Below, one piece after another: positions 1 through 64,000 of a stretch of 64,000 nucleotides of DNA. Every line of letters starts with the position of its first letter. The stretch's first letter is position 1. Position numbers and translations under genes: made by a program. The stretch is taken from assembly GCF_008386395.1 (NCBI RefSeq), contig NZ_CP043761.1, positions 806,001 through 870,000 on the forward strand. Direction: 5' to 3'. This DNA comes from Paenibacillus sp. 37 (GTDB taxonomy: Bacteria; Bacillota; Bacilli; Paenibacillales; Paenibacillaceae). The notes beneath the pieces were generated by a model. It searched no databases, was not told the DNA's origin, and was given only the letters and a program-made list of their open reading frames with translations.

Positions 1-66
1 TTTGGCTCCATGGGCTTGCTTTTGTGGAATTTTGGCGTGAAGCGGTATCGCGGAGCAGGTTCATAA
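1..66 (+). CDS. C-terminal end of a probable ABC-2 type permease (partial)
   Basis: The window opens inside a reading frame that runs from base 1 to a TAA at 64-66 and encodes 21 residues, ending WNFGVKRYRGAGS. A hydrophobic last helix followed by a short basic tail of the form KRY-x-(S/G)AGS is the usual end of ABC-2 family drug/lipid export permeases in Firmicutes. Only the tail is visible, so the family call rests on that one motif. It lies 45 bp upstream of bcp and on the same strand. Confidence 0.45.
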   Translation, partial: FGSMGLLLWNFGVKRYRGAGS

Positions 67-111
67 TAACGCCCTATAGCAATTCATGGGGGAGATTAGG
101 GAGGAACTGAC

Positions 112-576
112 ATGACGTTAAAAGTAGGCGAATTGGCACCGAATTTTGAGCTTCCGTCTAGTACGGGAGAATCAGTAAAGCTTTCGGATTACCGCGGACA
201 GCGGGTGCTGCTTTATTTTTATCCCAAAGATATGACCTCGTCCTGTACACAACAGGCTTGTGATTTCCGGGATCGACATGCTGAATTTGAAGGGCTGAAC
301 ACGGTCATTCTCGGAATCAGCACCGATCCGATGAAACAGCATGACAAGTTTATCGCCAAATATGGACTGCCGTTTGCCTTGTTGTCGGATGAAGAGCACG
401 TTGTAGCCGAGCAATACGGTGTATGGCAGCTGAAGAAAATGTATGGCAAGGAGTACATGGGTATGGTTCGCTCCACTTTTCTGATTGATGAAGAGGGGAA
501 GTTGATCAAGGACTGGTCCAAAGTTCGGGTCAAAGGACATATCGAGGCTGCGCTTGAGGCTTTGAAGGCTATATAA
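112..576 (+). CDS. bcp: Thioredoxin-dependent peroxiredoxin, Bcp/PrxQ type
   Basis: A 154-residue cytoplasmic thiol peroxidase that reduces hydrogen peroxide and organic hydroperoxides, recycled by thioredoxin. The AhpC/TSA fold is full length for the family. The peroxidatic cysteine is C45 in KDMTSSCTQQAC, with T42 of the active-site loop, and the resolving cysteine is C50, the five-residue spacing of atypical 2-Cys PrxQ enzymes. The usual T-P-G-C is T-S-S-C here, a mild departure. GGGAGG lies about 7 bases before the ATG. A convergent terminator at 611-651 separates it from the germination operon. Confidence 0.95.
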   Translation: MTLKVGELAPNFELPSSTGESVKLSDYRGQRVLLYFYPKDMTSSCTQQACDFRDRHAEFEGLNTVILGISTDPMKQHDKFIAKYGLPFALLSDEEHVVAEQYGVWQLKKMYGKEYMGMVRSTFLIDEEGKLIKDWSKVRVKGHIEAALEALKAI

Positions 577-610
577 TACTGCTTTCACAGCATATATGTA
601 CCCTTAATAT

Positions 611-651
611 AAAGGCTGTGTTCATGGAAGTTGCCATGTACACAGCCTTTT
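611..651. terminator. Bidirectional terminator between bcp and the ger operon
   Basis: AAAGGCTGTGT and its complement ACACAGCCTTT form a stem of about 11 bp with a loop of some 18 bases, with A-rich and T-rich flanks. It sits between two converging transcription units and could end both. Confidence 0.75.
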
Positions 652-702
652 GTATATCCTTTTATAATACAATTTGTTCGTCAGCTTCAGATGTTATCCG
701 AT

Positions 703-1809
703 TCATGAGGGGATGGGTTTACTCTTACGGGAACGAATGCGATAAACCAGTAAGAGGAACAGTGGGATGATAAAGCTGACAGTGATATCCCAGTCTACCC
801 AAGCAGGCATGATCGTATCTGTATAGAAAATAACATTTGGAGCGATCAGCACGCCTAGGGCGAATAATAACAAGGACGAAGGCAAAATGAGAGGCTTATA
901 TGTCTTTAACCGAAATAATTGTGCTGTTCCCAACACAAAGGCGAATAGATATAACAGACTTTTGAAATAGGTAGAAATTAACCAGGCGATAGCCATGAAG
1001 GCCTCAATTCGTTCAAAGAAATTACCTATATTAATCTTCTGTGAAAGGGCGTATGAGATATAGATGCTGTGCTGCGTAAGTGTGTGTCCCATCACCATAA
1101 GTGACAGAAGCAGTAACAGGCTTAACAGTACTCCCCCAAAGAGGGTAGCCAGTAGAAAATCCCTTTTGAAATGAAATCCTGTTTGTACATACGGAAGAAA
1201 CACAGAGAGAATGATAAGTTCGCCAAAGGAAGTGAACGCTGCGCGTATGCTAGACTCTACAAGATGTATCCAGGGCGTACTGAAATACGGCTGCAGATTT
1301 GCACTTTTGGCTTGAGGCAGGAGCCCCAAAAAGAGAAAAAGAATAAACACCACAACGATGGGAGTTAATAGTTCTGCGCTCAGCCCCATCGTACGAAAAC
1401 CATGAATAAGTCCCCAAGCCAGGGAACAAATGATCATCAGAATAATGACCCGAATGGGAGTTTTCAGATATATTTGCGTCGTCATGAAGTCACCGACTTC
1501 ACGGACACATATGGCTGCACCTATGGCGAAATAAAATAGATAGGCAACTGATAACATGGAACCTACCCAGGTCCCAAGTAATTGGTTACAGATTTCAAAA
1601 AGAGACAACTGGGGATGTGTTCGATGTAGCTTGTACAGGACCCACATGATGCCAACACCGATCGGCAGACCAATCAGAGAACAGAACCAGGCGTCCTGCT
1701 TGCCTACTGCGGTAACGAGGGAGGGGTAGATCAGGATCATATCTCCAACCATAACCAGAAAGGTGAGCAAGGTGAACTGTCGAATCGTAAGTTTTTCGTT
1801 CATCAACAT
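703..1809 (-). CDS. Spore germination protein, GerAB/GerKB family (second B subunit)
   Basis: About 368 residues with ten hydrophobic helices, the APC-superfamily B subunit of a germinant receptor, placed in the spore inner membrane. The conserved start QFTLLTFLVMVGDMILIYPS and the later SxKxxNIGNFFERIEA motif mark the GerAB/Spore_permease family. The start is taken at the ATG at 1809 (MLMNEK) because AAGGAG precedes it by about 8 bases; an upstream in-frame ATG at 1848 has no such site. It is closely similar to the gene just before it, so the operon carries two tandem B subunits. B subunits form the germinant-binding pocket in studied receptors; the ligand here is unknown. Confidence 0.88.
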   Translation of the reverse strand: MLMNEKLTIRQFTLLTFLVMVGDMILIYPSLVTAVGKQDAWFCSLIGLPIGVGIMWVLYKLHRTHPQLSLFEICNQLLGTWVGSMLSVAYLFYFAIGAAICVREVGDFMTTQIYLKTPIRVIILMIICSLAWGLIHGFRTMGLSAELLTPIVVVFILFLFLGLLPQAKSANLQPYFSTPWIHLVESSIRAAFTSFGELIILSVFLPYVQTGFHFKRDFLLATLFGGVLLSLLLLLSLMVMGHTLTQHSIYISYALSQKINIGNFFERIEAFMAIAWLISTYFKSLLYLFAFVLGTAQLFRLKTYKPLILPSSLLLFALGVLIAPNVIFYTDTIMPAWVDWDITVSFIIPLFLLLVYRIRSRKSKPIPS

Positions 1810-1859
1810 TTCCTTTCGCTCCTTCCCATGAGGGATAATTTTCCTCAATTCCCTACGAA

Positions 1860-2984
1860 TTATCCTTCAGTAGTTGGCTGAGGTTGTGAACGGGATGTTC
1901 TGCGGGATTTCACTAACGCTATGAGAACCAGCATACCCGGAAGAATGATACCTAGCGTGGTGTCCCAATCCACCCAGTACGGAACGATGGTGATGATAAT
2001 AAATGTCAGGCTGGGCGCAACGAGATTGGCCATTCCATAAACGAGAAGTGTTGATGGTAGAATGAGCATTTTAAATTCCTTTAGTTTGAAGAGTTCTGCG
2101 CATCCGACAATAAAAGCGTATAAATAGATCATCGCTTTGAAATAGGTAGAAATGAGCCATGAGCAAGCCATGATAACCTCGATTCGTTCGAAGAAACCGC
2201 CGATACTAATCTTTTGAGACAAAATAAACGAAGCATATATATTGTGTTGGGTTAGAAAGGGGCCGAGTACGAGCATGGATATGCTAACAAGAATGGCAAG
2301 GATCAAATTACCGAAACCTGCTGTGATAACGATGTCACGCATACGATGGCGACTGTTTGCGACATGGGGAAGAATCATCAAAATGGGAATGGTTTCTCCG
2401 ACAGGATATATGATACTCACAAGGATTCCTTGCGATATGGAGACAACACCAGTATCCGATATGGGCTCCAGTTTACTGGTACTAACCTGTGGCAAAAGAC
2501 AGAAGGCGAGTATCACGATAAACAGTATAACGAGGGGCATGAGCAGTTCACTTGTTCTCGCGATGGTCTCCAAGCCGTGATATACCCCCCATCCGATGGC
2601 AATCACAAAAATAAGAATGATGACACGAATAGGGGTGTATTGAAATATTTGGGACGTCATGAAATCACCGACTTCCCGGGTATGTGTGGATGTGCCAATC
2701 ATGAAGAAGAACAAGTAAAAGCACGACAAAAAGGTGCCTGGCCAAAACCCCAGAATATCTCGGGAGATCTGCACCAGGTTTTTCCCTGGATGCATCGTGC
2801 CCAATTTCAATATCAACGCCATGAGAGCCATTCCGAGCGGAACGCCAATAAGAGCACATATCCACGCATCTTGTTTGGCATAGGACGTGATGACGGAAGG
2901 ATAGATCAGCATCATATCACCTACCACTAACATAAATGTAAGGGTGGACAATTGTCTTGTACCGATCCGTCCCTTTTCGAGCAT
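1860..2984 (-). CDS. Spore germination protein, GerAB/GerKB family (first B subunit)
   Basis: A 374-residue multi-helix inner-membrane B subunit of a germinant receptor. QLSTLTFMLVVGDMMLIYPS near the N-terminus, HTREVGDFM, and ISIGGFFERIEV match those of its downstream neighbour almost position by position, so the two arose by tandem duplication. GGGAGGG sits 6 bases before the ATG. It follows the small D subunit by 20 bp and is followed by the second B gene after 50 bp. Receptor specificity is set mainly by B subunits, so two in one operon may widen or split ligand range (inference). Confidence 0.9.
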   Translation of the reverse strand: MLEKGRIGTRQLSTLTFMLVVGDMMLIYPSVITSYAKQDAWICALIGVPLGMALMALILKLGTMHPGKNLVQISRDILGFWPGTFLSCFYLFFFMIGTSTHTREVGDFMTSQIFQYTPIRVIILIFVIAIGWGVYHGLETIARTSELLMPLVILFIVILAFCLLPQVSTSKLEPISDTGVVSISQGILVSIIYPVGETIPILMILPHVANSRHRMRDIVITAGFGNLILAILVSISMLVLGPFLTQHNIYASFILSQKISIGGFFERIEVIMACSWLISTYFKAMIYLYAFIVGCAELFKLKEFKMLILPSTLLVYGMANLVAPSLTFIIITIVPYWVDWDTTLGIILPGMLVLIALVKSRRTSRSQPQPTTEG

Positions 2985-3004
2985 GATATACCCTCCCTCT
3001 TCAC

Positions 3005-3241
3005 CTAAGTTCCAGTCAAGCGTGCTAATAAATGGTTCACGGGATCATAGATCCACATAATGATATACAGGGGACTGGGGAACTCCCACAAATTAGATGC
3101 AATAACACCGAAGAATGTAGCTGTGAGAAGCATTGCACTGTATACAGCCGTTTCTCTCCACTCCTTCCGGCGAATGAGGCCAGGCAGATCAACCCAGCCA
3201 ATAATTACTGCTACGAAGATAACCGCCAATGTAAGCAACAT
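3005..3241 (-). CDS. Small two-helix germinant-receptor D subunit
   Basis: A 78-residue protein with two hydrophobic segments (about residues 3-20 and 36-50), a basic patch between them (RRKEWR) and a final amphipathic stretch. Its AAGGAG lies in the last codons of the upstream gerC-type gene, and only 6 bp separate the two, so translation is probably coupled. Small two-helix D proteins encoded in or beside ger operons are known from Bacillus, where they modulate receptor function. Size, topology and position fit that class; the sequence alone is too short to be certain. Confidence 0.7.
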   Translation of the reverse strand: MLLTLAVIFVAVIIGWVDLPGLIRRKEWRETAVYSAMLLTATFFGVIASNLWEFPSPLYIIMWIYDPVNHLLARLTGT

Positions 3242-3247
3242 GCTTCC

Positions 3248-4450
3248 TCACTCCTTCAGTTCATCTTTGAATGAATCATCCAGTGTACCGACACGTTTAA
3301 TCTGCACATTGGCTTTGTACTTGATATCCAGTTCTTCGAAATATTTATCCCAGTCATTCTCTATCTTCTTGAAGAACTTGGGATCTGCATGGTACACTTC
3401 CTGTCCAAAACCAAATATATCGACATGAAACTTACGTCTTACTGAATGCACAGATTCCTGCATCAGTTCAATTAACCGTTCTTCACTATCGGATTCCAGC
3501 TCTTTGAGAACTTTCATTGAACCGATCCGTATTCCACATTCAACTGCGCCTATGGAGGAGACATTCTTGATATCAATGTTGATGACAGGTTTGCCATTTA
3601 CGATTTTGGCTTTTCTCTTCGTTGTGGTGCGGAGTGTCTTAAATGTCACGTTGCCCTTCTTGCGACAAGGCATGTGGCTGACAGTAGATTCTACATTATC
3701 ACGAATGTAATTGTAGCCTTTGGATTCATCCTCTGTTAACCAGCCAATCAGCTTGTCTTTCCGGAATACACTTAGCCCCGTTGTATTAAGGCGGGCTGGT
3801 GACCGGATGGTGGCTATATTCTCTTTATTACCACTTTGTTCTTGGTTACCGAGGATTTCTACACCCGTAATGACAGGCTGGATGCCGGGAGATATCATGA
3901 AATCCATTAATTCATCCCCGGTTACCGTGGTAGTAGGGGACCAGGTCTTGGCGGATACATCCAAGGAATTAAACAACTTTTCCGCAGGAATATTTTCTAA
4001 AGGTGTAAGCACATCAAGGACATGGGAGGCCGTTGTATTCTTTGCTACCATAACGTAATAATCAGGTCGAGCCGTAGGTTCACGCATTAGCGCTTCGATA
4101 ACGTCGTATATTCCATCTTTTCGCGCATATTCCTCGCCAAATACCAGTACGCGGATATGCGCCATGAATATGCGGCGTGGACTGGTCTCCGTTAATTTCT
4201 GAATCGCTTCGAACAAAGTGGCAGCAGATGCTTGATACTGCGTAACCGGGGTGCCTTTGCCTCCTCCTGCCTTGGAAGATACCTCATTTGGAACAACGAC
4301 CTGAGCACTCACTTTGATCATATCGCCATCTTTGTCCACACCGAGACCCAGCATAATGCCAAGTTCATTCAGTTCCTGGCGATCCCAGCATCCGGTAAGG
4401 AGAGGAAGCAGAAGGGCAAAGGATAAAATTAAGCGTAAGCATCTGTTCAT
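3248..4450 (-). CDS. Spore germination lipoprotein, Ger(x)C family
   Basis: A 400-residue C subunit of the germinant receptor, anchored to the outer face of the spore inner membrane by a lipid. The signal peptide ends in the lipobox LLTGC with C21 as the modified cysteine, followed by the family hallmark WDRQELNELG and GLGVDKDGD. The C-terminal domain ends in a DIKYKANVQIKRVG segment typical of Ger(x)C. It lies 24 bp after the A-subunit gene. Full length for the family. Confidence 0.93.
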   Translation of the reverse strand: MNRCLRLILSFALLLPLLTGCWDRQELNELGIMLGLGVDKDGDMIKVSAQVVVPNEVSSKAGGGKGTPVTQYQASAATLFEAIQKLTETSPRRIFMAHIRVLVFGEEYARKDGIYDVIEALMREPTARPDYYVMVAKNTTASHVLDVLTPLENIPAEKLFNSLDVSAKTWSPTTTVTGDELMDFMISPGIQPVITGVEILGNQEQSGNKENIATIRSPARLNTTGLSVFRKDKLIGWLTEDESKGYNYIRDNVESTVSHMPCRKKGNVTFKTLRTTTKRKAKIVNGKPVINIDIKNVSSIGAVECGIRIGSMKVLKELESDSEERLIELMQESVHSVRRKFHVDIFGFGQEVYHADPKFFKKIENDWDKYFEELDIKYKANVQIKRVGTLDDSFKDELKE

Positions 4451-4474
4451 GGATGTGCACTCCTTACCGAATTT

Positions 4475-5989
4475 CTACCGCTTCGTTTTTTTGGTGGACT
4501 GTCTGACTTCATTGGTTGCATGAGTAGAGAGTGGGCGAGTTCTCATATGGGACCAAGGCACACGAAAGATCGTGTCTTTAAGATCTTTCTGAATAAAAGG
4601 TGCAAATGGAGACATGTAGGACACCCCGAAAGAACGCAAGCTGCAGAGGTGAGTTACGGTAATTAACAGCACGATCAGGATGCCATAGAAACCAAATGCT
4701 GCCGCAAGTATCATCAATACAAATCGCAGAATACGTACAGAGATGGACAGTCCGTTTTCCGGAATAACATAACTGGAGATCGCAGTGATGGATACGATGA
4801 TGACCATCGCAGCGGATACAACCCCAGCATCTACCGCTGCCTGACCAATGACAAGCGTACCGACAATGGATACGGCTTGACCCACCGTCTTGGGAATCCG
4901 TATGCCTGCTTCCCGCAAAATCTCATAGGTTAGCTCCATAAGTAAGGCTTCAATAAAGGCGGGGAAAGGTACGCCTTCTCGCTGTGCTGCCAGACTGATG
5001 AGAAGATTGGTAGGCAACATCTCCTGATGGAACGTGGTAATGGCAATATAAAAGGATGGGGCAAGCAGGGCAATAAAAAAGGCTAGATATCGGATCATTC
5101 GAATCAGCGTACTGATATCGGCTCGTTGATAATAGTCTTCTGGAGACTGAAAGAAATGAACAAACAAGGCAGGAACGAGCAATACAAAAGGTGTCCCGTC
5201 CACAATGATTGCAACACGCCCTTCAAGCAAAGCGGCAGACACGGTATCAGGTCTTTCACTGTTGTAAACCGTGGGAAAGATCGTCCCCGTCTTGTCTTGT
5301 ACCAGTTCCTCGATATAACCACTCTCAAGGATGCTATCGATATCGATTTCATCGAGTCTTCGACGCAGTTCTTTTACAATTTCCTGATCCACGATATGCT
5401 CCAGATAGAGCACGGCAACCCGGGTCTTGGTGACCCTGCCGATTTCTCTTTCTTCAATCCAGAGATGAGGATTACGGATTCGTTTGCGAATTAATGAGGT
5501 ATTGGTCCGCAGGTTTTCGTTGAATCCCTCCATTGGTCCGCGAACGACGGTTTGGGAGACAGGTTCTCCAACGGATCTATCTTCCCAGCCTGCTGCGCCA
5601 ATCTTTAATCCACGTACAGATCCTTCGAGTAGTAGGATAGCCGATCCCGAAAGAAGTGCATTCATTACCTCCTCCATATCGTCCACCAGCAATACATCAC
5701 TGGCGATCAGAATATCATTCTGAAGGTAGCTGAGATGTTCATCGTCTGCGGAGAATTCAGGGAGATCACGCTTTTGCAACAACGATTCCATGATGGAGTG
5801 ATTCAGAATGTTCACATCCACCAATCCATCGATGTACAACATGACAGCAGGCCATTTGTGCAAACATTGCAGAGGTCGGATCATCAAGTCGTTGCTGTTC
5901 CCCATCACTTGTTTGCAATATTGGGTATTGTCATTCAGATTCGGAGAGATCTTCTTCTGGTCCTGATGGTTCTGCACCGATGCACTCAT
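4475..5989 (-). CDS. Spore germination protein, GerA/GerKA family
   Basis: A 504-residue A subunit of the germinant receptor, first gene of the operon. A hydrophilic N-terminal half is followed by the hallmark block ERPDTVSAALLEGRVAI and DGTPFVLLVPALF, FFQSPEDYY, then four to six membrane helices and a short basic C-terminus. A subunits are now thought to form the ion channel of the receptor. GGGAGG lies 7 bases before the ATG. The operon order A-C-D-B-B is unusual against the common A-B-C order. Confidence 0.94.
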   Translation of the reverse strand: MSASVQNHQDQKKISPNLNDNTQYCKQVMGNSNDLMIRPLQCLHKWPAVMLYIDGLVDVNILNHSIMESLLQKRDLPEFSADDEHLSYLQNDILIASDVLLVDDMEEVMNALLSGSAILLLEGSVRGLKIGAAGWEDRSVGEPVSQTVVRGPMEGFNENLRTNTSLIRKRIRNPHLWIEEREIGRVTKTRVAVLYLEHIVDQEIVKELRRRLDEIDIDSILESGYIEELVQDKTGTIFPTVYNSERPDTVSAALLEGRVAIIVDGTPFVLLVPALFVHFFQSPEDYYQRADISTLIRMIRYLAFFIALLAPSFYIAITTFHQEMLPTNLLISLAAQREGVPFPAFIEALLMELTYEILREAGIRIPKTVGQAVSIVGTLVIGQAAVDAGVVSAAMVIIVSITAISSYVIPENGLSISVRILRFVLMILAAAFGFYGILIVLLITVTHLCSLRSFGVSYMSPFAPFIQKDLKDTIFRVPWSHMRTRPLSTHATNEVRQSTKKTKR

Positions 5990-6024
5990 GCCTTCGCCTC
6001 CCTATATACCCTATATTTGCAAGT

Positions 6025-6054
6025 TAGTATGACCGGGATGAATTCGGATTATCA
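6025..6054 (-). promoter_or_regulatory. Sigma-G-like promoter of the ger operon
   Basis: On the minus strand TGATA is followed after 18 bases by CATACTA, about 36 bases before the gerA-type start codon. This resembles the forespore sigma-F/G pattern, and germinant receptors are sigma-G genes in Bacillus. The -35 match is partial, so the call is tentative. Confidence 0.5.
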
Positions 6055-6100
6055 CAAAAAAATAAAAGAATGATTCGTTCTTACACTGTTCGTATAAACG

Positions 6101-6133
6101 AAAAAAAAAGGAGCTGCGAAGACTCGCAGCTCC
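6101..6133 (-). terminator. Terminator after the dedA gene
   Basis: GGAGCTGCGA pairs perfectly with TCGCAGCTCC around an AGAC loop, and on the minus strand the stem is followed by nine T residues. It lies 30 bp past the dedA stop and upstream of the ger promoter. Confidence 0.9.
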
Positions 6134-6163
6134 TTACTTTTATAGGTGGACGTTTGTCCGAAT

Positions 6164-6811
6164 TTACTTTTGTCTTTGTCGAACAGGGGCTGGCTTGGAT
6201 ACGGTGGATCTTGCTGTCCATGCTTTGCGGTAACGATAAAGCACGGCTACGATAAGCAATAGGCCGATTCCTCCCACGATATATGCTGCATATTGGTGAG
6301 CCAGATGGAATACGGCATTCCATTGGGGGCCGAATATTTTGCCAATACCCAGAAACAGCACGACCCAGAACAGTGCGCCTGAATAGGCATAGAGAGCGAA
6401 TTTACGAAAGGGAACAGCAGCTATGCCCGCAAAATATCCGGTGAAATGCCTTACACCCGGAATGAAATAACCGATGAAGATTAAGGCATTACCATACTTG
6501 GCGAACCACTTTTGCGTTTTATCGAGTTTGTCCTGCTTCAGCAGAAACCATTTTCCGTATCGTGTTATAAAGGGCAGTCCTGCTTTGGCTCCAATAAAAT
6601 AAGTGATGGTCATGCCAATCGTTGTTCCCAGAAAAGCCAGTATGGTGAGGATTCCAAAGTCGAGATGCCCCTTGTAGGAGAGAAACCCTGCGTAAGCCAT
6701 CGTTGTTTCACCAGGAAAGGGAAGTGCGATGAATTCAAGCAACAAGCCAAAAAACAATACGCTGTATCCGTAGGACCCAAACAGATGTTGGATCTTCTCA
6801 AGCAATTCCAA
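6164..6811 (-). CDS. DedA family integral membrane protein
   Basis: A 215-residue protein with several hydrophobic segments of the VTT/DedA fold. Family marks are the early FPGE loop in a re-entrant hairpin and the later R-H-x-T-G-Y-x-A-G motif. Members such as UptA flip undecaprenyl phosphate or phosphatidylethanolamine across the membrane; which lipid this one handles cannot be told. The start is a TTG at 6811 with AGGAG 11 bases before it; no ATG fits. The C-terminus is a basic tail. It is a single-gene unit, divergent from the deacetylase gene. Confidence 0.85.
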   Translation of the reverse strand: MELLEKIQHLFGSYGYSVLFFGLLLEFIALPFPGETTMAYAGFLSYKGHLDFGILTILAFLGTTIGMTITYFIGAKAGLPFITRYGKWFLLKQDKLDKTQKWFAKYGNALIFIGYFIPGVRHFTGYFAGIAAVPFRKFALYAYSGALFWVVLFLGIGKIFGPQWNAVFHLAHQYAAYIVGGIGLLLIVAVLYRYRKAWTARSTVSKPAPVRQRQK

Positions 6812-7052
6812 TAGATTTCACTCTCCTGAATACGGGGTGGGAGCATGAATACTCTCCAAGGTGTTTTAATGTGTTCTGCCTGTCCATTATGCTACCTAAT
6901 CTGAAGCTAAGAATCAATCAGGCTAGATAGCAAATTGTGAAAAAATATTAAACAAAATCACGTCTTTTTTCAATGTAGCCTCCATATAATTCTAACAAAT
7001 CTGCTGAAGTCTATCAGCAAATTCACTAGAGACGGTGGAGGGCGATTCGTAA

Positions 7053-8354
7053 ATGGTACAGAGACCGGAATTCACAATCAAGGAATTAGGGGGAAACTCT
7101 GCAACAACCATACATACGTTTTTATCTGGACAATGGTATGTCATTCTCGTGCGAATTACGATATTGTTATGTGCATTTGCTGTATATGCAGGCACGGCTT
7201 ATGCATCTTCTGCTTCCGGCTCAGGTGATCCAATCCCGGAAGATAAGAATACTCAAGACAAGGTAGTCTATCTGAGTTTTGACGATGGACCGGGTAACCA
7301 TACCCGTGAAGTATTGGATATTTTGCGTAAGGAGAAGGTGTTGGCTACATTTTTTGTGCTGGGTGAGCAGGCAGAGCGTTATCCCGAGTTAATCCGGGGG
7401 CTAGTGGAGGATGGACATGCTTTGGGCAATCATACGTTTAATCATCAATACGAACAATTGTACAGTGATTTTAAAGTGTTCTGGAAACAGATCAAGCAGA
7501 CAGAGGAAGTGCTGGAGCGTATAACCGGTTTCCGTCCGAATCTGGTGCGGGCACCAGGCGGTACCTACGGGCATTTTGACCAGAGTTATTTTGATTTGCT
7601 CCAACTGGGTGGATACACCGTCATGGACTGGAACGTCGACAGTGGGGATTCCAAGCGTAAAGGTGTTCCGGCCAAAGAGATCCTCAGCAATTCGACCAAA
7701 GTACCTGCGGGAGCACGTTCGGTCATTGTCCTGATGCATGACGGTGGTGCACATGCTGAAACGGTAAAAGCACTTCCGGGTATTATCAAATATTATCGTG
7801 ATCATGGATATCGTTTTGACACCATAAAGAGTACGGATCAACCAGTTCAATTCCGTGTACATCCAGATGGTAAGTATAAGGCCCGCAAGGCGCCGGGAAA
7901 GGCCTGGATCGCAGAGCATGTAGAAGCGAACGCGACGTTATGGCTTGCAAACAAGAAGCTGAAGGTAGAGGTGGGATTGGCTGCGGCTACCTTGCAACCG
8001 GGTGAGTTCCGCATGGAGGGTCAGCGAATCATGGTGCCTTTGCGTACTTTTATGAAAAAATTCGGGGGCAGCACTCGCTGGGACTCTGAAACAAGGACAG
8101 CCATAGCAGTATGGAAAGAAAGAACGATTCATGCAGACAGTGTGAGCGGAACACTGACAACAACAGGGGCAATTGAAACGGGGGCAGTACAGAGTCATGG
8201 TGGAACCATCTGGGTTCCATTACGTGAGTTACTGGAGCAGATGGGGTTGAGGGTGAATTCCTTAACCAGTAATGAAGCAGAGTGGACGGTAAAGGCGGGC
8301 GTTTCCAGATCCATTTCGGCAATGAATAACATATTTAAGTATAAAATGATCTGA
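7053..8354 (+). CDS. Membrane-anchored polysaccharide deacetylase (NodB/CE4) with stalk domain
   Basis: A 433-residue exported enzyme that should remove acetyl groups from peptidoglycan or another N-acetyl polysaccharide. A membrane or signal segment at about 29-51 is followed by the NodB domain at about 70-265: SFDDGPG with D77/D78, HTFNH giving zinc ligands H127 and H131, RAPGG, DWNVDSGD and LMHDGG. Residues about 300-415 form a copper-amine-oxidase-N-like stalk domain (VPLRTFMKKFGG, WVPLRELLEQMG), common on Paenibacillus wall proteins. GGAGGG lies 10 bases before the ATG. Substrate could also be chitin or an exopolysaccharide. Confidence 0.9.
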   Translation: MVQRPEFTIKELGGNSATTIHTFLSGQWYVILVRITILLCAFAVYAGTAYASSASGSGDPIPEDKNTQDKVVYLSFDDGPGNHTREVLDILRKEKVLATFFVLGEQAERYPELIRGLVEDGHALGNHTFNHQYEQLYSDFKVFWKQIKQTEEVLERITGFRPNLVRAPGGTYGHFDQSYFDLLQLGGYTVMDWNVDSGDSKRKGVPAKEILSNSTKVPAGARSVIVLMHDGGAHAETVKALPGIIKYYRDHGYRFDTIKSTDQPVQFRVHPDGKYKARKAPGKAWIAEHVEANATLWLANKKLKVEVGLAAATLQPGEFRMEGQRIMVPLRTFMKKFGGSTRWDSETRTAIAVWKERTIHADSVSGTLTTTGAIETGAVQSHGGTIWVPLRELLEQMGLRVNSLTSNEAEWTVKAGVSRSISAMNNIFKYKMI

Positions 8355-8457
8355 AGAAAGTCATTCTTGCAGGACTATTCTCTCTACTTCCGGGCAACAC
8401 TGAATCATAGATTACTATGGTTCAGGAATGCTGATGAACGGAAGGAGATCAGGAGAA

Positions 8458-9447
8458 ATGTCTTATATCCGAATGGAACATGAACATGCTGTTGAATTGT
8501 TAAACAGGGTCATGAAGCGTGTTGAGAGTGTGATTATTGGCAAAAAAACAGAGATTCGTTATGTCCTCACTGCAATGCTCAGTGGGGGGCATGTACTTCT
8601 GGAAGATGTGCCGGGTACCGGGAAAACGATGCTGGTTCGTGCCGTTGCTTCTGCACTGGACTGCTCCATGGGCCGGATTCAATTCACGTCCGATGTCATG
8701 CCGGCAGATGTTACGGGCACTTCAATCTATCATCCACATACAGCTGAATTCAAGTTTCGGCCCGGACCTGTCATGTCCAACGTTGTCCTGGCTGATGAAA
8801 TAAATCGCGCTTCACCACGCACTCAGTCTGCCCTGCTGGAGGCAATGGAGGAACGGCGTATTACGGTTGATGGCACAACCTACGCCTTGCCACGCCCGTT
8901 CTTTCTGCTGGCGACACAGAACCCGTTACAGTTCGAGGGTACGTACCGTCTGCCTGAAGCGCAGCTGGATCGATTTATCATGAGAATTGGACTGGGGTAT
9001 CCCGATCCGGAACAGGAATTGGAATTGTTAACCCGTATGCAAAGTAGAGAAGCGCTTGATGAACTTCGCCCTGTCCTGCTTGCTGAAGAGGTCGTAGCCA
9101 TGCAGCGTGAAGTCAAACAGGTACATGTTGACCCGGTCGTCAAACAGTATCTGGTGGCCGTTGCTGTAGCCTCTCGCAGCCTTCCGGCGGTCAGACTGGG
9201 CATCAGTCCGCGTGGAACACTGGCCTGGATGGCTGCCGCGCAGTCATTTGCCTATCTTCAAGGACGCAGTTATGTCATTCCGGATGATGTGAAAGAGGTA
9301 GCTGTGCCTGTCCTTTCCCACCGTGTTCAATTGAAGGCCCAGAACAGAGCGGAGGTTTGGGGACAAGTACAAGTCATTGAAGAAGCATTGTCATCGGTCC
9401 CGGTACCTGTACAGATGGCATCACAGGGAAGGGGACGGAGGCAATGA
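8458..9447 (+). CDS. MoxR-type AAA+ ATPase
   Basis: About 329 residues. Walker A is GTGKT at about 53-57, Walker B is ADEINRA with D113/E114, and ATQNPLQFEGTYRLPEAQLDRF-type sensor and arginine-finger segments follow. MoxR ATPases act as chaperones for partner proteins, nearly always next to a DUF58 protein as here. The start is the ATG at 8458 (MSYIRM), with AAGGAG 10 bases upstream, rather than an earlier in-frame ATG at 8428. It overlaps the next gene by 4 bp (ATGA), so the two are translationally coupled. Confidence 0.92.
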   Translation: MSYIRMEHEHAVELLNRVMKRVESVIIGKKTEIRYVLTAMLSGGHVLLEDVPGTGKTMLVRAVASALDCSMGRIQFTSDVMPADVTGTSIYHPHTAEFKFRPGPVMSNVVLADEINRASPRTQSALLEAMEERRITVDGTTYALPRPFFLLATQNPLQFEGTYRLPEAQLDRFIMRIGLGYPDPEQELELLTRMQSREALDELRPVLLAEEVVAMQREVKQVHVDPVVKQYLVAVAVASRSLPAVRLGISPRGTLAWMAAAQSFAYLQGRSYVIPDDVKEVAVPVLSHRVQLKAQNRAEVWGQVQVIEEALSSVPVPVQMASQGRGRRQ

Positions 9448-10709
9448 CTGCGCTGGGACAACGGATGGTGAGTGCTGTCTTGGTAGTTGCTTTCGCTTCC
9501 TTGTATCAGTGGCATGGGGGCAAAGCGGCGTTGTTTCTATCCATTATAGCTTTCTTGATGTTCACAGGAGGTTTGCTTCTCCATTGGTTCAGACCACGGT
9601 GTATTCACATCCGTCGGACAATACACACGAACCGGATTGAGGCAGGCGAGCAGGTACGGGTTCTTGTCGAACTGGAATTCAATTGCCGTATTCCATTGTT
9701 ATGGATCGTTCTGTGTGAGAACACACCTGCAGGTGTTCATCGCAAATTGATTTTCCCGGGAACACGGCGACAATTTTCCTATCAATATGAATGTTCCGGT
9801 TTACGCAGAGGAGTCTACAGATGGGATACGGGCAGATTGTACTGGGGTGATATGTTTGGCTGGAATACCCTCTCTGCAGAGACCGAAGGAGGTACTCCCC
9901 TGATTGTTGTTCCTCAAGCAACGGCTTGGGGGAAGGGGGATTCGGTAGAATTCGCAGCGATGATCGAAGGGACTCTGTCGGAGCGAAGAAATAGCCAGGG
10001 TAACCGTAGCCCGGAGTTCCGTGAATATCAGCAGGGTGACCCCCTGGGACGTGTTCATTGGAAAAGTACAGCCAAAACGGGAAAACTTCAGACCTTTCTG
10101 CCTGATACCACGGATTTAGCTTCGCTCGGCATCCTTGTGTATGAAGGCGCGTCAGGTTATGACGTAAAACAACGGGAGAACATGGATGCACCTGCTTTTG
10201 AACGAGTGGTTCGTGCAGCAGCCAGCTGGATTCATACCGCTGAGCGGGATGACATTCCTTATCATCTGTGGATGGAAGGCGGAGATAAGACCCATGGTGC
10301 ACAAGATCAATGGCAACATGGGTCATTCCTTGCAGATGATGAGAATCATGGACTGGACAGACTAGCGGGGGCACGAATATCCAAAGCACAATCTGTGTCT
10401 GTTTCACTCCGAACGGAGATGTTGGATGGACTGGCGAGCGGTTCGCGAATTGTGGTTCTCACAGGTAAGATGGATCAGGTTCTGGCCGAATGGATCATAA
10501 CTGCAATCGGGTCGGGTTATCGTGTAGAGGTGCAATTGACTGAAGCGAACCAGAGCGAATTAGGATCAACGGATAGATTGATGAATGGATTGGGATATGA
10601 CAGCTTAAGTTTGGAACGGCTTCGTCACAGCGGGGTGCCGATCCACGCGGTTACAGACATTGCGTTATCTTCATTGGGAAAGGTGGAGGTAACGGATGTG
10701 GGAGCGTAA
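9444..10709 (+). CDS. DUF58 domain protein with N-terminal membrane helices
   Basis: A 421-residue protein with two membrane segments at about 8-48 and a cytoplasmic or exported domain. The DUF58 signature is present as EYQQGDPLGRVHWKSTAKTGKL, followed by a von Willebrand A-like C-terminal fold. It is the middle gene of a MoxR / DUF58 / transglutaminase operon, a set known across bacteria and of unsettled role, probably in envelope assembly or stress. It overlaps both neighbours (4 and 14 bp). Confidence 0.88.
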   Translation: MTALGQRMVSAVLVVAFASLYQWHGGKAALFLSIIAFLMFTGGLLLHWFRPRCIHIRRTIHTNRIEAGEQVRVLVELEFNCRIPLLWIVLCENTPAGVHRKLIFPGTRRQFSYQYECSGLRRGVYRWDTGRLYWGDMFGWNTLSAETEGGTPLIVVPQATAWGKGDSVEFAAMIEGTLSERRNSQGNRSPEFREYQQGDPLGRVHWKSTAKTGKLQTFLPDTTDLASLGILVYEGASGYDVKQRENMDAPAFERVVRAAASWIHTAERDDIPYHLWMEGGDKTHGAQDQWQHGSFLADDENHGLDRLAGARISKAQSVSVSLRTEMLDGLASGSRIVVLTGKMDQVLAEWIITAIGSGYRVEVQLTEANQSELGSTDRLMNGLGYDSLSLERLRHSGVPIHAVTDIALSSLGKVEVTDVGA

Positions 10710-13059
10710 TGGTAACCAGCAACCCAATTCCACTGTGGCCGACTTAGAGTCAACGGACCGTACGAGAATAGAATCGGCCCATTCCGTATATAAAGCTGTG
10801 AACCAGAATTCAGTGACGGACATAAAGGATGAGGGATATGTGAGCGTACCTGTCCTGTACAAAATTGTTATTTCGGCCATTTTACTAATACTGTCTCTGG
10901 AGTGGATATATCCTGTTACATCATCAGGTCAGCAGGGCAGTGAACGGTTCTTGTCCGTAATGGCGGGATTAACGGGAGCATTGTTGCTCGCGGGGTTAAT
11001 TCGTACAGGATGGATCACCGGAGTGCTGATCCGATTATTCATTGCACTCGCTGCTTTATGCCTGATGTACGGAGGAAGTGATCCTGTCCGTTGGGCGATC
11101 GCTTATCCGGGGATATTTTCAGCGGATAAGGACACTTTTATAAATAACTGGCGATTTCACTCGATTAGTACAGAAACGAGAGGTTTGTTCATGATGTGCG
11201 GCTGGAGCATGCTCATGGCTTCTGTGCAATCCCTTGTGTTGTTACGTCGAAGTGTTATGCTGTTTGGCAGTGCAACGCTGCTCTATTTGCTTTTGCTTGA
11301 ATCTTTTGCGGGGCTGGATGTGTATGCTTCTGTAATGCGGTCTGTCCTATGGACTTTTCTTATTCAGGCTCTGCTCCAGCTATTACGTCTCAATGCAGCA
11401 GTCACTACTCCGAGTTATCGCGGCAGCCCCTATGGCCGTTGGAGTGCAGTAACTATCGTTGCATCTGCAGGTATGGTGTTTTTATCAGCGTTACCTGGCC
11501 AGTTTGCTTCCATTCCTCAACCGGAACGCATATCTCTGGAACAGATGGGTGAACGCATAGCTCGCTGGGCAGGTTATACAAAGCACAGTAGTATCCCTGC
11601 TGCAACGGCAGTCACGGGATATAGCACAGCGGACGCGCCTATGGGAGCACCGTTGGTGCAGGGGAACTCCATCTTTTTTATAGCAAAGAGTCCAAAAGTG
11701 ACGTATTGGCGAGGGGAGACCCGTTCATATTATAACGGTAGTACTTGGAGTGATCCGGGTCAAAGCTTCGAAACGGCAAGTCCATCCGGAATGCTGCGTG
11801 CTGATGGTTGGGAGAATCCAACCTATTGGAGTCGCATTCGCCAAACCGTTACGATGCAGCGAGAGTGGAAAGGACCAAATCCACTCTTTACCGGGGGCAT
11901 ACCGGTCAACGTATCGTTCCAGGACAAGAACAAGGATAATCAGGAAAACATGTTTTCCTTGCTGTCTAATCGAGATTCGGCAACATTGTGGCTCACAGGC
12001 TCCGGAAACGATAAGATAGTTAAAAATTATTCGGCAGATGTCATGGTTCCTGTCGCAACACCTGAACAGTTACGTCTGCTTGAGGAAACGAATAAAGAGA
12101 AAGATCCGGCAGCCATTCGGAGGGACTATCTGCAATTGCCTACGTCACTCCCTGGTCGAGTGCAGACGCTCGCCAAGGAAGTTATTCAAGGCAGTGAGAC
12201 CCGGTATGACGCTGTGCAGGCCGTCAAGACTTATCTGGCTGCTCATGCCGAGTATACGTTGGATACCCGTATGCCACCGCGAGGAACAGACTTTGTGGAC
12301 GATTTTCTATTCGTCACCCGGCAGGGGTATTGCAATCATTTCTCCACAGCCATGATTGTGTTACTTCGTTCGGAAGGTATCCCCGCACGCTGGGTTAAAG
12401 GTTTTGGCTCCGGAGTTGCTGACCCGGATGTGCCCAGTCAGTATGTGATTTCACAGGGAGATGCACATTCCTGGGTAGAGGTGTATTTTCCGGGTGCAGG
12501 CTGGATGCCGTTTGAGGCCACGCCGGGTTTCACCATGGCGCAAGGCGCGGGCGAAAATGTCGCAGCGCTCACCGAACCACAGCCTGTTGCGGAGAATCCG
12601 CCGTATATGATCGGCGGATTGGCTAACGCGGGCGCATGGCTGCTCGCCCGCGCACGGGCCATTGCCGCGGAGCCATGGCTCGCGGCAGCCCTTGTGGCAG
12701 CGGCCTTGCTGGGCGCCGCTGCTCTGGTCCGCATGCGGCGGCTACGCCCCGCGCTGCGGTTAGGGCTGCTGCTGGCGTGGCCGCGCAGCAGCTTTCCAGA
12801 CCGCGAGCGGCTGCTGGGTGCCGCCGCTCCGGTCTGGTCCGCGCTCGCGCGCCGGTACGGCCCGCGGCCGCCGGATATGACGCTGCGTGAATATGCAGCG
12901 TCACCGGCTTTGGCCGCAGGCGCGGACGGCGCGGACATCGCGCGGTTTGCAGCCGACTGGGAACGGCTGCTGTACGGTCCAGACCGTCCGCTGCGCGCGG
13001 ACAGTCTGGACTTCCTGCGCCGGGCACTTCGTCTGGCCCGGCGCTTACAGGCGTTGTAA
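10696..13059 (+). CDS. Membrane transglutaminase-like protein (TgpA/DUF3488 type)
   Basis: A 787-residue protein. Five to six membrane helices (about residues 52-265) are followed by an extracellular transglutaminase-like domain: nucleophile C546 in QGYCNHFSTA, H591 in DAHSWVEVYFPGAGW, and the third position in PFEATPGF, where Glu stands in place of the usual Asp. One more helix (about 640-675) and a cytoplasmic DUF4129-like tail close the protein. GGAGGT lies 5 bases before the ATG. From about 12590 on the DNA turns strikingly GC-rich and the protein Ala/Arg/Leu-rich, unlike the rest of the operon. Probably a cysteine protease or crosslinker acting on the envelope. Confidence 0.88.
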   Translation: MWERNGNQQPNSTVADLESTDRTRIESAHSVYKAVNQNSVTDIKDEGYVSVPVLYKIVISAILLILSLEWIYPVTSSGQQGSERFLSVMAGLTGALLLAGLIRTGWITGVLIRLFIALAALCLMYGGSDPVRWAIAYPGIFSADKDTFINNWRFHSISTETRGLFMMCGWSMLMASVQSLVLLRRSVMLFGSATLLYLLLLESFAGLDVYASVMRSVLWTFLIQALLQLLRLNAAVTTPSYRGSPYGRWSAVTIVASAGMVFLSALPGQFASIPQPERISLEQMGERIARWAGYTKHSSIPAATAVTGYSTADAPMGAPLVQGNSIFFIAKSPKVTYWRGETRSYYNGSTWSDPGQSFETASPSGMLRADGWENPTYWSRIRQTVTMQREWKGPNPLFTGGIPVNVSFQDKNKDNQENMFSLLSNRDSATLWLTGSGNDKIVKNYSADVMVPVATPEQLRLLEETNKEKDPAAIRRDYLQLPTSLPGRVQTLAKEVIQGSETRYDAVQAVKTYLAAHAEYTLDTRMPPRGTDFVDDFLFVTRQGYCNHFSTAMIVLLRSEGIPARWVKGFGSGVADPDVPSQYVISQGDAHSWVEVYFPGAGWMPFEATPGFTMAQGAGENVAALTEPQPVAENPPYMIGGLANAGAWLLARARAIAAEPWLAAALVAAALLGAAALVRMRRLRPALRLGLLLAWPRSSFPDRERLLGAAAPVWSALARRYGPRPPDMTLREYAASPALAAGADGADIARFAADWERLLYGPDRPLRADSLDFLRRALRLARRLQAL

Positions 13060-13098
13060 CACAAGGATGTTACAACGTTACACCAAAGCATACAATCG

Positions 13099-13326
13099 CT
13101 ATCGATTTCCAATAAAGCTTGGCCGCTTGAGGGTAGCTTGTGGGCAGATGAAGATCGCCATTGCTGGCGCACTGTTTTTAAATGCAGCGTTTGGTTCATC
13201 GCTGCATGCCATACATAAGACGCCTTTCGCGCTGCGCTGCGAACGAGGCGTCTTTCCACGATCATACACTTGAACCAGCATCTTGCTGCCAAGCTTTTCT
13301 ATTCGGAATTTCATATTTAGAGGCAT
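13099..13326 (-). CDS. Small cysteine-containing protein of unknown function
   Basis: A 75-residue reading frame on the minus strand in the gap between the transglutaminase gene and guaA. The protein is basic and carries a CMAC pair and one more cysteine in IFICPQ, which could bind a metal. Codon use looks like that of its neighbours and AGGA lies 7 bases before the ATG. An ATG at 13314 (MKFRIEKLGSK) is a second possible start. It is divergent from guaA, sharing about 100 bp of upstream DNA. I do not recognise the family; conservation in related genomes would settle whether it is real. Confidence 0.5.
   Translation of the reverse strand: MPLNMKFRIEKLGSKMLVQVYDRGKTPRSQRSAKGVLCMACSDEPNAAFKNSAPAMAIFICPQATLKRPSFIGNR
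13217..13255. repeat. Hairpin inside the small minus-strand gene
   Basis: AAGACGCCT and AGGCGTCTT face each other across about 21 bases. On the plus strand the stem is followed by TTCC, a weak terminator signal for the transglutaminase operon. It also lies in the coding region of the small minus-strand frame. A second hairpin, GTTGTAAC/GTTACAAC at 13053-13076, overlaps the transglutaminase stop codon. Confidence 0.45.
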
Positions 13327-13373
13327 TTGGTAATCCTGTTTTGATATGTCGAAAAAAGGAGTTTCGCCTTTCC

Positions 13374-13403
13374 TTGACGGTATGTTTTGTCGTTGCGTAT
13401 AAT
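13374..13403 (+). promoter_or_regulatory. Sigma-A promoter of guaA
   Basis: TTGACG, 18 bases, TATAAT, ending 30 bases before the guaA ATG. The short leader leaves no room for a riboswitch, so guaA is not controlled like pbuG and purE. Confidence 0.8.
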
Positions 13404-13433
13404 TAGTTTCATTGAATTGAGGGAGGCACGGTT

Positions 13434-14972
13434 ATGAATAAGCAGAATGAGATTGTGGTTGTCCTTGACTTTGGGGGCCAATACAACCAGTTAATCGCCA
13501 GAAGAATCCGGGATCTTGGCGTATACAGCGAGCTTTTGCCGTATAACACACCGGCGGAAAAGATCGCAGAAATGGCACCAAAAGGAATCGTATTTTCAGG
13601 TGGGCCGTCCAGCGTATACGCTGAGAATGCTCCACACGTGGACCCAGGTGTCTATGACCTGGGCTTGCCAATCTTCGGTATCTGCTACGGGATGCAGCTT
13701 ATGGCCCAACAGCTCGAAGGTAAAGTAGAACGTTCCGAGAAGCGAGAGTACGGTAAAGCAGACCTTGAGTTTGCTGCGGGATCTACACTGGCAAAAGGCA
13801 TTGAAGGCGAACATACGGTATGGATGAGTCACGGTGACCACGTGGTTACACTTCCTCCAGGTTTCAAACTGGATGCAGGCACGGAAAGTGCGCCAATCGC
13901 TGCCATGAGTGACGATGAGCGTAAATTGTATGCTGTTCAGTTCCACCCTGAGGTACGTCACTCTGTTCGCGGTAACGACATGATTCGTAACTTCCTGTTC
14001 GAAATCTGTGGTTGCGAAGGCAACTGGACGATGGAGACATTCATCGATGACACCATCAAAGACATTCGTGAAAAAGTGGGCGACAGTAAAGTACTGTGTG
14101 CGCTTAGCGGCGGTGTAGATTCTTCCGTTGTAGCTGCATTACTTCACAGAGCCATTGGTGATCAACTGACATGTATGTTTATCGACCATGGTCTGTTGCG
14201 TAAAGGCGAAGCAGAAAGTGTAATGGAGACGTTTGTTGGCAAATTCGACATGAAAGTTGTCAAAATTGATGCACAAGAGCGTTTCATGTCCAAACTGGCT
14301 GGCGTGGATGATCCAGAACAAAAACGTAAAATCATCGGTAACGAGTTTATTTACGTATTTGACGAAGAGTCCAAGCAGTTCGATGACTTTGCATTCCTGG
14401 CACAAGGTACACTGTACACGGACATCGTAGAAAGTGGTACAGCGACTGCACAGACCATCAAATCCCACCACAACGTGGGCGGTCTGCCTGAAGACATGAA
14501 CTTCAAACTGATCGAGCCACTGAGCACGTTGTTCAAGGATGAAGTACGTAAAGTCGGTACCGAGTGTGGCCTGCCGGACGAAATTGTACACCGTCAGCCG
14601 TTCCCTGGTCCGGGTCTTGCGATCCGTGTTCTAGGTGAGGTTACTGAAGAGAAACTTAAAATTGTTCGTGATTCAGACTACATCCTGCGTGAAGAGATTG
14701 CCAAAGCCGGTCTTGACCGCGAAATCTGGCAGTACTTCACTGCCCTGCCGAACATGAAGAGTGTTGGCGTTATGGGTGATGCACGTACGTATTCCTACAC
14801 TGTGGGTATTCGTGCAGTAACATCCATCGACGGTATGACTGCGGACTGGGCACGTATTCCTTGGGATGTGCTGGAGAAAATCTCCGTACGGATTGTTAAC
14901 GAAGTTGATAACGTAAACCGTATCGTTTATGACGTAACATCCAAACCACCTGCAACAATCGAGTGGGAATAG
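13434..14972 (+). CDS. guaA: GMP synthase (glutamine-hydrolysing)
   Basis: A 512-residue cytoplasmic enzyme converting XMP, ATP and glutamine to GMP. The class I glutamine amidotransferase domain (about 1-195) has C84 in GICYGMQ and the later FHPE motif. The ATP-pyrophosphatase domain starts with the PP-loop SGGVDSSV, and the C-terminal dimerisation domain ends in TIEWE, as in all GuaA. GGGAGG lies about 8 bases before the ATG. Single-gene unit with its own promoter and terminator. Confidence 0.98.
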
Positions 14973-15004
14973 GGTATAGACTCTGAACGATAGATTATAA
15001 AAAT

Positions 15005-15048
15005 GCTCTTTTATCTGCGGTATTTCGCAAATAAAAGGGCTTTTTTTT
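15005..15048 (+). terminator. Rho-independent terminator of guaA
   Basis: GCTCTTTTATCTGCGG pairs with TCGCAAATAAAAGGGC (with wobbles) and is followed by eight T residues. Confidence 0.92.
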
Positions 15049-15213
15049 ATAAGAAGAATATTGTGATCAAGTTTTCATTGGGTACTTTTTTTACAAATAG
15101 TACACTCTCAAAATTAATCCCATTTTAAAGTTCACTTCATGATCCTTTCAGGTCCAGCCTGTACAATAAGTACATACTAAGAGCTATATGCCTACTGAAA
15201 GGAGATTGAATGT

Positions 15214-15465
15214 ATGCGTAAAACCGACTATATGAGCAAATGGAAGATGGGCATTGGAAGTGCATTTCTGATGGTGATGCTGGCAGGATGCGGTTCAGGT
15301 GTGCAAGATCTGGCTTCCGGTTCGGGGGACTTTCCATTTACGAATTTAGAGGCAGCGGATGCTTCTTCCGATCAGACCAGAAACCAGGAGTTATCCTCTG
15401 ACACAACAACAAACGCGAATCAGGAACAACAAGAGATACAGGATACTCCGCAGACAGAGATCTAA
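15214..15465 (+). CDS. Small hydrophilic lipoprotein, function unknown
   Basis: An 83-residue protein with an N-terminal signal of the lipoprotein type: basic MRKTDYMSKWK, a hydrophobic core, and lipobox MLAGC with C26. The mature part of about 58 residues is rich in Ser, Asp, Gln, Asn and Thr and looks unfolded. AAAGGAG lies 9 bases before the ATG. Its neighbours, guaA and a purine permease, give no clue to a role. I do not recognise a family. Confidence 0.75.
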   Translation: MRKTDYMSKWKMGIGSAFLMVMLAGCGSGVQDLASGSGDFPFTNLEAADASSDQTRNQELSSDTTTNANQEQQEIQDTPQTEI

Positions 15466-15613
15466 TTAACATAGGACTGATCCGGCAAAAAAAATTCTCC
15501 GGAACATGTCGCAAATTGCTCCATATACCTAATGAGTATATGCCTTCGGAATACGAGACATCGTTATTCCTAGATCATCATTCACCTCATTGCTAAAAAC
15601 GCATCAGAAACAT

Positions 15614-15663
15614 AAGCTAGCCTGATTAGAGCGCTTCTGCTCTTTGATCAGGTTAGCTTTTTA
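15614..15663 (+). terminator. Terminator upstream of the pbuG control region
   Basis: AGCTAGCCTGAT pairs with ATCAGGTTAGCT (one wobble), an inner GAGC/GCTC pair tightens it, and T residues follow. It ends transcription from the lipoprotein gene 148 bp upstream. Confidence 0.8.
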
Positions 15664-15781
15664 TGTTATCCTGTGGAACTTTCAGCCTGAAAGAATGGAC
15701 ATATCCCATTGAGATTTCATCGAAAAAAGCGCATTCAATTGGGTTGTAAACCGCTGAACTGGTTCAATCTGTTAAATAATA

Positions 15782-15816
15782 CGAACGATATTATACAAGG
15801 GTGAGATTAATATTCG
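15782..15816. promoter_or_regulatory. PurR-like operator upstream of pbuG
   Basis: CGAACGAT and, inverted, AATATTCG (CGAATATT on the other strand) lie 19 bases apart, 10 bp before the -35 box. The Gram-positive PRPP-responsive PurR binds paired CGAA-core boxes placed like this. The same layout precedes purE. Confidence 0.6.
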
Positions 15817-15825
15817 TTTTTCTCA

Positions 15826-15854
15826 TTGACAAAAACATACTGCCCTCCTAAAAT
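15826..15854 (+). promoter_or_regulatory. Promoter of the purine permease gene
   Basis: TTGACA, 17 bases, TAAAAT. The start of transcription should fall near 15861, about 25 bases before the riboswitch P1 stem. Confidence 0.78.
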
Positions 15855-15883
15855 AGTGATGGGAAACAAACAAATAGCGCATA

Positions 15884-15956
15884 CTTATTCGTATAATCCT
15901 GGGGATTGGCCCGGGAGTCTCTACGAGATCACCCTAATGATCTGGCTACGAAGAGG
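15884..15956 (+). ncRNA. Purine riboswitch, variant core, in the pbuG leader
   Basis: P1 TTCGTA/TACGAA (15888-15893 and 15947-15952) encloses P2 CCTGGG/CCCGGG and P3 AGATCA/TGATCT. The junction keeps TATAAT and TCTCTAC, and C946 stands at the ligand-reading position 74, so a guanine-type base is expected. Departures from the usual aptamer: loop L2 is GATTGG and L3 is CCCTAA, each six rather than seven bases; J3/1 reads GGCTA instead of GACTA; G925 and G944 oppose each other at the base of P3. The loop-loop GG/CC contact is kept. It should act on the terminator at 15974-16019. Ligand may be guanine, hypoxanthine, xanthine or a nucleoside. Confidence 0.85.
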
Positions 15957-15973
15957 AGAAGGCTAAGCACATG

Positions 15974-16019
15974 AATTCTACATGATTGCGGGGACATCAC
16001 GCACATTAGAATTTTTTTT
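15974..16019 (+). terminator. Riboswitch-controlled terminator of pbuG
   Basis: AATTCTACATG and TGCG pair with CGCA and CATTAGAATT, followed by eight T residues, 18 bp after the aptamer. Ligand-stabilised P1 should leave this stem free to form and so switch transcription off. Confidence 0.88.
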
Positions 16020-16054
16020 GTTCTTAGTAAAGGCATCATGCCACTCCTTGTCAG

Positions 16055-16100
16055 CTGAACCCTGGGTGAAGAATCTTCATCAGGGTCATTTGTCGTTTTT
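16055..16100 (+). terminator. Second leader hairpin before pbuG
   Basis: TGAACCCTG and TGAAG pair with CTTCA and CAGGGTCA, followed by a T-rich run ending in five T residues. It lies between the riboswitch terminator and the pbuG ribosome binding site, a second place for premature stop. Confidence 0.6.
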
Positions 16101-16139
16101 CAATATGGCTTCAACATCTCTAAGGGGGAGTTAGTAATT

Positions 16140-17516
16140 ATGGATCGTTTCTTTAAATTAAAAGAAAACGGAACAAACGTTAGAACGGAGATTGTTGCGG
16201 GTCTCACTACGTTTATGACAATGGCTTACATTCTTTTTGTGAATACGTTGTTCTTGGGACAAGCCGGTGCGGGGATGTCGGATAATGCAGTATTCTTTGC
16301 AACAGCCGTCGGCGCCGGATTAATGACTATTATTATGGGATTGTTCGTGAATATTCCGATTGCGCTCGCACCAGGTATGGGATTGAATGCGTACTTCATG
16401 ACTGTCGTTCTAAGTTCGAATGGAGCGATTACTTGGCAAGCTGCTCTCGGAGCGGTATTCCTTTCCGGTATCGTGTTCATTATTCTGACCGTGACCAAGA
16501 TTCGGCAAATGTTGCTTGTTGCAGTACCGCAGTCGATCAAAATGGCCATTACGGTTGGTATCGGTCTCTTTATTACGATTATCGGTTTCAAACTTGCTAA
16601 TCTCGTGGCTGTAACGGTGAATGTTGCGCCAGACGCAGATCTGAGCCAGCCGATTCCAGGCAGCAGCTTTAATCTTTCATTGGGTAACTTTATAACGCAT
16701 CACGATGCATTACTTGCACTGATTGGTTTGCTCCTTATTGCTATACTGATGGTTATGCGTGTTAAAGGCGCTCTGCTAATCGGGATCGTAGTAACAACGT
16801 TAATTGGTATTCCGATGGGTGTTACAAATCTGAGTGGTCTTTCGGGCGCAAGCTGGTTGCCTAACTTCAGTGATCTGGCGGTTGGACAGCTGGATTTAAA
16901 AGGTGCCATCAGTCTGGGATTGTTCGAAATCATCTTTATCTTTACCTTCGTTGAATTGTTCGACACGTTCGGTACGATGGTAGGTACTGCAACGCGTATG
17001 GGCATTATGAAGGACAAGAAAAAAGGCGAGAAAACCATCGGTAAAGCGATGCTCGTCGATGCAGTTGGTGTCAGCGCAGGTGCTGCACTGGGTACAAGTA
17101 CCATTACGGCATACGTTGAAAGTGCTTCAGGTGTTGAGGCAGGTGGACGTACAGGACTGACTTCGGTAACGACAGGTTTGTTGTTCATTTTGGCTCTGTT
17201 TATCGCGCCTCTTGCGCTTGTTGTTCCATCCGCTGCGACGGCTCCGGCATTGATCATCGTGGGTGTGCTTATGATGAGTCAAGTGCGCAGCATTGAGTGG
17301 GATGATTTCCTGCAAGCTTTCCCTGCGTTCCTTACCATTGTATTGATGCCTTTCACAGGTGGAATCGCAAACGGGATCTCCGCAGGTATCGTATCTTATG
17401 TGATTTTGGCGGTGTTCAGTAACTTGGTAACAGAGCGTAAAGTGAAAATTCACTGGCTTATGTGGATTTTGGCGCTCATTGTAGTTTGCCGATACGTATT
17501 TATTGGCGGGGAGTAG
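16140..17516 (+). CDS. pbuG: Guanine/hypoxanthine permease, NCS2/AzgA family
   Basis: A 458-residue membrane transporter bringing purine bases into the cell by proton symport. The first segment, VRTEIVAGLTTFMTMAYILF, and the later FTFVELFDTFGTMVGTA with GTSTITAYVESASGVEAGGRTGL are the AzgA-type NCS2 hallmarks; twelve to fourteen helices are predictable. GGGGGAG lies 9-10 bases before the ATG. The PurR-like boxes and purine riboswitch upstream support a purine substrate. PbuO or another AzgA-type paralogue is the alternative name. Confidence 0.9.
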   Translation: MDRFFKLKENGTNVRTEIVAGLTTFMTMAYILFVNTLFLGQAGAGMSDNAVFFATAVGAGLMTIIMGLFVNIPIALAPGMGLNAYFMTVVLSSNGAITWQAALGAVFLSGIVFIILTVTKIRQMLLVAVPQSIKMAITVGIGLFITIIGFKLANLVAVTVNVAPDADLSQPIPGSSFNLSLGNFITHHDALLALIGLLLIAILMVMRVKGALLIGIVVTTLIGIPMGVTNLSGLSGASWLPNFSDLAVGQLDLKGAISLGLFEIIFIFTFVELFDTFGTMVGTATRMGIMKDKKKGEKTIGKAMLVDAVGVSAGAALGTSTITAYVESASGVEAGGRTGLTSVTTGLLFILALFIAPLALVVPSAATAPALIIVGVLMMSQVRSIEWDDFLQAFPAFLTIVLMPFTGGIANGISAGIVSYVILAVFSNLVTERKVKIHWLMWILALIVVCRYVFIGGE

Positions 17517-17574
17517 GGTTCGTTAGGTGTAACGAAGAAATATCTCAGATACGTTTGCTATCCTATAAATGAAG

Positions 17575-17619
17575 AAGCGGAAGCCACGGGATTTAGACCC
17601 TGGGCTTTCGCTTTTTTTA
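17575..17619 (+). terminator. Terminator of pbuG
   Basis: AGCGGAAGCC pairs with GGCTTTCGCT (wobbles allowed) with CAGGG/CCCTG-like inner pairing, then seven T residues. Confidence 0.88.
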
Positions 17620-17903
17620 TATTCTTTTTTTGGGAAAAATGAATTTGAAAAATGTTTTCCTTCTATATAGAAGGAAAGAATATAATGATCTATGATTTGT
17701 CGGTTGTTTATCCAATGAAATCATCGGTTAATAAGTTTCTATAACGTGATGAGTCTGTACTGTATACAATATGTGTTTCTCTATTACTCCGATTCATTAA
17801 AATTTATAACCGGATGTATCATCTGGTCGATAATAAGGAGATACTTGCTAAAAGGACAGCAGGGAACTTATTTTATAAGATTTAATGTTTTTCGAAAAAA
17901 GAC

Positions 17904-17932
17904 TTGCGTTCCGTATCTGTACATGGTATATT
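17904..17932 (+). promoter_or_regulatory. rRNA operon promoter P1 (candidate)
   Basis: TTGCGT, 17 bases, TATATT, about 305 bp before 16S. The stretch 17620-18238 has no convincing gene; it holds this and a second promoter and the leader with a box at 18089-18102 reading ATCTTTGAAAACTG, repeated in the 16S-23S spacer at about 19950. Confidence 0.6.
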
Positions 17933-18013
17933 CTATTTCCGGCCAAAAAAACACGAGATACACGGTGCGGCAAGCGGTTGAAATAAGCTTCGAAAGAAAC
18001 TTAAAAAAAGAGC

Positions 18014-18042
18014 TTGCAAAGTTGGTTCGGACATGATATTAT
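18014..18042 (+). promoter_or_regulatory. rRNA operon promoter P2
   Basis: TTGCAA, 17 bases, TATTAT, about 195 bp before the 16S gene. Tandem promoters are normal for Firmicute rrn operons. Confidence 0.7.
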
Positions 18043-18238
18043 ATAAGAGTTGCTGAAGAGAACAACATTCGGTAACGAAACAAGTTTGATCTTTGAAAAC
18101 TGAACAACGAGTGAGTAAACATTCTGCTTGCAGAATGAACGCGAAAGTTGAGACAAGCTTTGGCTTGGATCGACTGGAGCACAAATGAGATTTTTAATCT
18201 CGTCAGATTCAAAATGAGCTTATCGCTCTTTTCAATAC

Positions 18239-23061
<4,823 letters not shown>

Positions 23062-23142
23062 ATAGCAAGTGATAATTCGCGTGTTTCGTTTCGAATCTAG
23101 TTTTCAGAGAACAACAACTCTGAAATGTTAATTAAGCTATGC

Positions 23143-23260
23143 GTTTGGTGGCGATGGCGGAGGGGTTCCACACGTACCCATCCCGAACACGACCGTTAAG
23201 CCCTCTAGCGCCGATGGTACTTGGACCGCAGGGTCCTGGGAGAGTAGGACGCCGCCAAGC
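23143..23260 (+). rRNA. 5S ribosomal RNA
   Basis: About 118 bases, from TTTGGTGGCGATGGCGG through CCGAACAC and GCGCCGATGGTA to AGTAGGACGCCGCCAAGC. The two ends pair (TTGGTGGC with GCCGCCAA). It lies 81 bp after 23S in the same operon. Confidence 0.96.
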
Positions 23261-23265
23261 AATCT

Positions 23266-23302
23266 AAAGACACACTTGATGATATCGAGTGTGTCTTTTT
23301 TT
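23266..23302 (+). terminator. rRNA operon terminator
   Basis: AAGACACACT pairs with AGTGTGTCTT around a GATGATATCG-type inner part, then seven T residues. Confidence 0.93.
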
Positions 23303-23331
23303 GTTTTTGTTTATCTAATTTGATCTATGAA

Positions 23332-23366
23332 AGAGGAACAGCTCACATTTGTTGGGCTGTTTCTTA
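23332..23366 (+). terminator. Second weak hairpin after the rRNA operon
   Basis: AACAGC pairs with GCTGTT around a loop of about 15 bases, with TTCTTA after it. It may back up the rrn terminator. Confidence 0.4.
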
Positions 23367-23489
23367 TGACCCTCTCACTTCACTTACACGATTGTAAGGC
23401 AATTGCAAGATAGATCAATATTATCAACTCAGTGGCTCCTGTATACTAATCCTATCCATCGATGGGGTTGAATTTCAGGGGGAGTTGCC

Positions 23490-24995
23490 GTGAGGTTATT
23501 TGAAATCCTATTATTCTTCTCTAGTGTATGTTTATTGGCATTTTTGTTCATTCCCAATCAACGTATACGAAGAACAGCTTTGCTCATGACAAGCGGAGTC
23601 GGCTTTATTATTTTAGTGATACATTTTCTAGCTGAAGGATACAGGATTCAGCTTGTATTCTTATACGGATTTACGACCCTGATGTTCATGTTTTCTCTTA
23701 TAAAAGTTGTTCGAACGCAGAAAGGAGTGTGGCCAGCCTCCCGAATTCCTAGAGTGCTTGGTCCCCTTTTTATTGCAATTGGGCTGATCGCAACAGTCTG
23801 TTTCCACTATGTGTTTCCGGTTTTTGACCTTCCAGCACCAACTGGCAAGTTAAAAGTAGGCACACAAGTCTTTCATTTCGTCGATCCAAACCAGGAGGAG
23901 ACATTCGGGAAATCAGAGACAGGCAAGAGAGAATTAATGGTTCAGGTGTGGTATCCGGCTGAAGCTGGCACTGGGAAGTATACTCCATTTATCCCTAATC
24001 CCCGAATCTTATCTTATATGGCGGAGAATTATGGTCTCCCCGGGTTTACTTTTCAACACCTGAAGTATGTATCCAGTCATGCTTACTTGGCGACTGAAGT
24101 CTCTTCGGCTCAGGCCTCATACCCACTGATTCTTGCAAATCCCGGTTTTGGTTCCTCCAGGTTTCTTCACACGTCACAAGCCGAAAATCTGGCGAGTCAC
24201 GGATATATCGTGGCAGTGATCGACCACACCTATAATACATTCGCAACCGAGTTTCCGGACGGTCAAATCACGACCAGCACAACCAGCGATTTGTTTTCAC
24301 CCGAACATGATTACAGAACAGAAAGAGAAAACCGTGACAAGTTGGGAAAAGTGTTAACCGACGATGTGGTGTTTGTGCTGGACCAATTCGAACTGATTCA
24401 ATCGGGGAAAATTCCAAGTCAGCTAAAAGGGAAGGTGGATGTGGGTCATATAGGAGTGTTCGGTCATTCCATTGGAGGAGCGACGGCCTATGATGCTTCA
24501 TACGATCCACGAATAAAAGCTGGGATAGACCTTGATGGAGGACTTTATGGTCTGCATGACAAAGAGGGCCTGCGGAAGCCGATTTTGTTCATGAACTCGG
24601 AAAGTGGATACGAAAAATTAAAAATGTTGATCGATCACCGAGTCTACACGGATGTTGAACTTGAGCGTATGGGTAATACAAGAGAGTGGGTGGATCAAGA
24701 AAGGAAAGACAAAAAGTTGGAGCTTGATCGGATGCGTAAAACAGTTGCCGCAGGGGGACAAGTTCTATATATCGATAATGCGGAGCATTTAAATTTTACA
24801 GACGTGCAGTTCATTTCTCCAATTTTCAAAATTCTGGGTATTACAGGGAAGATTGCGCCCGATAGAGCGAATTTCATTATTAATTCCTATATGCTGGATT
24901 TCTTTGATATGTATCTGAAAGAAAAGGGTGGAATCTTAATGAATGGACCCGATAGTCGGTTTCCGGAAGTGAAGTTCATAACCCCACTATTATAA
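23490..24995 (+). CDS. Membrane-anchored alpha/beta hydrolase (PAF acetylhydrolase-like)
   Basis: A 501-residue protein. Three to four helices (about residues 3-20, 31-49, 53-70, 88-108) precede an alpha/beta hydrolase domain. The oxyanion region is LILANPGFGSSR, the nucleophile lies in GHSIGG, an Asp in GIDLDGGLYG is conserved in this family, and the catalytic His is likely in NAEHLNFTD. This matches the platelet-activating-factor acetylhydrolase isoform II superfamily; in bacteria these are esterases of unknown substrate. The start is a GTG with GGGGGAG 5 bases before it. Confidence 0.82.
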   Translation: MRLFEILLFFSSVCLLAFLFIPNQRIRRTALLMTSGVGFIILVIHFLAEGYRIQLVFLYGFTTLMFMFSLIKVVRTQKGVWPASRIPRVLGPLFIAIGLIATVCFHYVFPVFDLPAPTGKLKVGTQVFHFVDPNQEETFGKSETGKRELMVQVWYPAEAGTGKYTPFIPNPRILSYMAENYGLPGFTFQHLKYVSSHAYLATEVSSAQASYPLILANPGFGSSRFLHTSQAENLASHGYIVAVIDHTYNTFATEFPDGQITTSTTSDLFSPEHDYRTERENRDKLGKVLTDDVVFVLDQFELIQSGKIPSQLKGKVDVGHIGVFGHSIGGATAYDASYDPRIKAGIDLDGGLYGLHDKEGLRKPILFMNSESGYEKLKMLIDHRVYTDVELERMGNTREWVDQERKDKKLELDRMRKTVAAGGQVLYIDNAEHLNFTDVQFISPIFKILGITGKIAPDRANFIINSYMLDFFDMYLKEKGGILMNGPDSRFPEVKFITPLL

Positions 24996-25001
24996 TTATG
25001 G

Positions 25002-25033
25002 AACAGGTTGTCGATATTGCGATAACCTGTTTT
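25002..25033 (+). terminator. Terminator after the hydrolase gene
   Basis: AACAGGTT pairs with AACCTGTT and six T residues overlap and follow the stem. Confidence 0.82.
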
Positions 25034-25268
25034 TTATATGATTTTGTATCCGTTTCTTCAAACGTAGCTAGCAGAAATGTCAATCCCCCATCCCCGTTAT
25101 TGAGGTTCACCTTAACCTGAAATTTTTAATTCGACTGATGTAACCCTTATATAAGGACAAAGTGTCTTTAGAAAGCTCGTAAATAGGGTAATGGTTCAGA
25201 AACATCTCTTCAAGCGGATAAAAGTAATGCTGATTCCAAGTATAAATTGAGTAAAGATTATAAAAAGA

Positions 25269-25301
25269 TTAGTACCAACTACTAAGACTTAGTGCTATAA
25301 T
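25269..25301. promoter_or_regulatory. FapR-like operator and -10 box of fabH
   Basis: TTAGTACCAACTACTAA (25269-25285) is an inverted repeat with the TTAGTACC half-site known from FapR operators, and it overlaps a second palindrome, ACTAAG-A-CTTAGT (25281-25293). TATAAT follows at 25296-25301. FapR represses fab genes, including fabH, until malonyl-CoA rises. The 235 bases before this show no other signal. Confidence 0.55.
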
Positions 25302-25330
25302 GATAAAAAACAAGTGAGGTGACTACCGGT

Positions 25331-26335
25331 ATGAATCATCAATCAAAGGCAACCATCACGGCAATGGGGACGTATGTACCGGATCGAATATTAACGAATG
25401 CTGATCTGGAGAAATTAGTGGAGACTAGTGACGAATGGATTGTGCAACGTACAGGCATGAGAGAACGGCGAATTGCAGCTGATGATCAATATGTATCTGA
25501 CCTGGCTACGAAGGCTGTAGAAGATATGATACGTCGTTATGATGTGAGTGTAGAAGATGTGGATATGATCCTTGTGGCTACAAGTACACCTGAATATGCT
25601 TTCCCAAGTACGGCATCCAGAGTACAGGCTAATCTTAAGATCTCACACACGGGTGTACTGGATTTAAATGCTGCATGCGCAGGTTTTACCTACGGACTAC
25701 AGCTTGCTGACAGTCTGGTGACCAGTGGAATGTACCGCAAAGTACTGGTTATTGGAGCAGAGACATTATCCAAAATTACGGATTATACAGACCGTACAAC
25801 TTGTGTACTGTTTGGTGATGGAGCGGGGGCCCTCTTGGTGGAGAGATCATCGGGTGCTGAAGGTGACTTTATGGCAGCCGTATCAGGTACACATGGAGAA
25901 GGCGGTGTACATCTCTATAAGACTGGCTTATCTTCTGAGATGAATGGTGTGCCTTTACAGGGTGAGGGATGTCTTGTCCAGAATGGCAGAGAGATTTATA
26001 AGTGGGCTGTACGGACGATCCCAGAGCAATTGGATAAGCTGATAACAAAAGCTGAATTAAGCCCTGACCAGATTGACTGGTTTGTCCCGCATAGTGCAAA
26101 TATGAGAATGATTGAAGCTGTTTGCGAACGTGGTCCTGTTCCTTTGGAACGTACGTTAACCAGTGTCGAGTATCGTGGGAACACATCGGCTGCTTCCATT
26201 CCGCTTGCTTTACAGCTTGCAGTGGATGAAGGAAAATTGAAAGAAGGACAGAGCGTAGCTCTCTTTGGCTTTGGCGGTGGTCTGACGTACGCAGGTCTGG
26301 TACTGAGATGGGGCGTACCGGACAAAGTTCAGTAA
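25331..26335 (+). CDS. fabH: Beta-ketoacyl-ACP synthase III
   Basis: A 334-residue cytoplasmic enzyme that starts fatty-acid synthesis by condensing acetyl-CoA or branched acyl-CoA with malonyl-ACP. Catalytic residues are visible: C116 in DLNAACAGFTYG, His in FVPHSANMRMIE and Asn in YRGNTSAASIP. AGGTGA lies about 8 bases before the ATG at 25331; a GTG at 25319 lacks such spacing. It stands alone with its own promoter, so it may be a second copy beside the main fab cluster elsewhere, as with fabHB in Bacillus subtilis (inference). Confidence 0.93.
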   Translation: MNHQSKATITAMGTYVPDRILTNADLEKLVETSDEWIVQRTGMRERRIAADDQYVSDLATKAVEDMIRRYDVSVEDVDMILVATSTPEYAFPSTASRVQANLKISHTGVLDLNAACAGFTYGLQLADSLVTSGMYRKVLVIGAETLSKITDYTDRTTCVLFGDGAGALLVERSSGAEGDFMAAVSGTHGEGGVHLYKTGLSSEMNGVPLQGEGCLVQNGREIYKWAVRTIPEQLDKLITKAELSPDQIDWFVPHSANMRMIEAVCERGPVPLERTLTSVEYRGNTSAASIPLALQLAVDEGKLKEGQSVALFGFGGGLTYAGLVLRWGVPDKVQ

Positions 26336-26383
26336 TGGATAACATACGAGAATTTGCAACATCAAATTAGACAAAGGAAATAA

Positions 26384-26434
26384 AAGAGATCACCCAGACT
26401 TCATACAATCATGAAGAGGGTGGTCTCTTTATTG
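26384..26434. terminator. Convergent terminator between fabH and the amidase gene
   Basis: AGAGATCACCC pairs with GGGTGGTCTCT, with inner CTTCAT/ATGAAG pairing; T residues follow on the plus strand and A residues precede, so it can work both ways. Confidence 0.85.
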
Positions 26435-26511
26435 AGATAACTCGTTTGAATAAAATGATATGAATGCATCTGTTTTTGTGTTAACAGGAAATGCTTAATC
26501 CCATAAATATT

Positions 26512-28446
26512 TTACGGCGTAAGTTTTGGGGCTTGACGGTGGTGAGTTCCTTGTTCGTAGCTGTACGCTAGCTTGATCAAAGTTCCTTCATCAAAAGCAC
26601 GGCCCAGGAATTCCATGCCTACAGGCAGACCATCGGTTGTGAAACCAGCAGGAACCGTGACCGCCGGGAAGCCGGAGAATGGACTCAAACGGTTGTTACC
26701 ACCGGAGTTTTGTGCTTCGCCAATAACACCAGCGGCTTGTGTGGACGTAGGATAGATGATGGCATCCAGGTTATTATCTGCCATAACTTTCAGCAGGGAC
26801 TCACGTGTAACTTGGGTGCGTTTCAGAACGATGTCCTTGTATTCGGTAGTCTCCAATGTTTGGCGTGCATCCCGAGTTTTCATGGATTGCTCCTGAGACT
26901 TATCAAACTCTCCGGAAGCGATGATCTCGGACAGACTGTGATATGGAGCATCTGCACCCAATGATTCCAGATAGTCATTCAGCTGGAACTTGAATTCATA
27001 TCCACTAAGGCTTGGGTATTTGTTGATCTCGGCCAAGTTCGGGATAGAAATTGGAACTGCGGTAGCGCCAAGTGACTTCAATTCTTCCACAGCTGTGTTG
27101 ATTACGTCAGCAACGGCTTTTTCTTCAGCTTTGGTACTTGGGATGAGTTCTGTGGCCACACCGATGCGTGCACCTTTCAACCCGTTTACATCCAAGAAAT
27201 CAGTGTAGCTGGAGGGGATTTTCCCAACCGCGTAAGCTGTAGCGACATCTTTTTTGTCATAGCCGGCTGTAGCATCCAGCATGATTGCGGCATCACTTAC
27301 GGTACGAGCCATTGGTCCACCGACATCCTGTGTCAAAGCCAATGGAATAATGCCTTCACGGCTAGACAGTCCGATGGTTGGGCGCATACCCACAAGGCTG
27401 TTGAAGCTGGATGGGATTCGGATTGAACCGCCAGTGTCTGTACCCATGCCGGCTGCGGCAAAGTTAGATGCAATGGCAGCACCTGTTCCACCGCTTGAGC
27501 CACCTGGATAATGGTCCAGGGCGTAAGGGTTAAGTGTTTGTCCACCCAATGAGCTGGATGTCGTGATGCCAAATGCGAATTCATGTAGGTTTGTTTTGCC
27601 CAAAATAATGGCGCCAGCTGCTTTGAGTTTCTTCACTTGTTCAGCATCGTGAGCAGGAATGGAATCTTTCAGACAGATACAGCCTGCGGTTGTCGGCATG
27701 TCATTGGTATCAAAATTGTCTTTCACCAAAATCGGAACGCCATGCAGAGGCCCGCGAGCACCTTGGGCTGCACGTTCTTCATCCAATTGCTCCGCAATTT
27801 GGAGTGCATCCGGGTTCAGAGTTAATACGGCATTTATGCTCACGCCTTGATCATCGTATTTTTCAATGCGGTCCAGATATTTCTGAACCAGTTCTTTTGA
27901 TGTCAGTTTTCCTTGCGTCATTGCGGCCTGGAGATCCATAATGGTTGCTTCCTCCAAGACAAACGGTTTTATGTAGTTATAAATGCGGTCTTTCAGTATG
28001 GATAGGTCATTCTCGGTAAGTACAGCTTTTGGAAGGAAGAGGGAATCGGTATAACCTTTCATTAACCCTGCGGTATTTAATGCACCAACAGCACCTGCGA
28101 AAGTGGCTTCATCCGGGACATCCTTAAATGATTCGGTAGTCGAATCCAGCTTGAGCCATTGTTGCAAGGCAACCGCAGCATCTTTACGTTGTACGGTTGT
28201 GCCGGAGAATTTGTCCATGGTAAAAGGAACACCTGCAAGTGTTGCCGCTTCTTCCATGGCCTGAACAAATGCTGCCGGAGTAACAGGCGCTTTTCCTTTG
28301 GATACAGCAGCTACTATTGTTTTACTCGTAGGCGTTGCCGTTGCGGCTGATGCCGAAGGCACCGTTCCTCCCCATGTTGTGGCAACAACAGCTCCCGCCA
28401 GTAACAAAGTCCCACTTTTTTTCAATACAGATCCATGATAAGTCAT
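26512..28446 (-). CDS. Secreted amidase (amidase signature family) with SLH-like N-terminal domain
   Basis: A 644-residue exported enzyme hydrolysing amide bonds of an unknown substrate. A signal peptide (about 1-36, ending SASA-A) is followed by an SLH-like region (about 50-150, with SFKDVPDEATFAGAVGAL and GLMKGYTD) and the Ser-cisSer-Lys amidase domain: Lys in GVPILVKDNFDT, the Ser pair in PGGSSGGTGAA and TDTGGSIRIPSS. The SLH-like part suggests wall attachment. GGAAGGGAG lies about 9 bases before the ATG. Related proteins include secreted peptide amidases; glutamyl-tRNA amidotransferase GatA is excluded by the signal peptide and context. Confidence 0.9.
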   Translation of the reverse strand: MTYHGSVLKKSGTLLLAGAVVATTWGGTVPSASAATATPTSKTIVAAVSKGKAPVTPAAFVQAMEEAATLAGVPFTMDKFSGTTVQRKDAAVALQQWLKLDSTTESFKDVPDEATFAGAVGALNTAGLMKGYTDSLFLPKAVLTENDLSILKDRIYNYIKPFVLEEATIMDLQAAMTQGKLTSKELVQKYLDRIEKYDDQGVSINAVLTLNPDALQIAEQLDEERAAQGARGPLHGVPILVKDNFDTNDMPTTAGCICLKDSIPAHDAEQVKKLKAAGAIILGKTNLHEFAFGITTSSSLGGQTLNPYALDHYPGGSSGGTGAAIASNFAAAGMGTDTGGSIRIPSSFNSLVGMRPTIGLSSREGIIPLALTQDVGGPMARTVSDAAIMLDATAGYDKKDVATAYAVGKIPSSYTDFLDVNGLKGARIGVATELIPSTKAEEKAVADVINTAVEELKSLGATAVPISIPNLAEINKYPSLSGYEFKFQLNDYLESLGADAPYHSLSEIIASGEFDKSQEQSMKTRDARQTLETTEYKDIVLKRTQVTRESLLKVMADNNLDAIIYPTSTQAAGVIGEAQNSGGNNRLSPFSGFPAVTVPAGFTTDGLPVGMEFLGRAFDEGTLIKLAYSYEQGTHHRQAPKLTP

Positions 28447-28818
28447 GCATCCACGCTCCCTTCCTGTGTCTCATTGATGTGTGCTAGCAGCGATTCTGTT
28501 TCTATGCTTTTGACACATTGTATAGTCATGTCAGGTAATCTTACAATGTTTATATTTATCCAAAAAAACGTATACATCAATATTGATCAGTATAAAACCT
28601 TATTCATGCTTCTATTTACGTGAGCTCAGAAAAACTATTAATTATTATAATGTGAGTAAATATGACATCTATTCGATATATTGATTAAACATGAGGTTAC
28701 AGGATACGAGTAGATTAGGAAGTAGAGATGACAGAGCATACCTTTCGTGTGAAATGATATAATGAAAAGATAGGAATAAAAGAGACATAACGTTCTACCA
28801 GAGAGGAAGAGATATGAA
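28447..28818. other. AT-rich divergent promoter region
   Basis: About 370 bases between the divergent amidase and topB genes. A TATAAT at 28758-28763 is a possible -10 box for topB, without a good -35 match. No gene, RNA or clear operator was found. Confidence 0.5.
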
Positions 28819-30948
28819 TTGAAGACATTGGTACTCGCAGAAAAACCGTCTGTGGCACGCGAAATAGCCAGAGTTATGGGTGCACGTGATAAACATAAAA
28901 GTTATATGGAAGGCCCGAAATATATCGTTACCTGGGCGCTTGGACATCTGGTTGGATTAGCTGAACCGGAGGATTACGACAAGAAGTATGCAACATGGAA
29001 TCTGGAGGACCTGCCAATTCTGCCAGAACGTACGAAACTGAAGGTACTTAAAGAGACCAACCATCAATATAAAGCCGTCCAGCAGTTGATGAAACGTCAG
29101 GATGTAGGTGAGCTGGTCATTGCTACGGATGCGGCCCGTGAGGGAGAATTGCTGGCCCGTTGGATCATGCAGATGGCGGGGTGGAAAAAATCGTTCAAAC
29201 GTCTGTGGATTTCGTCCCAGACAGATAAGGCGATCAAAGACGGATTTGCTTCGCTGAAGCCAGGCAGTCAGTTCGACCGTCTCTATGAATCAGCACGTTG
29301 CCGGGCCGAGGCCGACTGGATGATTGGACTTAACGTGACCCGTGCGCTAACCGTTCGTTTCAATGCACAGTTGTCTGCTGGACGGGTCCAAACTCCGACC
29401 TTGGGCATGATTATGGATAGAGAAAATGAAATTAATGGGTTCCGCTCGCAGGAATATGAGACGTTAACGGCAGATTTGGGCGATTTTCAGGCTGTTTGGC
29501 GGGCAGCAGGGGGAGATTCACGCATTTTCAACCCTCAAGAAATGCAAGAATTGAAGAAGCGGGTAGACGGGCGCAAGGGCACGATTGCCCAGGTGAAGAA
29601 AAGCGAGAAAGTAGAGCCGCATCCATTGGCATATGACCTGACAGAACTGCAACGGGATGCCAACCGGAAATATGGTTTCTCGGCAAAGCAAACATCAAAT
29701 GTCCTGCAACGTCTGTATGAACAGCACAAACTTGTGACGTACCCACGTACGGACAGCCGGTACCTGACTGCCGACATGACAGCTACATTGAAAGAACGTC
29801 TGGACAGTGTAGCCATTGGACCTTATGCGTCTCTGGCACGTCCTTTGCTGCGCAAAAATCTGAATATCACCAAACGTATTGTGGATGACAGCAAAGTGAC
29901 CGATCACCATGCCATTATCCCCACGGAGCAAACGGTACTTCTGAATCAATTGAACCCGGAGGAACGCAAATTGTACGATCTGATCGTACGTCGTTTTATC
30001 AGCCTGTTCTATCCGGCAGCGAAGTACGATTCCGTTGCAATCACGGTGCAGGTGGGGAATGATTCCTTCCATGTCAAAGGTACAACGGTGAAAGAAAGCG
30101 GATGGCGTGAAGTATACGGCGGCGATTACAGCGATGATGACGATGACCGTACTGATGATGCAGCAGACCATGAGCGTGCGCTTTTGCCAGATGTGCAGCA
30201 AGGACAGTCCGTGACGGTTCAGCGTTGTCATATTAAAAGTGGACGGACGATGCCGCCCAAACGGTATACCGAAGCTGCTTTGCTTTCCCAGATGGAAAAG
30301 CATGGACTCGGTACTCCGGCTACACGTGCGGATATTATCGAGAAGCTGGTCAGTTCCGATACAATAGATCGTCAAGGCAACAGCATGCACCCGACTGGCA
30401 AAGGAAAACAGTTGATTGAACTGGCTGCTCCGCAGCTTCGTACACCGGATCTGACTGCTCGCTGGGAGGCTGAGTTGGAACGAATTGCACGTGGGCAAGG
30501 GAAACCAGGACCGTTCCTGGATAGTATTCGTTCAATGGCGAAAGAGCTAGTGTCTACGGTAAAAGGCAGCAAAGCAGAGTACAAGCCACATAATGTGTCC
30601 AATAGCCATTGCCCGGACTGTAACGCACGGTTGTTGGAGAAGAAAGGCAAGCGAGGCAAGTTTCTTGTATGTCCTACCGAGGACTGTGGATATCGTCGTT
30701 CGGCAGAGAAAAGATTGTCCAATCGTCGTTGTGCGCAGTGCCACAAAAAGATGGAAATCAAAGAAGGCAAGGCGGGGTTATACGTACAATGTCTACCTTG
30801 TGGTATTACAGAAACGTTGGATAAGGACAAACAGCATGTGAACAAACGCGATCAGCAAAAGCTGGTAAAACAATATGCGAAACAGGAGTCCATTGGGTCT
30901 AACCTTGGAGATTTGCTGAAGGCGGCTATGGAGAAAAAGGGAAAGTAA
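28819..30948 (+). CDS. topB: DNA topoisomerase III
   Basis: A 709-residue type IA topoisomerase that relaxes and decatenates DNA. The Toprim domain starts at once (LAEKPSVAREIA, later ATDAAREGE), the catalytic tyrosine is Y308 in TYPRTDSRY, and two C-terminal four-cysteine zinc ribbons are visible (CPDC...CPTEDC and CAQC...CLPC). The start is TTG at 28819, with AGAGGAAGAG 8-10 bases upstream. An out-of-frame ATG at 28814 makes a two-codon frame whose TGA overlaps this TTG (TTGA), an arrangement that could tune initiation. Confidence 0.94.
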   Translation: MKTLVLAEKPSVAREIARVMGARDKHKSYMEGPKYIVTWALGHLVGLAEPEDYDKKYATWNLEDLPILPERTKLKVLKETNHQYKAVQQLMKRQDVGELVIATDAAREGELLARWIMQMAGWKKSFKRLWISSQTDKAIKDGFASLKPGSQFDRLYESARCRAEADWMIGLNVTRALTVRFNAQLSAGRVQTPTLGMIMDRENEINGFRSQEYETLTADLGDFQAVWRAAGGDSRIFNPQEMQELKKRVDGRKGTIAQVKKSEKVEPHPLAYDLTELQRDANRKYGFSAKQTSNVLQRLYEQHKLVTYPRTDSRYLTADMTATLKERLDSVAIGPYASLARPLLRKNLNITKRIVDDSKVTDHHAIIPTEQTVLLNQLNPEERKLYDLIVRRFISLFYPAAKYDSVAITVQVGNDSFHVKGTTVKESGWREVYGGDYSDDDDDRTDDAADHERALLPDVQQGQSVTVQRCHIKSGRTMPPKRYTEAALLSQMEKHGLGTPATRADIIEKLVSSDTIDRQGNSMHPTGKGKQLIELAAPQLRTPDLTARWEAELERIARGQGKPGPFLDSIRSMAKELVSTVKGSKAEYKPHNVSNSHCPDCNARLLEKKGKRGKFLVCPTEDCGYRRSAEKRLSNRRCAQCHKKMEIKEGKAGLYVQCLPCGITETLDKDKQHVNKRDQQKLVKQYAKQESIGSNLGDLLKAAMEKKGK

Positions 30949-31110
30949 CACGCTTGAGGTAGTTGAGGTCGTACCTCGTGCACTACGAACCATGTGAATG
31001 ATTTACTTATTTACTCCAAATAAACTGATTGAGACTTTTCTATTCATACTTGTAAAGTCGTATAAGATCCTCCGTTTTCAGGCAACGTAAGCCAAGGAGG
31101 TGATACCTAT

Positions 31111-31248
31111 ATGCCGCATAACAAACCAGAGAAAATCCATAACCAGCAAAACAAAGACAGTATTCGGGAAGAGAGTATCGCTGTGCGCCCGGACAAAGCA
31201 GCCAAAAGAGCACCAAGTCTGAACGGTATTCCAAAACAGGAGTCCTAG
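31111..31248 (+). CDS. 45-residue hydrophilic protein, function unknown
   Basis: A short frame preceded by an ideal ribosome binding site, AAGGAGGTGAT, 6 bases before the ATG. The protein is rich in Lys, Asn, Gln and Pro (MPHNKPEKIHNQQ..., ending NGIPKQES), has no hydrophobic segment and no Cys or Trp. Size and make-up resemble minor small acid-soluble spore proteins, but no signature is present and the function is unknown. It stands alone between topB and a DUF1294 gene. Confidence 0.7.
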   Translation: MPHNKPEKIHNQQNKDSIREESIAVRPDKAAKRAPSLNGIPKQES

Positions 31249-31372
31249 GTCAGGGCGATGAAGCATTTTACACAAATTTGCGGTTCCCTACCTGGTGCGT
31301 TGAACATGTCTCTGATGAGGACTATAATGGAGACAGGGAGATGTCCCGGGACAGGGGGATCGCTAGAATTAT

Positions 31373-31636
31373 ATGCAAACCGGACTTATATTGTGGTTTT
31401 TATTTATTAATGTAGTTGGTTATCTGGTGATGTCGGATGATAAGAGGCGTGCACAACAGCGTCGTGACCGTACACCTGAACGAACGTTATTCTTGCTTGC
31501 GTTTATTGGCGGTGCTTTGGGAGTCTGGATCGCGATGTATCGGAAAAGGCATAAGACCAAACATCCCAGCTTCACCATTGGCATTCCGTTGTTGTTGTTC
31601 CTGAATGCGGTAATCTATGGTTACTTTATTCAATGA
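31373..31636 (+). CDS. DUF1294 family small membrane protein
   Basis: An 87-residue protein with three hydrophobic segments (about 5-20, 38-55, 68-85). The family marks are the cluster SDDKRRAQQRRDRTPE between the first helices, GGALGVWIAMYRKRHKTKH and a final FTIGIP helix. DUF1294 proteins have no known function. The best ribosome binding site, GGGGGA, lies about 13 bases before the ATG, somewhat far. Confidence 0.82.
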   Translation: MQTGLILWFLFINVVGYLVMSDDKRRAQQRRDRTPERTLFLLAFIGGALGVWIAMYRKRHKTKHPSFTIGIPLLLFLNAVIYGYFIQ

Positions 31637-31809
31637 ACACTTGAAACACACGCGTAATCGTTCACAGGTTTCATATGTAAATTCTTTCGTATAAATGGTT
31701 CATTGTGGCTCCGGAACGTTTAAGAAGTTATATGCTATGTTAGTTTATTGGATGTTAGACCGAAGCTTGCTTCGCGTGCTCTACATATAAAGGAAGGGAC
31801 GGGATTCAC

Positions 31810-32244
31810 ATGTTATTTTCTAAAATATTAGTGGCTTATGATGGTTCCAAAGCTTCAAATAAAGCACTTGATCGTGCAATTGAGCTAGCCAAAGTGTCCC
31901 CGAATGCTGTACTGGATGTCATTCATGCTTTTGATTTCCCGCGTGTATTCATCGGTGAGGGGTTGGCGCCACTGCCACCTTCACTTAATAATGACTACTA
32001 CAATCTGGCGGTGCAAACGACAGATGAAGCGAAAGAACGAATTCAGGCTGCTGGTGTAACGGCCAATGTGGATCTGATTCAAGGGGCGGCAGCCGAAGTG
32101 TTGCTTGATTTTGCCAAAGAAAATGATTCTGATATCATTATTATTGGTAGTCGTGGACTTGGTGGAATTCGGGAATTTGTCCTGGGTAGTGTCAGTCACA
32201 ATGTGGTGCAGCATGCTCAGGTTCCAGTACTTGTCGTAAAATAA
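31810..32244 (+). CDS. Universal stress protein, UspA family
   Basis: A 144-residue cytoplasmic alpha/beta protein likely binding ATP: LVAYDGSKAS at the start and the nucleotide-binding GSRGLGGIREFVLGSVSHNV (G-x2-G-x9-G-S pattern) near the end. The role in Paenibacillus is not known. GGAAGGGACGGG lies before the ATG. Monocistronic, with its own terminator. Confidence 0.9.
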   Translation: MLFSKILVAYDGSKASNKALDRAIELAKVSPNAVLDVIHAFDFPRVFIGEGLAPLPPSLNNDYYNLAVQTTDEAKERIQAAGVTANVDLIQGAAAEVLLDFAKENDSDIIIIGSRGLGGIREFVLGSVSHNVVQHAQVPVLVVK

Positions 32245-32275
32245 TGGATGAAGTGTGCACGCACTGAAAAGCAGG

Positions 32276-32320
32276 GAGCCGGTTGTCTTCGAGAGATTGA
32301 AGAGGAGCCGGCTTTCTTTT
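32276..32320 (+). terminator. Terminator of the universal stress protein gene
   Basis: AGCCGG and TCTTC pair with GAAGA and CCGGCT, then TTTCTTTT. Confidence 0.82.
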
Positions 32321-32360
32321 ATGGGATGAAATGGATGGCTGAGCGAATTTAAAGAAGCAA

Positions 32361-32401
32361 TTCCCGAACATTATATTTGTCAATATGTTAAATGTTCGTC
32401 T
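32361..32401. promoter_or_regulatory. PurR-like operator of the purine operon
   Basis: CGAACATT (32365-32372) and its exact inverse AATGTTCG (32391-32398) lie 18 bases apart, six bases upstream of the -35 box. Bacillus PurR binds two such inverted PurBoxes and represses when PRPP is low. Confidence 0.75.
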
Positions 32402-32406
32402 TTAAG

Positions 32407-32436
32407 TTGACATTAGCTGTAGGGGATTGTTAGAAT
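32407..32436 (+). promoter_or_regulatory. Promoter of the purine operon
   Basis: TTGACA, 18 bases, TAGAAT, about 95 bp before the riboswitch. Confidence 0.8.
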
Positions 32437-32529
32437 GTTAGATGTGTCGATCAGGTAAGAATAAGGTCGAGTAGGAACGAAATATGTAATAAGAGATTAC
32501 AAAAATGAACGAAGATAGTTTGATAGATA

Positions 32530-32602
32530 TTTGCTCGTATAACGCCGGGAATAGGGCCCGGAAGTATCTACCCGGGAACCGTAAATTTCCGGACTACGAG
32601 GA
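32530..32602 (+). ncRNA. Guanine riboswitch of the purine operon
   Basis: P1 CTCGTA/TACGAG encloses P2 CCGGG/CCCGG and P3 CCGGGAA/TTTCCGG-type pairing with the canonical L3 CCGTAAA. The junction has ATAAC, GTATCTACC and GGACTACGAG; the C of GACTA is the guanine-specific position 74. It fits the standard seven-base loops, in contrast to the pbuG copy. It should switch off purE onward through the leader terminator at 32689-32736 when guanine or hypoxanthine is plentiful. Confidence 0.94.
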
Positions 32603-32688
32603 GATACGGCTGAGAGTCGCATGCAACTAGATGCGGACAGCAAGCCCCCTTTTGGCATGCCCAAATGAGGGATACGTATTTCTTAGAG

Positions 32689-32736
32689 TCCGGTGTCCGG
32701 AGAAAATGTGATGTTTTCGCGGGTAGCGGATTTTTT
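32689..32736 (+). terminator. Riboswitch-controlled leader terminator before purE
   Basis: TCCG/CGGA, CCG/CGG and GAGAAAAT/ATGTTTTC arms stack around a GTG loop with small internal loops, then six T residues. It lies 87 bp after the aptamer and 73 bp before purE. Confidence 0.78.
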
Positions 32737-32809
32737 CATTTCACACGTAAAATGAATTCATTAATACCTGATGTAATCAAAAAAGCTCAGACGGGAGTTG
32801 GATGTATTC

Positions 32810-33295
32810 ATGTCACTGCAAGTCGCTGTAATTATGGGCAGCAAGTCGGATTGGGAAACGATGAAACATGCGTGCGAGGTGCTGGACGAGCTGGAGATTG
32901 GTTATGAGAAAAAGGTGGTCTCCGCCCATCGTACACCGGATTTGATGTTTGAATACGCAGAGCAAGCAATTGATCGAGGATTCAAGGTGATCATTGCAGG
33001 TGCAGGCGGGGCAGCACATCTACCCGGTATGGTCGCTTCCAAAACGATGCTTCCAGTCATTGGCGTACCGGTTCAATCCAAAGCATTGAACGGTCTCGAT
33101 TCCTTGTTGTCCATTGTTCAGATGCCTGGTGGTATTCCCGTCGCAACTGTAGCGATTGGCAAGGCAGGGGCAACGAATGCCGGATTGCTGGCAGCTCAGA
33201 TGATCGGAGCTTTTGACCCGGATGTCCAACGTCGCTCTGAAGCTCGCCGAGAGCGTATCAAACAAGAAGTACTCGAAAGCAGTGAAGAACTATGA
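32810..33295 (+). CDS. purE: N5-carboxyaminoimidazole ribonucleotide mutase
   Basis: A 161-residue class I PurE that moves the carboxyl group of N5-CAIR to give [13 protein letters not shown] and AHRTPD near the N-terminus, [11 protein letters not shown] and the [17 protein letters not shown] block are all present. The ATG at 32810 has GGGAG 12 bases upstream; an in-frame TTG at 32798 sits directly against that GGGAG and is rejected. It overlaps purK by 4 bp (ATGA). Confidence 0.96.
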
Positions 33296-34494
33296 GTAGT
33301 ACAGGGAACCAATCCGGTATAGCAGGAGAGCTGAAAAATGTTCTGCTACCGGGGAAAACAACCATTGGCATTCTTGGAGGCGGACAGCTGGGACGTATGA
33401 TTACGCTCGCAGGAACGGCAATGGGGTATCGATTCGTTACTCTTGATCCCGCTGCGGATGCACCTTGTGGTCAAGTTGCTCGTCAGATTGAAGCTGATTA
33501 TGACGATGCCAAAGCTGCACTTGAACTGGCTCGGCAATGCGATGTTATTACGTATGAATTCGAAAATGTGGATGCAGAAGTCGCTGGGCTGCTCGAACGT
33601 GAGTCCTACGTTCCGCAAGGAAGTGCGCTACTATACACCACACAACATCGATTACGTGAAAAACGTGCAATTGAAGCCGCTGGAGTAAGAGTTGCACCTT
33701 ATCGGGAGATCACGAGTGGGGATACGATGCTTGCTGCTGTAAGTGAACTTGGCGTGCCATGTGTACTGAAGACGGTGACTGGAGGTTACGATGGCAAAGG
33801 CCAGCGTGTAATTCGGGAAGCGAATGAGGCTGTGGCTTCGTACGAAGAGCTTGCGGCTACTGGTGCGGAACTGGTGTTGGAACAATTCATTAAGTTCGAA
33901 TGCGAGATTTCGGTCGTTGTTGCGCGTAGTACAAATGGGGAGATCAAAACGTTCCCGCCTGCGGAGAACATTCATGTGAATAACATTTTGCATGCTTCAA
34001 TTGTACCGGCTAGAGTTGCCGCAGATATCCAGATTGAAGCGCAAAAGCTGGCAGCAGCGGTAGCAGAATCGATGAAGGCTGTTGGGCTGCTGGCTGTGGA
34101 ACTGTTTGTAGCGTCGGATGGAAGACTGTACGTCAACGAACTGGCACCAAGACCACATAATTCCGGTCACTATACGATGGAAGCTTGTGCGACTTCTCAG
34201 TTCGAACAACATATCCGTGCCATCTGCGGATTACCACTCGGTGACACTTCGTTATTGAGTCCGGTTGTTATGGTCAATGTGCTTGGAGAACATCTGGAAG
34301 GCATTATCGCAAGAACAGGGCAACCTGATGTAGAAGCGATAGACCTCGGTGTGATTCCCAAGCTTCACATATATGGTAAAACCGAAGCAAAAACAGGACG
34401 TAAGATGGGGCATGTGAATCTGCTTTGTCAGGATGTTGAAGAAGGATTGCAATGGATAGAACAAACTAACCTCTGGAGGAATACAAATTCATGA
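33292..34494 (+). CDS. purK: N5-carboxyaminoimidazole ribonucleotide synthetase
   Basis: A 400-residue ATP-grasp enzyme making N5-CAIR from AIR, bicarbonate and [14 protein letters not shown] lies near residue 25, after an N-terminal extension of about 20 residues not usual in PurK; the ATP-grasp core has [11 protein letters not shown] and [14 protein letters not shown]. Start set by the ATGA overlap with purE. It overlaps purB by 4 bp, so purE-K-B are translationally coupled. Confidence 0.96.
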
Positions 34495-35789
34495 TTGAAC
34501 GTTATAGCAGACCCGAAATGAGAGCCATCTGGACCGAAGAGAACAAATTCCAATCGTGGCTGGAAGTTGAAATTTGTGCATGTGAGGCGTGGGCCGAACT
34601 GGGTGTAATCCCTAAGGAAGAAGCAGCATTGCTTCGTCAGAACGCATCTTTTGACATCGACCGCATCTATGAGATTGAAAAGGAAACACGTCATGACGTT
34701 ATCGCATTTACACGTACGGTATCTGAAAGTCTGGGTGCGGAGCGGAAATGGGTGCACTACGGACTGACTTCCACAGATGTCGTGGATACGGCTCTGGGTT
34801 ATGTACTGCGTCAAGCGAATGAGATTCTGGAAAAGGATATCGTGAATTTCATTGAAATTCTTCGTGAAAAAGCACTGGCTTATCAGCACACACCAATGAT
34901 GGGACGTACACACGGGGTGCATGCGGAGCCAACAACATTTGGTCTGAAAATGGCGTTGTGGCATGAAGAGATGAAACGGAACCTGGAGCGTTTCCGTCAT
35001 GCAGCAGACAATGTACAATACGGCAAAATCTCAGGCGCAGTAGGAACATACGCGAACATCGATCCGTTTGTTGAAGAGTTTGTCTGCGAGAAGCTGGGCA
35101 CAAAGCCAGCGCCAATCTCGACTCAAACATTGCAACGTGACCGTCACGCAGAATATATGGCTACACTGGCGTTGATCGCAACGTCCTTGGACAAGTTTGC
35201 TACAGAGGTACGTGCACTGCAGAAGAGTGAGTTCCGTGAAGTGGAAGAAGCTTTTGCAAAAGGTCAAAAAGGATCTTCAGCAATGCCGCACAAGCGTAAC
35301 CCAATTGGTAGTGAAAACATCTCTGGCTTGTCCCGCGTCATTCGCGGACATATGGTATCGGCATACGAGAACGTAACGCTCTGGCATGAACGCGACATCT
35401 CGCACTCTTCCGTAGAACGTATCATTCTGCCGGATGCAACGATGCTGCTGAACTACATGCTGAATCGTTTTGGTAACATCGTGAAGAACCTGACGGTTTT
35501 CCCTGAAAACATGAAACGCAACATGGAGCGCACCTACGGGGTACCATTCTCCGGTCGCATCATGACAAAGCTGATCGACAAAGGTTTCAGCCGCGAGCAA
35601 GCATACGATACCGTTCAACCACGTGCGATGCAAGCATGGGAAGAACAACGTCAGTTCCAGGATATCGTGAAATCCACACCGGAAATCACCGAAGTGTTGA
35701 ACGCAGAAGAAATCGCAGATGCATTCAACCCGTCATGGCATCTGAAGCACGTAGACACCATCTTCAAAAAGCTCGGCTTGAACGATTAA
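34491..35789 (+). CDS. purB: Adenylosuccinate lyase
   Basis: A 432-residue homotetrameric lyase acting twice: on SAICAR to release fumarate and on adenylosuccinate to give AMP. The signature [16 protein letters not shown], the catalytic TxxH region [14 protein letters not shown], and [12 protein letters not shown] are present. Full length. It is followed by a 378 bp gap holding one half and one full copy of the hairpin repeat, then purC. Confidence 0.97.
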
Positions 35790-35835
35790 TATATAACTCC
35801 CATAAGGCTATAGCGCAGAATGATGGTTTTGCAGG

Positions 35836-35872
35836 GAACGCAGAGGACAGAAATAAGCTGAAGAAGCGAACC
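35836..35872 (+). repeat. Half copy of the long-hairpin repeat (left arm)
   Basis: AACGCAGAGGACAGAAATAAG and CTGAAGAAGCGAA follow the left-arm consensus of the repeat seen at 49608 and 56538. The matching right arm is missing; a diverged GCGCCTTTATC at about 35913 may be its inner remnant. Confidence 0.6.
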
Positions 35873-35973
35873 TAAACGTTTCTGATAGAAAGCTACTTCG
35901 GAAGCATACGCTGCGCCTTTATCAAGCTTGGAACAAGTTTTTCTAACTAAAGTATAGGTTGATTATGTGTTCA

Positions 35974-36103
35974 CGCTGGAACGGAGAAGGTAGAAAAAAC
36001 CTGGAGAAACGAAGTGTTCGCCTTTATTCCCGGATTTTAACCCTTTGAAAGTAAGATTAAAAAATCCGGGAATAACAGCGATCGAAAGGTTGTTCTGCAT
36101 TCG
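35974..36103 (+). repeat. Long-hairpin intergenic repeat, copy A
   Basis: 130 bp between purB and purC. Left arm: ACCTGG, GAAACGAAGTGTTCGCCTTTAT, then inner stem TTCCCGGATTTT; right arm AAAATCCGGGAA, then AACAGCGATCGAAAGG and TTGTTCTG. The arms pair through most of their length with a CT/CA internal loop next to the inner stem. The loop is about 20 bases. No coding potential. Confidence 0.85.
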
Positions 36104-36167
36104 GAGTGGCCCGCGTGATGAGGGGAATTGAACTTATATTTTACATCTCCTGAAAGAAGGTGAGCCC

Positions 36168-37040
36168 ATGGCACTGTCCACTGCGGCAGATCTCGTTAAA
36201 GCACCTCTGTTATATAAAGGAAAAGTACGTGAATTGTACGATCTGGGTGAACATTTTCTGATCGTGGTTACCGACCGAATCTCGGCTTTTGATTACGTGC
36301 TGGACCCGGCAGTTCCCGAGAAAGGAAACGTACTGAACAAACTCAGCAGTTTCTGGTTTGAACTGACAGGCAGCATGATGGAGAATCACGTGGTTCATAC
36401 CGATGTGAATCAATTGGGTGATCTCGTCACAGACCCAGAATTGCTCAAAGACCGCATCATGGTAACCCGCAAAGCAGAACGCATTGATATTGAATGTGTT
36501 GTGCGTGGATACATCACTGGTGGTGGATGGAGACAATACGAGACGAGCGGTGAAGTGAATGGCATTAAACTGCCTGACGGACTTCGCAAGAACGCCAAAC
36601 TCGAAGTTCCCATTTTCACCCCGGCAGCCAAAAACGATGTTGGTCATGATGAAGACATCCCAATGGATCGCATGAAAGAACTGGTGGGAGACGCACTCGC
36701 AGTTGAGCTTCAGGAAAAAAGCCTGCGACTGTACGAATTCGCCCGTGATTACTGTGATCAGCGTGGCATCATTCTGGCAGACTGCAAATTCGAGTTCGGT
36801 ATCGTGGACGGCAAGGTGATCCTGATTGACGAAATCTTCACGCCAGATGCTTCACGCTTCTGGGCCAAAGAGAATTATGAACTCGACATCGAGATTGACA
36901 GCATGGATAAAGAGCCAGTGCGCACCTATCTCGCTGGAACCGATTGGGACAAGAACAGCAAACCTGATCCACTCCCGCAAGAGGTAGTTGAAGCAACAAC
37001 CGCAAGATACGTCGATATTTATAATCGTTTAACGAAATAA
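36168..37040 (+). CDS. purC: SAICAR synthetase
   Basis: A 290-residue enzyme joining CAIR and aspartate with ATP to SAICAR. YKGKVRELYDLGEHFLIVVT and DRISAFDYVL at the N-terminus, then ECVVRGYITGGGWR and LADCKFEFG, ILIDEIFTPDASRFW are PurC signatures. AGAAGGTGAG lies about 5 bases before the ATG. It is flanked on both sides by copies of the hairpin repeat. The length is that of the longer PurC type with a C-terminal extension rather than the 240-residue Bacillus form. Confidence 0.96.
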   Translation: MALSTAADLVKAPLLYKGKVRELYDLGEHFLIVVTDRISAFDYVLDPAVPEKGNVLNKLSSFWFELTGSMMENHVVHTDVNQLGDLVTDPELLKDRIMVTRKAERIDIECVVRGYITGGGWRQYETSGEVNGIKLPDGLRKNAKLEVPIFTPAAKNDVGHDEDIPMDRMKELVGDALAVELQEKSLRLYEFARDYCDQRGIILADCKFEFGIVDGKVILIDEIFTPDASRFWAKENYELDIEIDSMDKEPVRTYLAGTDWDKNSKPDPLPQEVVEATTARYVDIYNRLTK

Positions 37041-37052
37041 TAAAGTTTAACG

Positions 37053-37189
37053 TTTGAGCGCGAGCTACGGGAAAGTTTGGCTTTCGATCGCTGTTGCCCC
37101 CGGAATGTTCTGATCGTATCCTTTTTTCAAAAGGAAACATTCCGGTTGCAAAGGCGAGCACTTCGTTTCTCTAGCTCAAATCTTTCCCT
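37053..37189 (-). repeat. Long-hairpin intergenic repeat, copy B (inverted)
   Basis: About 137 bp, in opposite orientation to the other copies. Read on the minus strand: outer GGGAAAG/CTTTCCC, GAAACGAAGTGCTCGCCTTTGC, inner stem CCGGAATGTT; then AACATTCCGG and GCAACAGCGATCGAAAG. The inner stem sequence differs from that of copies A, D and E on both sides and still pairs perfectly. Confidence 0.85.
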
Positions 37190-37314
37190 CCGCCAGTGTT
37201 CAAACTGGTGGGTGAGGCAATTAAAGAACAAAGACTTCTATTAAACAGGAAGTCTATAAATAGTAAAACAGTATAGTTACTCATGTAACGTAAAGACCAT
37301 TCACCGTTTCCACG

Positions 37315-37336
37315 TAATGGTCAGTCTAGACCATTA
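37315..37336. repeat. Perfect small inverted repeat between purC and purS
   Basis: TAATGGTC-AGTCTA-GACCATTA, an 8 bp perfect stem. A GTTAC-TCAT-GTAAC stem lies just upstream (37276-37289) and CCGCCAGT/ACTGGTGG near 37190-37213. None is followed by T residues. The 554 bp gap 37041-37594 holds these plus repeat copies B and C and no gene. Confidence 0.6.
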
Positions 37337-37394
37337 CACACCGTGCAATGTAAAAGGTTTAGGCCTTTAAAAAAACGTCGCATGGACTAGCGGA

Positions 37395-37518
37395 GGGGCG
37401 GAATTGTTCTTAAAGGAGCGAAGCGTTCGCCTTTGTCCCCGGGTTTTGACCGCAAAGCGGGCCAAAACAATCCAAAAAACCTGGGGACAACAAGCGACCG
37501 GAAAGAACAATCCGCCCC
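37395..37518 (+). repeat. Long-hairpin intergenic repeat, copy C
   Basis: 124 bp. An almost perfect outer stem, GGGGCGGAATTGTTCTT with AAAGAACAATCCGCCCC (one bulged base), encloses AGGAGCGAAGCGTTCGCCTTTGT, inner stem CCCCGGGTTTT, loop, AAAACCTGGGG and ACAACAAGCGACCGG. Outer and inner stems differ in sequence from the other copies yet pair. Confidence 0.87.
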
Positions 37519-37594
37519 GGAGCAAGCTCCACACCCCTTTTTTAACAGCATAAAGCATTTATCCCGTTCATTACTGAGGAGGAACATAAGGATC

Positions 37595-37840
37595 ATGATC
37601 AAAGCAACCGTATATGTCACTATTAAGCAAAGCGTACTCGACCCGCAAGGCGTAGCTGTTCAAGGAGCCCTGCATTCAATGGGATTCAACGAAGTGGAAA
37701 GTGTACGGATCGGTAAAGTCATGGAACTGAACCTGGATACAACAGATCGTGCGGAAGCGGAGAAACGTTTGAAAGTCATGTGTGAAAAGCTGCTGGCCAA
37801 CACCGTTGTTGAAGATTACCGCTACGAATTGGAGGGTTAA
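37595..37840 (+). CDS. purS: FGAM synthase subunit PurS
   Basis: An 81-residue small subunit of the three-part formylglycinamidine ribonucleotide synthase, needed to channel ammonia from PurQ to Pur[22 protein letters not shown] and [12 protein letters not shown] are typical. The ATG at 37595 has GAGGAGG about 12 bases before it; the open frame reaches back into repeat copy C but has no start signal there. Confidence 0.95.
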
Positions 37841-37844
37841 TCTC

Positions 37845-38534
37845 ATGAAATTTGCAGTTCTTGTGTTCCCTGGCTCCAACTGTGACATCGACTGTTACAA
37901 GGCAGTGGAAGATGCGATTGGACAAGAGGTTGATTATGTATGGCACACGGCTACAGATCTTTCGGCTTATGATTGTATTTTAGTTCCGGGTGGTTTCTCT
38001 TATGGTGACTACTTGCGTTGCGGAGCAATTTCCCGCTTTGCACCGGTAATGAACGAGGTAGCGAAAGCTGCTGAACAAGGTAAATATATTTTGGGTATTT
38101 GCAACGGATTCCAGATCCTGACGGAAGCGGGATTGCTTCCAGGTGCATTGATTCGTAATACTTCCCTGAAATTCCGTTGTCACGATACGGTATTGAAAGT
38201 GGCGAATGCAGATACACCATTTACACGTGACTATGCACCCGGTGAAGAGATTATCATCCCGATTGCTCACGGCGAAGGCAACTATTATTGCGACGAGGAG
38301 ACGCTCGCGAGTCTGCAAGCGAACAACCAGATCGTATTTACGTATGGTACCAACCCTAACGGTTCCTTGGGTGATATTGCAGGAGTTTGTAACGAGGCTG
38401 GAAACGTGGTCGGCATGATGCCGCATCCAGAGCGTGCAGTGGATTCACTGTTTGGTTCGGAAGACGGCAAACGTATGTTTACATCTATTTTGAAAGCATG
38501 GAGGGATCGGCATGACGCAGCAGCTATCCGCTAA
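37845..38534 (+). CDS. purQ: FGAM synthase glutaminase subunit PurQ
   Basis: A 229-residue class I glutamine amidotransferase supplying ammonia to Pur[24 protein letters not shown], the catalytic Cys in GICNGFQIL and MMPHPERAV are present. Its GGAGGG lies in the last codons of purS, so translation is coupled; the start is the ATG at 37845. It overlaps purL by 23 bp. Confidence 0.96.
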
Positions 38535-40755
38535 GGAACCAACAGCAGAACAGGTCGCAGAACATAAACTTTACGCACAAATGGGCGTATCTGACAGCGA
38601 GTATGAGCTGATCTGTGAGTTCATGGGCCGCAAGCCAAACTACACGGAAATTGGTGTGTTCAGTGTAATGTGGTCTGAGCATTGTGCTTATAAAAACTCC
38701 AAGCCATTGCTGCGCCGTTTCCCAACCACTGGACCACGTGTCCTGATGGGACCTGGTGAAGGTGCCGGTATCGTGGATATCGGTGATAACCAGGCCGTTG
38801 TATTCAAAATTGAAAGCCATAACCATCCTTCCGCGGTTGAGCCTTATCAAGGTGCGGCAACAGGTGTGGGCGGCATTATCCGTGATATTTTCTCCATGGG
38901 TGCAAGACCGGTAGCAATACTGAACTCCCTGCGTTTCGGTAAGCTGGAGAGTGATCGCGTTAAATATTTGTTCGAACATGTGGTAGCGGGTATTGCTGGA
39001 TACGGTAACTGTATCGGTATTCCTACCGTTGGTGGCGAAGTGATGTTTGATGAGAGCTATGAAGGCAATCCGCTGGTTAACGCCATGTGTGTGGGTCTGA
39101 TTGATCATGACAAGATCCAGCGCGGTGTAGCTAAAGGTGTAGGTAACCCAGTCTATTATGTTGGGCCACCGACAGGCCGCGATGGTATTCATGGAGCAAC
39201 CTTTGCATCGGTTGAACTGACGGAAGAATCCGAGTCCCAACGGACAGCGGTTCAGGTCGGTGACCCGTTTATGGAGAAACTGGTGATGGAATCTTGTCTG
39301 GAATTGATCGACACGGGCATCGTGCTCGGAATTCAGGATATGGGTGCTGCGGGTCTGACATGTTCGAGTGCAGAGATGGCAAGTAAAGCGGGTAACGGTC
39401 TGGAACTGTATCTGGATCAGGTACCACAGCGTGAAGAAGGCATGACCCCTTACGAGATGATGTTGTCTGAGTCCCAAGAACGGATGTTGTTCGTTGTTGA
39501 GCCGAAGGATGAGGCGCAGGCGATGGAAATCTTTGAACGTTGGGGCGTAATCTGTGCCAAAGTTGGTAAAGTAACGGATGACGGCCGTCTGAAATTGATC
39601 CACCACGGCGAAGTGGTCGGAGATATGCCGGTAACGGCTTTGGTTGACGAATGTCCAGTCTATGACAAACCTTCTTCTGTACCTGCCTACTACGAGCAAA
39701 GTGCTTCCATCGACACGCTTCGTTACGACGAAGTGTCGGATCTCGGCGGAGCGCTGAAACAAGTGCTGGCTTCACCAACAGTAGCAAGTAAAAAATGGAT
39801 TTATGATCAATACGACTACATGGTGCGTACAAGCACTGCTGTTCGTCCAGGTTCGGATGCGGCTGTAGTTACGATTCGTGGCACACGCAAAGGTCTCGCA
39901 ATGACAACGGACTGTAACGGACGTTATGTGTATCTTGATCCTGAAGTTGGCGGACGGATTGCCGTGAGTGAAGCTGCGCGTAACATTGTATGTTCTGGTG
40001 CAGAGCCACTGGCAATTACGGACAACCTGAACTTTGGTAACCCGGAGAAGCCGGATATTTTCTGGCAAATGGAGAAAGCGGTAGACGGTATGGCAGAAGC
40101 TTGCCGTGTGCTGGATACACCGGTAATCGGTGGTAACGTAAGTCTGTATAACGAAAACGCCAAAGGCTCCATCTATCCAACGCCAGTTGTCGGTATGGTA
40201 GGTCTCGTTCATGATACGGATCATATCACGACACAAGCATTCAAATCCGAAGGTGATGTGATCATCCTCCTCGGTGAGACAAAAGCTGAACTAGGCGGTA
40301 GCGAGCTGCAATACGCGGTTCATGGTCAAACGGAAGGTCGTCCACCAGAACTGAATTTGCAAACGGAAAAAGCGTTGCTGGGAACCGTGCTGGAAGCTAT
40401 TCAATCCGGTCTCGTTCGCTCTGCACATGACTTGTCTGAAGGTGGCTTGGCTGTAGCACTCGCAGAGTCTTGTATCAGCGGTAACGTAGGAGCACAGGTG
40501 AATGTGGAGACTGCACTGCGTGCAGATCACGCCCTGTTCAGTGAGAGTCAATCCCGTATCTTGTTGTCGGCTACGCCAGAGCAAGCGGGTAAACTTGAAG
40601 CATTTGTACGTGAGCGTGGTGTACCTGTAGCTGTGATTGGACGTGTAGAAGGAAGTAACCTGACGATTGAATTGAACGGAACATCAGCCGTGAGCGAACC
40701 TGTAGGAGGTTTGGCTCAGGTCTGGGAGGATGCGATTCCATGTCTCATGAACTGA
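38512..40755 (+). CDS. purL: FGAM synthase large subunit PurL
   Basis: A 747-residue ATP-dependent amidotransferase subunit turning FGAR into FGAM, of the small PurL type that works with PurS and Pur[48 protein letters not shown] and [11 protein letters not shown] are hallmarks. ATGGAGGG precedes the ATG by about 6 bases, inside purQ. It overlaps purF by 16 bp. Confidence 0.97.
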
Positions 40756-42218
40756 TGACAGGACCGTTGTGGACAGGCGATTATTATAATGAAGGGTCCG
40801 GCAAGGAAGGACTCGACAAACTGAAGGAAGAATGCGGCGTGTTCGGGGTGTACAGACACCCTGATGCGGCTTCGCTCTCCTATTATGGACTGCATGCGCT
40901 CCAACATCGGGGCGAAGAAAGTGCAGGCATGTGTGTGAGTGATGGCAGCCAGTTTAACTATCATCGTGGCATGGGTCTGGTGAAAGAAGTGTTCACCAAA
41001 GATCTGATGCAGACGTTAACCGGGGATATTTCCATTGGACATGTCCGTTATTCAACAAGTGGTGACAGTAAACTGACGAACGCACAGCCACTGGTATTCA
41101 AATACCGTGATGGCGATTTGGCAGTAGCAACCAACGGAAACATTGTGAATGCACCAACGATCCGGCGTGAGCTGGAGCAGAGCGGTTCCATTTTCCAAAC
41201 AACAAGTGATACCGAGGTTATTGCGCATCTGATTGCACGTTCCTCCAAAGGGCTTGTGGAAGCGGCAAAAGAGGCATTCCAGCGCATTGTTGGCGGTTAT
41301 GCGTTTCTGATCATGACCAATGACAAGCTGCTCGTAGCTTCCGATCCACACGGACTTCGTCCGCTCACGATGGGTAAGCTCGGAGATGCGTATCTGTTTG
41401 CATCCGAGACGTGTGCGCTGGAAACAATTGGTGCAGAGTTAATTCGTGATATTGAACCCGGTGAACTGCTTGTGTTGGATGCAGATGGACTGCATGAAGA
41501 TCGCTTCGATCATCACAAACACCGCAAGGCATTATGTGCGATGGAATATATATATTTTGCTCGTCCGGATAGTGATATGAATGGTGCGAACCAACATGCT
41601 GCCCGTAAACGGATGGGAAGCCGCATGGCGATTGAGTCGTTTGTGGATGCGGACTTGGTTACGGGGGTACCAGATTCCAGCATCTCGGCGGCGATTGGAT
41701 ATGCTGAACAGACAGGTATTCCGTATGAGATGGGTATGATCAAGAACAAATACACCGGACGTACATTTATCCAGCCAAGTCAGGAATTGCGGGAGCAGGG
41801 CGTGAAGATGAAGCTGAGCGCCGTGCGTCGCGTTGTGGAAGGCAAACGTGTGGTTATGATTGACGACTCCATCGTACGGGGAACGACCTCCCGGCGGATC
41901 GTGAACATGCTGCGTGATGCAGGAGCAACGGAAGTTCATGTACGCATTACATCGCCACCTTTCAAAAACCCTTGTTTCTATGGCATTGATACACCGGACA
42001 GCCGCGAATTGATCGCCTCACAGCTGTCGGTGGAAGAAATCTGTCGTGAAATTAATGCGGACTCCTTGGAGTTCCTCAGTCCCGATGGACTGATTGCATC
42101 CATTCAGGGAGATAATCAGGATGATCCCAAGGGCGGGCTTTGCCTCGCATGTTTTGATAATGATTACCCAACCCGCCTCGACTTTGGCGGCGAAGAAAAA
42201 TTCGGTTGCAGCTGTTAA
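40740..42218 (+). CDS. purF: Amidophosphoribosyltransferase
   Basis: A 492-residue enzyme for the first step, PRPP plus glutamine to phosphoribosylamine. C32 in [11 protein letters not shown] should become the N-terminal nucleophile after propeptide removal, which makes the propeptide 31 residues, longer than the 11 of Bacillus subtilis. The PRPP motif is [14 protein letters not shown]. Cysteines for the Fe-S cluster of the Bacillus type are seen ([20 protein letters not shown]). GGGAGG lies 10 bases before the ATG, inside purL. Confidence 0.96.
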
Positions 42219-42221
42219 TGC

Positions 42222-42665
42222 ATGCGGATGAGAAAGAGTTATAACGAAGGTGACGTGTTCTTGATTCCGATGAAGGATGGCCGATTTGCGGTATGCCAGG
42301 TGGTATGCACACTTAAAGGTCGTTTTAAAAAGACATTTTCGTTCGGCGTGATGAGCATTCAGCGTGACGAAACCGAAAAGTTGGAAGATGGCGATTTTCT
42401 CTTCTATTCTTATGGGAACCGTAGAAGCAACGTTATATTCACTTCTCCGGCCAATATCCGAAACGGATCGTGGAGGATCGTGGGTAACACACCTTTGACG
42501 CCCGAAAAGGAAAAGCTGAAAGTGTTTCAGTGTGCCGGACATTTATACTGCGGTGATGAGTACATTCGTAACCTCCCGATAGAAGAGTATAGTCAGTTTA
42601 ATACGCTCGGCGTGGCTGGGTTTGAATTGGTACAAAACCATCTGTTAGAGATGGAGCAAGGATAG
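42222..42665 (+). CDS. Imm26-like protein inside the purine operon
   Basis: A 147-residue protein starting four bases after purF. The opening SYNEGDVFLIPMKDGRFAVCQVV and the GVMSIQRD and FTSPANIRNGSWRIVGN stretches resemble the Imm26 fold of polymorphic-toxin immunity proteins. No toxin gene is near. The ribosome binding site is weak for either ATG (42222 or 42228), so it may depend on translation of purF. It is not part of the known purine pathway; the family call is from pattern recognition and should be tested by a profile search. Confidence 0.62.
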   Translation: MRMRKSYNEGDVFLIPMKDGRFAVCQVVCTLKGRFKKTFSFGVMSIQRDETEKLEDGDFLFYSYGNRRSNVIFTSPANIRNGSWRIVGNTPLTPEKEKLKVFQCAGHLYCGDEYIRNLPIEEYSQFNTLGVAGFELVQNHLLEMEQG

Positions 42666-42688
42666 GTAGGTTGAACTTAACATAGACA

Positions 42689-42735
42689 CGATAAAAGCTG
42701 GAGATAACGGCAATCGAAAGGTTGTCCAGTCATCG
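42689..42735 (+). repeat. Miniature copy of the long-hairpin repeat (copy F)
   Basis: 47 bp before purM: CGATAA then CTGGAGATAACGGCAATCG, AAAGGTTGTCCAG and TCATCG. It keeps the outer CGAT/ATCG ends and nearly the whole right arm of copies D and E, while the inner left arm and loop are deleted. CTGGA/TCCAG still closes a small stem. Confidence 0.75.
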
Positions 42736-42794
42736 AAGAGGTACGTGTTAATACGCTGGTTCAATTTTTATAAGATACGAAGGGTGTGATGGTT

Positions 42795-43835
42795 GTGTCC
42801 GAAGCATATAAAAAGGCCGGCGTCGATATCGCGGCAGGTAATGAAGCGGTTGAACGGATGAAAAAACACGTGAAGCGTACCTTCCGTCCGGAAGTGATGA
42901 CAGATCTGGGTGGATTCGGTGCCCTGTTCGGTTTGAACAAAGATAAATACGATGAGCCTGTACTTGTATCGGGTACGGATGGCGTAGGCACCAAGCTGAA
43001 GATTGCATTTGCCATGGACCGTCACGATACCATCGGAATTGACGCGGTAGCCATGTGTGTGAACGACATTGTGGTACAGGGTGCAGAACCACTCTTCTTC
43101 CTCGACTATCTGGCATGTGACAAAGTCATTCCTGAGAAGATCGAAGCTATTGTTGCGGGTATCGCTGAAGGCTGTCATCAATCGGGTTGTGCGCTGATTG
43201 GTGGCGAGACGGCAGAGATGCCGGGCATGTACAGTGAAGGCGAATACGATATTGCCGGATTCACGGTGGGCATCGTGGACAAAGCAAAGATCATCAACGG
43301 CACAACCATCGCCCCTGGCGACACTGTGATTGGATTGGCCTCTAGCGGTGTACACAGTAACGGATTCTCGCTGGTACGCAGACTTTTGTTGGAAGATGCG
43401 GGACTTGATCTGCATGATGAAGTAGCGGAACTGGGCGGTAAGCTGGGGGATTCCCTGCTGGAACCTACGAAAATCTATGTTAAACCCCTGTTGTCCCTGC
43501 TGGAAAAGGTAAAAGTAAAAGGCATGGCACACATTACAGGTGGTGGCTTCATCGAGAATATCCCACGTATGTTGCCGAGCAACGTGAATGTGGATATTAA
43601 CTACGGCTCTTGGCCGATCCTGCCGATCTTCAACCTGTTACAGGAAAAGGGATCTGTCTCGAACCGTGACATGTTCACCACATTTAACATGGGTGTTGGG
43701 CTTGTACTGGTCGTTAATGAAGCAGATGCAACGGAAGCACTGCAACAATTGAAAGCATCTGGTGAAGAAGCGTACATCATTGGCCGTGTTACTGAAGGAG
43801 ATGCGCGAGTAACCTTCACAGGAGCGGATGTTTAA
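42795..43835 (+). CDS. purM: AIR synthetase
   Basis: A 346-residue enzyme closing FGAM to AIR with [53 protein letters not shown] and [14 protein letters not shown] are standard PurM. The GTG at 42795 gives the usual MSEAYK start, with AAGGG 10 bases upstream; an ATG at 42789 and GTG at 42786 are in frame but sit too close to that site. It overlaps purN by one base. Confidence 0.95.
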
Positions 43836-44452
43836 TGGCGAACTACCGCATAGCTGTATTTGCCTCGGGTGAAGGGACCAACTTTCAGTCATTGGTTGAT
43901 GCAGTACGAAACGGTGGGCTGAATGCATCCGTGGATCTGCTCGTGTGTGATAAACCGTCTGCACGTGTTGTGCAGCGGGCACAGGATGCAGGCGTGGATT
44001 GTCATCTGTTTACTCCGAAAAATTATGCTTCCCGTGAAGCTTATGAGGCAGAGATCGTGGAAGTGCTTGAATCCAAAAAGATCGACTTGGTCGTTCTTGC
44101 GGGATATATGAGATTGCTGACTTCGGTTGTGGTGGATCGTTACGCTGGGCGGTTGATTAACATTCATCCGTCCTTGCTGCCGGCATTTGCAGGCAAGGAT
44201 GCGATTGGACAGGCTATCGAATACGGTGTGAAAGTTACGGGTGTGACCGTGCATTTTGTGGACGGAGGCATGGATACTGGACCGATTATTGCCCAGCATC
44301 CGGTTCCCATTTTGCCAAAGGATACGCCTGAGTCAATCAGCCGTTCCATTCATGCGGCCGAACAGCAGTTATACCCCGAAGTGGTATCTTGGTTCGCTCA
44401 AGGTTTGGTTCAATTGAATGGGCGTCACGTCACTGTTAACAAACCGGTTTGA
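43835..44452 (+). CDS. purN: GAR transformylase (folate-dependent)
   Basis: A 205-residue enzyme passing a formyl group from 10-formyl-THF to GAR. VFASGEGTNFQSL near the start, the catalytic block LINIHPSLLPAFAG and VTVHFVDGGMDTGPII are all present, the latter giving catalytic Asn, His and Asp. Stop of purM and start overlap (TAATG). The purH start follows after 120 bp. Confidence 0.96.
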   Translation: MANYRIAVFASGEGTNFQSLVDAVRNGGLNASVDLLVCDKPSARVVQRAQDAGVDCHLFTPKNYASREAYEAEIVEVLESKKIDLVVLAGYMRLLTSVVVDRYAGRLINIHPSLLPAFAGKDAIGQAIEYGVKVTGVTVHFVDGGMDTGPIIAQHPVPILPKDTPESISRSIHAAEQQLYPEVVSWFAQGLVQLNGRHVTVNKPV

Positions 44453-44572
44453 TACCACTTATATAACAGAAGTCGAAACTTGGTACGCATTTTGTGATAT
44501 TTCTCGGGAAATAAATCGGCTGTGTTTCGTCAGGAAACGCGAAGCCATGGGACATTAAAGGAGGAGCATATT

Positions 44573-46120
44573 GTGAGTATCAAAAGAGCGCTGGTCAGCG
44601 TATGGGATAAAACAGGCATCGTGGACTTTTGCCGCGAGCTGTCGCAAATGGGTGTGGAGATTATTTCGACAGGAGGTACAAGCAGCCTGTTGTCGAAGGA
44701 AGGCGTACCTGTCATCGGAATTTCGGATGTGACCGGATTTCCGGAAATTATGGACGGACGTGTCAAAACATTGCATCCGGCAGTGCATGGTGGGTTGCTG
44801 GCTGTTCGTGACAGCGAAGAGCATAAGCGCCAGATGGAAGAGAACGGACTGGATTATATCGACCTTGTTGTCGTGAACCTGTACCCCTTCCAAGATACTA
44901 TCGCTAAACCCGATGTGACGTACGAAGATGCGATCGAGAACATCGATATTGGTGGTCCTACCATGCTTCGTTCTGCTGCCAAAAACCATGCTTTTGTTAG
45001 TGTCGTTGTTGACACAGCAGATTACGGCAAGGTGCTTGAAGAAGTTCGCAGCAATGGAGATACCACTCTCGAAACACGCAAACGGCTTGCGGCAAAAGTG
45101 TTCCGCCATACAGCGGCTTACGATGCAGTTATTTCTGACTATCTCTCCAACCTGAACGGTGATCCGTTGCCAGAGCGTCTAACGGTTACTTACGAAAAAC
45201 TCCAGGATTTGCGTTACGGCGAAAATCCACACCAGCAAGCGGCATTCTACCGCAAACCGCTGGCTGCTCAAGATACGTTGACAACAGCCGAGCAATTGCA
45301 TGGCAAAGAGTTGTCTTACAATAACATCAACGATGCGAACGCAGCATTGCAGATTGTCAAAGAGTTTGAAGAACCGGCTGTTGTCGCGGTTAAACATATG
45401 AATCCATGTGGCGTGGGCATTGGCGCAAGTATCTATGAAGCTTACAGCAAGGCATATGCTGCAGATCCAACGTCTATCTTTGGTGGCATTGTGGCAGCGA
45501 ACCGCATTATCGACAGCGATACAGCATCTAAATTGAGCGAGATTTTCCTGGAAATCGTGCTTGCTCCTGACTTTACACAAGAGGCTCTCGATATCCTGAC
45601 GAAGAAGAAAAACATTCGTTTGCTCAAAACAGGTGAGTTGAATGCTGCTCGTAAACGGGAGAGCCAATTCGTGGTTACGTCCATCGACGGCGGCATGATC
45701 GTGCAACAGTCTGATGTTCACTCCATTGAAGCGAGCGAGCTGAACGTGGTTACGGATCGTGCGCCATCGGAAGAAGAACTGAAACAGCTGTTGTTTGGCT
45801 GGAAAGTAGTTAAACACGTGAAATCCAACGCGATTGTACTTGCTGCGAATGATATGACGGTAGGTGTGGGCGCTGGACAAATGAATCGTGTGGGTGCAGC
45901 CAAAATTGCGATTGAGCAAGCTGGCGAGCAAGCAAAAGGTGCTATTCTGGCATCGGATGCGTTTTTCCCAATGGGTGATACGCTGGAACTGGCAGCAAAA
46001 GCCGGAATTACAGCGGTGATTCAACCTGGTGGTTCGATCAAAGATGAAGAATCCATCAAAGTAGCCAATGAATACGGAATTGCCATGGTCTTCACAGGCG
46101 TTCGTCACTTCAAACACTAG
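44573..46120 (+). CDS. purH: AICAR transformylase / IMP cyclohydrolase
   Basis: A 515-residue two-domain enzyme for the last two steps to IMP. The N-terminal cyclohydrolase domain has [20 protein letters not shown] and [15 protein letters not shown]; the transformylase domain has [14 protein letters not shown] and [10 protein letters not shown]. The start is a GTG at 44573, with AAAGGAGGAG about 7 bases before it; an upstream in-frame ATG at 44522 lacks a site. Confidence 0.97.
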
Positions 46121-46139
46121 AGCAAAAAAGATTTAATAA

Positions 46140-46189
46140 GGGGTGTCGCCAGTCATACTTATGACTTATGGTACACCCCCTCTTTTTTA
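46140..46189 (+). terminator. Terminator-like hairpin between purH and purD
   Basis: GGGGTGT pairs with ACACCCC, inner AGTCATA/TATGACT pairs as well, then CTCTTTTTT. Lying inside the operon, it probably lets only part of the transcripts reach purD, or purD has another promoter. Confidence 0.78.
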
Positions 46190-46249
46190 GATTGTTCAAT
46201 ACGCAGTAGCGTAACAAATCCAGTTATGCACGGAGGGGGAACAGAGCGA

Positions 46250-47515
46250 ATGGATATTCTGGTAGTAGGCGGCGGTGGCCGGGAGCATGCAATCATCTGG
46301 GCGCTGGCGAAGAGTCCAAAGGTAGACAAGATTCACTGTGCACCGGGAAATGCAGGTATTGCTCAGCTCGCTGAGTGTCATGCCATTGCGGTAAATGAAT
46401 TTGATAAACTAACGGCTCTTGCTGTAGAGCTTAAAGTGGGATTAGTGGTTATTGGTCCAGATGATCCGCTGGCAGATGGGATCGTGGATGCATTTGATTC
46501 GACAGGTATTCCGGTATTCGGACCTCGTCGCAATGCAGCAGAGATCGAAGGAAGTAAAACATTCATGAAGGACCTGCTGCACAAGTACAACATTCCAACC
46601 GCAGCCTATGAGAAATTCGATAACTACGAACAGGCTCAAGCATACCTGAATGAGCAAGCGATTCCGGTTGTCATCAAGGCAGATGGACTGGCAGCGGGTA
46701 AAGGTGTGACGGTAGCTTATTCCCGTGATGAGGCTAATCAGGCTCTGCGCAGCATCATGGTGGAGAAGGTATTTGGTGAAGCGGGAGCCAAAGTGATCAT
46801 CGAGGAATTCCTCGCAGGGCAGGAAATGTCCATTCTGGCCTTTGTTGATGGAGAGACGGTTCGTCCGATGGCCGCAGCACAGGATCACAAACCTGTATTC
46901 GACAATGACCAGGGGCCAAACACAGGCGGTATGGGTACATACTCACCATTGCCACATATCCCTGCATCCATTATTGAAGAAGCCGTGGAGACGATCATCA
47001 AACCAACGGCCAAGGCAATGGTATCCGAGGGGCGTCCATTCCAAGGCGTATTGTTTGCCGGGTTGATGATCTCGCCGGATGGCAAACCCAAAACCATTGA
47101 GTTCAATGCACGTTTTGGGGATCCGGAAACACAGGTTGTATTGCCACGTCTGAAGAGCGACTTGTTCGATATCTTCTGGGCAACCGTTCATGGCAAGCTG
47201 GCTGACATTGAGATTGAATGGAGTGATGAAGCCGCAGTATGTGTGGTGCTTGCTTCAGGAGGATATCCGGGACCTTATGCCAAAGGTGTAGTCATTGAAG
47301 GACTGAACCAAGTAGATGATGCTGTGGTATTCCACGCAGGTACAGCGCGTAGTGAAGCGGGAGACTGGGTTACGAATGGTGGACGAATCCTGGGCGTAGT
47401 TGGCCTTGGTGCGGATATTGCCGAAGCTAGAAACAAAGCCTATGCACAGGCGGAGCGTATCCGTTTTGATGGTAAACATCAGCGGACAGACATTGCTGCC
47501 AAAGCACTCGTATAG
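46250..47515 (+). CDS. purD: GAR synthetase
   Basis: A 421-residue ATP-grasp ligase joining phosphoribosylamine and glycine. ILVVGGGGREHAI at the N-terminus, KADGLAAGKGV, the DNDQGPNTGGMGTYSP block and EFNARFGDPETQ are diagnostic. GGAGGGGG lies 10 bases before the ATG at 46250. Last gene of the purine operon. Confidence 0.97.
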   Translation: MDILVVGGGGREHAIIWALAKSPKVDKIHCAPGNAGIAQLAECHAIAVNEFDKLTALAVELKVGLVVIGPDDPLADGIVDAFDSTGIPVFGPRRNAAEIEGSKTFMKDLLHKYNIPTAAYEKFDNYEQAQAYLNEQAIPVVIKADGLAAGKGVTVAYSRDEANQALRSIMVEKVFGEAGAKVIIEEFLAGQEMSILAFVDGETVRPMAAAQDHKPVFDNDQGPNTGGMGTYSPLPHIPASIIEEAVETIIKPTAKAMVSEGRPFQGVLFAGLMISPDGKPKTIEFNARFGDPETQVVLPRLKSDLFDIFWATVHGKLADIEIEWSDEAAVCVVLASGGYPGPYAKGVVIEGLNQVDDAVVFHAGTARSEAGDWVTNGGRILGVVGLGADIAEARNKAYAQAERIRFDGKHQRTDIAAKALV

Positions 47516-47524
47516 AATAAATAC

Positions 47525-47578
47525 AAGAGCCCGTAAAGATGTATACCGAAAAGGTATTTGCATCCTGCGGGCTCTTTG
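47525..47578 (+). terminator. Terminator of the purine operon
   Basis: AAGAGCCCG pairs with CGGGCTCTT; GATGTATACC pairs with GGTATTTGCATC around a GAAA-type loop; TTT follows. Long and stable though the T run is short. Confidence 0.85.
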
Positions 47579-48202
47579 CTGCGTATACAGATGTATCTTG
47601 TGTAAACGGCCGGACTCGTCCATACGAGAAAGCCATGGGAAAGACGCAAATTAGGAGTGGATCAGGATGATCACGCATGTTTAACGCCCAAAACTAAAGG
47701 GTAGTATTTTTATAAATTGGACTATACTAAACATGTGAAGATTATCACATTATGAGGTAATAACCATCATATTATAGAAAGTACGTAACATACATAGAGA
47801 CTAATTTGTGAACATTATACTGTAACCTTGTTCCAAACCATAACGTGCAACTGGATGGTTGAGCGGGAAACATGGTATACTTTTCGGAAACAGGAATGAG
47901 TAAGAGGGGAGGTGGATATCTATTGGGTAGGCGATATTGTAAATTGTCCAAATGGCGAATCTAGGTGGAGTTAAGCGAGGAACAATTGACAGCATGAGGG
48001 GTAAACCCGATTTGAATGAAGAAGTTTCTGCAAGTCATTGACTTCATCTTGAATTCCTGTTTTGTAATTTTACAAGGTCAAACGTAAAACTTATACAAAA
48101 ATTATCATTGATATCGATTTTATATAAGGCAGACGTCGTGTTGAAAGACTAACAGCGGATGAATGGTTAACACAGTTAACGGATCACGCTGTAACTATCT
48201 CT
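47579..48202. other. Long gap before the first CNNM gene
   Basis: About 620 bases with no convincing gene. Two tiny frames have possible ribosome sites: 22 codons from the ATG at 47896 (MSKRGGGYLL...) and 23 codons from the ATG at 48016 (MKKFLQVIDF...). Neither is supported enough to call. An AT-rich TTATCATTGATATCGAT at about 48105 is a poor Fur-box relative. Confidence 0.4.
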
Positions 48203-48236
48203 GGAGGTGAATCCCTGAGAATCGGGGAAATCATTG
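48203..48236 (+). promoter_or_regulatory. Ribosome binding site with hairpin before a TTG start (first CNNM gene)
   Basis: GGAGGT at 48203-48208 lies 25 bases before the TTG, too far as a line. Between them CCCTGA-GAA-TCGGGG (48213-48227) folds into a 6 bp stem, leaving GAAT and AAATCA as linkers, an effective spacing of 10. An in-frame TGA at 48216 excludes any earlier start. The second CNNM gene has the same layout with a different stem. Confidence 0.8.
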
Positions 48237-49571
48237 GACATAATTACCATATTGAATATCGCTTTACTTATTATCTTGATTGCATTGACTGCATTTTTCG
48301 TAGCATCGGAGTTCGCTGTAGTCAAAATTCGTACATCAAGAGTAGATCAACTGGTTGCCGAGGGCAATAAAAAGGCTGTACTCGCCAAAAAAGTTGTCTC
48401 GGACCTGGATTATTATCTGTCAGCCTGTCAGCTCGGTATCACGGTCACTGCTCTAGGACTGGGAGCACTCGGAAAACCGACGGTTGAGAGATTGTTATAC
48501 CCGGTATTCAATTATTTAGACGTACCTGCTTCGATCTCATCCATTGCTTCCTATGCGATTGCCTTTATCCTCGTCACGTTTTTGCATGTGGTTGTTGGTG
48601 AGATGGCACCCAAAACATTGGCGATTCAGTTTTCGGAAAAACTGACGTTATTACTCTCGCCGCCTCTATATTGGTTTGGTAAAATCATGTACCCATTCAT
48701 CTGGGCGCTTAATGGAACCTCACGTGTTCTTCTGAGAGGATTCGGTGTAAAGCCTGCCAAACATGATCAAGCCTACTCGGAGGACGAGATCAAAATCATC
48801 ATGAACCAGAGTTATGAAGGTGACGAGAACAACAAGACCAAGCTTTCATATCTGGAAAATGTATTTGTATTCGACGAACGTGATGCCAAAGACATCATGG
48901 TACCACGTACGGAACTGGTGACGTTAGATCAGGATATGACCTATGACGATATTATTCCTATATTGGATGAACATAACTATTCACGTTACCCTGTCATCGA
49001 GGATGGGGACAAGGACCGCATCATCGGCGTTGTAAATGTGAAAAAGATTTTGCCTGACATGGTAGCCGCAAGATCATATCAACTAAGCGAGTTCGTTCGT
49101 GAGATCCCATTCGTTTCCGAAGTTACAAGTATCCAGGATGCGATGATTAAAATGCAGCAGGAACGTGTACACATGGCTGTGGTCGTGGATGAATACGGCG
49201 GTACTTCGGGAATTATTACGATGGAGGATATCCTGGAGGAGCTGGTCGGTGAGATTCGTGATGAATTCGATGCCGATGAGGTGGCCGATATCCAGGAGAC
49301 CGGAGAGAATCAATATCTCATTAATGGTCGGGTACTTTTGGATGAAGTGGAGCGGCAGTTCGGGCTTAGCTTTGAAGGAAACGAAGAGATGGATACCGTG
49401 GCCGGATGGATTCAGTACCAGAAGGGTGTAGGTGTGGAAAAAGGCGACACGGTAGAACACGGCGATTATGTCTGGACCGTTGTGGATACCGAAAATTATC
49501 ACATCAAACAAGTTCTTCTGGAACGAGTGAGCGGCGCGCAGGTTGAGGAAGTTGCAAGCGATCTGGCGTAA
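48234..49571 (+). CDS. CNNM/CorC-type transporter-associated membrane protein (DUF21-CBS-CorC_HlyC)
   Basis: A 445-residue membrane protein. The DUF21 domain with three to four helices covers about 1-185 ([52 protein letters not shown]), then two CBS domains (about 215-335, [38 protein letters not shown]) and a CorC_HlyC domain (about 350-430). CNNM proteins export or help move magnesium, and Bacillus MpfA is one. Start is TTG, see the hairpin feature. Often misnamed hemolysin. Confidence 0.92.
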
Positions 49572-49607
49572 TCTTACCCGGAAATTTTTTAAATTTAAAT
49601 GTTTTTG

Positions 49608-49732
49608 CGATAACGGAGAGGGCAGAATAGACTGAAGAAGCGAAGCGTCCGCCTTTATCCCGGATTTTCCCCTTTTATATAAGGATCTAAAAAATCTGGG
49701 ATAACAGCGGTCGGAAGGTTATTCTGTCATCG
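49608..49732 (+). repeat. Long-hairpin intergenic repeat, copy D
   Basis: 125 bp between the two CNNM genes. CGATAACGGAGAGG, CAGAATA, GAAGAAGCGAAGCGTCCGCC, TTTATCCCGGATTTT; loop; AAAATCTGGGATAA, CAGCGGTCGGAAGG, TATTCTG, TCATCG. The outer CAGAATA/TATTCTG and CGAT/ATCG pairs are perfect, and the inner stem has one G-T pair. Confidence 0.88.
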
Positions 49733-49767
49733 GAGTGGTCTGAGCAACCTTAATATAAATTTTACTT

Positions 49768-49801
49768 GGAGGTGAATCCCTCAACCTGAGGGAAATCATT
49801 G
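49768..49801 (+). promoter_or_regulatory. Ribosome binding site with hairpin before a TTG start (second CNNM gene)
   Basis: GGAGGT at 49768-49773, then GAAT, CCCTCA-ACC-TGAGGG (49778-49792), AAATCA and TTG. Linkers and distances equal those of the first CNNM gene, while stem bases differ in paired fashion. Confidence 0.8.
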
Positions 49802-50881
49802 GACGGAATAATAGCCTTGAATTTATTTTTAGTAGCCGTATTTATAGGTCTGACAGCCTTTTTCGTTGGAGCCGAATTTGCAATTCTTAAAGTACGGATG
49901 TCCCGAATCGATCAATTGATCTCTGAAGGGAACAAAAAGGCAGTACTGGCCAAAAAAGTGGCGCACAACCTGGATTATTATCTGTCGGCATGTCAATTGG
50001 GGATTACCATCACGGCGCTGGTATTGGGAGCCTTGGGTGAACCTACCGTTGAGAAAATGCTGCATCCGTTGTTTGAACGAATGGAAGTGCCGGCTGCGTT
50101 ATCTACCGTGCTTTCCTATGGTATTGCTCTGGCGATCATTACGTTCCTGCACGTGGTTATTGGTGAATTGGCACCGAAAACACTGGCGATTCAATTTGCA
50201 GAGAGAATGACGCTGTTGCTGGCACCACCACTGTACTGGTTCGGTAAAATCATGAATCCATTCATCTACGCGCTGAATGGAGCTGCTCGTCTGTTGCTTG
50301 GCATATTTGGTGTAAAACCTGCCGGGCATGATACCGTTCACTCCGAAGAAGAGCTGAAGCTGATCATGGCACAGAGCTACGAGAGTGGCGAGATCAACCA
50401 GACGGAGCTGGACTATCTCAAAAACATTTTTGCTTTTGATGAGCGTCTGCTTCAGGAGATTATGATTCCAAGAGATAAAATTGTTACTCTGAATAAGGAA
50501 ATGCCGATTGATCAGATCATTGAGACGCTAAATCGACATGAATACACGCGATACCCTGTCATTGCAAATGGGGATCAGGCTCATTTTGTTGGCTTTATTA
50601 ATACAAAAGAAATGCTGACGAGTGTGGCTGCGGGCAGAGATTTCAATATGGAGACATTTGTTCACAATACGCCGAGTTTTTCCGAGCGTTCTCCAATTAA
50701 GGATGTACTGATCCAGATGCAGCAGAGCCGTGTACACATTGCCACCGTGAAAAACGAGGCAGGTGCTACGGTAGGTATGGTTACGATGGAGGATATCCTT
50801 GAAGAGATTGTCGGAGACATCAAGGATGAATACGAGCATAAAGATTTGGTGAATCCACCAAAAAGAATGAAACTGGTTTAA
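49799..50881 (+). CDS. CNNM/CorC-type membrane protein lacking the CorC_HlyC domain
   Basis: A 360-residue paralogue of the preceding gene. The DUF21 part ([52 protein letters not shown]) and the CBS pair (IMIPRDKIV, RYPVIANGDQ, MEDILEEIVGDI) are close to it, but the chain ends about 15 residues after the second CBS domain with a basic tail, so the CorC_HlyC domain is absent. No frame for that domain follows. Start TTG as for the neighbour. Copies lie 228 bp apart with repeat copy D between them. Confidence 0.9.
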   Translation: MDGIIALNLFLVAVFIGLTAFFVGAEFAILKVRMSRIDQLISEGNKKAVLAKKVAHNLDYYLSACQLGITITALVLGALGEPTVEKMLHPLFERMEVPAALSTVLSYGIALAIITFLHVVIGELAPKTLAIQFAERMTLLLAPPLYWFGKIMNPFIYALNGAARLLLGIFGVKPAGHDTVHSEEELKLIMAQSYESGEINQTELDYLKNIFAFDERLLQEIMIPRDKIVTLNKEMPIDQIIETLNRHEYTRYPVIANGDQAHFVGFINTKEMLTSVAAGRDFNMETFVHNTPSFSERSPIKDVLIQMQQSRVHIATVKNEAGATVGMVTMEDILEEIVGDIKDEYEHKDLVNPPKRMKLV

Positions 50882-50945
50882 GAAGCAGTAATACAAAAGT
50901 AATAGAGGAATACGAAACAACCTAATCAATCTTTATAATGCTAAG

Positions 50946-50977
50946 CAGGTTCCCGGAGTGATCGGGGCCTGTTTTTT
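50946..50977 (+). terminator. Terminator after the second CNNM gene
   Basis: CAGGTTCCCG pairs with CGGGGCCTG (one mismatch or wobble), then six T residues. Confidence 0.85.
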
Positions 50978-51006
50978 ATATTCAATCTTAATTTTAAAAT
51001 AAAAGC

Positions 51007-51035
51007 TTGCATATTGAGGTCCAATGGATTAATAT
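51007..51035 (+). promoter_or_regulatory. Promoter of mhqO-mhqD
   Basis: TTGCAT, 17 bases, TAATAT, about 100 bp before mhqO and just upstream of a palindrome. Confidence 0.55.
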
Positions 51036-51046
51036 AAATTTAAAGA

Positions 51047-51062
51047 ATCTTAATTTAAAGAT
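51047..51062. promoter_or_regulatory. Candidate MarR-type (MhqR-like) operator
   Basis: ATCTTAATTTAAAGAT, an imperfect 16 bp palindrome with ATCTT/AAGAT-type arms, 11 bases past the -10 box. MhqR of Bacillus subtilis represses mhqNOD through a palindrome with ATCT/AGAT ends. No mhqR gene lies in the window. Confidence 0.5.
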
Positions 51063-51135
51063 AAATAACAAAGAACAACAAATAAAAGAAGCAAAAACAA
51101 CCTATGATACAACTAAAACCAAAGGAGTGGAGATT

Positions 51136-52086
51136 ATGTTCAGAACTTCAGGAATTCATCATATTACAGCTTTTGTTGACGATGCACAGAAAAACGTTGA
51201 TTTTTACGCAGGTGTGTTGGCGCTCAGACTGGTGAAAAAAACAATTAACTTTGATGCACCAGATGTGTATCACTTGTATTACGGGAACGAGCAGGGTGCA
51301 CCGGGCACAATCATTACCTTTTTCCCACAGCAAAATTCAAGAAGAGGTGTCATTGGTTCCGGTCAGACGGGAGTTACCGTATATGCGGTTCCTGTAGGAA
51401 GCCTGCCTTTCTGGAAAGAACGTCTTGCTTCCTTTGACATTCCATATGAAAATAAAACCAGATTTGGTGAGCAGTACATTCGTTTCTTCGACAAAGGCGG
51501 TCTGTTGCTTGAACTGGTTGAGCGTGAAGGCGGTCAGCCAAGCAACTGGAGTTTCAACGGTGTGACACCGGAGCATGCCATCAAAGGATTTGGCGGAGCT
51601 GTATTGTTCAGCCACGTTCCTGAAAAAACCATGGACGTCCTGGTGAGCAAACTGGGTCTGGAGCAAGTCGGTGAAGAGAACGGACTCCTTCGTCTTCAGG
51701 CAAGTGGCGATATCGGTCAGATCATCGATATTCAGTCCACAGGCATCCAACGCGGGATTGGTGGAGCCGGAACGGTTCACCATATTGCATGGCGTGCCAA
51801 AGATTACGTGGAGCATGAACAAATTCAGCAGGATCTTGAACAATCCGGATATCATCCAACGCCAGTCATTGACCGTCAATACTTCAACGCTGTGTATTTC
51901 CGGGAGCCGGGTGGTATACTGTTCGAACTGGCTACGGATCCTCCGGGATTTGCACGGGATGAACCAGCAGAGAGCATGGGTGAGAAACTGATGTTGCCTG
52001 AATGGTATGAACCACAGCGTGAGCAGATTGAACAATTGTTGCCACGAATTGAAGTACGTGAATGGAAAGGAGAGTCCAAATCATGA
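51136..52086 (+). CDS. mhqO: Ring-cleaving dioxygenase, MhqO family
   Basis: A 316-residue vicinal-oxygen-chelate protein with two glyoxalase-type halves. Metal ligands are likely the His pair in GIHHITAF, the His of GTVHHIAWRAKD and Glu in EPGGILFELATDPPGF. Known relatives cleave hydroquinone or catechol-type rings and protect against quinones. AAAGGAG lies about 9 bases before the ATG at 51136; the frame continues upstream into AT-rich leader without a start signal. Overlaps mhqD by 4 bp. Confidence 0.9.
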   Translation: MFRTSGIHHITAFVDDAQKNVDFYAGVLALRLVKKTINFDAPDVYHLYYGNEQGAPGTIITFFPQQNSRRGVIGSGQTGVTVYAVPVGSLPFWKERLASFDIPYENKTRFGEQYIRFFDKGGLLLELVEREGGQPSNWSFNGVTPEHAIKGFGGAVLFSHVPEKTMDVLVSKLGLEQVGEENGLLRLQASGDIGQIIDIQSTGIQRGIGGAGTVHHIAWRAKDYVEHEQIQQDLEQSGYHPTPVIDRQYFNAVYFREPGGILFELATDPPGFARDEPAESMGEKLMLPEWYEPQREQIEQLLPRIEVREWKGESKS

Positions 52087-52706
52087 CCACAACCAATACA
52101 ATGAAACATATCTATAAAGCAGGTGCTCAGCCGGATGCGCCAACAATCCTGTTGCTTCATGGCACAGGCGGAACCGAGAATGATCTGATCGGTCTGGCGG
52201 AGATGATCGCACCAGGAGCTGGCATACTTGGGGTGCGGGGTAATGTATCGGAGAACGGGATGCCCCGTTTCTTCCGCCGTCTAGCCGAAGGTGTTTTTGA
52301 TGAAGAAGATCTGATTGCTCGTACGGCAGAGCTGGGATCTTTTGTCGATGCAGCTGCGGTGGAATACGGTTTCGATCGGTCCAACGTGTATGCACTGGGT
52401 TACTCTAACGGGGCCAACATTGCGGCAAGCTTGATCTTCCATCAAGCAGATGTATTCAAAGGTGCAATTCTGCATCACCCGATGGTACCGCTGCGCGGAC
52501 TGGAACTGCCGGATCTGAAAGGTCTGCCTGTGTTCATTGGTGCGGGCGAGAACGATCCGATTGTACCAAGACGTGAAACGGAGGAACTTGCTTCGCTACT
52601 GAGCGGTGCAGGTGCCGATGTAAACACGTATTGGGAGCGTCAGGGTCATCAGTTGACTCGTACCGAGGCAGAAGCCGCGGCAGCTTGGTTTAAGACACAG
52701 GCGTAA
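52083..52706 (+). CDS. mhqD: Carboxylesterase, MhqD family
   Basis: A 207-residue alpha/beta hydrolase. LLLHGTGGTENDL gives the oxyanion loop, the nucleophile lies in LGYSNGANIA, the Asp in GENDPIVP and the His in RQGHQLT. It pairs with mhqO as in the mhqNOD operon, where MhqD is a putative hydrolase of quinone-derived products. AAAGGAG lies about 9 bases before the ATG, in the end of mhqO; start and stop overlap as ATGA. Confidence 0.9.
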   Translation: MTTTNTMKHIYKAGAQPDAPTILLLHGTGGTENDLIGLAEMIAPGAGILGVRGNVSENGMPRFFRRLAEGVFDEEDLIARTAELGSFVDAAAVEYGFDRSNVYALGYSNGANIAASLIFHQADVFKGAILHHPMVPLRGLELPDLKGLPVFIGAGENDPIVPRRETEELASLLSGAGADVNTYWERQGHQLTRTEAEAAAAWFKTQA

Positions 52707-52739
52707 ATTGGGTGGATAGACGGTTATGAAACGTATAGA

Positions 52740-52772
52740 GACAGCCTGATCGAGAAGATCGGGCTGTTTTTC
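52740..52772 (+). terminator. Terminator of mhqO-mhqD
   Basis: ACAGCCTGATC pairs with GATCGGGCTGT (one mismatch or wobble) around GAGAA, then five T residues. Confidence 0.9.
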
Positions 52773-52923
52773 CTTTTTATTTTGATCATCTTTAGGAAGA
52801 AGAAATGATTGACTGGTGTTATGTAACCGTTACTAACCGGGTAAACATTTGAATGTGTGGTAGATAACCTTGTATGCTTAGTGATATAGCTATGCATCAA
52901 CATCATGAACTGGAGGGGTTAAT

Positions 52924-55215
52924 GTGGAACGTGACATCAAGGAACTGGTACAGCAGATGACACTGGAAGAAAAAGCGGGTATGTGCTCAGGACTGGACTT
53001 TTGGCATCTGAAAGGGGTGGAGCGTCTTGGCATTCCATCCATCATGGTGACGGACGGACCTCATGGGCTGCGCAAGCAGGATGGAAGTGCGGATCATCTG
53101 GGTCTGACGTCGAGCGTGCCTGCAACCTGTTTCCCTTCTGCGGCAGGACTGGCTAGTTCATGGGACAAGGAGCTGGCGCGTCAGGTCGGGGTGGCCTTGG
53201 GGGAGGAGTGTCAGGCCGAGGATGTAGCGGTATTACTTGGACCGGGTGTAAATATTAAACGTTCCCCACTGGGCGGTCGTAATTTTGAATACTTTTCCGA
53301 AGATCCGTTGTTATCTACGCAGATGGCTACCGGTCATATTCAGGGTGTGCAGAGCCAGGGTGTGGGTACATCTCTCAAACACTTTGCAGTCAATAATCAG
53401 GAAGAACGGCGCATGTCGATTGATGCGGTGGTGGATGAACGGACGCTGCGCGAGATTTATCTGGCGAGCTTTGAAGGTGCGGTGAAGGATGGACAACCGT
53501 GGACGGTGATGTGTTCCTACAATAAGGTGAACGGTACGTATGCTGGTGAGAATGAATGGTTGCTTACGGATATCCTGAAAGACGAATGGGGACACGAAGG
53601 TCTTGTGGTATCCGACTGGGGCGCGGTCAATGAACGTGCAGACGCCCTTGCAGCAGGACTGGAACTGGAGATGCCCACAAGTGGTGGAATTGGTGAGCGT
53701 AAAGTGATCGATGCTGTAGAGAACGGACAACTGCCGCTGGACAAGCTGGATCGGGCGGTGGAGCGTTTGCTTACGCTGATCTTTAATGCTGTTGATCAAA
53801 AGCAAGATGGGGCTACATATAATAAGGACGAACATCACCACCTTGCGCGCAAGGTGGCAGCCGAGAGTATGGTTTTGCTGAAAAATGAAAAAGGTCTCCT
53901 GCCGCTGGGGCGTGAAGGCGAAGTGGCGTTAATTGGGGCATTTGCGCGTAAACCCCGCTTCCAGGGCGGTGGCAGTTCCCACATTAATCCAACCAAAGTG
54001 GATGATATTGTGGAAGAGATGACCCAGGTGGCTGGCGAAGGTGTAACCTTCTCATATGCTCCAGGTTATCGGATTGAAGCGGATGATGTGGATGAAACAT
54101 TGATGCATGAGGCTATTCAGGCAGCGCAGTCGGCTGATACTGCCGTGGTGTTCGTTGGATTGCCGGATCGTTATGAATCCGAAGGGTATGATCGTGCCCA
54201 TCTGCGTCTGCCTGACAATCATATTCGTCTGATCGAAGAGATTGCGAAGGTTCAATCCCGTGTGGTCGTTGTGCTGAGCAATGGATCTCCAGTGGAGATG
54301 CCTTGGCTGCCTCAAGTACAAGCCGTGCTTGAAGCTTATCTTGGTGGACAGGCCGTTGGTGGAGCGATAGCTGATCTGTTGTATGGAGAGGTGAACCCGT
54401 CCGGTAAACTGGCAGAGACGTTCCCTGCCAAGCTCAGTCATAATCCATCTTATCTGAATTTCCCGGGTGAAGGGGATCGTGTTGATTACCGGGAAGGCAT
54501 CTTTGTTGGTTACCGCTATTATGATAAAAAAGAGCTGGAGCCACTGTTTCCATTTGGTTATGGACTGAGTTATACAACATTTGAATATGCTGACCTGCAG
54601 GTAAATCGTACAGAATTGACGGATCAGGATGAAGTGAATGTACATGTTCGAGTTACCAATACCGGAGATATCGCTGGCAAAGAGATAGTACAGCTGTATG
54701 TCAGGGATGTAGAGAGCACAGTTATTCGTCCGGTGAGAGAATTAAAAGGATTTGCCAAGGTGGCCCTTGAACCTGGAGAGTCCAAAGTGGTGAGCTTCAC
54801 ACTAAACAAACGTTCATTCGCCTATTACAACGTAGATATGAAGGACTGGCATGTGGAGACCGGAGAGTTCGAGATTCAGGTAGGCAGCTCCTCACGGGAC
54901 ATTCATGTGCACACACGTGTGAATGTAGAGTCTACAGCGACATTCCTTCCAACCTATACGCGTAATAGTACATTGGGTGATATCCAGCGTGATCCGGCGC
55001 ATAAGAAGCTATTGGAACAGGCTTTGCAACAGTTCCAGAAAGCCAGCGGGTTCGGTGGTGAGGATGCTGGTGATCACGCAGATATGATGGATGCGATGAT
55101 GAAATATATGCCACTGCGTGCACTGGTTGCGTTTAGCGGTGGGGCCATGACGGAAGAAGCGATGAATGAACTTCTGGAGCAGCTGAACAACAAGGATCAT
55201 GGTATTCGGGGATAA
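52924..55215 (+). CDS. Glycoside hydrolase family 3 beta-glucosidase
   Basis: A 763-residue cytoplasmic GH3 enzyme releasing glucose or a related sugar from beta-linked oligosaccharides or glycosides. The N-terminal barrel has [41 protein letters not shown] and the nucleophile D231 in VVSDWGA; the GH3 C-terminal domain has [14 protein letters not shown] and a fibronectin III-like domain (about 575-645) follows the [14 protein letters not shown] motif. No signal peptide. The start is a GTG with GGAGGGG about 5 bases before it. An extra C-terminal helical part of about 95 residues is present. Confidence 0.94.
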
Positions 55216-55345
55216 GGGGCAGTAGCCTTAGACCGAGTATCTGTCCTTCATGGGATTAAGTAATTGTGCAATCCGTGCAGGAACTGCGCAGAAAGCAACA
55301 AGAAGGTGTATATGAGGGCCAGCCGCATAGTGGCTGGTACAGTTA

Positions 55346-55377
55346 CCCGATCCGATTATGGATCGGGTTTTCTTTTT
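55346..55377 (+). terminator. Terminator of the GH3 gene
   Basis: CCCGATCC pairs with GGATCGGG around GATTAT, then TTTTCTTTTT. A CCAGCC/GGCTGG stem lies just upstream. The rest of 55216-55587 holds the promoter and Fur box described next. Confidence 0.88.
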
Positions 55378-55489
55378 GCATAAAGAAAAAGAGGGAGAAA
55401 GGAACGGTGGGATAGGCGGATAATCCATGCAACGTAACAGAAAGCGATAGAAACGACAGGACGGCTGTAACTTTGCTGAAGCAACATGG

Positions 55490-55541
55490 TTGTCGTAAAG
55501 GATGGATTATTCTATAATGAAGTAATTGATAATCATTTTCA
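55490..55541 (+). promoter_or_regulatory. Promoter and Fur box of the alpha/beta hydrolase gene
   Basis: TTGTCG, 17 bases, TATAAT (55513-55518), followed by TGATAATCATTTTCA (55527-55541), which matches the 7-1-7 Fur palindrome TGATAATnATTATCA at all but one position. Placed over the transcription start, it should block the promoter when iron is plentiful. Confidence 0.78.
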
Positions 55542-55587
55542 ATTAGATTCGGTGATAGATGACTATGCACGTAATCAGGAGGGGAAT

Positions 55588-56478
55588 ATGAATCCTAACC
55601 CTAGCTCACATACATTTGGTTCAAGTGCGTTTGTTCAGACCCGCGATGGTCGCAAACTACATTATATGTCCAGGGGAACAGGAGAATTGACGGTAGTGTT
55701 TGAATCAGGTATGGGCGCCTCCAGATCGAACTGGGGACTGGTTGCACCAGCTATTGCTGAGCATGCACGTGCTGTTGTGTATGACAGGGCAGGGGCGGGG
55801 AGAAGTGATGTCGACTCGGCTCCCCGCAACCTTGAACGCATTGCAGGGGACCTTGGGGAACTGCTGACAGCTCTGGGCCCGGGCCCATTCATTCTGGTTG
55901 GACATAGCTGGGGAGGTCCGATCGTACGGGCTGCGGCGGCTGCAAATCGCAATAGATTACGAGGCATTATCCTGGTAGATCCATCAGACGAGCATTGCGA
56001 AATGTATTTTTCCAAGCTTACTAAAAAGAGCTTTGCCATCAATGGTTTCATTATTCCAATCATGGCGCGGACTGGCTTATATAAGAAACTTGGCAGCAAA
56101 GCTGGAAGTGTTCAGCCTGACGATGTGGCAGCGGATCATCTCAAGGAAGATTTCACTGTACGGGCAGCTAGCACGATGCTTGCGGAAGGCAAAACGTTTC
56201 TGGATGACATGGCAGCGCTGCTGAAACATCCTCCGGCTCTGGGTGATCTGGAAGTTAGCGTGATCTCGGGTACGAACCCGGGCAAGGGAGAGGGGAAAAT
56301 CAGACCCGCCCTTATCACGGCGCATCGCCAGACGGTGAGCCAGCTGTCTAATGCGAGATGGATTGGGGCGGATCAATCGGGGCATATGGTTATGTATACA
56401 GACCCTCAGGTCATTATTGATGAAATTGTACGAATGATAAATGAAGTGGGCTCAAGCGCAAGAACAGATCAAAAGTGA
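55588..56478 (+). CDS. Alpha/beta hydrolase, probably iron-regulated
   Basis: A 296-residue hydrolase of the epoxide-hydrolase/proline-iminopeptidase-like fold. VFESGMGASRSNWG gives the oxyanion region, the nucleophile lies in LVGHSWGGPIV, the Asp is probably in ILVDPSDEH or near residue 230, and the His in DQSGHMVMY. AGGAGGGG lies 4-7 bases before the ATG at 55588; the frame extends 34 codons upstream through the Fur box and promoter, so the longer start is rejected. The Fur box suggests work in iron uptake, for example siderophore ester hydrolysis (inference). Confidence 0.85.
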   Translation: MNPNPSSHTFGSSAFVQTRDGRKLHYMSRGTGELTVVFESGMGASRSNWGLVAPAIAEHARAVVYDRAGAGRSDVDSAPRNLERIAGDLGELLTALGPGPFILVGHSWGGPIVRAAAAANRNRLRGIILVDPSDEHCEMYFSKLTKKSFAINGFIIPIMARTGLYKKLGSKAGSVQPDDVAADHLKEDFTVRAASTMLAEGKTFLDDMAALLKHPPALGDLEVSVISGTNPGKGEGKIRPALITAHRQTVSQLSNARWIGADQSGHMVMYTDPQVIIDEIVRMINEVGSSARTDQK

Positions 56479-56537
56479 TACAATACAAAGAAAAGCAGTG
56501 CGCGACATTGCTAGATAAGTTGAATTAGTCATTTACA

Positions 56538-56665
56538 CGATAACGAAGAGGACAGAAAGAACCTGAAAAAGCGGAGCGTTCGCCTTTATCACCGGATTTT
56601 TCCCTTGGAAAAGGGAATCAAAAAAATCTGGGGATAACAGCGATTGGAAGGTTGTTCTGTCATCG
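56538..56665 (+). repeat. Long-hairpin intergenic repeat, copy E
   Basis: 128 bp upstream of ilvA. CGATAACGAAGAGG, ACAGAAAGAACCTG, AAAGCGGAGCGTTCGCC, TTTATCACCGGATTTTT; loop CCCTTGG/AAAAGGG; AAAATCTGGGGATAA, CAGCGATTGGAAGGTT, GTTCTGT, CATCG. Arm order equals copies A and D. It lies in the leader of ilvA where a T-box might have been expected; no T-box was seen. Confidence 0.87.
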
Positions 56666-56730
56666 TAGTTTCAGTGTAAATAAACGTTGTTCAACTTATA
56701 TAGACCATAAAAGCGGAGTGTGGAGACAAC

Positions 56731-58023
56731 ATGAAACCAGTTGAACAAGAACCAACGGGAACCACAAGTCCCGGTCGTGCCAGTGTTGGCATGGAAGATA
56801 TCGTACGCGCACATCATGTGTTGCGTGAGGTCATTGTTAGAACGCCGTTACAGCGGGATGCTGTATTGTCGGCCAAATATAACTGTAATGTCTATCTGAA
56901 AAGGGAAGACCTTCAAGTGGTGCGTTCGTTCAAAATTCGAGGCGCCTATAATATGATTCGCAGTCTGACACCAGCCGAGATGGAGAAGGGTATTGTCTGT
57001 GCAAGTGCGGGCAATCACGCTCAGGGTGTTGCTTTTAGCTGTAATGCGCTCGGAATTAACGGCAAAATCTTCATGCCGAGTACAACGCCGAACCAGAAGG
57101 TGAAGCAAGTGAGACGCTTTGGCGGCAATAACGTTGAAGTGGTGCTGATCGGAGATACGTATGACGATGCATACGCAGAAGCAATGCGTGCATGTGACGA
57201 ACAGGGCATGACGTTCATCCACCCTTTTGATCAACCCAAGATTATTGCAGGTAATGGTACGGTAGCGATGGAAATCATGGAAAGTCTCGATGAGAATGCC
57301 GACTATGTATTCGTGACGATTGGTGGCGGAGGGCTGGCAGCCGGCGTGGGAACCTACATGAAGACCGTGAGTCCAGAGACACGCATCATTGGAGTTGAGC
57401 CACTTGGGGCAGCTTCCATGAGTGAGGCGATGTTCCGCAAACAGGTTGTGACGTTGGATGACATAGATAAATTCGTGGATGGCGCAGCGGTGAAACGGGT
57501 TGGTGATCTCACCTTTGATATCTGCAATAGTATACTTGATGACATTGTGAAAGTGCCAGAAGGCAAAGCCTGCACAACTATTCTGGAGTTATATAATGAA
57601 AATGCGATTGTGGTCGAGCCTGCCGGTTCCTTGGCTGTTGCGGCGCTTGAGCAATATCGTGAGCAAATCGTGGGCAAGACGGTGGTCTGCGTCATTAGTG
57701 GCGGGAACAACGATATCGACCGGATGCAGGAAATCAAGGAGCGTTCCTTGATCTATGAAGGTCTGAAATATTATTTCATGGTTAATTTCCCACAGCGTGC
57801 AGGAGCTTTACGTGAATTCCTGGAGGAAGTTCTAGGGAAGAATGATGATATCACCCGGTTTGAATATACGAAAAAGCATGATAAGGAAAATGGCCCTGCC
57901 TTGGTGGGCATTGAGCTGATGTACAAGGAAGATTACCAACCGCTCATTGAGCGTATGAACCGCAAAGGTATCGCCTATACCGAGCTGAACAAAAACTTGA
58001 ATCTGTTCAATATGTTAATCTGA
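56731..58023 (+). CDS. ilvA: Threonine dehydratase (biosynthetic)
   Basis: A 430-residue PLP enzyme converting threonine to 2-oxobutyrate for isoleucine synthesis. The PLP lysine is K68 in RSFKIRGAYNM, the phosphate loop VFVTIGGGGLAAGV, and CVISGGNNDIDRM closes the catalytic domain. A single ACT-like domain follows (about 345-425, VNFPQRAGALREFL), as in the Bacillus-type enzyme. TGGAGACAAC precedes the ATG, a weak site. It stands apart from other ilv genes. Confidence 0.94.
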   Translation: MKPVEQEPTGTTSPGRASVGMEDIVRAHHVLREVIVRTPLQRDAVLSAKYNCNVYLKREDLQVVRSFKIRGAYNMIRSLTPAEMEKGIVCASAGNHAQGVAFSCNALGINGKIFMPSTTPNQKVKQVRRFGGNNVEVVLIGDTYDDAYAEAMRACDEQGMTFIHPFDQPKIIAGNGTVAMEIMESLDENADYVFVTIGGGGLAAGVGTYMKTVSPETRIIGVEPLGAASMSEAMFRKQVVTLDDIDKFVDGAAVKRVGDLTFDICNSILDDIVKVPEGKACTTILELYNENAIVVEPAGSLAVAALEQYREQIVGKTVVCVISGGNNDIDRMQEIKERSLIYEGLKYYFMVNFPQRAGALREFLEEVLGKNDDITRFEYTKKHDKENGPALVGIELMYKEDYQPLIERMNRKGIAYTELNKNLNLFNMLI

Positions 58024-58066
58024 TGAATTATTCCAAGACAGGCATGCCATCGGAGGTGAAACAAAT

Positions 58067-58654
58067 ATGAAAGCAGATCACCACGAGGCCTCTCCTCTGA
58101 TCAGACCTGCGCGCATAGAAGATGCAGATCAGGTCATTCCATTACTGTATCAGGCGATAGGAGACATTGCATACGCGCTTGCGGGTGAGGCGGACCATGA
58201 GAAGGCGATGCAGATTTTGCAGGCGTTTTATGTACAGGCAAACAACCGGATTAGCTATCGTCACGTAACGGTGATGGAGCAGGATGGGCTGGTCGCGGGA
58301 ATTCTCGTAGCCTATGATGGCGGTCAAGCAGATCAGTTGGATCAGCCGATATTGAATCGCCCTGGACGAAGCCTTGAAGAGAAGTATGCATTGGTCAAAG
58401 AAACCCGTCCGGGTGAGTATTATCTGGATACTCTCTCGGTAAGTGAAGCTTATCAGGGGCAGGGTATCGGCCGGGCCCTGATGGCTGCTTTTGAGCAGCA
58501 GGGAAGAGAGCTGGGTCACTCGCAGGTATCCCTGATTGTAGAACGGGACAACGGCCGTGCGCTAATGCTCTATGAACGGCAGGGGTATGTCAAAGACGAT
58601 GTAATTGTCATCGGGGGACATGAGTATAATCATATGGTCAAACCGATTCAATAG
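58067..58654 (+). CDS. GNAT family N-acetyltransferase
   Basis: A 195-residue acetyl-CoA-dependent acetyltransferase of unknown substrate. The fold is visible from IRPARIEDADQVIPLLYQA at the start to the acetyl-CoA loop QGQGIGRALM and VERDNGRALMLYERQGY. GGAGGTG lies about 8 bases before the ATG. It follows ilvA by 43 bp, probably in one transcript, and ends at a strong terminator. Confidence 0.88.
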   Translation: MKADHHEASPLIRPARIEDADQVIPLLYQAIGDIAYALAGEADHEKAMQILQAFYVQANNRISYRHVTVMEQDGLVAGILVAYDGGQADQLDQPILNRPGRSLEEKYALVKETRPGEYYLDTLSVSEAYQGQGIGRALMAAFEQQGRELGHSQVSLIVERDNGRALMLYERQGYVKDDVIVIGGHEYNHMVKPIQ

Positions 58655-58702
58655 TACAGAGCGCTGACGGGTTAAGTCAGTTTCACAATTGAAAGCAAGA
58701 AG

Positions 58703-58737
58703 AAACCGCCACAGGAGCGAATCCTGTGGCGGTTTTT
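58703..58737 (+). terminator. Terminator of ilvA-GNAT
   Basis: AAACCGCCACAGG pairs perfectly with CCTGTGGCGGTTT around AGCGAAT, with five T residues. Strong, and usable from both strands. Confidence 0.95.
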
Positions 58738-58803
58738 GTTGTGGTTATCTGTTGGGATTTAGCCTGAATTTGAACCGGATGTTAACCGTGGGAGCGGATT
58801 AAC

Positions 58804-59772
58804 TCAATAGTTTGCATAGTCGCTTACAGGTACATTCTGCTCCAGCCATTTCTCGACAGTAGCCGTTTTCTCGAATTTGGCTTCGGTTACGATGTCCATG
58901 AACTTTTCGAGTTTGGTCAGGAAGGCACTGTCTTCGGAGGAGTTACGTTGTAAGACAGCTTTGTAACCTTTCTGGGCATTGGCTGTCATTTTGTTCGTTT
59001 CATAGTCAAATAAAGGCGTATTATTCAGGCCATAAAACGTATACAAGGTATAGTTATTCATCAGATTTTCTACCTGTTGTACCCGATTGGACTTCGGATA
59101 TTCGTTCAGGAATCGTTCCTGATTCATAGCGCGATTGAGTACCTCCTGATAGCCAATGACCAGTGCACCATCATCGGCGGCAAGGTTGCTGGTTTCAACT
59201 GCCATGATATTAATGTATTGTTTGATGTCTGGTTTCACGTACGAGATATATTTCTGAAAAGCCATATAATTCATGATCGGATAGAGGGAGCCTTCCAACA
59301 TAACCAGGCGATAACCGCTATCCCGTGCTTGCTGGAGCAGTGCACGCAGACTGGCGTCGTTGGTGCGGCTCATCAGTTGGGTGAAGCTATCATTCCACTT
59401 GTAGGCTTTGATCATCTTGTCTTGAACATTAGGCACCAGTAGACGGTCCGTCATGGCTGTTAACGCCTTGTTGCGGGCATTCTCCAGTTGTAAGACCATC
59501 AGAGTTGCATGATAAGTGGTGACTTGATTGATATGAGATTCGAGATAAATATCCGCGGCAGGCAAGCCGTTCTTTTTGTAGAGCATGGACTGAAATGTTT
59601 TATATATCGTTGTTGAACTGGCAGTTGTGACTTTGGGTTCTGTACTGGAAGAAGCGGCAGCAGCGACTCCGGATAAGGGAGCGACAGCCGTTTGGAGCAG
59701 CATGAGGATGGCGGTGGCTGTAATGAAGGTGCGCATGCCTTTACGTTTGGCAGATTGGAACGATGATGTCAT
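58804..59772 (-). CDS. Secreted protein of unknown function
   Basis: A protein of about 322 residues with a signal peptide (basic SAKRKGMR, core ITATAILMLLQ, likely cut after GVAAA-A). The mature part is helical and hydrophilic, with VTTYHATLMVLQLENARNKAL, MLEGSLYPIMNYMAFQKYI and DDGALVIGYQEVLNRAM as its most distinctive stretches. I do not recognise the family. GGGAGG lies 9 bases before the ATG at 59772; the frame goes on to 59817 without a site. Confidence 0.75.
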   Translation of the reverse strand: MTSSFQSAKRKGMRTFITATAILMLLQTAVAPLSGVAAAASSSTEPKVTTASSTTIYKTFQSMLYKKNGLPAADIYLESHINQVTTYHATLMVLQLENARNKALTAMTDRLLVPNVQDKMIKAYKWNDSFTQLMSRTNDASLRALLQQARDSGYRLVMLEGSLYPIMNYMAFQKYISYVKPDIKQYINIMAVETSNLAADDGALVIGYQEVLNRAMNQERFLNEYPKSNRVQQVENLMNNYTLYTFYGLNNTPLFDYETNKMTANAQKGYKAVLQRNSSEDSAFLTKLEKFMDIVTEAKFEKTATVEKWLEQNVPVSDYANY

Positions 59773-60088
59773 AGATATGAACCTCCCGTAGTTAAGAAAA
59801 TGATAGGTGTTGTTCACTAGTCACTATACATTAACCCAATTGGTGCAGGATGTGGTTGCGGAATGGTGACAAATTCTTCTGTTATTTTTAACTTTTGGAG
59901 GGTGGAAGATAGAGGAAGTTTTCTGCGAAAATAAATTTTGCACAACTGGAAACTTTTGAGCTGATCTGAACGTCTTAGATGTGCACAGGTAAATACAGGA
60001 ATTAATGAAAAGAACAGCGAATCTATTTCGATGTTAACTAATTGTGAGAATGGGGATATGGGATATGAGGAAAGCGGGAGGAAAACAA
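59773..60088. other. Divergent gap between two secreted-protein genes
   Basis: About 316 bases of ordinary intergenic DNA. No RNA, repeat or clear operator was found. Confidence 0.5.
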
Positions 60089-63000
60089 GTGAAGAAGGTA
60101 ATGTCAGCGCTGGCTGTATCGGCCATGCTGATGTCCGCACTTCCAACGTCGGTTATGGATGCAGCTGCGAGAATCAGCATATATATTAATGATGCAGAGT
60201 TATCCTCTGCTCAGGCACCTGTGATGAAAGGCGGACGCGTACTGGTTCCGCTTCGGTCGATTTTTGAAGGATTGGATGCGAAGGTACAGTACACGAACAG
60301 AACCAAAACGATTGTTGCAACTCGCGATGATCAGGAAGTTACTTTGAAACTTGGTTCCAAAACGGCATACATCAACGGGGAAGCGATATCGCTCGATGTA
60401 CCTGCGAACACGATTAAGGGCAACACGATGGTTCCAATTCGTTTTGTCAGTGAAGCTTTTGGAGAAAAAGTGTTCTGGAACTCACGCAATCAGCGTGTAG
60501 ATATTAAGACAACAGCAACACCTCCAGTAGATGAGACACAATATGCTGCTTGGAACATCTATGGTTCGGTATCCGGAAGTAACGGAGACGGTCGTGACTT
60601 GACCGTGAGCTTCACACGTCCAACTTCAGAGAAGGCGGTATCTGCTTACCGGATTATGCTGGTAAAAACACGCGATGTGAATAGCTTCACGGAGTCCTCA
60701 GCAACTGCCGTACCTTCTGCGAACTATACATCTGTTACACCGAATGGCAGCAACCCAAAACTGACGCTTAATGCACAGACGCGTGACGTGAACGGGGATT
60801 TGCTCAATAGCAATGAAACGTATCGCCTGTATGTACTGACTGTTGGTAACAGCAGCAATAATTATAAAAATGCATTGAACTGGTCTTCCCAGGCTTTGAA
60901 GCTCAATATTGTGAAATCCACAGTACAGGCAGTTACAAGTCTGCGTGCCGCAGATATTAGCGACTATGGCGATGGCCGCGATCTGGAGATTAACTTCACG
61001 CAGCCGAGCACGACATCGAACATTACGTATTATCGTGCATTTGTGGTTAAAGCGAAGGACTCTTCTGCATTCAATCTGGCTGCAGCGAACAAAGTGTCCA
61101 GTGCAAACTCCACGATCATATACAAAGGAAACAGTACCGCAGTGAAAAGCCAGCTGACCTCTTCGACACGGGATACCTCTGGCGAATTGATTAAAAGCGG
61201 CACAGCGTATGTGGTTTACATCTTGTCGGTAAGCACTAATACAACAACAGACAGCAAACTGTCCGCAGCATCATCTTCACTTACACTGTCCGTGAACACA
61301 GCAACGTCTCCAGTAATTACGCAGGTGAAGGATAACTCGGATTATGGAGATGGTCGTGATATTCAGGTGAGCTTTAACCGTTCATCGGATGAGTCCAAGG
61401 TGGCGAATTATCGCGTCTTTGTGGTGCGTAACTCGGTTGCCAGCAGCTTCAATCTGACAACGGCAAGTAACCTTTCCTCCAGTCTGTACTATACGGTGAA
61501 TAAAACAGGTAACAACATTACAACGACTTTGCCTTCATCCATGAAGGACACAAGTGGTTATAACGTAACGAATCTGCAAGATTATCGCATCTTTGTGATG
61601 GCGGTGGGCAATCAGCAAAATGGATACACCAATGCGCTGTCAGCTTCCTCCACTGCTCTGAGACTGACAACGACCGGTAACGCGGGAGTCATTAGCAACC
61701 TGGCTGTTGCGGATATTGGTGACAACGGTGATGGCCGTGATCTGCGGGTTTCGTTCAACAAAGCTGCGGATGAGTCCAGAATCTCTGGATATCGAGTATA
61801 CGTTGTTCGCTCCGGTAATGTGGGCAACTTCACACTAAGTGCAGCTAATGCGTCGAACTACTATACGCAGGTGAACAAAACGGGTGGTAACCTGTCCGTT
61901 ACGCTTCCGAATGCATATGATACAAGCGGTTCTAAAGTCCAAGAAGGTGTGAGTTATCGTGTATTTGTTGTATCGGTGAGCAACAGTGGGAATGCTAGCC
62001 AGAATGCACTGTCTAGTTATTCTTCATTAATCACATTATCCAAAACTGCTGTATTGACTGCACCAACAAGCATCACAGCAAAGGATATTGGCGATAATGG
62101 CAATGGTAGCGACATAAGTGTGACGTTTAATAGATCGGCGAATGAGACTAACGTTCATCACTACCGTGTGTTTGTAGTAAAGAAAACGAATGTAAGTGGA
62201 TTTGATCTGGCAGAAGCGAATCGAAATCCTAATTTTATTCCCCAGAGTAAAACTGGAGGAAGCGGAAACTACACTTTGACTTTAAATAATGCAAGAACGA
62301 CAGATGGCGCAGATATTCGAAATGATGAAGACTATCGTATATTTGTACTGGCGGTGAGCAATACCGGTACTATTTCGAATGTTCTATCTACGGTCTATTA
62401 TGATGTTAGGTTGTCTGTAACTAGTGAAGTTGGGAAAGTCGCAATCACTGATGTTGAAGTTAAGAAAGAAGAGCAAGCTGCAGGTAATGCTACCGATGTA
62501 AAAGTGACATATACAAAACCAGTCCCTGATCAAGCCATTGGACGTTATGTGTTAATGGTAGTACCTGCATCTACAACTTTCGATCTAAATGCGGCCAAAA
62601 AAACTGCGAAATCCAGCAATTCACTCGATGTTTCTGCAAGTACAGTTACAGAACTTCCTATTTCTTTATCCGATAGTAATGGTGACGAGATCAAAGCTGG
62701 AGCATACAAGATTGTTATTTTGTCCGAATCATCTGATGGTAAACGAGAATCAAGTATGACTACGTCGACTCCTTTCACGATTAAAGCAAAAAAACAGGCA
62801 CCAACGCCTGTTAATAGTGTAATAGATCTAAAAACAACTGTAAGTGCTTCTTCCATTAATATAATTTTCACTAAGCCAAATGAAGTAGGCATTGCTCGTT
62901 ACGATGTGTATATCATTAAAGAAGAGAGCAGCTCAGGAACTACTGGGAGAGTTTTAAAAGATGTTAGTGTAGGTGGTGCTCCTTTAGCAACAGTGGATAT

Positions 63001-63244
63001 TGGAATTTCCGCCAAGGATTCAGAGGATGCAGTTTTCGGAGCAGGAAAATACAAAGTTTTGGTAGTCTCAGTGGTGAGTGAGCCGACGAAATATACATCT
63101 GTCCATGCAGAAGGCACATTTGAGATTTTGCCAGCTCCTTCTGGCACTGGTCAGGGAACTGACAATATGGGCGCGGGGACTTCAGGCGGTAATGGCACTC
63201 AACCATCTGCTACAAACGAGCTATCCACTACGCAGGGTTCATGA
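60089..63244 (+). CDS. Large secreted protein with stalk domain and seven tandem FN3-like repeats
   Basis: A 1051-residue exported protein. After a signal peptide (KKVMSALAVSAMLMSALP) a copper-amine-oxidase-N-like stalk (about 25-130; VLVPLRSIFEGLDA, MVPIRFVSEAFG) leads to seven repeats of about 115-125 residues. Each opens with a turn of the form D-x-G-D-G-R-D-hydrophobic, then VSF, YRVFVV, DTSG and a closing YR-hydrophobic-FV-VSV strand. Five keep GDGRD or GNGSD; the last two have lost it. No LPXTG or SLH anchor is seen, and the end is Gly/Thr/Ser-rich. The start is a GTG with GGGAGG 7 bases before it. Base use drifts to AT-rich from about 62040. Likely a surface or matrix adhesin-like scaffold. 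Confidence 0.88.
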   Translation: MKKVMSALAVSAMLMSALPTSVMDAAARISIYINDAELSSAQAPVMKGGRVLVPLRSIFEGLDAKVQYTNRTKTIVATRDDQEVTLKLGSKTAYINGEAISLDVPANTIKGNTMVPIRFVSEAFGEKVFWNSRNQRVDIKTTATPPVDETQYAAWNIYGSVSGSNGDGRDLTVSFTRPTSEKAVSAYRIMLVKTRDVNSFTESSATAVPSANYTSVTPNGSNPKLTLNAQTRDVNGDLLNSNETYRLYVLTVGNSSNNYKNALNWSSQALKLNIVKSTVQAVTSLRAADISDYGDGRDLEINFTQPSTTSNITYYRAFVVKAKDSSAFNLAAANKVSSANSTIIYKGNSTAVKSQLTSSTRDTSGELIKSGTAYVVYILSVSTNTTTDSKLSAASSSLTLSVNTATSPVITQVKDNSDYGDGRDIQVSFNRSSDESKVANYRVFVVRNSVASSFNLTTASNLSSSLYYTVNKTGNNITTTLPSSMKDTSGYNVTNLQDYRIFVMAVGNQQNGYTNALSASSTALRLTTTGNAGVISNLAVADIGDNGDGRDLRVSFNKAADESRISGYRVYVVRSGNVGNFTLSAANASNYYTQVNKTGGNLSVTLPNAYDTSGSKVQEGVSYRVFVVSVSNSGNASQNALSSYSSLITLSKTAVLTAPTSITAKDIGDNGNGSDISVTFNRSANETNVHHYRVFVVKKTNVSGFDLAEANRNPNFIPQSKTGGSGNYTLTLNNARTTDGADIRNDEDYRIFVLAVSNTGTISNVLSTVYYDVRLSVTSEVGKVAITDVEVKKEEQAAGNATDVKVTYTKPVPDQAIGRYVLMVVPASTTFDLNAAKKTAKSSNSLDVSASTVTELPISLSDSNGDEIKAGAYKIVILSESSDGKRESSMTTSTPFTIKAKKQAPTPVNSVIDLKTTVSASSINIIFTKPNEVGIARYDVYIIKEESSSGTTGRVLKDVSVGGAPLATVDIGISAKDSEDAVFGAGKYKVLVVSVVSEPTKYTSVHAEGTFEILPAPSGTGQGTDNMGAGTSGGNGTQPSATNELSTTQGS

Positions 63245-63311
63245 TTTTAAGATAGGCAAACGCGGTTGAAATTCATAATGGATAATTAAATTTTAGGAAT
63301 TCGAATCCATT

Positions 63312-63345
63312 AACTCCCTTTCCATACGGAAAGGGAGTCTTTATC
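63312..63345 (+). terminator. Terminator after the repeat protein gene
   Basis: ACTCCCTTTCC pairs perfectly with GGAAAGGGAGT around ATAC, then CTTT. Confidence 0.88.
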
Positions 63346-63500
63346 ATTCCCTCGTAGATACCGTTTAACGTTCTCGCGGCAACTTGCTTTATGAAAATCT
63401 TGTCGCCAAAAAGGTTCCTTAGACCATTGTTGCAACAGGACAAACAAATGGATAATAGAAGGAATAAGTTAAAAGCCTATGAGCCGAAAGGAATGATGGA

Positions 63501-64000
63501 ATGCTTGCGTTTCGTTTGACGGGCCTGCCGGATTCCCGGTTGCCGTTGTACCTGTATTGTGTGGGCACGCAGGAAGAGAAGGTTCTGCATAGACCGGATG
63601 GATTTCCGGTGTATCAGTTGTTTTTGTCACACGGTGGTGAAGGGCAGTTCAAGATAACGGGAAAAGGGACATGGACGATGGGAGCAGGGCAGTTATTCAT
63701 CGTGGAACCCGAGGTTGCGCATGAGTATGTACCTCATTCCAAATCCAAAGGGGAACTGGGTTATCTCGGTATTGGCGGTACATCGGCTGGATCGGTACTA
63801 CAATCCGCGGGTTTGCTTCAGAACGAGCCGTGCCATATCTCCCGTTTTGAAATCATCTGGTCACGCATGACCAATCTTTGGCACGCGTTGGATCAAGGAG
63901 CAACGGAGATGTGGAACACATCAGCTCTCGTCTACCAGCTTATTTTAGATATAGCACAATCGAAAATTCCATCTGATGTTACTAGCGTATGTATTGGATC
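63501..64000 (+). CDS. AraC-family transcriptional regulator, N-terminal part (runs off the window)
   Basis: An open frame from the ATG at 63501 to the window end, about 166 residues so far. The first 100 residues form an AraC-type cupin sensing domain: YCVGTQEE, VYQLFLSHGGEGQFKI, GAGQLFIVEPEVAHEYVP and GYLGIGG are typical of Paenibacillus sugar-responsive AraC regulators. The two helix-turn-helix motifs would lie beyond 64000. AAAGGAATG precedes the ATG by about 5-8 bases. Confidence 0.82.
   Translation, partial: MLAFRLTGLPDSRLPLYLYCVGTQEEKVLHRPDGFPVYQLFLSHGGEGQFKITGKGTWTMGAGQLFIVEPEVAHEYVPHSKSKGELGYLGIGGTSAGSVLQSAGLLQNEPCHISRFEIIWSRMTNLWHALDQGATEMWNTSALVYQLILDIAQSKIPSDVTSVCIG

What the first reader, a model, noticed from the sequence alone, without database searches (positions are those of the whole stretch)
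35836..56665. Family of long-hairpin intergenic repeats found only between 35.8 and 56.7 kb
Five full copies (35974-36103, 37053-37189 inverted, 37395-37518, 49608-49732, 56538-56665), one miniature (42689-42735) and one half copy (35836-35872) share a layout: outer CGAT/ATCG and CAGAA/TTCTG pairs, GAAGCGAAGCGTTCGCC facing CAGCGATCGGAAGG, a CT/CA internal loop, and an inner stem of 10-13 bp capped by a variable loop. All lie between genes and none carries a reading frame. I know of no named Paenibacillus element like this. It may be a non-autonomous mobile palindrome (REP or MITE type) or a conserved RNA structure.
Basis: seen in the sequence. Interest (0 to 1): 0.82.

Follow-up and report, generated by a model that had tools for sequence, protein, structure and literature searches.

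The report
Paenibacillus IS630-type hairpin mini-transposon
The repeats are copies of a short, gene-less jumping element that folds into one long hairpin and has spread through Paenibacillus chromosomes, apparently moved by the enzyme of a longer transposon of which no trace was found in this genome.

Summary
The repeats are real, but their boundaries and range are wider than described. A well-kept copy is 187 bp (225-226 bp with an extra hairpin module), ends in TATAAGTTGAAC...GTTCAACTTATA and folds into one hairpin. The own genome gave 151 model rows, a capped count. All 36 same-genus genomes searched with the model match, as do 7 of 23 outside the genus. No Rfam family matched them at its gathering score.

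Three sites filled in some genomes and empty in others show insertion at TA (in CTAG or CTAT), with TA on both sides. Five 1,162-1,167-bp elements with a DDE_3 (IS630-type) transposase, in four other same-genus genomes, have nearly the same ends and are flanked by CTA and TAG. So this is an IS630-type (Tc1/mariner-like) MITE; the own genome has no DDE_3 match.

Two features exceed an ordinary decaying MITE: conserved internal-loop blocks alternate with variable but paired stems, and orientation fits replication better than gene direction (small lagging-strand sample). The core's function is unknown; an effect on messages such as pur is the likeliest.

The parts
56514..56700 (+). Full class-1 element (187 bp) upstream of ilvA; TA at 56512-56513 and 56701-56702
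   Evidence: Ends located. Empty site GCTAGACC in other genomes against the filled site here. Core 147.4 bits with R1.
56538..56665 (+).
49608..49732 (+). Core of a copy between two genes that both resemble PaeA/CorC-type (CNNM) proteins (matches below the curated cut-offs); outer arms private
   Evidence: R1 121.5 bits; orthologous copies in G021 and G023
35953..36138 (+). Full class-1 element between purB and purC, ends TATAGGTTG / TTGAACTTATA
   Evidence: an element is present in this gap in 23 of the 30 loci read, out of 40 genomes matched
35806..35923 (+).
   Evidence: R1 21.7 bits at 35834-35906; sequence; complete copies of this arm type in 12 other loci
37068..37197 (-). Inverted copy downstream of purC with a private outer stem
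   Evidence: R1 82.0 bits; fold; orthologous copies in G021 and G023
37386..37519 (+). Copy between purC and the next pur gene; private outer stem GGGGCGGAATTGTTCTT / AAGAACAATCCGCCCC
   Evidence: R1 96.7 bits; 22 orthologs, 98.0% of cells paired, 4 pairs with changes on both sides
42665..42772 (+).
   Evidence: Ends read by eye; not found by R1 at E <= 1

Best explanation
It is a family of IS630-type (Tc1/mariner-superfamily) MITEs. An IS630-type transposase supplied in trans is inferred to cut the element at its TATAAGTTGAAC ends and paste it into TA, mostly within CTAG, duplicating TA. The element has no gene and consists almost wholly of one long hairpin. It settles in gaps between genes, where the hairpin would be carried in the transcript. 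Shown: copies, ends, target, filled and empty sites, transposase-bearing elements with nearly the same ends in relatives, no DDE_3 match in the own genome, fold with covariation, extra-module class. Inferred: the mobilising enzyme, the cut-and-paste step, transcription of the copies, and that RNase III or a similar nuclease could process the hairpin.
For: Filled and empty sites: ilvA, 3 of 30 loci filled, 9 empty reading GCTAGACC and 1 GTTAGACC, 17 without the element but with diverged flanks; L007 site, 2 filled, 1 clean empty, 2 without it but diverged, of 5 loci aligned out of 18 held; one G023 site empty in G000 and G021. Ends: of 82 copies picked from the loci held, 45 have both ends within 3 substitutions; outside them stand C 23, T 34, A 38 on the left and T 37, A 36, G 23 on the right, of 45. 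DDE_3 elements: five in four genomes, 1,162-1,167 bp, all flanked by CTA and TAG; in the four compared (all but L462) the terminal 20 bases match the repeat's right-end consensus at 16-20 of 20. Copy number. PMC2170065 (passages read) gives TA duplication for the IS630 family and, as a title in its reference list, the preference of IS630 for TA in CTAG.
Against: No DDE_3 (PF13358) match in the own genome, and of the 23 near-clade genomes only 3 have one, all partial, so the mobiliser is inferred from other species; the five elements have their frames in two overlapping pieces, so it is not known which are active. Cut-and-paste does not by itself explain conserved internal loops, private paired arms or replication-linked orientation. 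Because TA stands on both sides, a duplication cannot be told from an element with a terminal TA. Of the 11 sites printed only 2 gave clean empty sites; others are deletions or rearranged. At the L048 site 2 of 7 loci aligned are filled and the other 5 give no clean junction. No chance control was run for the shared ends.
Confidence: 0.9

Rival explanations
1. A single-stranded-DNA hairpin element of REP/RAYT or IS200/IS605 type, moved by a Y1 HUH transposase on the lagging-strand template, without target duplication.
For: 115 of 152 copies (76%) are oriented with replication; in gaps between lagging-strand genes 12 of 19 point against the genes. PMC6006769 and PMC5371812 (passages read) describe insertion into the lagging-strand template and such an orientation for IS200/IS605.
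Against: Only two Y1 matches in the genome, apparently one IS200/IS605-type element, with no repeat nearby. The ends match DDE_3 elements instead. PMC5371812 also reports similar orientation biases for several families whose transposases bind the sliding clamp.
Confidence: 0.05
2. A structured RNA first of all (not exclusive of the MITE origin): copies are kept because the transcript is useful, for example as an mRNA processing or stability element in operons.
For: 91.3% of cells paired over 99 distinct own copies and 242 cells with changes on both sides against 68.3 in shuffles. Cross-species copies pair with themselves better than with each other. At one pur site four pairs changed on both sides in one three-genome lineage, 22 genomes. 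The forward strand folds better than the reverse in 65 of 82 own copies.
Against: The strand-neutral count at orthologous sites gives 76 GU-type against 66 AC-type changes, and there the forward strand folds better in only 19 of 37 stretches. In one search, 21 of 500 shuffles reach the number of changed pairs and 404 of 500 the number of pair types. The purB-purC set of 12 shows no covariation above shuffles. Orientation does not follow the genes on the lagging strand. Decayed and deleted copies exist.
Confidence: 0.3
3. The hairpin is kept by mutation, not selection (also not exclusive): template switching at replication forks corrects one arm from the other, so arms drift in sequence but stay paired.
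For: Private arms pair with their own partner: mean -19.1 against -13.1 kcal/mol for cross pairings in 82 copies, and some extend beyond the usual ends. No clear strand asymmetry of GU and AC.
Against: It does not explain conservation of the unpaired core blocks. In one 12-genome site most changes hit one side only. Of 25 copies with divergent arms, 7 are beaten by more than 16 of 81 cross pairings.
Confidence: 0.25

Closest known systems
RUP of Streptococcus pneumoniae with IS630-Spn1
   Same: Non-autonomous, 107 bp, about 108 intergenic copies, ends like those of an IS630 element, TA target (PMC2229807 and PMC3049150, passages read).
   Different: The present element is nearly twice as long, with conserved internal-loop blocks and a larger class carrying an extra module; the host genome shown here has no DDE_3 match.
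Correia/NEMIS elements of Neisseria
   Same: TA at the ends, long stem-loop, two size classes that differ by an internal insert (PMC2229807, passages).
   Different: No sequence relation was tested. The present insert is about 38 bp and sits at more than one position.
BOX elements of Streptococcus pneumoniae
   Same: Modular, strongly folded, insertions into one another; 60.8% on the leading strand (PMC3049150, passages).
   Different: BOX is made of boxA/B/C modules and is reported to mirror coding bias; here orientation departs from gene direction on the lagging strand.
bcr1 and other BCR repeats of the Bacillus cereus group
   Same: Long interspersed repeats of a Gram-positive spore former, up to 130 copies of bcr1, mobile features (PMC6542083, passages).
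   Different: BCR mobility is linked there to a TTTAT motif; here the target is TA, mostly in CTAG.
REP/REPIN with RAYT
   Same: High-copy intergenic palindromes.
   Different: REPs are 20-40 bp (start of the abstract of PMC3733652 in the listing) and tied to a Y1 transposase (PMC6006769, passages); neither holds here.

Membership tests
MITE (IS630/Tc1-mariner type) | Short, no protein-coding capacity | tested here: met
   187, 225 and 226 bp in the three copies folded; 97 of 99 own copies lie free of predicted genes
MITE (IS630/Tc1-mariner type) | Terminal inverted repeats shared with a transposase-bearing element | tested here: met
   Five DDE_3 elements with nearly the same ends in four genomes, out of 30 loci examined; whether they are active is not known
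MITE (IS630/Tc1-mariner type) | TA target, duplicated | tested here: met
   Three filled/empty sites and end statistics; duplication and a terminal TA cannot be told apart
MITE (IS630/Tc1-mariner type) | Mobilised in trans by that transposase | not testable with these tools
   Needs a transposition assay
REP/REPIN (RAYT) | RAYT-type Y1 transposase gene flanked by the repeats | tested here: not met
   Two Y1 matches in the own genome, no R1 match beside them
Rfam structured RNA | Match to a curated family | tested here: not met
   None on the copies at the gathering score; only a MIR5304 row, E 1.2, at E <= 5 over 35,500-57,000
Structured RNA (new) | Covariation above controls | tested here: met
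   0 of 500 shuffles reach any of the five measures and slid controls are far lower; but the alignment was fitted to the structure and the copies are related. Single-site sets are weaker or negative
Structured RNA (new) | Selection on one strand (GU tolerated, AC not) | tested here: inconclusive
   76 against 66 at orthologous sites; A5 16 against 7; A6 4 against 1
Structured RNA (new) | Transcript seen | not testable with these tools
   No RNA data at hand

The most novel reading that the evidence does not exclude
A transposon-derived hairpin that acts as a mobile structured-RNA (or folded-ssDNA) cassette. Two conserved unpaired blocks form a recognition core for a host or transposon protein, the stems around it are free to change as long as they pair, and an extra hairpin module can be gained or lost. 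Copies parked in operons such as pur have become fixed control or processing sites of their messages.
Probability: 0.3. Interest if true: 0.78.

Novelty: new member of a known kind. Interest (0 to 1): 0.55.

Why it matters
It is a family that my literature searches did not find described, with about 150 or more copies in one genome and matches in each of the 36 same-genus genomes searched with the model. It marks intergenic gaps, including those of the pur operon. Because species differ in filled and empty sites, and because relatives with transposase-bearing elements of nearly the same ends are identified, the mobility and any effect on transcripts can be tested directly. The mixture of conserved loops, variable but paired stems and replication-linked orientation makes it a good case for asking whether selection, template switching or a replication-coupled transposase shapes bacterial hairpin repeats.

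Tried and rejected
Rejected: a known Rfam family. REP/RAYT origin. An autonomous element hidden in the own genome: the end pattern with up to 2 mismatches counted 133 places (control, pattern reversed: 52; listing cut); I read 18 that had no known copy beside them, and they were decayed, truncated or internally deleted copies, a few probably chance matches. A phage vehicle: no match in the phage collection. A plasmid vehicle: one weak Paenibacillus plasmid record. A viral-contig scan gave 11 contigs with the core pattern, not followed up. A 4-bp TAGA duplication, my first reading of ilvA, was dropped when the other two sites fitted TA better. A hammerhead-ribozyme resemblance (CUGAAGA, recalled) was dropped because many copies break it. 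Gene direction as sole cause of orientation was rejected (Fisher p 2.6e-4).

Weak or failed tests: the purB-purC arm set shows no covariation excess; the GU/AC strand test is near balance. An early RNAalifold count (39 GU against 6 AC) was biased by the folding and is not used. The first orientation sample (99 copies: 3 with and 8 against lagging-strand genes) was stronger than the enlarged one (152 copies: 7 and 12); the latter is reported. One row (L125) was dropped from the 37386-37519 alignment before counting because it looked like another copy type (A4, 23 rows; A6, 22 rows). Counts are capped (150 and 59 candidates scored per genome); at least five further copies not listed turned up later (L083 238-365; L172 twice, L175 and L179).

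Literature: searches found no description of this family in the open-licence library; subscription papers are not covered. The original bcr1 paper and Gomez et al. 2014 (orientation and the sliding clamp; title seen in a reference list) were not held. No paper was read whole; only passages found by term.
Full report
What is in the window. The five full copies fold as described, each better than all 200 dinucleotide shuffles. A covariance model R1, built from 34 copies (alignment A2; model), finds 11 rows in the window at E <= 1: the five full copies, the truncated one (35834-35906, 21.7 bits) and five reverse-strand echoes of the palindromes. The miniature at 42689 is not among them. With these ends the ilvA copy is 187 bp, 56514-56700. 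Genes named by NCBIfam above cut-off are purB, purC, purQ, purM and ilvA.

Where it occurs. BLAST with one copy gave 41 rows, with 40 of 192 candidates scored. An exact two-block pattern gave 53 matches against 0 for the reversed control. R1 gave 151 rows at E <= 1 with 150 of 3,198 candidates scored; all listed rows lie on the 7.08-Mb contig, and at least five more copies appeared later.

Anatomy. From the outside in: terminal inverted repeat TATAAGTTGAAC; a stem; a first conserved loop block (AACGGAG on the left, CGNAGTG on the right); a stem; a second conserved block, the asymmetric loop GAAGAAGCGAAG facing GA, with the CT/CA loop; an inner stem; a variable loop. A second class carries an extra module of about 38 bases, roughly CTAAAAGCTTTCTGAAAGAAAGCTGCATCGGAAGCATACGC, in the 5' strand, at more than one position. 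At one orthologous site two genomes differ in the element mainly by this module (site 49).

Structure. On 99 distinct own copies 91.3% of cells pair, 32 of 40 pairs show changes on both sides, and 242 cells do so against 68.3 in shuffles (the alignment was fitted to the structure). On 81 copies from 79 loci of named records, the inner stem pairs at 92.7% with its own partner against 76.9% across copies, with 54 distinct 5' sides; the outer arms of 57 of 81 are among the best 5% of pairings with their own partner, and of 30 of 81 the very best (the core blocks were fixed by the search pattern). In 82 own copies the outer arms give -19.1 kcal/mol with their own partner against -13.1 across copies, though 7 of the 25 with divergent arms do not stand out. 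At single orthologous sites the evidence is mixed. The 37386-37519 site, in 22 genomes, has four pairs changed on both sides, all in one three-genome lineage, and 98.0% of cells paired; 21 of 500 shuffles reach the number of changed pairs. The purB-purC site, in 12 genomes, shows no excess. A strand-neutral count gives 76 GU-type against 66 AC-type changes; the forward strand folds better in 65 of 82 own copies but in only 19 of 37 orthologous stretches. So the fold is conserved across the family, but selection on one RNA strand is not shown.

Mobility. Upstream of ilvA, three of 30 loci (L133, L135, L138) hold the element; nine read GCTAGACC and one GTTAGACC without it; 17 lack it but have diverged flanks (the start of the line for L133 was cut, and the same copy is seen). 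One of the three filled loci has the extra module. At a second site G000 and G008 are filled and G015 reads CATCTAGCACACC; two further loci lack it with diverged sequence. At a third, G023 is filled while G021 reads AACTAGACAAC and G000 AACTATACAAC. All fit C-TA-[element]-TA-G, with CTAT instead of CTAG in G000. Among 45 of 82 copies with both ends within three substitutions, the flanks are C (23) T (34) A (38) on the left and T (37) A (36) G (23) on the right; 11 of 45 read CTA and TAG exactly. In purB-purC an element is in 23 of 30 loci read and missing from the 7 more distant ones, with two alternative arm types. Of 18 own copies compared with G021 and G023 by automatic projection, 9 are filled in both. 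Other sites show deletions, and one element nested in the loop of another.

The partner. The own genome has no DDE_3 match. Of 75 same-genus genomes, 21 have one, among them 3 of the 23 near-clade genomes, with partial matches only. Of the 30 loci fetched, L442, L447, L462, L463 and L464 (four genomes) hold 1,162-1,167-bp elements with ends like TATAAGTTGAACTAA on both sides, all flanked by CTA and TAG. Their open frames lie in two overlapping pieces, not joined here. The terminal twenty bases of L463 are identical to the right-end consensus of the repeat. R1 finds no hairpin core in the 15 DDE_3 loci searched, so ends are shared and the interior is not. TA duplication and CTAG preference are known for IS630 (PMC2170065, passages and a reference title). 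That DDE_3 marks the IS630/Tc1 group is from my own knowledge.

Orientation. Genes were called by my own hexamer score and the terminus was assumed at 3.54 Mb. Of 152 copies 115 point with replication. In gaps between leading-strand genes 82 of 102 do. Between lagging-strand genes 12 of 19 do, that is against the genes. In other gaps (including those with a predicted gene overlap or no call) 21 of 31 do. A gene-direction rule is rejected (p 2.6e-4) and a replication rule is not (p 0.13), on only 19 lagging-strand gaps. The genes around the copies are themselves 79% leading (329 of 415), so the overall share alone says little. A similar bias is reported for transposons whose enzyme binds the sliding clamp (PMC5371812, passages), which offers a reason without single-stranded transposition.

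Conclusion. Membership in the IS630-MITE kind is met on each feature that could be tested. How it works at the message level is inference: a hairpin of about -67 kcal/mol (ilvA copy) in intercistronic gaps, with a median of 66 bases from the core end to the next gene of either direction, is likely to affect processing or stability of the message.

Noticed in passing
L392, near base 6920: The extra module sits in the opposite orientation within an element, as if it had been inserted on its own. The other 76 of 77 matches of the module in the loci held (overlapping loci counted more than once) had a core in the expected direction beside them.
   Followed up: partly
L110, L113, L114, L116 (orthologs of window 37386-37519): The purC-downstream copy is repeated two to four times in these genomes, in L113 with its flanks.
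   Followed up: no
window 15869-15968 and 32515-32616: Two purine riboswitches; the second lies upstream of purB and the other pur genes between which the repeats sit.
   Followed up: no
L430-L440: Eleven IMG/VR contigs contain the core pattern; in 7 of them the match begins within the first 900 bases of the stretch held.
   Followed up: no
G000:C1:933640 and G000:C2:207086 (L223, L224): Two near-identical Y1 transposase genes with a further frame downstream that looks like tnpB (my reading), one on each contig.
   Followed up: partly
L444, L445, L448, L450, L465, L466: DDE_3 elements with other terminal repeats (such as TATAGAACGCAATTAAG, from a simple scan for inverted ends), which may mobilise further MITE families in the genus.
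   Followed up: no
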